DNA of 64,000 bases, taken from NCBI GenBank assembly GCA_963921795.1, contig OY997647.1, positions 58,505,065-58,569,064 of the forward strand, in the 5' to 3' direction. Under the pieces are notes generated by a model. That model was not told the origin of the DNA. It was given only the letters and a program-made list of their open reading frames with translations, and ran no database searches. The DNA comes from Nannobrachium achirus. Taxonomy: Eukaryota > Chordata > Actinopteri > Myctophiformes > Myctophidae. Both the position numbers and the translations under genes were made by a program. Below, in pieces: positions 1 to 64,000 of this stretch (its first letter is position 1; the number at the start of each line of letters is the position of its first letter).

Positions 1-372
1 ACCTTTTTTAAAAGCACCTTTATTGAACCACTTTAAACTAGTCCTGTGCCCGGGGGTGTGCGATGAGGGATTGAATGTAGGAGTCTCAGAAGTAATGTTG
101 GGCAGAATGGTCACCATCGATGTCCACTTGTGCAATACCCGTTGTATCCGTCTGTCTGGCTGGCACTCTTTTATGCCCATATATGGTGTTCCGTTTCCAG
201 GTCCAGTCTGTGATGTCATCTCCAAATTTGGGCACTGTAGTGATGTCAGTTGGCCTTTGTTGATGTCAGTTGGGCATTGTTACCATGGTGGCGACACTGT
301 TTAGTATCAGTGATGTCAGCATGCAGACAGACGGCGGACGGACAGACGTTTGGTAAATTAATAGTTACTAGA

Positions 373-1165
373 AGCCCCAGCGTCTAGTCGGCGACCTGGC
401 CAACTCGGGAACGATGTAAATAGGGAATGAATGCCCCGCCCTTTAATGCAAACCCCATTATACCTGTTGTCATAGGACCCGTTTTGACCATCTGTTTGCC
501 TGTGTCCATTTATTTATCCATATTATGCCCATATGCCCATATATGTAGCCCATATGGAGATCTGCCCATATGCCCATATATGGAGATCTCTGTATGAGTC
601 AGCCCTTGTGCCGATACGTCCATTTATGCCCATATATCTGAAGGGCGGCCCAGCGTCTAGTCGGCGACCTGGCCAACTCGGGAACGATGTAAATAGGGAA
701 TGAATGCCCCGCCCTTTAATGCAAACCCCATTATACCTGTTGTCATAGGACCCGTTTTGACCATCTGTTTGCCTGTGTCCATTTATTTATCCATATTATG
801 CCCATATGCCCATATATGTAGCCCATATGGAGATCTGCCCATATGCCCATATATGGAGATCTCTGTATGAGTCAGCCCTTGTGCCGATACGTCCATTTAT
901 GCCCATATATCTGTGTCCCCTTTATGCCCATATGAGTGTCAGATTGCCCATATGCCCTGCCCATATGCCCATATATGTAGCCCATATGGAGATCTGCCCA
1001 TATGCCCATATATGGAGATCTCTGTATGAGTCAGCCCTTGTGCCGATACGTCCATTTATGCCCATATATCTGTGTCCCCTTTATGCCCATATGAGTCAGC
1101 AGTGCCCATATGCCCATATATGTAGCCCATATGGAGATCTGCCCATATGCCCATATATGGAGATA
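373..1165. repeat. 273-bp tandem repeat with CArG and AP-1 motifs
   Basis: A unit starting near the words GCGTCTAGTCGGCGACC at 380 recurs exactly 273 bp later. Shorter partial units follow with spacings of 159 and 145 bp, measured from the GTAGCCCATATGG landmark at 545, 818, 977 and 1122. The perfect palindrome CCATATATGG (an SRF/CArG consensus) lies at 177-186, 574-583, 847-856, 1006-1015 and 1151-1160. The AP-1 consensus TGAGTCA/TGACTCA lies at 595, 868, 1027, 1092, 1175 and 1227. The repeat family is not identified. Related sequence occurs in the other orientation at 47.1-47.4 kb. Confidence 0.85.
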
Positions 1166-1538
1166 CATAACCATTGACTCATGTTGCGTACGCGATGTCA
1201 GAGCCTTTTATGAAATGATGTCACAATGAGTCAGCGATTGCGCCGATTTCCTCCGGAACAGCCTGATGTCAACAATCAACAATCAGCTCCGCATAAGGAG
1301 ATTCCGAACGTTTTGCGCCGTTTCGGAAAAAACGCGCTTCGGGTCGGGTCGAGGCCGGGCACTGCACTCCGCGCCGCGGCGGAGAACGTGCGTGCCGAAT
1401 CTGAAGCCGGTGGGACGAACGGTTCTCGAGATACGCGGATTACATACACGCAGACACGCAGAGACTTCTCGCATTTATAGATAGATATAGATGTATCAAA
1501 GATGGTACAATCGGTAAAGCGCAAATCTCAGAGAGGAT

Positions 1539-2280
1539 TAGGCCTGTCAAAATTTGCCAAAAAAGGCATTCGAATATTCGGTCTAAAATCCACCGTTGAT
1601 TCGAATAAATTCGAATATTCGAATAAGTAGAGACATTCGAAGCATTCGCAATTCGGAGCTTTTTTTTTTTTACATGTTATATTCACACCAATACAGCCAT
1701 TGTTGCCGTTTCTTGGGTCGCGCGTATTGCATATCAATAGACCTGTATTAGGCGACGTTCGCGACCCCCCCAAACCTGAAGCTGTTTATTCTAGACAGTC
1801 ACTTCTATCGCTTTACTGGTGGTCGTGCAGGTCCGCGTTGGTCAGGGACGTGCAGAGAATGTTAAGAGAGGCATGGGCTGACATTTCTAAAAGGGCCCTT
1901 TGGTGGACAATTCTCTCTTAAAAGGGCAGGGGCTCAAGCCCCGTTTGATGTCTGTGTGCACGTGCCTGGCGTTGGTAAAAGCGCAGAGCAGCATCGCATC
2001 GTCTATGCCAAGCGTCACAGCAGCTGTGATGGAAGTTGGAAGTGGAACAACCACGACGTGAAACGAGCAATTATAATCACACCAATGGATTACCGTATGT
2101 TTTGGTTTGAACCAAACCACCTTTTAACGTTACATGCGCCCAGAATCTCGCGAAAAGTGCGGCAGATTTGTTTTAATTAAATATAAAATAATTCGAAGCT
2201 CAATTTTTTACTTTCGAATATTCTTTTATTGTTAACATTCGAAGGAATATTCGAATATAGAATATTCGTTCACAGCTCTA
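1539..2280. mobile_element. hAT-like non-autonomous element (742 bp)
   Basis: The element starts TAGGCCTGTC and ends ACAGCTCTA. It is flanked by a perfect 8-bp duplication GAGAGGAT at 1531-1538 and 2281-2288, the size typical of hAT transposons. Sub-terminal sequence on both sides is rich in TTCGAATATTCG palindromes. No transposase reading frame is seen, so it is a MITE or deletion derivative. Confidence 0.85.
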
Positions 2281-2424
2281 GAGAGGATGCATATCCTCAT
2301 CTATCTATAAATTCACATTGTTTGTGTGTTTGTAGATGATTGTCCCCGGCACAACTCAGACCGCTGTTAGAGAGTGATCTCAAATTACCATATTATATAA
2401 TGAACACCGGTCCTTGTCAGCAGT

Positions 2425-2500
2425 CAGCACAGTGGTTAGAGTGTCCGCCCTGAGACTGGGAGGTTTGGGTTCGATCCCCGGCCCGGGGCATACCAAAGGC
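2425..2500 (+). repeat. tRNA-like SINE head fragment
   Basis: An A-box-like TGGTTAGAGTG and a B-box-like GGTTCGATCCC are spaced as in a tRNA, as in the promoter head of tRNA-derived SINEs. The downstream sequence continues as ordinary intron, with no clean cloverleaf and no 3' trailer. I call it a SINE remnant and not a functional tRNA gene. Confidence 0.5.
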
Positions 2501-3601
2501 TCCTGAACCTTTTACCGTGACAGCAAAAGCGAAAAACGTAAATTGAAAACAAAACACCTTAATTCATCAGCCTGTTCAAAAAGAAAAATGCAGTACTCCC
2601 TCCTGCACTGATCACAGAATGTTCCCCATTCCCAAGAGGTTAAAGGGCTCTAGATTGTCCACCATTTTATGAAAGGCAAACTCCACCTTTAGGCGTGCTG
2701 CCTGTCACCAGTAACCTCATTACTGTGTCTACGCGCCTCCCACTAGTCAGCCAAGTAGCCATTTGGCTGACCTAGAAATAATATGTAAATGCAATGAGTG
2801 TCTTGGACCAAATTAAAACGGTTAATGAGACCCATGCCCAGAAACCACAAACCAGCAGGCTGAATAAGCCCACCAACCTAGAGCGCTCTATAAACAAGTT
2901 GGCCACTGATTCAGAATGAAAAATACCGTCTGTAATGGCAAGACAAATATTGCGGTACATAAATGTCAATACCGCCCCACCCCTAGTTTGGACACAATCT
3001 GTATCTGTAGTAATATTAAAAAAAAGTTTTTTGGAAACTGACCTCAGGCAGGTCTATCCTATAATGTTGGTGGAATCCATAATACACACTGTCTCTCCTC
3101 CACTTTCAGTCCTCCACTGTCCCTTTCGGCATTTGTACCATTTCTACTACAATGTCTCACTTTCTGTATGAATAGACGAAATACCAATGTGTATCACTAT
3201 GAAAAGATGTATGAAATGCAGTGAAAACTGAAAATACAATAATGTATTTAGATAATTTGCATACATTATTATTATGTTTTTCTTTTTAATTGTTATACTT
3301 TAGATTTAGCCAATTTCTTTTTACCCCATTTTTCTCCCCAATTTAGTCGTTGCGCCAATTGATTACTCCCCACACACATTTCTGTGTCGTCGCTGCTGTT
3401 GTATCCTATCGATTCACCAGCCAGTGAGGAGCCCCCACCAGGAGTAGTGTACGTAGAGTTTTCTTCGTCCTACTCCTCCCACCCAACACTCCTCGCTAAC
3501 ATGTGGCCCCCCAGCCCGTAGGAGTACATTCAATGACCGATATCACCCTCCTCCCCGCCCGGCTTGGCGGCTTCCCTCTCCCAAATTGTGTTCGTGTAGA
3601 C

Positions 3602-4066
3602 CAGGGTTCCCCAATTAGTTTTCCCCAAGGGCCGAATTATGTCTAGGGTACCAAGCCGAGGGCCACAACATTGCAGGGTGCGACGGTGGCGTTCCCACTA
3701 CTCCATCGACTGCGACAATTCAGATATCGTCGTTGTCTGTTGAAAATCTTCTACAGTATGTCCAAAACTGCTCGTTTTGCATTTATCATTTTAAAAATGA
3801 TTTAAGCTAGTGAAAACAGCCGATCTACAAGCACACAACGCCTCGCACTGCGAGGCGTTGTGTGCATGTAGATCTGCTGTTTTCACTACTTTTGTGCGAC
3901 GGCCTTGTATGATTTGCGAAAGAACGCTCAAATTTGGAGATACGAGATTTCCACACGACAACGACGATATACTAGTGTTGTTGCTGCTCTTATACCACCA
4001 TTATTACTGGGGTTGGTGAGGGCCAGACAGTAGACCGGCCCGCGGGCCGCCTATTGGGGAACCCTG
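3602..4066. mobile_element. hAT MITE with 8-bp TSD
   Basis: The terminal inverted repeats are CAGGGTTCCCCAATTAG on the left and CTATTGGGGAACCCTG on the right. They are flanked by a perfect 8-bp duplication GTGTAGAC at 3594-3601 and 4067-4074. The interior is mostly occupied by a second, nested MITE. Confidence 0.9.
3727..3967. mobile_element. TA-flanked MITE 'A', copy 1, with central hairpin
   Basis: The ends are TCGTCGTTGTC and GACAACGACGA with TA on each side, suggesting a Tc1/mariner-type target. Sub-terminal words (aaaacgaacggt, acaaggtttc, caaatttggagatac) are shared with copies at 26,702, 32,271 and 37,540. A long palindrome (3809-3887) sits near the centre. There is no coding capacity. 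Confidence 0.8.
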
Positions 4067-4264
4067 GTGTAGACCAAGCCGGATGCACCATGGTAGAGTT
4101 GAATCCACAACATCCGTGGTGGTGGGCAGGGACTTTTACCACTGCGCCTCATTATTTTTTTGTACATTACATGTATTAAAATAAAATTGACAGTGACCTA
4201 GGTTTGCAACAGGTTGTTTCTGTGTCGGTTTATTCATTTGTTGTTCGCTCTCTCACCTCTCAAG

Positions 4265-4622
4265 GCGTACCAAACCTTCGCCAACCGGGTCTCCCACCTG
4301 AAGAGGAAGCTGGACATCCTGAAGAACGAGTTACCAGACATGGATGAGTCTCCCATCCCCTCACCATCAGCGGACGCACCATCTCCCACAGGCTCCGAGT
4401 CCCCCTTCCGTGGCCTGGTGACATCCAACCCAGACCCCGATCTAGATGGCTCCGCTATGGACGATTCCGCAATGGACGACGAGGCCGAGCCTCCGGCTCC
4501 CAGCCCCCTGTCCACACCCGGAGGGTCCCCCAAAAACACCTTCACGGTCGGAGAGAGCGACAACATAGAGGTGGAGGACATGGAGTTGTCTGAAGATGAG
4601 ATGGAAAGCGGTGGGATCATTG
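4265..4622 (+). CDS. rprd2: rprd2 exon: coiled coil and acidic region
   Basis: The exon follows a pyrimidine-rich acceptor (ctctcacctctcaag) and ends before GTAAGTTG. It is 358 nt long, starting in phase 0 and ending in phase 1. It encodes AYQTFANRVSHLKRKLDIL, the end of the RPRD helical/coiled-coil region, followed by a Ser/Pro- and Asp/Glu-rich linker with SPTGSESPF and VEDMELSEDEMESGG. The first is the strongest family signature in the window. Confidence 0.93.
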
Positions 4623-7600
4623 GTAAGTTGTTGAAGCAAGGGCTGGAAATTGCGAAAATTTTGGTTACAAATGCGCCTAAAATGTAATCTGTGCAACCTA
4701 AATGTATAACTGGGAGCACCTGTGCGACTACAAATTATTGCTGTGATGCGACCAAAACGGCCGGTCGAGTGGACCAAAACGAGCGCTCCCTGCCACCGGA
4801 GAAAACAAACGTGCCGTATAGCCGCTCCCTCTGAGCTGCAGTGGCTCTAGATGTTAATCTAATATCATGTAGCGTGTTAGTTTGCTTATTACAACGGAGC
4901 GATGCTGGGGCATCGCTGATCTCAGACATTCCATCGCTTTTATGTGCCGCTTGTCAGAAAGCAGCCTACTTTATTAGAAGTATCTGTAAGTTGAGAAACA
5001 ATCCAGTTGGTTGCATCACGGCATGGAGAGGAGTAAACTGTGTGTGTGTGTGCGTGTGTGCAGGGGTGTGTATGAGCATGTGTGCAGGGGTGTGTATGAG
5101 CATGGAAAGTTACTCTATTGGGACAAATGAGTTTCAAAATGGTTGTAAATATTCTTAAGAAATGTATATGCCAACACAGAAAACCTGATCAGTGTGCATT
5201 GTCCACATTTGAAGTGAGTAGGCTCTCGTAATGTATTATAATGGCATACACCTCATAAACCATGTTATATTTACATTGCAATTATTTTATAGCTACGAAT
5301 GTGAATTATACTATCCATATTAAGGCTATGAACAAAAAAACGGATGAATGTGTGATTGGAATCAATTAGGGATGTTAACAATTAATCGATTATTGATTTT
5401 TTTAAATGTTTTCGCCTAGTGAAAGTTACAGGTATAGTGTGTGTGTCTCCCATCTCTCCCACGAGTTGAGACCCGCTGAGACGCGCACACAGTGTGTGTT
5501 CCATAGGCTAAAAGCCCAACCTCTCCTCCTCCTGAGTCCTGTCTCTCTTCTCCCCCTCTCACTGTCTGACACTGGCAGTGGCTGCTGAAATGCGTAATTT
5601 ATAGTGCACATATCATGCACGCCCATGCACAGATCATACACCATGTTTGTGCAGGCTGTTCACAGCTTTAAAAAAAATCCGATTGGAAATCCGTTCAGGC
5701 ATTCTTGAGATAATAGCCATTATGTTTTACATGTTATGTAAACAAAGATGGCTGCCCTGTATGAAAGATGGAGTTGTATGGGGGTGGAACATGCAAAATC
5801 GCGATTGAAATCATGTTTACTAGATTTAATGGGGTCCAAAAATAATTTTTCAAAAAAGAAAATAAAAAAAAGAAACTTTTATTTGTATTTAATTTTTTCA
5901 AACGTCATACTCGTCATAGGCAGAGTGGACCCATAAATATAACTCGTCAAACTAGTCATAAGCAGTAGATGAGTTAATTAACTATTTTACTGCTAAACGA
6001 GTGCTCATTCTTTGTTTCACATGTCTGCCACGCCATAACGAGCGTTCTTTTATCTGTCTGAGCACTGTAAGCAGATGAGGGGTGGCGGGGGTGTGTACAG
6101 TAGCAGCAGCTCCCGTAACGTTAGTCTCAAATCTGGAGCGCACATGAACAATAATGGCGGCGGGATCACTTCTTTGGTGTTTTGGTGTTTCGTCTTTTGG
6201 CGTTTCTCTATTTCTGTGTATGAAAACTGATGCAAACAGGGGGGGAGGAGCCTCTCGCTCCCTAATCGCTGCGCTCATTCTGTTGTGGATTTTCTCACTG
6301 CTCCGTGAGCGATGCAGCTTTTATTTTACACAAGACCGCGATAGGAAATAATTTATGGCTATTTTTCTATAAATTCGCAAAGGTAAGCTACTTATATGGC
6401 TGTGAGCAGACTGTAAACAACCTAAATGGCGGCGAAAAAGTTAATTTTCTCCAGCTGTGTAGCTTGAATTGGGCATTGGTAAAAGTTAGAGCCTCCATGA
6501 CCGTTTGGTTGACAACAATAGTTGAGTGCTATTTGGCAATTCTACTTAATGCTAGAGAGCATGCCAAAGCTAACAACATGAATGCTCTGAACCCCTAGTT
6601 GCTCCCGGTGAGCAGGTTGGTGCCTTGCATGGTTTCCTCTGCCACCGGTGTATGAATGTGTGCGTGAATGGGTGAATGTAATGCACAATCTATGTAAAGC
6701 GCCTTGGATAAAAGCGCTATATAAATGCACCATTTACCATTTACCATTTATATGGAACGGATTTCCCCGGTTAATGTGGAATAAAAGTCTCCCTTCAGCT
6801 TTCATCAGGCAACAGAGTTATAGGAAAGTGATAGGAGAAATGTTTGCCTGGTCAGAAGTAAATCAGTTGGATGCTCTTGTGTTTACAGTTAGACGCACAC
6901 ACAGTGTGTTACAGTGGTTCTCAAAGTGGGGTCCTGGGACCCCCAGGGGTCCTTGGGGGGGGTTACAGGGGGTCCCCAGCTGAATGATAGCTAGGAACCA
7001 AATGGACCCTTATATACTGTAGGTCTGTAACTCTGAACAAAATGGACTCATTCCATTTGTCCACTTGATTTTATAATATCAATTGGGGTCCCAGCAATAT
7101 AAATATATATACGTAAATGCGGGCCAGTAGCCTAATTCATGTCAAATTGCGGGTCCTTGAAAATAAAAAATGGGAATCACTGCTAGAGCCGTAAGAATCT
7201 CCTCTTATGTTTGGTCACTTGGTCCTAAAAAAACGCCGCTTATCAGTTAATCGCTAATCGATCGATAATGTTATCAACTATCAATTAATGAATTAATCAA
7301 TAATTTGCAGCCCTAGAATCGATGGAAGGGTCTCATCTGGAGATGTTTTATACCTCCATCAGTGGGTCTCTGACCGACATGGATGGATGAGGGACTATAC
7401 AGTTTAAATTCGGGACCCGGATGATTGCATAAAGCCCCAGAGGTGGCTCCTTTCACCATTCCATGTTATATTTTATTCATTTAAGAACGCAGATAACATA
7501 TTGGTGCTCCTTCCATTTTGGTGGGTGCTCCTAAATTCTTTCTGGTGCTCCTAACATTTTAAACTGGTAGCACCAGTGCTACCAAGTAAAAAAGTTATTA

Positions 7601-10600
7601 TTTTTTTGGTTAAAGGAGCATATCAGCGTATGTTTTAGACCATTAACTACAACTAATTTATACTTTACATTATGGCATTAACGACTTGTGATTTTTGCAA
7701 GTCGACTCGACTCAGTAAAAAGTTGAGTTGAAGTTGACTTTATCGTTTGATGATGTCATCACATCACACACAACTCCCCAATTATTTTGGGGGGTCCCCA
7801 GATGATTAACTTAATGTGCAACATTGTTTTCTCACTCAACTGTAAACAAACCAACAAAGTTTAAGTGTATAGAGGGTATCTTCACTTTTCTAAAGTGACA
7901 ATTTAAGGACTTTTTAATACCTCTAAAATGCCAAATTAAACATTGTCCAATTTGTCAATTATAGAGAGGCAGAAATTGTGAAAATAGCCGATCTACATGC
8001 TCGATGCGAGGCGTTGTGAGCATGTAGATCTGCTATTTTCACAATAGAACCAAATGTAATTTTTTTTTTTCAACTTCGACTTTTGACTTTCTCTGTTGGG
8101 AGTCGACTTGTGTAATAAAGTCGACTCAGTCGACTTGTTGACTTTTTCGTTAATGCCTTACTTTACATTACTGCATGCAATTGTCCAAACCATATCATAG
8201 TTTTAGATTTTTAAAATGTTCTACTCCAGTAAGCCTTTGGTTTCCATTCATTTTAGTACGTATGAAAATCAAAGAACATACTGTATTTAGAAACCTCCAA
8301 GTTGTATATGGCTGTGGATTCCCATACAAGATTTGTGTTGTTAAAATGTCACACATGTATTTAAAATGTGCAAGATATTTTTTAAATGATAATCTACAAG
8401 ACCTCAAAATGCGCTGATACGATCTATTATGAGCTTGTTGTAATGTGTATATAGTAGGGGTGTAACGATATAGTAACTGTATCGAAATATCGTTTTTAAC
8501 TTAAAAAATCGAAGTATATCGAAATGAAAACAGCTAAAATCGAATCGAATCGTTTTATTTTGTATCGTATCGAATCGGCAGTGCAAAGAATCGATTGTAT
8601 CGATACTACCTACTTGTGCATTGTATTTAGCATTTTTAAGAAGAAAAAATTAAAGGGAGGGGTTTAATTACTTTTCCTTTCCATATAGCTACACTGGTCT
8701 ATCGATAAATGTGTGTTATCTCTGGGTTCATGTCAAACTGCAGGTTTGTCAATATACAATGTCCATGTATTTGGCAGATAATCACTGTGTTTACTTATTT
8801 ATATCCATAATAATACATGTTTCCCTTAAAAACCTGCACTATCCACACCTTTCACACAGATTTAATTTCTTTGCTAAATAGTTACTATATCGATTTTAAA
8901 TCATTGAATCGAATCGTATCGTATCACCATGAATTAACCAATATCGTCCATGTATCGTATCGTCAACCATGTATCGTGATATGTATCGAATCGCTATTAA
9001 AATGTATCGTTACACCCCTAGTATATAGGGTTAAAAGTGGTTAAATTGATATTCATGCAGTATTAACACATTTCGCTGGGGACCCCCTGGAACTCCTTCT
9101 AGAACATTGGTTCTCAACCTTTTCAGGCCGCGACCCCCAAAATAATCACAACTTGTGAGCATGTAGATCGTCTATTTTCACAATTTCTGCCTCTTTAATT
9201 TGTCATTTTAGAGGTATTAAAAAGTCCTTAAATTGTCACTACCTAGAAATGTGCAGTCTCTAATAGTCTATCAACTTAATATTGGTTTGTTTACTGTTGA
9301 GAGAGAAAACAACGTTTCACATTAAGTTAATCATCTGGGGAACCCCCCAAAATCATTTGGGGGACCTGCCCTGGGGGTCCCGACCCACAGGTTGAGAACC
9401 ACCGCTCTAGGACCCCACTGTGAGAACCACTGTTCACGCTGTACAAATGCCGGGAGAATGGTTGCCATAGTGGCTGATAATAAGAACATTTTGTTGAGAC
9501 AATGTAACAGCGAGTCCTTGCTGCCATGGTAATTACTGAAATCGATCGTGCCGTTGCGCAACAGCTGTGAATGACTAATGGTGTATTTGTCATGTGCAAT
9601 AACCGCACAGTAGATTACTTTTGTATCTCTGGCATGTTGTCCGTTTTTTATTGTATTACACATGCTTTTAGGGCTGTCACAATCATTACATAATCGTCTA
9701 ATCACAATTATTTGAGGTAATCGCAATTAGCAGATCTACAAGCAGATCTACAATAGCAGATCTACAAGCTCACAACGCGTCGCGATGCGAGCTTGTAGAT
9801 CGGCTATTTCCACTCTCAATGTTCTTTTTTTAAGTATAAAGTTGTGAAATATGTCAGTAATTTCTTTGTATATTTAGGTTATGTGTCATATTATCTACCA
9901 TGTGCAACTTCAAAGCCTAAAAGCCAGAAATGTAATTGTCAACGACGAAAACACAATTCAATCGTTAATCGCAATTATTTGAGTGACAATTAATCGTCAT
10001 GTAAAATGTCATAATCGTGACAGCCCTACATGCTTTGTCCATTAGTAAATATATAAAATTACTCAAATGTTTCTACATGTTTTCTCTCCCTGTCAATTTC
10101 TCACCTGTAGTTGAGGAGCAGCCTGTTAAAAGCCCTTCCTCCGAAGTGGTGTCAAATCCGCTCCCTGTACTGCCTGCAGACACTCGGCCGTCGTTGGCAT
10201 CAGAGGCACCTCCTCCTGTCACGAATGCAACAACTTCTTCATCATTTCCTCCTGCTGCTGCTCCTGCTTCTGCTCCTGGCCTGTCCAGCATTGACCTGAA
10301 TAAAATGAATTCCCTCATCAGCAGTTTGACCTCGGCCTTGAAGAATACAGGTGAGTGACAATGTGTTGTCAGGTGAGTGACAATGTATTTGAAGAAATAC
10401 CTCTATTAACACTTCGCCAGCCGAAATAGAATGGCTTGTTGGTAGATTAGCCGTGACATTTCTATTATTATATTATGATCTGAACAGCATTCATTTTACA
10501 AGATCCATCAGCGCAATATCATGTATTCTCCATCCCCCCACCCCCTTCACGATTCCCCGTTGAAATCTCACCACGATCAGCAGTGAAATTCCTCAATCTG

Positions 10601-13600
10601 CATTGGCATAGAGTGGAGGTTTTGGCCGAGGCATCTTCTCCCCGTGCGTTTCGCGTGCGCGATCCGTTAACGTAAATGTGGGCGCAAATAATCCAAGTCT
10701 GACTCTACAGTCAATGTGAACATTTTCGCTAGCTTAGCCCCTAGCACTCCAGCTATGCTAACGTTAACGTCTAAACCATAAATGGATGAGAGCTGGGAAG
10801 CTTTAGCAGTGAAAGGACCTGACGTCACTTCCGCTTCATGTCAGAGGAGCCATGCACTATCGATGGACGAGCGGTGACTAGGGAAGGTTAGACGATCGAT
10901 CGATTTTCGGATAAAAATCTTTTATTTTGTTTTTAATGACCCAGTACGGTAAATTACGGCCCGGCTGAGACTCCTTGCTCAGATGTCCGGTATAAACGTT
11001 TTTTATCTCTGTCTTCTCTAGGAGCCCCTGTTGAGACGCCACCTCCAGGTCCTGGCTCCAGCTCCTTGTCAGCACAAACCACAACGTTGCCTCCCTCCGC
11101 CTCAGGCCTGCCCAAGGACGCACGCTCTCTAGTCAGCATGCTGTCCAAGGTGGACATGACTCCTGGGGACCTCCTCAGTGCTCTGGCCAAAGCCCACGGT
11201 CAAGGCGGTGGAGTACAGGGTGAGATGTTTACACTGGTTATCTCTGTCTTAGATTGGAATTTGCAAAATTGGAAAAGTGAACTTAGCAGTATGACATCAT
11301 GTGACATTTATGTGGAGTTTAAACTAGAAAAATACTTACTGTGTGAAAACCTTAATTATAGAAGGGCAATCTGTAATTTCAGAGTAAATAACACAAGAAT
11401 TCCAAAGGTTACTGGCAGATATAAAGGGTTGGAAAGAAGCCAGAGATTTTGTAACCTATGCAATGACAGCAATGACAACAGAGTTGGGGATGAGTACCAT
11501 GTACTGTTTGAGTGTAAGAACCTTACTATTGTGAATCTCAGACAAAAATACTTGCCAAAGTACTATACAACCCATCCATCTATGTGGAAATTGATTTTAT
11601 TACTACAAGCCGACAAGGCAAAAGTTATATGTAAATTGGGAGCTTTCCTAAAGAACACCTTGCCCTTGTTCAAATAATGTATCATGCCTGCTTTTCTGCT
11701 ACGTCTGTTTGAATGCTATTGTAATGTTTGTTATGTTTTGTATACTATTTATGTATATAATATGTGCTGTGATCCATACCATGTGATCATGGTCGAGAGC
11801 TAAATAAATGATGATGATGATGATGATATTATATGAAGAACATTTACATTTACTCTTTTAACAGATTTAATAGATGTGCCATTAAAAAAAAAAAAAGAAT
11901 GTTATCCTAAAATGATATGCCCAAAAATAGGGACGCCAGGTTGAATGTGGTTAAATCTGTATTCTTTATTTTGTATGTTAGTATGTTGCATGTGCAAGGA
12001 ATTTAACTTGAAGAGGTTGTTGCATTCTAACAACAACATGAACAAATAAGAACATTTACATTTAAAGTTTAAAATGCAAGACAGCCTTAAAGGGATATTT
12101 CACTTTCAAAAAAACTTTTGTTCATTTTATCGTCTAATTAGCACCCTGGACAGATTTTAATTTGCTTCATTCAGTATTTAGATATTTGATGTAAATGTTA
12201 TCAGGCCATCCCCATCCAGTGCCCCTCCCCATACACACCCATTGTAACTTCAAACTCCATTTTAACCATGATAGATTAATTAAAAACACCCATTATTATT
12301 TCTAGTGACTCATAACACCCTCCTAATGCGTGGGCTGGCCGTGTTTTTTCAATAACGTTTTTCATTTGTTTTTTATACTTTAAAAAAAAAAAAGATTTTC
12401 CATTTTCCCAAAGAATTATTAGAAATAAATGAAAAAAGTTAACGAAAAAAAACGTCTCTAGACAAAATAATGGGTGTTTTTAATGAATCTATCATGGTTA
12501 AAATGGAGTTTTAAGTTACAATGGGTGTGTATGGGGAGGGCCTGATAACCTTTACATCAAATATCTAAATATTGAATGAAGCAACTTAAAATCTGTTCAG
12601 GGTGTTCACAAAAGCCTGATTAGACGATAAAATGACCAAAAGCTTTTTTGAAAGTGAAATATCCCTTTAATAATGGCGTGGCCTCCCTGTCTAGCCTTGG
12701 AACTATCAGTAATAAGTTACTAAATTATGTCTGCAGTTTGTGAACAAGGCTAAACTTTACAAACTCAAAATGCTTTCCTGCGAGGCGTCATCTTAAACTA
12801 TTGTCACCATAAATGAAACAAACGTCATCGGAGTTCGCAAGCTGTGATTGATGGAACTTATCACCTGAAGAAAAATAAGCGATTCGTTTCCCCATTCTCA
12901 GCCAATCACAAGCCAAGTCCTTACCAGCCCATCCTAAGGAAACAATCTAGAAAGCCTGTGTCTCTGTTCTTACTCAAAGCGTTTTCATAGTTATGCTCCT
13001 TGTCTTTGTTAAAAAGAGGTGCCTGCTTTCTGCCATCTGCCCAGAAATGACTGATATGACTGTTGTATGCATTTCTTAAGTTTCATATTAAACATTTAGG
13101 TGTTAACTTGTATTCTTTCGTGTTCCCACAGGTCTCACCTCCTTCCTTACCAATTCAGTTGCAACTGTGTCTTCGGACTCATCCAGTACAGGCAAGCCTC
13201 CTCCATCTCTCTCCTCTACTCCTGCATCAACGGTCTCCAACAGAGGCTTGTCTCTCCCTTCCCCCACGCCTGTTCCCTCTCCACCCATCTCCGCTGCGAG
13301 GCACAGTCCCCCGAGAGCGACCCTCCAGGAAGCTGCCCCCCAGACACCATCCCCCCAGGTGCCCCCCGCCCATCAGGCATCAGCCCAGCCAGCACCGGCC
13401 CCCTTTGCACCTGCCCCCCATGCACCACCAGCCCGCCAGCCGCCCGTCCCCCATGTGCCAGCCCCCCAGGTACCAGTCCACCAAGCAGCACCTCTCCTGA
13501 CCTCAGGTGCAGCTTCTGCTCTGCCCGCCCATGCACCCACACCCCTCGTGCCTGCCCCCCAGCAGGCACCAGCCCACCAAGCGCCTGTCCCCCATGCGCC

Positions 13601-15590
13601 CGTCCACCAGGCGCCTGCCCCCCGTGTACCAGCCCCCCGTGTGCCAGCCTCCCAGACGCCGGCACCCCAGGCAGCGTCTCTCCTGACCTCAAGTGCAGCT
13701 TCTTCTCTGATCTCGGCTCTGCACAGAGACATGGATCTCCTGGCCGAACCAGAACCAGAACTAGAACCAGAGCCCTCACCGCCTTCGCAGAGCCTGGATT
13801 CCAAAATCCACAGCTTCCTCCATGGGAATCCCGGTTTCAGCTTTAGCCTGGGCTTTGCCACCGACGACCCCGTCCTGGGAGGCAGTCCGGTAATTGGCAC
13901 AGACACCCGGGACGGGACCCCCGTGAGGGATGAGGGCGGGGGCACCCCTACTCAAGACGAGATCATGGACAAGCCAGTCGTGGATGCGCTTGAGTCCAGC
14001 ACCAAGCAGCCGTCTGCCGTGGACACCGCTGCTAAGACAACAGACAGCAAGTTGTCTCCCCCAATCTACCAGGCTAGTGCCTGGCAGGACTCCGCAAATC
14101 CACAAAAACACGTTCACTCGCAGCCAGGGGCGGCTCAAAATGGGCAAGGCTACCAACCGTACCCATATGGTAGCCAGGTGGCGGTGGAGCATGGACCGGC
14201 AGCACCTGTTGAATGCTACCAGCAGATTGCAGGACAGGGGACGGGCCCAACACCAGGGGAGCAAGCCCCTCTCAATAGGGAGGTTGGTACAGGTTGGTAC
14301 GGATACCCAGATGGAAGTGTCCTGCCCCCTAGTGGCTCTAGTGTGGCCACCACCCCAGGAGTAAGCCATGAACATCAGGCATCACACCCATACCCTTACC
14401 ATGCAGACCAAACTCTGGAACCTCAGGGGTCAGCCTCCCAGCAGGGAGCAGTCCCCTCCTCTGGCTTGTTCCCCCCTGTCCCCACGTTGCCGCCTCCTCC
14501 AGATGGCTTGAAGCCGGCTCTGCCTGCCGTGCCTGGTGGTGAGATGGTTCCTCCACAGGGACAAAAGTTGCCCAATCCAGAGATCACGGACGACACGGGG
14601 GTTAGAACGGACAGTGTAATCGGTAGGATGGTGATCCACGACCATCAGCATAAGTCGGTGTACCACACAGACAATCCCCCGTATCGCGTTGAAGACGTTC
14701 CCCGCTACCCCGACGGAAATCACCTCCGCCCTGACGGAATTCACGCCGGTCACCCTGATGACATTCGCCGTCTCCCTGACGGACTCCACCGTCACCCGGA
14801 TGACATTCTGCGTCACCCTGACGGAATTCTACGTCACCCTGATGAGATTCTGCGTCACCCTGACGGAATTCTACGTCACCCCGATGAGATTCTCCGTCAC
14901 TCTGGTGGAATTCTACGTCACCCCGATGAGATTCTGCGTCACCCTGACGGAATTCTACGTCACCCCGATGAGATACCGCGTCACCCTGACGGAATTCTAC
15001 GTCACCCTGGTGAGATACCGCGTCACCCTGACGGAATTTTACGTCACCCTGATGAGATACCACGTCACCCTGACGGAATTCCTTGCCGCCCCGATGACAT
15101 TCCCCGCCACCCCGACGAAGTTCGCCGTCACCCTGACGACATTCACGGTCACCCGGACGCCTTCCAACCTCACTTAGATGAGTTGCTGTACCAGGAAGAT
15201 CTGAGACGCTACCACGACGACCTTCGACGTGGTGGCGAGGTCCTGCTCCCCCCTGATCATCGCAGACTCCTTGACCAGCCTTACTATGGTCCTCCAGATG
15301 ATCCTTACCATAGACGCAGCCCCTCTCCCCCCTTCTATGCTCACGGGAGAATGCCGCCACCGCCTCATCTTGAAATGCACCACCCCGGCCCGTGGCCCCC
15401 TCACCGCCCCCCTCACCCTCCGCATCGCCCTCCTCACCCTCGGGGGATGCCACGTGGACCAATACGACCCCTCCTCCAGCCGTTCCGTGGGCCCGAGCCA
15501 CGGCTGCGGGGCAAGCGTCCTCCGAGAGGACCCGGACCCGGTGGCCCCATGTTCCCCCAAAAAAGACCCTACTTGCCCCCACGTTTTTGA
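4265..15590 (+). CDS. rprd2: RPRD2, C-terminal part (join of four exons)
   Basis: The coding join is 4265-4622, 10111-10350, 11022-11219 and 13132-15590; all junctions are GT/AG and keep frame. It gives about 1,080 residues of RPRD2, a nuclear CID protein that associates with the phosphorylated CTD of RNA polymerase II. The N-terminal CID is outside the window. Visible hallmarks in order are the coiled-coil block AYQTFANRVSHLKRKL, the motif SPTGSESPF, an acidic VEDMELSEDE stretch, a hydrophobic block SSIDLNKMNSLISSLTSALK, a second block SLVSMLSKVDMTPGDLLSAL, a conserved LDSKIHSFLHGNPGF and GTPVRDEGGGTPTQDEIMDK. The Pro/Arg tail ends in KRPYLPPRF. These match vertebrate RPRD2 in order. The region is largely low-complexity and probably disordered. 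The Pro/Ala block and the RHPDxIL repeats are expansions I do not recall in mammalian RPRD2. Which teleost paralogue this is cannot be told. Confidence 0.92.
6598..6751 (+). repeat. Fish SINE 3' portion (V-SINE-like tail)
   Basis: The sequence runs from 'ggtgccttgcatggtttcctctgcc' through 'tgtatgaatgtgtgcgtgaatgggtgaatg' to the conserved tail AAAGCGCTATATAAATGC, then a short tandem 'ccatttac' trailer. The same body is seen attached to a tRNA-like head at 57.95-58.17 kb. It is the common teleost tRNA-derived SINE tail, here lacking its head. Confidence 0.7.
6912..7182. mobile_element. hAT-like MITE (CAGTGGTTCTCAAAG)
   Basis: It begins CAGTGGTTCTCAAAGTGGGG and closes with ATGGGAATCACTG, a degenerate inverted version. 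No convincing 8-bp duplication is visible. It shares the 'aaccaaatggaccctta' word with elements at 18.9, 23.9 and 59.4 kb. Confidence 0.5.
7680..8160. mobile_element. Degenerate palindromic element with nested hairpin element
   Basis: The outer arms are rich in the words aagtcgactcgactcagt and gtcgactcagtcgacttg in opposite orientations. The middle holds a truncated copy of the 'gattaacttaatgtgcaacattg' hAT family, interrupted by a palindrome at 7975-8045 with arms attgtgaaaatagc and gctattttcacaat. Boundaries are approximate. Confidence 0.5.
8455..9020. mobile_element. hAT element (TAGGGGTGTAACGATA ends)
   Basis: Inverted ends TAGGGGTGTAACGAT and ATCGTTACACCCCTA enclose 566 bp of tatcgaatcg-rich sub-terminal repeats. 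A perfect 8-bp duplication GTATATAG lies at 8447-8454 and 9021-9028. No transposase frame is present. Confidence 0.9.
9105..9404. mobile_element. hAT MITE family B, short copy
   Basis: It begins CATTGGTTCTCAACC and ends GGTTGAGAACCACCG, with imperfect 8-mers TTCTAGAA and CTCTAGGA on either side (6/8). Half of the family's central hairpin (gagcatgtagatcgtctattttcac) lies near 9153-9180. It belongs to the same family as 44,202-44,563 and 45,958-46,370. Confidence 0.7.
9669..10028. mobile_element. hAT MITE (TAGGGCTGTCAC ends) with central hairpin
   Basis: Ends TAGGGCTGTCAC and GTGACAGCCCTA are flanked by a perfect 8-bp duplication CATGCTTT (9661-9668 and 10,029-10,036). Inside, at about 9729-9820, are tandem copies of 'agcagatctacaag' and the inverted 'gcttgtagatcggct' around an acaacgcgtcgc-type centre. 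Confidence 0.9.
10111..10350 (+). CDS. rprd2: rprd2 exon: first hydrophobic helix block
   Basis: This 240-nt exon lies between acceptor tcacctgtag and donor GTGAGTG, in phase 1/1. It encodes a Ser/Pro/Ala-rich linker followed by SSIDLNKMNSLISSLTSALK, equivalent to the conserved LAKISSILSSL-type block of RPRD2. It fixes the gene assignment independently of the first exon. Confidence 0.92.
10351..11021 (+). promoter_or_regulatory. rprd2 intron with CpG-rich patch and CRE-ETS motif
   Basis: There is no exon. From about 10,620 to 10,900 the sequence becomes CpG-richer and contains TGACGTCACTTCCGC at 10,820-10,834. This is a perfect palindromic CRE overlapping an ETS core, a pairing common in housekeeping promoters. 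No transcript start or exon can be assigned, so promoter activity is only a possibility. Confidence 0.35.
11022..11219 (+). CDS. rprd2: rprd2 exon: second hydrophobic helix block
   Basis: The acceptor is ttctctag and the donor GTGAGATG; the exon is 198 nt. It encodes a Pro/Ser linker and SLVSMLSKVDMTPGDLLSALAK, the counterpart of the NILSKVEITPESILSALSK-type block of vertebrate RPRD2. The reading frame stays open past the donor into a LINE remnant. Confidence 0.92.
11225..11830 (+). mobile_element. 3' end of a non-LTR retrotransposon (LINE)
   Basis: An open frame to the TAA at 11,675-11,677 encodes a C-terminal LINE-type segment. It has a Cys/His cluster, FCNLCN then DEYHVLFEC, typical of the zinc-knuckle-like tail of several LINE ORF2 proteins, followed by RQKYLPKYY. 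Downstream are 'gagctaaataaatg' and a (GAT)n tail at 11,808-11,827, as found at LINE 3' ends. The element is 5'-truncated within the intron just after the rprd2 donor. The clade is not determined. Confidence 0.75.
12087..12670. mobile_element. Foldback MITE with TTAA ends (piggyBac-like)
   Basis: The whole 584 bp folds on itself. The left arm (TTAAAGGGATATTTCAC...) and right arm (...GTGAAATATCCCTTTAA) are imperfectly complementary along most of their length, including the inner words 'aaacacccattatta' and 'aataatgggtgtttt'. A TTAA at each edge is the target signature of piggyBac-type elements. There is no coding capacity. Confidence 0.85.
12671..13131 (+). other. rprd2 intron, no features
   Basis: Ordinary AT-rich intron sequence ends in a pyrimidine-rich acceptor tract (tattctttcgtgttcccacag) before the last exon. 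I see nothing else in it. Confidence 0.7.
13132..15590 (+). CDS. rprd2: rprd2 last coding exon
   Basis: The exon follows acceptor gtgttcccacag and runs open for 818 codons to TGA at 15,588-15,590. Its parts in order are: LTSFLTNSVATVSS, continuing the previous helix block; a Pro/Ala/His-rich low-complexity block (about 13,300-13,720) built on APAPHAPVHQ-like words; and an EPEPELEPEP acidic stretch. Then come conserved LDSKIHSFLHGNPGF (13,794 on) and DGTPVRDEGGGTPTQDEIMDK. A Tyr/Pro-rich region precedes eighteen RHPDxIL heptads (14,790-15,167), a His/Pro/Arg-rich region follows, and the conserved terminus is FPQKRPYLPPRF. High GC and a 21-bp repeat open long frames on both strands, which are not genes. 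Confidence 0.93.
14790..15167 (+). repeat. rprd2: 21-bp coding minisatellite, RHPDxIL heptads
   Basis: Eighteen consecutive 7-residue units (RHPDDIL, RHPDGIL, RHPDEIL, then RHPDEIP, RHPDGIP variants) lie in frame inside rprd2. DGI and DEI units mostly alternate, so there is also a 42-bp higher-order period. Degenerate units extend upstream to about 14,730. Copies diverge slightly and no unit breaks frame, suggesting selection on the protein or a recent expansion. Confidence 0.92.
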
Positions 15591-16700
15591 CTTGGCCAGT
15601 TTGCCACACCCGCTTCAAACAAGTCCCTCCGTCACGGTGGCAGGGGTGAGACTTTTTCTCTACAACTGGTAAATTGGCCTTCACATGACGGGGAGATGAT
15701 GGAACGGGGGGTAAAGACTTCAGCTGGACTCAAAGTCAGCGCGGGGCTCAGAGCAAAGTCAGCGCGGGGCTCAGAGCAGTGAGTTCTGCATGAGAGAGTC
15801 ATCATGGGGCGGTCGGGAGAAGAGTTTTCAACGTCCCTGTGAAGAGCAGCAAACAGGAAGCCAAGAAGAAAGAAAATGCCACAGATGTAAATGAAAACGG
15901 AGCTCTTCTGAGAAGATTGTCAAGCTGAAGTTTGAAGACCGGAGATAAAAGGAAATAAGAGGTGGATATATACATACATACATATATATTTAATATACAT
16001 ATATACAGTATATAATTCACTTTATTTCTTTCCTTTTTTTCAGTTCTAATATAAACCGTTGCTTTATCTAGAATCTAGAATTCTGACTCCCTTCCATGTA
16101 GCCTCGTGTGCATGATGAGCCTTTGTGCATGCAGATGCGTGATTATGCTGGGAGTAGAAGATGACGGCAGTTTTCAGTTCAATGCGTATATATTTATTTC
16201 ATGGGAGGGGATCAACATGAATGTAGGAGATGCAATGTTCTTGCTGTTCGCTTTTCAGTACGAGGTTGTAGCCCCCCCCACTTCCTCTCTCTCTCTCTTC
16301 CATATCGTAATCCAATAGCTTTTGGTAAAACGACAGACAGCGTGTTAAAATACACTTTGAGGACGTGAGAAGTATGTCAGTGTATAGAGTTTTATGTTCT
16401 TTCCACGTTTTTTTTGTTCTTTGACTTCGATTGTTATATTTGTGAAACTATGCTATCTTCGCCCCCCTGCGTTAGTCCTTCTTCGCCAACGAGTTTCACG
16501 TCTCGTTTAGTTGTTTGTAGAAATGCTAGCACAAGTCTAGTTAAAGGGAGACAAATAAGTCCCTTCTTGGAGAGAGCTTTTTCTTCTGACTTTTTAAATC
16601 GACTCAGAAGACAGGAGGTCCATTTTCTGCACTGGATGAAGACTCTCGCCTTCACATTAATTTTACTTGTTTTGTGTAATAAAAACCTAATTTTGAAACC
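15591..16700 (+). other. rprd2: rprd2 3' UTR
   Basis: The non-coding sequence runs from the stop codon to a canonical AATAAA at 16,678-16,683. It contains a 24-bp direct duplication (aaagtcagcgcggggctcag at about 15,729 and 15,753), an alternating TATA/CATA patch near 15,967-16,010 and AT-rich sequence. The cleavage point is inferred at about 16,700. Confidence 0.7.
16678..16683 (+). terminator. rprd2: Polyadenylation signal of rprd2
   Basis: AATAAA is followed by a G/T-rich stretch (cctggtgttttgctttgctttt) 15-35 nt downstream, the expected arrangement for cleavage and polyadenylation. Confidence 0.75.
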
Positions 16701-18924
16701 TGGTGTTTTGCTTTGCTTTTCCTCTACTCTGTGATGGAGCCCACACTCCTGCCTGGAACCATCATCCATCACCACACAAAACATTTTCAATTTGCATGCC
16801 CTAAAATGATGTCCTCCACGTAGCCAAAAGATAACAAAATAATTTAAATTGGGCTAATTAGGCCATTTAGAATGACTACTTAAAGACGTACTAATCTCTA
16901 AAAGGATTTAATATGGTTTATAAGCATTAGAAGCTGTTATCTCACAGACCAAATGTTGAATCAGATTTTTTTTTGTTCCCTGTAGGGTTCTTAACAGTGC
17001 TACCAAAATATAATTCTCAAGACTGAAGTTATGTTTAACATAAATGAGAATGGCAATATGTCACTTTGTCTCCCAACCTTTAATGCAAATGTTAAAAGTA
17101 AATAACTTTGTGGTGATCTCTGAGGCTGCATCACTAGCGTAGCATACCAATTTACTACCATGATTGATTTAACAAAAGCTGTACTGATATTTAGCTTCAT
17201 TTGGCTTGACTCCCAAAGGGTTGGTTTCTTAAATGATTACCCTCGTTCTCAGAAACCAGTGACCCTTGGTCAAATCAGAGCCAAATGTTCAACTTTCATT
17301 ATTTTAAATCTGTTAAAATGCACTGTAGAGTTAGTCAGCTCGTATAAAGAGCAGCTGGAGGTGGATGCCCATTATATTGCAATCATATTCTCCATATTCT
17401 CCAGAGTCTCGGTTTAATAGCCAGTAATGTCGTTTGACAGGCAGTCTCAGTAGATCTCTACAGTAATTCTGACTTTGACAGGAAGTAAAGATGAGTTAAA
17501 GCAAGGTTATATGAGAGCCTGGTGAAATCTTAGGCACTAGCCCGCCTCAACTTGAAATATTATCGTTCAATTGATTTCTTTTTCATTGATTAAATACTTA
17601 TGGCAGAATTGATCTAACCCATACCTCGCCTATAGGGTTTAAATTTAATTTTTAAGCTTGTTGATGGAAAATGACATAAGATTTCTGTCAATCGTATAAA
17701 AGGTTCAAGGAGATGGGATCTTGGTGTAGATTTTAATCTATTCAGTAGATTGTTGCGGCCTTGGAAAAAGTAAATTAACTGTTACTACTGTAATGTTACT
17801 GTTTGTATAGCCTAGAGTAATTGTATGCAGAGTAAAAGTAGTAACCTGACCATTCACAAATTCAAGCAGGATAGGTGAACTTGACAAAACTAGGATAATT
17901 TAATACTAATACTAAGAGAAGATTTGTGTGACAATTATGTTAAAAATGTATGTTGAATAACACTAAACAGCTTCATAACCTACTTTCTTTTACACTTTGG
18001 GGAGCTGTTATATAAAATGTTCAGTAGCAGATTTAGGAAGGAATTATATATATATATTTTATAAAATAGAACATTTTTATGAAACATTAAAAATTAAACT
18101 GACCTAAAAAAAAGTAAGAAATTGTTACATAATCATGTTTTCTTTTTCCCAAAGGCAAGTCTTACTTATTGAAATGTATTTGGTATAGGATAGGACTATA
18201 GGCCCTAATCAATCATTGAAATTGACCTAGTCGTCACACCTGTTAGAAACTTAAATAAAACAAAAAATTACTATCACCGTTCTGCACGATGAAAGTTATA
18301 CCCATAATTCCTCGTTACTATATAATCTGTTTAGATTATGCTCGATCGTCAAAACGCATGGTGGTTTAGCGTAACCAGGGGTGATAGTTGACAATGGAAT
18401 GGAATGGATGTGCAAGTGAATGTTATAGAAACTCAGGGCCGTTCAGTTCAGCCAGTCGACACCAGATGTCAGTAAAGCGTCTACAAAACTTGTCTTGCAC
18501 TACTCGCTCGTCGCTCAAACACAAGCTAAACATCCCGTTTATAATATGACACAGGAGATTTAGTAATAGCACCAGCATGCTACTCTTGCGTTCGTGGTTT
18601 TTAATGTAAATTACAGCTGTCGTGCTGTGAGTGTTTGCTCATTCCCCGGCGTCAATTCACATCTGTAGAAAAAAGCAAGAGATTATATAAACGAACTGGT
18701 CGTCAGGTTCATTGTCCAAGAAGTGTGTGTACTGTGTGTACACGCGTGCCAAGTACTAAGTAGGCTACCACGTGTGTGGTGTGTGTATATATGCGCGCGC
18801 GCGCGTGCGTGTCTATGTAGGCCCGGCATATGAGAGAGAGATGGTAGATAGATATCACTATGTACAGTAGTAGGCTACAAATACATAGACCTACTGTTGT
18901 AGGCCTAAACATGTGTATGTAGGA
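16701..18924. other. Intergenic sequence without genes
   Basis: AT-rich, low-information sequence shows no conserved protein. The only notable feature is a mixed alternating purine-pyrimidine run (gtgtatatatgcgcgcgcgcgcgtgcgtg) at 18,782-18,812 that could adopt Z-DNA. Confidence 0.6.
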
Positions 18925-19557
18925 CAGTGCAGTGGTTTTCAACCAGTGGTCCTTGTGGCGGTTCCAGGTGGTCCCCAGCTAAATGATGGAGAGTTGGTAA
19001 CCAAATGGACCCTTATAGATTTTTTAACTCTTGGGGGGTGTAAAATGTTACTCTCAAAGAGTTAAATTATTGTTAAACACTCCCATTGCTTGGGTAATTT
19101 ACAAGAAGTCTGCACAATTAGACAATGTAGATTTTTGAGCGGTGGTAAACCGCTCCATAGAGTGGCTGTGCGTGTGTGTAGCCACTTTTCCTCAGCGTTT
19201 TGCCATAGCAATGTGTTTTTCCTCATCCTTTTGCCGTGTGTGTGTGTGTGTGTGTGTGTGGCCTGTATTACATCACCAATTACATCCTAGTCTGTAGCCA
19301 CTTTTTCCTCAGCGTTTTACCATAGCAGTGTGTGTGTGTGGCCTGTATTACATCACCAATTACATCCTAGACCTATATCCTAGTCTGAAGATGTTATGCA
19401 AGCACGACCACCGCTCACTTCACATTGGGTGTGATTTTTTATTTTTTATTTTGATCAACAGTTTTGGGTCTGAGAGGCTAAATCTCAAAGGGTGGTCCAG
19501 GTGGCTCCAATGCTGAATGAATAATGGGCCTTATATGAAAAGGGTTGAAAACCACTG
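18925..19557. mobile_element. hAT-like element (CAGTGGTTTTCAACC ends)
   Basis: The ends contain CAGTGGTTTTCAACC and GGTTGAAAACCACTG. A perfect 8-mer ATGTAGGA lies at 18,917-18,924 and 19,558-19,565. The interior has a duplicated segment ('gcctgtattacatcaccaattacatcctag' twice) and a short GT run. There is no transposase. Confidence 0.8.
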
Positions 19558-20003
19558 ATGTAGGAGATGGGACTTTTTTCCCTCAAATGTCAATGTTTAT
19601 AGGAAATTCAAAGTTTTGGAGAGAAAAAAAAAACTCTTGTCTTCATGTACCTCAATATATTTCATCATCTCTCCTCCCCCGTTCCTCTTCCTACTCCTAC
19701 TCCCCACCACCACCACCACCTGTCTCCTGTGTAGGACTCCAGAGCTACACCTTGATGTCTCTCTAATGTGGTGCCAGCAGCTTCTTCTGAGAGCTGTAAG
19801 AAGAAGAGCGTCTCCCAGAGATGGAGAGCATCATGTGAACAGAGGAGGAGTACTGTGTCCTCCCATGGTAACTAACGACCCTGTGAGCTCTACTGCTCCG
19901 CTTTCCACTCTGCCATTTAAGAAATAGAGACATTTTCTACAGGAAAACGGGGCAGCATTTGATTTCACATCTGATACAGTGTTTGTTGAGAAACGTTGAG
20001 ATT

Positions 20004-22080
<2,077 letters not shown>

Positions 22081-22084
22081 CCAT

Positions 22085-22105
22085 TTCAGCACCGCGGCCA
22101 GCTCC
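22085..22105 (+). promoter_or_regulatory. RE1/NRSE (REST-binding) site upstream of celf3
   Basis: A 21-bp stretch begins TTCAGCACC and continues GGCCAGC two bases later. It matches the canonical RE1 21-mer at about 18 of 21 positions, including both half-sites (TTCAGCACC and GG-CAG) with correct spacing. REST/NRSF uses this element to silence neuronal genes in other tissues. It lies about 2 kb before the celf3 start codon and 0.5-0.8 kb before the putative first exon, a sensible place for a brain-enriched gene. Confidence 0.75.
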
Positions 22106-22559
22106 TCCTGCGAGAACAAAAGATGGATTTGCATCCCTTCATGTCAGGGACCATCTGCCTTGTGCACGACCCAACGTGGAAAGCATAAAAGCAGGATCAT
22201 ACGCGAAGGCTAACATCTGTTGCCCTGCTACACATTTATATTCATTTATTTTTCTTTGCTACAACAGGCTATATATAATTTCATATAGGATACTGTTATG
22301 TTATATTATATACTCTACTACCCTTTCTCTTTTGCATGGAGCATTAATACCATTTAATTCCCTAATGCCCCTAGATTAGAATAATTTAAAAAGTCAAAGA
22401 TGATGTAGGCCTATCTTTGAATTCTAGCTCATGCTCATTTGATGTGCGAGTTTAGGGTAAGACATAATAACTATTCATTATCATAATAAATCTATATGTA
22501 TTTTATTTGTATTATTTTTTTTTTACAAACGTCGTGATTATTTTATGTTGTCACCCTTT

Positions 22560-22721
22560 GAGCCTGTGTTGGGGTCCTTTAGCGACGGTCCCCGCCGTTG
22601 GACATCACGGCTTGTACAACCCAAGGGAGGGATGGAACTGAGATCGACAGGGGAGGGAGACACCGGCTTACGACGTCAAAGGAGGAGTAGCTACCCACAC
22701 ACACGCACACACTCGCACACA

Positions 22722-22805
<84 letters not shown>

Positions 22806-23134
22806 TACACACTCACACACGCAGACAGAGAGAGGGAGGGAGGGAGAGAGAGAAGAAGCAAACCGGGAGCGAGCGACAGCCCCGTTATATCCGATCTATT
22901 GTGAGGAATTCAAATTATAACACTCAACGCCCTTTTTAAAATCCGGCGACATTTGTTTTTTCTATTTCGAGATTTATTTATTTCATGTGGGCTGGTTGTC
23001 TGTGAACAGTCGTAACGGAGGACAAGGCTGTGTCAACAAAGAGCAGAAAAAAAACAAGAGGAAAAATCAAGACAAACACGCTCATGCCGGATAAAGGACC
23101 GTCGCTGGATTTGTTAGTTGCGTTGCTATAGGAG
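22560..23134 (+). promoter_or_regulatory. celf3: Putative celf3 promoter and non-coding first exon
   Basis: The region is GC-richer, contains acgacgtca, a (CA)n run (about 22,720-22,800) and a purine-rich GAGA tract (22,826-22,855). It ends in GGAG|GTAAGG at 23,134/23,135, a strong donor. No long open frame is present, as expected of a 5' UTR exon. It would splice to the acceptor at 24,024. The transcription start is not determined. Confidence 0.45.
22696..22820. repeat. (CA)n microsatellite
   Basis: Imperfect then pure CA dinucleotides inside the putative celf3 5' region, followed by a GAGA/GGGA tract. Confidence 0.9.
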
Positions 23135-24024
23135 GTAAGGTCGTATTCACTTGTTCTAATATTATTCACACACACATTTATGGGGTATTTTTTTGTTTTT
23201 TTGTGGCAAAATAAAGCCAGGAAAGACAAGAGGGGAAATTACAATATTCACATATTTTTTTGCCTATATCGTTTCGTCATTTCTTAATTTAAATGTATTT
23301 TTGTCAAATATGAAATCATAATCGGGTCATTGTTTTTGTCAACCTATCTTGACAAAGAGACCGCAGGGGTCGGTATGTTGACACGCTGTCACATCTCTAT
23401 GTATTTCACTATGATCAGCCCCAAACGCACGAAGGGCGCCACAACAAAGGATTCTGTTTGACTTGAGCCAATGTTTGTTTATTGCGTTGAACGGCAACCT
23501 AAACGTTTGACCAAAAGATGCTGCCCGAATTGAGAGAAAACCTTTACATGTCATCCCTACAGCTGTGAATTATGATTATTGATTGCAAACAGTGACATGC
23601 CTAAGATCATTACACATGCGAGATCACGATTTTATGGCCATATAGCCTACCACTAAATCATCCAATATATATTTTTAATATGTTTTCAGATTTACTATGG
23701 GTGTCTGGCCTATAATGTTTAGAAGCGGATAAATACGTTATTTCAATCTGCTTTTCATTTTCATTAAATGTTCTCTTCCATTTGGATCATCTAAATATCT
23801 CAAAACTGTAAAAGCATGCTGAGCTCCATAATCTATTAAGGTTTGATATTACACAGTAAAATCCAGAATGTTAATTTAACTCAGAGAGTTGTATAATGGA
23901 ACCAAATGGACCCTTAATACGGGTTCCATTTCCATTTGTATGCCATACAAGTTCCGGATTGTGACAGTGCACTGTTCTTATAAACGTGAAATGACATCTG
24001 TCTCACTGGCCCTGTCATCCACAG
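23135..24024 (+). other. Putative celf3 5' intron
   Basis: AT-rich sequence between the candidate donor at 23,135 and the acceptor gtcatccacag at 24,014-24,024. It holds nothing else I can support. Confidence 0.45.
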
Positions 24025-24138
24025 TGTCGAGGCTTCTGTTCTGCCGCCCTCTCCCTGCCTGCCCGAGGATTTGGATCCTGTCCGATCCACCTGACTGCTT
24101 CCACTGTCACTCCCCCCTTCACCTGCAACACTCTCTCA

Positions 24139-47919
<23,781 letters not shown>

Positions 47920-48093
47920 AGAGGTGAGGGACTGGACAGACCAGGGGGACAGGGAGAGGAAAGAGATACACAACGGGGGCAAGGACAGGGTAGAGGTACA
48001 GAGAGACAGGGTGGACAAAGGAGATGACAGGGTTACACAAATTCAAGAGGAACGAGTAGAGGGAGAGAGTTAAAGAGAGACCAGGGGAACAGC

Positions 48094-48427
48094 GTGAATC
48101 AAAACACTGTTCCGGTTCCAAGGGCGTAGCGTTTGTTTTCGGTGGAGATTATCAGACGAACCATGATCCACGTGAGACACCGCCGAGCGAGCAGTAGCGA
48201 GCAAGTCGCCGCGTCGAGCGTTTGCGACGGTCGCATGAGCCGCCTCAGCGCCGTTACCGAGTTATGTGCCGTTATGGACAGAAGAGTAAATCCCTTCGTC
48301 CCCCCGACTTTCGGCACCTCCGCGCGGTCCAGGTGAACACAACAGAGCGCTCCCTACCTCCGGTTCAGCCAATCACAAGCTTCCGCGGGCGGGTCTTAAG
48401 TGGAACCAGAATGGTGTTTTGATACAC
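48094..48427. mobile_element. MITE with GTGAATCAAAACAC ends
   Basis: The left terminus GTGAATCAAAACACTGTTCC and right terminus GAATGGTGTTTTGATACAC are inverted copies. The interior is CpG-rich (acgtgagacaccgccgagcgagc) and unlike the surrounding purine repeat. 334 bp, non-coding. Confidence 0.75.
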
Positions 48428-48549
48428 GCAGGGGAACATGGGGAGGGGAGTGTTTAAAAGAGACCAGGGGACGGGGAGAGGAGAGTAACAGAGAGATCAG
48501 GGGACGGGGAGAGGAGAGTAACAGAGAGATCAGGGGGGAGAGTGAAGCG

Positions 48550-48752
48550 CAATACATGCTCCCTCCGATGTCCAAACTTCATTGTTTTTTTTAAAGGGAG
48601 GTGATGTACATTTTTACGCCATTAATTACTTGGGATCACTTTTCTTCGAACGCTCCCGCACCCCCAGATGTCCTGACTGTCAGAACTAGTTCGGAAAGCC
48701 TGTCCGAAACTGAATTTTTTTCCTTTCGTCGGAAGGAGCATGTACTGTATTG
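48550..48752. mobile_element. MITE with CAATACATGCTCC ends
   Basis: CAATACATGCTCCCTCCGATG at the left faces CGTCGGAAGGAGCATGTACTG plus tattg at the right. 203 bp. A central word 'gaactagttcgga' is palindromic. Confidence 0.75.
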
Positions 48753-49347
48753 ACATTTTCACAGACAAGGTGGACAGGAGAGAGTTACACAAAAACAAGG
48801 GTAATGAGGTGAGCAGAGATTTACAGAGAGACCAAGAGAAGAGGAGAGGAGAGTGTTTCAGAGAGGCCAGGGGGACATGACACGAGAGGAGAGTTACAGA
48901 GCGAGCAGGAGATTTGTGTGAAACATTGTGAAACATTTACAGAGTTATCATGCTAAAATTAATGTCTGTCTTCAATCACCTTCTAAATCAACTTGTTTGA
49001 GGTTGCAGTTTTCTTGTAGCAACGGTAAAAGAAAATAAGGAAAAAGTACATTAAAATCAGACAGTCCAGCTGCCTCTTTTCTTTATGAACTGGGTTTGCG
49101 TATTGAAGTAATGACAGGTGTGCTAATTGTTCCAAAGTAGCTTTTTTTACACTATGAAATGTTTAATATTTAACCAGTCTGGTAGAGTTGAAAACAGCTG
49201 CTGTCCCGTCATTGATTTTTATTTTCACTTTTCATTTTATTTATTTTTGTGCTGTGTCATGTCATTTTTCCTGGAAAAAAAAACCTCACACCAGACTGTC
49301 CTGTCCATACATATATCGTGGAGACTGCGTGCGTCGCTATGGCTCCG

Positions 49348-49455
49348 GTTGCCTAGCAACCGCTAAAACCTCCCCCTTCCTTCTCACTGCGTTGTAAGTT
49401 AATTGGCCTGTGTTGGTTGCTGTGGCGATATTGCCTGTGATGGTTGCCATTAGCA
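49348..49455. promoter_or_regulatory. RFX X-box cluster in celf3 3' UTR
   Basis: GTTGCCTAGCAAC at 49,348-49,360 is a perfect RFX palindromic site. GTTGGTTGCTGTGGCGATA (about 49,413) and GGTTGCCATTAGCAAT (about 49,442) are imperfect relatives within 100 bp. At RNA level the same palindromes could form small stems. Confidence 0.4.
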
Positions 49456-51477
49456 ATTTTTATTTTGGGCCGTTGCCTTGATTCACCATGCTGAACTGCA
49501 TGGCGAGTTACTGTGGCGACCATGAACTTGTGTTTGGTGCGTTGTGAGTTTCCTCTTTATTATTTTGTCCTGGTTTTTATCCTAAAAAAAAAAAACACTG
49601 ATCAATAATTGTCACATTACCTCAGATTTTGTAAGCAACTGATTATCATGACATGCTATTTTTGTATAATATAATATATAACGTCTCATTGCCATGAGCA
49701 AAATTAGCCTGTTGGTGATAACTAGTCCATCAAATATGGATTTGTATTACAATTTTTTGCCTTTTTTTCATTAGTTTCCTTTTTTTGTTGTTTGTCATGA
49801 TTATCATTCTTACATGTCCCCTGTTTAGTTGGTTGGTGTGGTAGTTTTGGTGAGTGGGGGATTTTCGTTTGGTTGTAACTAAACTCCAAGTGACTTTGTG
49901 CCTGAACTTTGTCTGTTTTTGTGAGATTGAATATTTACTGAACGTCTACATGTAAATGGTTGACATTGTACAGTAGTGTAAGCGTGCGTGTGTATGTACT
50001 GTGTGTGTGGGTGCGTGCGTGCGCGCACATCAGCGAGAGACAGAAAGAGATTTAGTGCATCTGTTATTGTGTGATTTTCGTGAAAACGTGCATATTGTGT
50101 GTATGTGAACGTGCGTGTGTTGTAACGAACGAGACACTTACGTTTCTCTAGAAGGTTTTGGATAAAACTGTATGGCCATCGTGACACGTGCTGCTGGCTG
50201 AGGAACTACTTTCCTCTGTAGGAATTCTGGGCTGCCAAGATATCAGGGACAAAAATGAATGACTTTGATGCAGCCAGCCTGCATCATAGCTTATTATGAA
50301 TTAACGTCTTCATTTACATCAAATCAGGAATCTAAAGTTTCCTCCAACACCAGTGTAGTGAATGAAATGCTCTCGATTGGATTAGATCACATATTTGTAC
50401 TGCATACAGTATGGTATATATAAAAAAGAATCCCATTGATAAAATGTGTTTCTTGAAGTGGTCATTTTGTTAGATGGTAATCAGGTTCAAAGACATACTT
50501 TCCAGAATTCCTACTGTGCATGTTCTGAATTGATTTGCCTGCGTAAACGAGATGAGAACCTATTTGATAAGGGACGTGCACACAGTAGCAGCAGTATGGT
50601 CACCTGTATGAGTTGCATGGGCACTAGGGTGTGCTTGTATACTGTAGCTGAATACTGAGACTTTACGGAGGCATCAGTTCAAGCAAGTGTGTATTACAAT
50701 CTCCACTTCCAAAAGACTAACCTCACTCAATATGTGTGTGTTTATTCGTGTCATTTGTTTTAAAATGTTATTTTTCATTTACTTTCTTCTCCAGGGTGGG
50801 GGGGGAAACCCTGAAAGTCCAATCAAGAAACCACTTTGGGATGCCCCAGCCTTTTGGTTGTTTGAACCAACCCTATAGCACAGGAGAGCAAAACATCACT
50901 GAAACCATACCCGTATGTGCTTAATAATGCCGACAATACCCATCACAATCTATAACAATATCAATATACAACAAAGCCACAGCTGTGTTCGGAGATGTCA
51001 ACTGCTTCAGAGGTCATATCATTCCACAGATGGACTCAGTTCTACTATGTACATACATACAACTCTACTGTCAGCTACAAGATTTACATGTTAAGATAAA
51101 GCATATCATTGATGTTTATTCTACCAAACAGGGTTCTACTGTATAGTGTGATTTGTAGTCTATGACGTAAGGAAGAAAAGGTTTAGTCTTCGAGGACGAA
51201 GGAAGGAAAGGAAAGAATGGAAGGGAGGAAAGTCTAAGACTTTGTTTGAGAAAAGAAAATACTACTCTGTATGATTACCATTGGTAAGATTGTTCTGTAG
51301 AGTTAGTTTTATTATTTTAAAAAAAAGTAAATTAATGGGGGGGTGGGGTAATTAAACTGGAAGAGAAATGGATTTCTTCAAAAATGTATATACTTTTGTT
51401 CAAAATGGAGTTGAAGGACTTAAGACTTGGTGAGTTAAAAATTCTCTGCTGCCACTACTTTTAGCGTTGACCAAGGG

Positions 51478-51502
51478 GGGGGGGGAGGGAGGGGGGGGGG
51501 GG
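51478..51502. repeat. G-run in celf3 3' UTR
   Basis: Two long G tracts separated by 'agggag', on the coding strand and able to form an RNA G-quadruplex in principle. Confidence 0.6.
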
Positions 51503-51777
51503 AAAGGGAATTTTTCTATCTTGATTTTTTACGTTTGATTCATTTGTTAATCACTTTGATGGGGGCGAACAGGGGAAGACATGACAGGTTTTTTATTTTA
51601 GAAAATAGATGATTCCTGAGGCCTCCAAGGCCACTTACACAATTATTGTAGAGTTTTTAATTACATAAATGTACTTATGAAAGTAAAACAAAAAAAACAA
51701 AACAAAAAAACAAACATTATAATGTTTCTTTATTTATTCTCTACAATCGCTGTTTTAAAACATATGTCTTTAAAGAA

Positions 51778-51783
51778 AATAAA
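51778..51783 (+). terminator. celf3: Polyadenylation signal of celf3
   Basis: AATAAA is followed within 40 nt by a T/G-rich sequence (ggttgagttcgtctgctctgtg). Confidence 0.7.
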
Positions 51784-51800
51784 GTACAATTTAGAAAAAA

Positions 51801-52600
51801 AAAGGTTGAGTTCGTCTGCTCTGTGATTCTCCAGAAAAATGAGTGACTATTGACTAATACAAGTAAATGTAAAAATGTGTTTGTAATTTAAAAGTGAATG
51901 CCTGCAAAACTACTAATTCAGAATAGGCCTTTTATCACTAATACCATGTTATTGCCTTATTTAAAGTGAGTCTTTCAGGGGTCTTTGCTGCTCTCTATGG
52001 GACCTGGCGAGTACTGCAGAAAGTGGGCTGTTGTCATTTGGGAGGGCAGGGCCTGGTATCCTAGACAGGATTTCTGGTCTTATATAAATCGGTGAAAATT
52101 AAACAATGTATTATTTTCAAGGCTGTCTAATAGATGCTGCCTAGGAGCCAGTGGCGTATCCAGGAATGTGCAACTTGTTTCCACTATAAAGCAACAGACA
52201 GACAGACAGACAGACCATCAATTATATTGGTGCCATTTGTTATTGAAGTCCGTTAGCATAGCCTAGGTCAAGTGACAGACTGTGACACTGCAGACAGGCA
52301 TACATTCTAGAGGTTGTGCATAAGTCTATATTCGGAATATATTAAAAACAATAGGAATTGTTCATGTTATAATTTTGTTTCTTAATCAAATGTTTATAGG
52401 CCTATAGACTATCAGCCTTTGATGGTAGAATCTATCGTATTTGAGTCTCTCTGTATTATAGCCTGCAGACAAATAAATAGGCACAGACAGACAGACGGAC
52501 GGACGGTAGGTAGGTAGGTAGGTAGGTAGATAGATAGATAGATAGATATAGGCCTACATTATCTTAAATGCTGCCACTAACAGTGTGTGCCTCTCAGCCT
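51801..52600. other. Intergenic sequence with short tandem repeats
   Basis: GACA repeats (52,196-52,216) and GACG, GGTA and GATA tetranucleotide runs (52,488-52,549). No gene is seen. Confidence 0.6.
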
Positions 52601-52719
52601 CGGGCTCGGGGTTATAGTAGGCGCCGGGCGGTATTAGAATGTTGTATCATTTTATGATTCAACCACTATGGGGAGTGTTTCCTGCCTCTGCCTCCAGGTT
52701 TTGGGTTTGGTCAGATGCG

Positions 52720-53335
52720 TCAGGTCCGAACACGCCACCGCGTTCCTTTCAGAGCGTCGACGTCACTTTAAATAGCCGTTCTCCGCCCCCTCCAGGCTGC
52801 TGCTGTGCTGTCTGCTGCTCTTCTACTAGCTACAATTATTAAATACACACCACTGACTGACTGCAATACTAGAGAGAGCCATTGAGCAAACCTCGGCTAA
52901 ACCGCAACGCTATCAGGCCTGCTGAACAACTTTGGTCTAAAGGAAAAGTAACTGAGCGTCTCGTTTCATTCGGCTGTATCGGCGAGCCTTGAATCACCGC
53001 AGCAGCAGTGGAGAAAGTGTTTTTAATTCATTTTTTTACATTATGTATAGGCCTATAGCCTATATATTTTTTTAAAGGCTAGATGAAAATGCAGCAAACC
53101 CGGGATTAGAGAAATCGAACATCTGGTAAATAAAGGAGGACGGATCGCATGCGATTGGATCGGAACATCATCAACAGGTCAACAGAACAGAACAGGGGGG
53201 TTTTCCCGGTTCATCACGGCGAGAGATCCGCATGAAGATTCACGCGGTTCCGACCAGGAGAGAAGATTGAGGAAATCAGCGGCAGCGATCATCACGTAGC
53301 GAGAACATCCTACCTGCTCGAACCACAGCACAGAG
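52720..53335 (+). other. Candidate promoter and non-coding exon of a downstream gene
   Basis: A CpG-rich block contains GACGTCAC (CRE-like) at about 52,760 followed by tttaaatag. About 570 bp later it ends with CAGAG|GTAAGTTC at 53,335/53,336, a strong splice donor. Two short upstream frames overlap as ATGA near 53,232: ATG at 53,149 to TGA at 53,233-53,235, and ATG at 53,232. The coding part must lie further right, beyond what I can identify. The product is unknown. Confidence 0.45.
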
Positions 53336-54768
53336 GTAAGTTCAACCGTTAGTAGGCTACTGTGTAGTAGTGACCGTTAACCCGCGATCACACCTATGTA
53401 TGTACCGGTAGTCTACGTATGGAGCACACCGCTGGCAGCAGGTCCGTTTTGATGTCCTGTATGTGTGCTAGGTGCTTCTCTGTATGTCTGCAAAAGCTTT
53501 CCTCGAGGGTCAAAAACTACAGAACCGTGCAGCGCACACACCGTCCTAGATTGCTATTTTTTAGACCCAATGAATGATTATACTCATCTAATCTGCAGGA
53601 GTTTATGTTTTTTATATAAATTATGTATGATACAGGGCAGGCTATGATACACAGAGTTGCACACTTGGCTGCACGGATGAGCTTGTTGAAAGGACCGAGC
53701 GTGACTCGGTATCAAAGTTTACACAGCTCATATCGCCGCCGTCGCCTTTCGTTCTCATCTTGGGTGGTATTTGTTTAGGAACGGGGGCTGATAAAGCGAA
53801 GGTCGTGTGCGTTTTAAAATAGGCCTTAAACATAACCACGCGACCACAACAGTCAGTTCAGTCGGCTCAGACAAGGAACAGTTGTTTAATAGGTCAGAAA
53901 GAAAGAAAATGGGCCCTTTGTAGTTTTGTAGCTGCCGCTACACCCTTTCTGAAAGCTCCAAAAAGAAAAGTTGACTGAAGTCGACCGGATGGCGGATGTG
54001 TGAGCAATGCTTCTGTTTGATCTGACGCGTGTATTTTAGAGTTAGGTAACAAACAACGTCTCCCACTACGTGAAGAAATCGAAAACATTACGTCGGGTTT
54101 CTTTTTTGTCTCGAAAAGGGGAACTTGTTGTCGAGAATTCCCTCCCAACGTTTAACGGTGGGACAATTCCGCTATGTCCGGGTGTTGTCACGGAAATCGG
54201 TGACCTGTCGAAATGTGTGACCACCAGCAGCACGTGAAGTGATTTTGTTTGGCGTTATTGTTGTCTATGCATTTATAACGATACAAAAGACGGAAAGGCT
54301 GCATATGGGTTATTTATATATACATAGAAAAAGTAAAATAAAATATATCATTTGACAGTTAACTTTAAAATTACAATGGAGTGTATGCACAATTAAAAGA
54401 GGATCAGTGCAACACAAAAAAACTATGAAATGTAGACATTTTCCTTCGCATCAGCCATCAGTCCGATTAAATAATCACAACGAATGTACAATCCATTAAC
54501 AATTTTGCTTAAACACGTTGATTGCGAAACGGCGACCTCTGGGGTCACAATTTGATAGGTCACCAATTTCGGTGGTACAGGGGGAGCCACCCAATTGAGC
54601 CATGATGGGTTCATAGTACTGATTCTACTGAACCACTCCCTGGAGGAGTTAACACTACGCCAACAGCGCAACAACTTGTCTCGTATGTCTGAGTTCTTCC
54701 AAATCTAAACTCTCTACTCAGAGGCCGCAGAGCATCCTCCTCCTGACCGGTTCCTCTTCCTCTTAGAG
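53336..54768. other. Region after the orphan exon, no recognised features
   Basis: Moderately CpG-containing unique sequence to about 54,700. There is no exon with a recognisable product, and it may be the first intron of the unidentified gene. Confidence 0.4.
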
Positions 54769-54888
54769 CTGTAGTAGCCTACAGTGGTTGTCAGGAGGAG
54801 TGGACCTTCCCAGATGATTAACTAAATATTAAACATTGTTTTCTCACTCAACAGTAAACAAACCAACATAACGTTTAATAGTATAGAG

Positions 54889-54997
54889 CAGGGGTGGGCA
54901 ACTTTGATGATGGCGAGGGCCACTATATTTCCACCGTCACTCCAGAGGGCAACATACAGTAGCATGTGGCCCCCGGGCTGCCAGTTGCCCATGTATG
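54889..54997. mobile_element. 109-bp hAT deletion derivative
   Basis: CAGGGGTGGGCAACTTTGATG to CCAGTTGCCCATGTATG, with 8-mers GTATAGAG and GCATAGAG (7/8). It is the same family as 34,349-35,096. Confidence 0.85.
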
Positions 54998-55084
54998 GCA
55001 TAGAGGGTATCTGTCCATTTCTAAAGTGACAATTTAAAGACTTTTTTAATACTAAAGTGACAATTTAAGGACTTTTTAATTGCG

Positions 55085-55905
55085 ACCATAGGTCGCATTT
55101 ACTATCAAACCCTGCACAAAGTGTAAGTCCGTCTGTCTGTCAGTCTGTCTGTCACACCTCACACGTCACACTCTTGCCCTGCTCATATCTCCGCAACCGT
55201 TGCCCCGATCCATGCCAAATTTTGCACACACCTTCCTTACCTGCCAAACTACAACCTCCAAGGACCCCCGGAGCTCCAGGGACCCTCACCCCCAGATGTA
55301 AAAAATGACCAAATGTGCTAAACTGACCAAATGACCACCCCCACGGGGCTGCTCACGGGGAATTCCCGGGGACCACCCACTCCTGGTGCTCCAGAACGGA
55401 TGCAAAAGTGGTGGCGCCCCCAGTGGAGGACCCCCTACACTGCAGCTCACATAAAATGCCGTAACTCCGGCTAGGAGCGACCGGGACAGCCGGGGCCGGT
55501 ACCTATTCGTCCGCCTTGCCGGCGCGGAGACCCCACCCCTCATTTCTCACATGGCCCTCTTCTAGCGCCACCATGAGGCCGATTCTTGCAAAACACATTT
55601 TTGGACACTGCTCCTACAATTTTTGCCCTAAAATCACGCAAATCGGTACACAGTATGTCTACACTCATCCCATCAACATGAATCTCTCCCATATAGCGCT
55701 ACCTTCAGGCCGATTTTTAAAAACACATTTTTGGACACTGCTCCTACAGATTTTGCCCTAAAATCACGAAAATCACTACACAGTATGTCTACACTCATGT
55801 CATCAACATGGATCAGGAAGATTTTGGCAAAACACATTTTTGCCCTATTTGTGGAGATAAGTGACCTACGGTCGCTTATCTCCCGATTAGGGAGTGTTAC
55901 TGGTA
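55085..55905. repeat. Fish 'gcgccaccatgaggccgat' repeat
   Basis: It begins tgcgaccataggtcgca and ends gtgacctacggtcgc. The words 'ctagcgccaccatgaggccgat', 'gcaaaacacattt' and 'cactgctcctacaattttt' recur internally and again at 62,760-63,640. A further relative ('gacctatggtcgc', 'actatcaaacactgc') is at 47,458-47,740. No protein is encoded. Confidence 0.7.
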
Positions 55906-56250
55906 CCTCTAAAATGACAAATTAAACATTGACCAAGGCGTTGCAAGCATGTAGATCTGCTATTTTCACAATAGAACCATGTTATACAAAATGTAATGCC
56001 TCATCTCTTAGTGCTTGTCGGGGGGGTTCAAATATGAATCTTGAGCAGGACTCAATGGCTAGTGGGGCCGTCTGTGAGCTTAAGGTTGCGGTCACTATGC
56101 TAATTAGTGTTTTGCCTTTATTTTCGAGTATTTGCTGGCTTCACTGATGGGGACGGGCGGTCTGAGTGAGGGGGATGGGCTCCAGGCGTCCCCCTCGTGC
56201 TGCCGGTGCTGGGTCGCGGCCTGAAAAGGTTGAGAACCACTGCTGTAGTA

Positions 56251-57434
56251 GCCTCGGGATCCATTTAATTCGTAGACTACAGGCATTCACACTCCACCTG
56301 CCCCAGGTAAATAAAACTTTGGGGCAGGTGAAGTTTGCTTTCAGGTTGCCCGACCGGGCAAGTGCTCATTTGAGAGGGGACGCAACACGAGATATGTCTA
56401 AACACCTGAACGTGGCCAGATCGCTTTGTCTTCTGGTCTGTGGTATGTAAAATAAGAGCACTGATTACCTATTAATTGCTGGTTTTACTGTTGCTACACT
56501 TAAAAATATAAACTAACAAGTGTGAAACCATAGCCATATTCAATCATAGCTATGTAGGTATTTGGAGGTATGATATTTTTTTATCACACAGCACCCAGAA
56601 AGTAAAGAAATGTGTGTTAAATTGAGCGGTAAATCATACCTGTCATTTTATAATCGTCGATTTACCTTTCGGGCAAGTGGGCATGACCTTTGGGCAATTA
56701 GAACATGACCTGTACTTGCCCGATTGGCAAAGGGCCTCTGAGACCTTAGTGTCAACCCCTGAGACTAGTAGTCAATCAGCTCTTCAGAGTGGTGTAACGT
56801 TTTCCATTGGGTGGATTGCTCATGCTCAGTCTCCTGCTAATGTACCACTTTGGATGGAACACTAAAGCTACACCACTAGTACGTGTGCTTTTTTAGTATG
56901 AATGTCACCACACAACCTCTAACCCTTCTAACTTCTAAGCAATTAACAACCATAACACAAAATATATGGTTGGATTCATTTTCTAATTATGAACCGCTTC
57001 ATATACTTTGACTGGAGTCCACCCATACGTTTCCCCTCTACAACAAATCTCTTAGATATTAAATAGCTTAGCTAATCTGTAGATCTGCTATATTTGCCAT
57101 AAACCAGTCTAGGGTTTATGACTTAATGGGGTTGAGTTGCCGTTTTCAACATGATGTACCACACAAGCCGTTTAAACTTTAAACTCCATGCAGAATATCT
57201 GTTTTCCAGTTTGTCACCAAGTGGGACACGGAGAAGATGGCCCTTGATAGAATTCAGTTCCCCACTTGCATAAAATAACCCCCGGGTTGTTCCTTTGTCA
57301 GTCGAATCATGATCATCAAGAACACCTACTGAGAGCCCATTCTCCTCGCCTTTTGCACACATGCTAAACTAGGTCTGTTTAGCATCCAAAAGCCTTGTTA
57401 ATGTGATACCTTGTTGTAGGTTCAGGGGGTGGCA

Positions 57435-57491
<57 letters not shown>

Positions 57492-57930
57492 GGGGGGCAA
57501 ATAGTCATAGGAAAGGAAAAAAGAAGATGAAAGAGAACAGGCATCTATTCATATAAAAAAAATACTTGTACTATGGCAATATTACTATGAATGTTAACAT
57601 CCAAATAGGCCTGATACTTTCACCGCACTGGAGCGCCATTGGAGGGAGAGGGCAGTTGCCTGTTCTTGTACTTTCCACACACTGTCAGGAGCACATACAG
57701 TTATGACAGACAATCTAAACATCAGACTGTTGAACAAGCACTGAGCAACATTTACATTGACAAACCTGATGCTGTATATCCTACCTCATCTGATTCTAAC
57801 CGCTAGTAACCTCGAGTATTATATCTGTGACTATATATTCTGCTATTTTTATTAACTGCCTCAGACATTGCTGTTTTTTGATCGGTGCTCCTGGAAGGAG
57901 CTAAGCTAAGCTCCAACCAGGTGTGGCCTA
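56251..57930. other. Repeat-derived and unassigned sequence
   Basis: 'ttgcccgaccgggcaagtg' and 'cttgcccgattggcaa' words at 56,345 and 56,718 suggest an old inverted element. A (GT)n then G-run is at 57,438-57,497. No gene was found. Confidence 0.5.
57438..57497. repeat. (GT)n followed by poly-G
   Basis: About 37 bp GT passes directly into a run of 23 G. Confidence 0.95.
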
Positions 57931-57944
57931 CATCTGGCCTACAT

Positions 57945-58170
57945 CAGTGGTTCAGGGGTAGAGTGACCGGTTTGGAACCGTGAGGTTCCCAGTTCAATCC
58001 TGGGCTCCCCCAGAGTTGGTGTCGAAGTGTCCTTGAGCAAGACGCTGAACGATGTGCAGGTTGGTGCCTTGCATGGTTTCCTCTGCTGTGTGTGTGTGTG
58101 TGTGTGGGTGTGTGGGTGTGTGGGTGAATGTGTGTATGTGTGTGTGGGTGAATCTATGTAAAGTTACATT
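57945..58170 (+). repeat. tRNA-derived SINE with GT-expanded middle
   Basis: The tRNA-like head has a B box GTTCAATCC (about 57,992). The body 'gtgtccttgagcaagacgctgaac' and 'ggttggtgccttgcatggtttcctctgc' matches the copy at 6598. A GT/GGT expansion replaces the tail. Confidence 0.75.
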
Positions 58171-58305
58171 ATTTCACCCACTTTTTTACACATGTAAACT
58201 TGTGATGCGACAAAGCAGAAGAAATTGAAGTTGAAATATTGATTTAAAAGGAAAGGAAAGTGGCTCCGTAACCAACTGTAAATATCAGTGTCTGCACTGT
58301 AATGT

Positions 58306-58828
<523 letters not shown>

Positions 58829-59340
58829 TGACTATCTACAAGCCTCTTGTCAAAAGGGGGACATTCATTTTCGGACCAAATCTGGTCATTAGAAAAATAT
58901 CCTAGCATTATATCTAGAAATGCATTACACGACAGAATTTTTCTCAATTCCCTGTTTCTCAATTCTTTACCCAATGCTCCACTGTTCCTACATGCATCCT
59001 ACTGTACGTACGTGTTTCTTCATGTGGCACAGGAATATCCATGTTTGTGGTTGTGTTATATTCTGACTAGCCTCTGTACCTACCCAGGCTTTTATTGTCA
59101 TTCTATTCTGACCCTGTCTTGGAACCCATCGTCAAATGAAAAACGGTGCCCTCTCTGTTTTGTATCTCTTGAGAGATTAATTCTGACCTGACCCTTGATC
59201 TCCTTTAATATTGGTTGATTGTGATGTTGTTGGCAATCTTGGAATTTGGACCTAGTTCTGTTGTGACGATGCAGAAAGAGCATTACTTGGTGTCTGTAAG
59301 ACCAGGGGTCTGAATGTTAACCACTTAAACCCCCTAAATT

Positions 59341-59522
59341 AGTGGTTCTCAAACTCTCTGAAATTTTAAGGTCTCCCCTTAACTTTGACAGTGTACAAAT
59401 GGAACCAAATGGACCCCTTAGGGTCCATTTGTACACTGTCAAAGTTACATACTTGTAAGGGGCAATTTAGACCCCCATAAAGGAACATAGAGAGTCCCTG
59501 AAATCCAATTTGAGAACCACTG
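59341..59522. mobile_element. hAT-like mini-element with its own inner palindrome
   Basis: Ends AGTGGTTCTCAAACTC and TTTGAGAACCACTG. The centre (59,383-59,446) is a near-perfect hairpin with arms tttgacagtgtacaaatgga. Confidence 0.7.
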
Positions 59523-59578
59523 CCCTAAATTACTTGGGCGAGGGTCGGCTCTGCTTTACTTCCTTCTACAGTGTAGAG

Positions 59579-59989
59579 CAGGGTTGTCCAAAGTGCGGCC
59601 CGGGGGCCAAATGTGTCCCGAGGACAAATTGTATACGGCCGCAGCTTCATTCCTAAATCTTACCGCCAGCACTGTCAAACAACAGAATATTTTATAGTAC
59701 AATTTATCAGGATTCTGACCCTACCTTGCATGTATGGTTACATTTGGTAATGTGAGTTATTTGTGTTTTGTTCAGAGCACACACCTGACAAAAGACCATT
59801 GATATTAAGTATTGATAATGATAGTTAAATAAAATATTGTAATTTTGATGCATATGTTTGTGACTTTTTTATGGTCCGACTGAAAGTACATTTTGTCAGG
59901 TGATATAGTCGGCCCTAGTCGGGTGTTTTAATATTTTCTAATATGGCCCCCTTTGAAAAAAGTTTGGACACCCTTTATTATTTTATTTG
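59579..59989. mobile_element. hAT-like element (CAGGGTTGTCCAAAG)
   Basis: It opens CAGGGTTGTCCAAAGTGCGG and contains AGTTTGGACACCC near the right end. The 8-mer GTGTAGAG precedes it (59,571-59,578) and recurs at 59,990-59,997, although 17 extra bases follow the inverted repeat. The right boundary is provisional. Confidence 0.5.
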
Positions 59990-60029
59990 GTGTAGAGTCT
60001 ACACCAAATATCTTTGCCGAAGATACCGT

Positions 60030-60080
60030 AGCCGATCTACCAGCTCACGACGCATGGTGAGCTTGTAGATCTGCTATTTT
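60030..60080. repeat. Solo hairpin of the shared family
   Basis: gtagccgatctaccagctcac / gtgagcttgtagatctgctat around gacgcatg. Confidence 0.7.
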
Positions 60081-60659
60081 CTGTGAATGTTTCCCCCAGA
60101 ATAGGCAAGGGTTCTTCAAGTGGTTCAATCTAGATAAAGGGCAGATTTCTGATATAACGGTGTCAGTGTGGCCACTGAAAATCCCTGATTGATGACATTT
60201 AGACTTATGTTCATCCCTGCACGGTGTGTTTCCGGGCCTAGTTCTTGTACTTATTGCAACACTCTTCCCGAGGAGTGAAGATTTACAGGCGGAGTACATT
60301 CGTCATTTTGAAATTGTAGTAAGCTTATGATTGGGCAAAGTCCACACACAGTCTTTGTTAATGAATCTGTCTAAAGTCAGGAGACCTGTTTTTTTCCCCT
60401 TCCAGCTACACTGTTTCCTGTTGGTTTACTAGCCAATTATTTGAGCTCTCCTCATGACTGTAAATGTCATTTTAATCACATAAATGGATCTAGTTAACAC
60501 ATACTGTATGCATGTTTTTGAAGAAATGTAGGGTAGGTATTAAGTGCTCAAAAGTAAGTGCGTATAGGCACAGTGCCATCCAAAAGTGAAAGAAGAGACA
60601 AGGGCACTACATTAATTCTTGTGTTGGGTTACTTATTAACTATATACTGTCGTTATGTG

Positions 60660-60725
60660 TTGCTATTTATGTGTGGAGGCTCACCTCGCATACCCCTGCT
60701 GGCCTGGGTTCAAATCCCGACAGAG
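60660..60725 (+). repeat. tRNA-like SINE remnant
   Basis: 'ggctcacctcgcatacccctgctggcctgggttcaaatcccgac' keeps a B box (GGTTCAAATCC) but no intact tRNA fold. Confidence 0.45.
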
Positions 60726-60939
60726 CATTTCCCCTCCTGGAGCCTTCCTTCCACTGGCTCCCACGTAGTTGTCTCAAAAATGGAACGAATACAAAGCTTT
60801 ATTGACCTCCTGTTAGTTTTAAAACAAAACACCGAAAGTCACACACATTTCTATTGGTCGTTGTGTTCGTATTTGACATAATTTTTTAACCCATTTAGAA
60901 CTGGTACACATTATTGTGTATCATTATTTTATGCTTTAA

Positions 60940-61620
60940 CTATTGAAAAATAGCAGATATACTGAGAAATAGCAGATACAAGCTCAGATAGCAGATACAA
61001 GCTGATACAAGCAGATACAAGCTCACAGCGTGGCACCGAGTGCCGCGCTGTAAGCTTGTAGATCTGCTATTTTTGAAAAATCGTGAAAATTAGAATTTTG
61101 GCACGATTCTATAAGTGTCTTTTGAATCCTTCTAAGTTTTTTTTGAAAAACCTATGTTTCTATAGCAGCAATCTGGCAAGCCATCGTCAAAGAAAACGTC
61201 TTTTTCACTTAACTGGAGCTCAGTCAGTCTGTTCTTGAGAGACTACTATGTCAGCAATCTCTCTAGACAAGAGTCAATGATGGCACAGAAAAGGGACAAG
61301 TGGGCGGTCCCTTTTCGTGACGATGGCTAGCCACAATGCTATGTCAGTGGTTCTCAAACCTTTTCATGTGGGACCCCCAAAATGATATGTATTTGGCCAC
61401 GGACCCCCATCTCAAAATATTTAGTTCCAGGGACCACCCAGAAGCAAAATTTGAGTTACAAACGTTCGCTTTGAAAATACATAATTCAAAGATTTGCACA
61501 CGTCATTTTCACAACTTTTCCCAAAAATGGCAGATATACAAGCTCGCAGCGCGGCACTCTGTGCCACGCTGTGAGCTTGTATATCTGCTATTTTTCAACA
61601 GTTAAAGCATTCAATAATTC
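60940..61620. mobile_element. hAT family C composite, degenerate
   Basis: Two hairpins (60,943-61,077, with several tandem 'gcagatacaagct' fragments, and 61,522-61,597) flank 'cagtggttctcaaaccttttcatgtgggaccccc' at 61,347 and 'gaagcaaaatttgagttacaaacgttcgct'. The layout matches 35,615-36,198. Confidence 0.7.
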
Positions 61621-62067
61621 TAGGCCTAAATGGGTATGATCAACTTGAGTCACACACAGATGTCACTCTGTCACGGTGTTATTCTGCCCCCCTTGTCCCG
61701 CGATTGCGGGGACAAAGCCGCCACCGTAACCTGAGAGTCACACCCCTGTCTCTTACAAAAGCCAGCAGTATAATGCAGTGTATCAATGACTTGAGTGTAT
61801 CCCATTGTGGACTTGCCAGAAGTGATGTCATCATTCCTGCGTCCTGGAACTTTCACAGTGGCCTCTGTTCCTACAGGAGCTCCCTGCTGTGTCTGTGATC
61901 CTGTTAGATTAAGGTGGAATCAACGTTACGGCAGTTGATCCTACATGGCAAACTGTCTGTGATTCTTTAGGAGGCTGAACCATTGTTTCCCAAACAATTT
62001 GTTTTGGAGCGCAACTTTTCTTTTTAACAAGATTACAAAATATATAATTGTCTCCACCAGCCGAAGG

Positions 62068-62489
62068 CATCTATCTATCTAGGTCGTCCTCAGACGAGCC
62101 CTCCATCGTTGTTTCCAGTCATCTCGGTTCTCCATACATCTGGCCAGCTCATTGGTGTTCTGTGTCCCTACGTCTTCCTTGAGTACGTCCACGTATGTTT
62201 TTGTGGGACGTCCTCGCGACCGGTGCCCATGTGTTGGCTCCCACAGTACCAATTTGCTGGCTGGAAGCTCCTGGTGTCTTTGGCAGTGTCCTGCTAGTCT
62301 CATTCTTCTGGTGGCAATTTTCTCGCTTACCTTTGGTATTCCCTCATACAGGCTCCTGTTTGTAACATGTGCACTCCTGTTGATGTTGAGTACTGCACGC
62401 AACATTCTAGTGTAGCACCCGTCTAGAGACTTCTGCAGGGTTGGCTTCAGGGTCCAGCATTCACTGCCATAGAGGAGAACAGACTCCAC
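62068..62489 (-). mobile_element. 3' end of an RTE-like LINE, minus strand
   Basis: An open minus-strand frame (62,489 to 62,079, about 136 codons) reads LLYGSECWTLKPTLQKSLDG, CYTRMLRAVLNI, IATRRMRLAGHCQRH and HGHRSRGRPTKTYVDVLKED. This is the post-reverse-transcriptase tail typical of LINE ORF2 proteins common in fish. A GATA-type tail (atctatctatct on +) marks the 3' end. 5'-truncated, beside the (TG)n array. Confidence 0.85.
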
Positions 62490-62508
62490 CGTTGCAAAGA
62501 AGAAGCTA

Positions 62509-62738
<230 letters not shown>

Positions 62739-62759
62739 CGCAGTTTGTTACCACCTAAT

Positions 62760-63640
62760 CTCAGTCACCGTTGGCCCGGTCGCTGCCAAAATGAGCGCAC
62801 ACACTCCCTGGATGCCAATTCAGAACCTCTGCCCCACATTTTTTCAAATGGCCCTGTTCTAGCGCCACCATGAGGCCGATGTTCGCAAAACACATTTCAG
62901 TACACTACTCCTACAGATATTGTCCAAAAATCCTACAAATCGGTAGGCAGTATCTCGACAGTCATGTGATCGACACGGATCTGTCCGATTTTGCATATTC
63001 CATCCTGATTGGCCAAGATTGGCTTCCAAAGTTTGTAGGATTGAGCCGTTTTGAACAAAATGACTCAAATCCCAAACGCAAAGTGCAATTATCATGAAAT
63101 CGCGCACACATGTTCCCACTAGGCCGAGGAAGAATGAAATCAGCCTCATGGTGGCGCTATAACAGGCTGATTTGTGGTTTTACCTATAACTCCACCGATC
63201 AGTTGCAAACTTTGTAAGCGCACTCCCTATAGGCCAAGGAAAAACGCTTTCCTTGCATTTTTCACATCAGCCTTTTATAGCACCACCAGGAGGCCGACTT
63301 ATGTAAGACAAGACACATTTTTGGATCCTTCAGAATTTACCCAAAATTAACAAAAATCAGTACACAGTATCTCTACAGTCATATGATCACGACGGATCTG
63401 TCTCATATTAAATATTCCATCCTGATTGGCTAAGATTGGCCTCCAAACTTTGCAGGATTGATCCGTTTTGAACAAAACACCTCAAATCATGAACACAGCG
63501 TGCAATTGTAATGACATTGGCAGTATCTCAACAGTCATGTGATCGTCACCGTTAAAGGCCAAAGAAGACATGGCACCCTTTTCACATGTAGCGCCACCAG
63601 GAGGCCACAATAATTAATACCTGACCTGGTGGAGACCTGT
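62760..63640. repeat. Fish 'gcgccaccatgaggccgat' repeat, long copy
   Basis: At least three diverged internal units share 'gcaaaacacattt', 'ggtaggcagtatctcgacagtcatgtgatc', 'atattccatcctgattggc' and 'gatccgttttgaacaaaa'. The outermost unit is related to 55,540-55,860. Confidence 0.7.
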
Positions 63641-64000
63641 GCTCGGAACTCGGAAGAGCACTGCTTCTAGTTAAAATATTTTTCAAAAGGAGGTCATGCA
63701 TTTCAACAAAATAGATCATTTTTAAATAGCTATTTCAATAGATTGGATCCTAGGGAGGGTTTCCCTTTTGGTTCTCGGTCTAAAAAGTATGGGAACCACT
63801 GGTCTAACTAGTGCAATGCCTGTTCAAAATGCATGGCCATTCAGAGCAGGGTGGTTCTGGAGGGCTGCTCATCTATCGTAGGTTGACTATTCTTAGATGC
63901 CTATTTAGATGTCCTTTATTTGAATGGTTTTCATTGATGATTCTTTTTCTTGTCTATATGAGAGCTGCTGTAACATCTTATTTTCCCCTCTGGTATGAAG
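63641..64000. other. Unassigned right edge
   Basis: It contains 'tatgggaaccactggtctaac' (63,789-63,806), the end of a hAT-like element whose left end is not clear. No gene was found. Confidence 0.5.

Follow-up and report, generated by a model that had tools for sequence, protein, structure and literature searches.

A palindrome of 71 bases was found to sit in the middle of many otherwise differing mobile elements, spanning no fewer than seven repeat families that differ in their arms, and in hundreds of thousands of copies genome-wide. The reading that we prefer, at about an even chance, is that the palindrome would form the conserved middle of an ancient, very abundant clan of TTAA-flanked, piggyBac-like MITEs, which became nested in other MITEs and were copied along with them.

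Abundance and distribution of the palindrome

Copy number was estimated from a sample of 20 loci of 10 kb each, taken at round coordinates on 20 contigs (189.7 kb free of N). At up to four mismatches these loci contained 36 full and 43 half copies, and extrapolation from the 36 full copies gave approximately 315,000 per genome (95% bootstrap interval 218,000–429,000). The palindrome is thus a genome-wide feature. An exact genome search with a 19-base arm returned 215,348 matches (reversed control 0). By the same four-mismatch rule, 15 full copies were counted in the window (the whole stretch of 64,000 nucleotides analysed here), one of them twice, with starts at 9724 and 9750 and the right arm in common; the density in the window is nothing unusual compared with the rest of the genome. 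The 21-base arms had 17 and 26 matches in the window at up to five mismatches, compared with a mean of 0.13 per strand for shuffled arms (maximum 1, 100 shuffles). A 22-base arm had no exact match in the viral and prokaryote collections, and no account of such a palindrome was found in the literature collection searched, within the terms used.

Window copies are given in Table 1. All 18 intervals previously listed as copies of a recurring palindrome were confirmed by eye, and two 20-base arms were located in 16 of them at up to six mismatches. The two intervals failing this search were 30680-30738, where the left arm is short by one base, and 44365-44445, where the right arm is disrupted. The two arm matches overlap in the short copy at 36022-36064, and the copies at 60030 and 60943 have a left arm with five mismatches.

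Table 1. Palindrome cores, half cores and associated TTAA ends in the window.
Position	Feature	Basis
3809..3887	Core palindrome, family A	By eye and arm search
7975..8045	Core palindrome, centre shortened, family C	By eye and arm search
9159..9178	Half core, C-R arm	Arm search
9729..9820	Core, left arm duplicated, family F	By eye and arm search
20253..20329	B-family pair, core 1	By eye and arm search
20545..20609	B-family pair, core 2	By eye and arm search
25169..25172	TTAA, outer end of left arm (TTAACCACCTTCAACC) of 25245 copy	
25242..25316	Diverged core; left arm ending TTAA, right arm of A-clan type	
26759..26881	Core, right arm duplicated, family A	By eye and arm search
28409..28428	Half core, B inner arm	Arm search
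28665..28704	Short two-armed B core, 40 bp; absent from the first-pass list	Arm search
29582..29601	Half core, D-R arm	Arm search
30680..30738	Core, 59 bp; flanks like A-clan arm by eye	
32348..32429	Core palindrome, family A	By eye and arm search
33407..33695	B-family pair as two half cores	Arm search
34946..35019	Core; left arm in common with L010:6012 copy	
36022..36064	Short core, 43 bp, family B	By eye and arm search
37643..37721	Core palindrome, family A	By eye and arm search
40420..40589	TTAA...TTAA stretch, 170 bp (TTAACCACTTAAACCC...CACCCAGGGTTAA), core 40458-40513	
44365..44445	Core, disrupted right arm, family C	By eye and arm search
46186..46253	Core, family C	By eye and arm search
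55947..55966	Half core, C-L arm, without left half	Arm search
60025..60080	Core, arms of D/D' type	By eye and arm search
60886..60889	TTAA (TTAACCCATTTAG), left end of B-family unit holding 60943 and 61522 cores	
60943..61077	B pair core 1, left arm rearranged	By eye and arm search
61522..61597	B pair core 2	By eye and arm search

Host families and pairing of the core arms

The claim that one palindrome occupies hosts with differing arms and ends was borne out, and nesting was also found to occur. The TA target duplication originally assigned to family A was dropped, as a 4-bp A/T-rich duplication reads better: AAAT, ATAT or ATAA was read by eye in five copies, with a poor fit in the window copy at 37643 and in one L077 copy. 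The core is immediately flanked by a symmetric extension peculiar to the family, measured on hand-read consensus arms as 5 bp in A, 1 bp in B, 6 bp in C, 4 bp in D, 7 bp in D', 6 bp in E, 6 bp in F and 11 bp in G. Beyond this extension the left and right arms were no more alike than shuffles in any of the eight families, and an inverted duplication of whole arms around the core was rejected on this ground.

The arms could mostly not be aligned between families, and the cores were on average 87% identical (range 76–94%, one representative from each of seven families). This likeness exceeds what the arms suggest and would not be predicted by simple descent. The two arms of the core also co-vary. 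Among the 29 copies that are 71 bp long and come from neither L001-L008 nor the later piggyBac loci, all of which were used, 15 of 35 pairs had changed on both sides, a number reached by 1 of 500 shuffles, and there were 61 double-change cells (24.8 in shuffles; 0 of 500 reached 61). An earlier, selected set of 32 copies, from which the two 71-bp copies with the most mismatches (L014:7282 and L025:1752) were excluded and to which five copies of L008 and piggyBac-locus origin were added, gave 16 of 35 pairs (0 of 500 shuffles). The co-variation therefore suggests either that one arm served to correct the other or that pairing was maintained.

High similarity of the core across unrelated or barely alignable arms, together with paired substitutions, would also be expected if the palindrome were itself functional (in protein binding, as an enhancer or as a small-RNA hairpin) and were kept or swapped between MITE families like the domains of SINEs, through recombination or template switching. 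A precedent is the highly conserved V domain of SINEs, which is carried by the MER6 MITE (PMC6887750). In piggyBat, the left end contains imperfect palindromes to which the transposase binds (PMC11707139). We nevertheless consider this explanation unlikely, as the window held no Rfam family at gathering score and the frequent central deletions speak against strong selection on single copies.

TTAA ends of the shared unit

In D, D', E, B and the window copy at 40458, the common sequence extends past the palindrome to a TTAA end. By inspection, likeness between contexts ended at ...GGTTAA at 27 ends, of which eight had one outer flank, five a second, two a third and 12 each a different one; this set takes in loci fetched for D, and some of its ends have no core nearby. 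Among the 23 such ends in the sampled loci and the window, a core arm was located up to 140 bp inside in 12 (at least five of them family D) and outside in four, compared with 9.3% of random strips. Genome-wide, GCTATTTT-N22-52-AAGTGGTTAA occurred 20,560 times (reversed control 1), and the same motif pair at a spacing of 300–330 occurred 837 times (reversed control 2). All 10 pairs of TTAA-ended arms from D, D', E, 40458 and B, which were selected for having that end, aligned above shuffles (p 0.000–0.004, 500 shuffles).

The core lies between two TTAA ends in three D copies (L034, L009:6928-7123 and L024), family D having CCACTTGAACC at each end. TTAA on both sides also bounds 40420-40589 in the window, with ends reading CCACTTAAACCC and CCCTGGG. 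The copy at 40456, formerly described as free-standing, thus reads as the centre of this stretch; for the copy at 30680, described in the same way, the flanks resemble an A-clan arm by eye only. None of the E copies examined combined a left TTAA, the core and a right TTAA: the left TTAA and the core are both present in L025, whose right end reads TGAA, L103 and L104 have the right TTAA, and L103 has two TTAA ends and two arms without a core. The right end of E matches its left end poorly. A TTAA-bounded unit was not seen in A, C, F or G.

Copies without the core

When filled and empty host copies were compared, as the first-pass annotation had proposed, the apparently empty copies of D, E, F and G were mostly central deletions, and empty sites were therefore rejected as proof of insertion. 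A clean pre-insertion TTAA site was found in none of four apparently empty copies in D and none of nine in E. Remnants of the unit were present in all four D copies, six of the nine E copies keep a piece of the unit arms scoring above 99% of random, and the other three are ambiguous. The three of 15 F rows without a core fall within a graded series. In G, two of 17 copies (L053 and L057) have no core letters and keep GTTGCGTGCTG, and the G tree places each of them as the partner of a copy holding a core remnant (branch supports 0.73–0.89). A copy at L022:8350 that resembles E appears to lack the unit.

These copies bear on the proposal that a palindromic element of approximately 75–90 bp moves alone and targets the dyad centre of a palindrome or hairpin within other MITEs. 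Such homing would fit the family-specific extensions of 1–11 bp outside the core, the closer likeness of cores than of arms, and the G copies L053 and L057 and the E copy L103, which lack the core and retain GTTGCGTGCTG or TTAA ends and arms, respectively. The absence of defined unit ends in A, C, F and G would also agree with a core that was inserted or exchanged by itself. However, the common sequence of D, D', E, B and 40458 stops at TTAA and not at the core edge, the core-less copies belong to graded deletion series, L053 and L057 pair with core-remnant copies, and the 40456 copy is not clearly free-standing. As a general case, the homing into hairpin loops first suggested is therefore unsupported, and we regard it as quite improbable. 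L103 is compatible with deletion and can also be the state before a core inserted into a core-less unit; because of it, homing was weighed slightly higher and the nested-clan reading slightly lower.

piggyBac transposases

Of 952 candidate piggyBac DDE frames, 116 were scored with PF13843 and all 116 exceeded the cut-off. Core arms were located upstream of the transposase in six of eight sampled piggyBac families and downstream in none (1.1 kb each side, up to six mismatches; the approximately 350 bp adjoining the gene were covered in a minority of families). The upstream position might suggest that autonomous piggyBac transposons use the core as a 5' cis-element, with the MITEs as internal deletion products, a very remote prospect that was rejected on the base rate, since 76 of 170 sampled 1.1-kb pieces (45%) contain a core arm at up to six mismatches, and on the nature of four upstream cases that were inspected in detail (L069, L071 and L079 were outside this set). 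Upstream arms near the 600-aa and 572-aa genes are pieces of A, that near the 561-aa gene is a piece of G, those near the 562-aa and 572-aa genes are D-like by eye, and the palindrome of the 528-aa family is unrelated.

Origin of the shared palindrome

Under the nested-clan reading, elements of approximately 150–300 bp, flanked by TTAA and with the palindrome at their centre, would have been mobilised by piggyBac and inserted at TTAA sites, several times within other MITEs, with D and E as the clearest hosts. The composites would then have been amplified by the host transposase, which would have carried the palindrome into different families; the same origin may extend to A, C, F and G. The palindrome would have stayed central in its hosts, presumably because insertions closer to the ends would destroy mobility. 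Other arms would have diverged later, and the two core arms would have stayed matched, perhaps because one arm templated the correction of the other in a hairpin or cruciform, or because pairing was selected for, with palindromes steadily lost through deletions across the centre. The observations in favour are the copy number, the TTAA ends with differing outer flanks, the D cores between two TTAA ends, the arm co-variation and the deletion series. Against it stand the lack of a clean empty site, L103, the want of an E copy combining the core with TTAA on both sides, the E-like copy at L022:8350, the lack of defined unit ends in A, C, F and G, cores closer between families than the arms imply, and the unlike arms beyond the extension.

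Comparison with known systems

The elements resemble piggyBac-type TTAA MITEs in the TTAA at each end of the D copies and of 40420-40589, in high copy number, in the many transposase frames and perhaps in ends starting CC. They differ in the 71-bp palindromic centre common to diverged families and in amplification within other hosts, which may be hAT elements, as they were called in the first-pass annotation.

The Kolobok T2-MITE of Xenopus is likewise a long-lived group of TTAA MITEs with many subfamilies (PMC6004289). There AGGRR adjoins TTAA, whereas here CCACTT or CCCATT does, these being the ends that the search targeted; AGGRR was not found next to TTAA among the ends so collected. The V domain in MER6 is similarly a conserved internal domain, common to elements whose ends differ, that a DNA transposon has spread, but it comes from SINEs and is not described as a palindrome in the text consulted (PMC6887750). 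piggyBat likewise has palindromes within a piggyBac element, which are short, imperfect transposase sites near the tip (PMC11707139), in contrast to the central 71 bp here.

More tentatively, the sequences may point to a 71-bp hairpin-forming, exchangeable module that passes between unrelated MITEs, with self-corrected arms and approximately 300,000 copies in one genome; this is possible, though less likely than not. Its routes between families could be nesting, conversion, template switching or insertion of its own. If true, DNA transposons would have an equivalent of the conserved SINE domains, and a single palindrome would be naturally replicated hundreds of thousands of times within one genome, in which it could be tested from sequence how the germ line shortens and corrects palindromes, and how MITE families gain common interiors under different ends.

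Copy number and host families of the palindrome

The first-pass annotation had described a palindrome recurring across the window and had proposed either that it homes into other elements or that it was captured repeatedly. This 71-bp core, composed of two arms, was found at 18/18 of the window intervals so annotated, far above chance, and both arms were detectable in 16/18. It is not confined to the window: 20 loci of 10 kb, sampled at round coordinates elsewhere in the assembly (1.66 Gb, 564 contigs, with C1 to C24 of >49 Mb apiece), contained 36 full and 43 half copies. Extrapolation from these 20 loci gave a genome estimate of ~315,000 full copies (95% bootstrap 218,000–429,000). Exact searches of the genome matched a 28-base half core 30,095 times and a 19-base arm 215,348 times, and in the arm count one intact palindrome may score twice; the reversed control returned 0 in both searches.

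Core flanks were sorted into host repeat families A, B, C, D and D', E, F, G and others, with two cores in each family B element; some hosts, B and C among them, were first annotated as hAT, a putative superfamily assignment. Just outside the core lies a symmetric stretch of family-specific length (A 5, B 1, C 6, D 4, D' 7, E 6, F 6 and G 11 bp), and past it no left-right arm likeness was found in 8/8 families tested with hand-read consensus arms.

Coordinates of features in the window and at other genomic loci (L, fetched loci; C, contigs)
Location	Feature	Detail
Window 376-1096	Tandem duplication	265-bp + 139-bp units, copies at 100% identity
Window 13167-15590	807-aa open frame	No Pfam match at E 0.001
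Window 14665-15252	21-bp coding minisatellite	Within the 807-aa frame
Window 40420-40589	Interval holding core copy 40458	
L009:6928-7123	Family D copy	
L022:8350	Candidate E-like copy	Without the unit
L081:964-1043	Perfect palindrome of 80 bp, distinct from the core	Upstream of a 528-aa piggyBac frame
C2 71.34-71.85 Mb	Cluster of piggyBac frames	At least 16; a second search adds two

Arm pairing inside the core

Covariation was assessed on every core copy exactly 71 bp long (29 in all), with L001-L008 and the later piggyBac loci left out; this set replaces a chosen set of 32 copies, counted earlier, which looked slightly better. Arm pairs matched in 90.3%, compared with 84.4% in shuffles. Changes on both sides were seen at 15/35 pairs (reached by 1/500 shuffles) and double-change cells numbered 61 against 24.8 in shuffles (reached by 0/500), shuffle counts which are not readable as probabilities because the core copies share kinship. 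Pair 5 was U-A in 18 copies, C-G in 7 and other in 4, pair 31 was U-A in 21, G-C in 6 and U-G in 2, and pair 21 was U-A in 19, A-U in 10 and mismatched in 0. That pair 21 shows no one-sided intermediates is nevertheless direct evidence, whatever the kinship of the copies. At pair 9 the arms were mismatched at the same place in 16/29 copies while the remaining palindrome stayed matched, and one asymmetry of the core therefore persists.

A TTAA-ended unit larger than the core

In family D, the sequence on either side of the core extends to a GTGGTTAA end, and at three loci (L034, L009 and L024) the core is flanked by TTAA on both sides. Among 27 TTAA ends collected (6 from loci fetched for D or other targeted reasons, and several without a core nearby), one outer flank was common to 8, another to 5 and another to 2, and the other 12 were each different; the differing flanks match the expectation for a TTAA-inserting element. 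With a slightly wider motif, applied to the 20 loci and the window, a core arm lay ≤140 bp inside 12/23 ends, at least 5 of them from family D, and outside 4/23, compared with 9.3% of random strips. Genome-wide, a core end was followed by AAGTGGTTAA at a spacing of 22–52 bp in 20,560 cases and of 300–330 bp in 837.

Arms chosen for their TTAA end, from D, D', E, 40458 and B, aligned above shuffles in 10/10 pairs. When 37 arms were compared (666 pairs), the top 45 scored at least 22.0, where 1% of random arm comparisons (n=468) exceeded 20.5 and the maximum was 25.5. The best-scoring pairs were members of the same family; cross-family pairs above the random maximum included E-R/40458-L (38.5), A-L/F-L (32.5), D-R/40458-L (30.0) and D-R/E-R (28.0), L and R being the left and right arms beside the core.

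TTAA on either side of the E unit was predicted from the arms beforehand. The right TTAA was seen in L103 and L104 and the left in L103 and L025; L025 has the core and a right end of TGAA, and L103 has both TTAA ends and both arms, with the core absent. The boundary prediction was borne out, and no complete copy (TTAA, core, TTAA) was seen among the E copies. L103 may have lost its core through a central deletion, or this unit may never have contained one.

Search for empty host sites

Joined-flank searches were performed for F, G, D and E (40 scored among >1,000 candidates each), and many copies aligned across the junction. The empty-looking junctions fetched were mostly deletions. In F, 3/15 rows without the core fell within a graded series; in D, 4/4 apparently empty copies held unit remnants; in E, 6/9 kept a unit-arm piece scoring above 99% of random, 3/9 were ambiguous, and a clean pre-insertion site was found at 0/9 junctions. 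Of 17 G copies, 4 had a full or nearly full core, two more retained only its last letters (by eye) and two had none, both of which pair in the tree with a remnant-bearing copy. Because the junctions are mostly deletions, comparing filled with empty hosts, the check first suggested, gives no proof of insertion in this genome.

piggyBac transposases

A PF13843 profile search gave at least 116 frames over the cut-off (116 of 952 candidates scored, all passing). Several sets of open frames share both score and length although they lie on separate contigs; together with the C2 cluster, they make recent piggyBac activity in the genome likely. Four transposases compared showed 44–56% mutual identity. 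A ~130-bp tandem repeat lies downstream of several piggyBac families and is common to L070, L072, L082 and L084. Core arms occurred upstream in 6/8 sampled piggyBac families and downstream in 0/8; piggyBac transposons were rejected as the source of the core, since 76/170 sampled 1.1-kb pieces also hold such an arm. The upstream cases examined closely, four in all, proved to be fragments of A and G or repeats resembling D.

Origin of the core

The simplest account makes D, D', E, B and 40458 a clan of TTAA-flanked MITEs that share a conserved palindrome at their centre and sit inside larger elements; A, C, F and G may plausibly have arisen in the same way. No description of this palindromic element was found in the literature searched. 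The closest precedent found was the SINE V domain, which PMC6887750 places also in the MER6 MITE; PMC6004289 describes long-lived TTAA MITEs in Xenopus, and PMC11707139 describes palindromes bound by the PiggyBat transposase. Between families the cores are on average 87% alike whereas the arms are poorly alignable, and correction, exchange or selection is therefore required.
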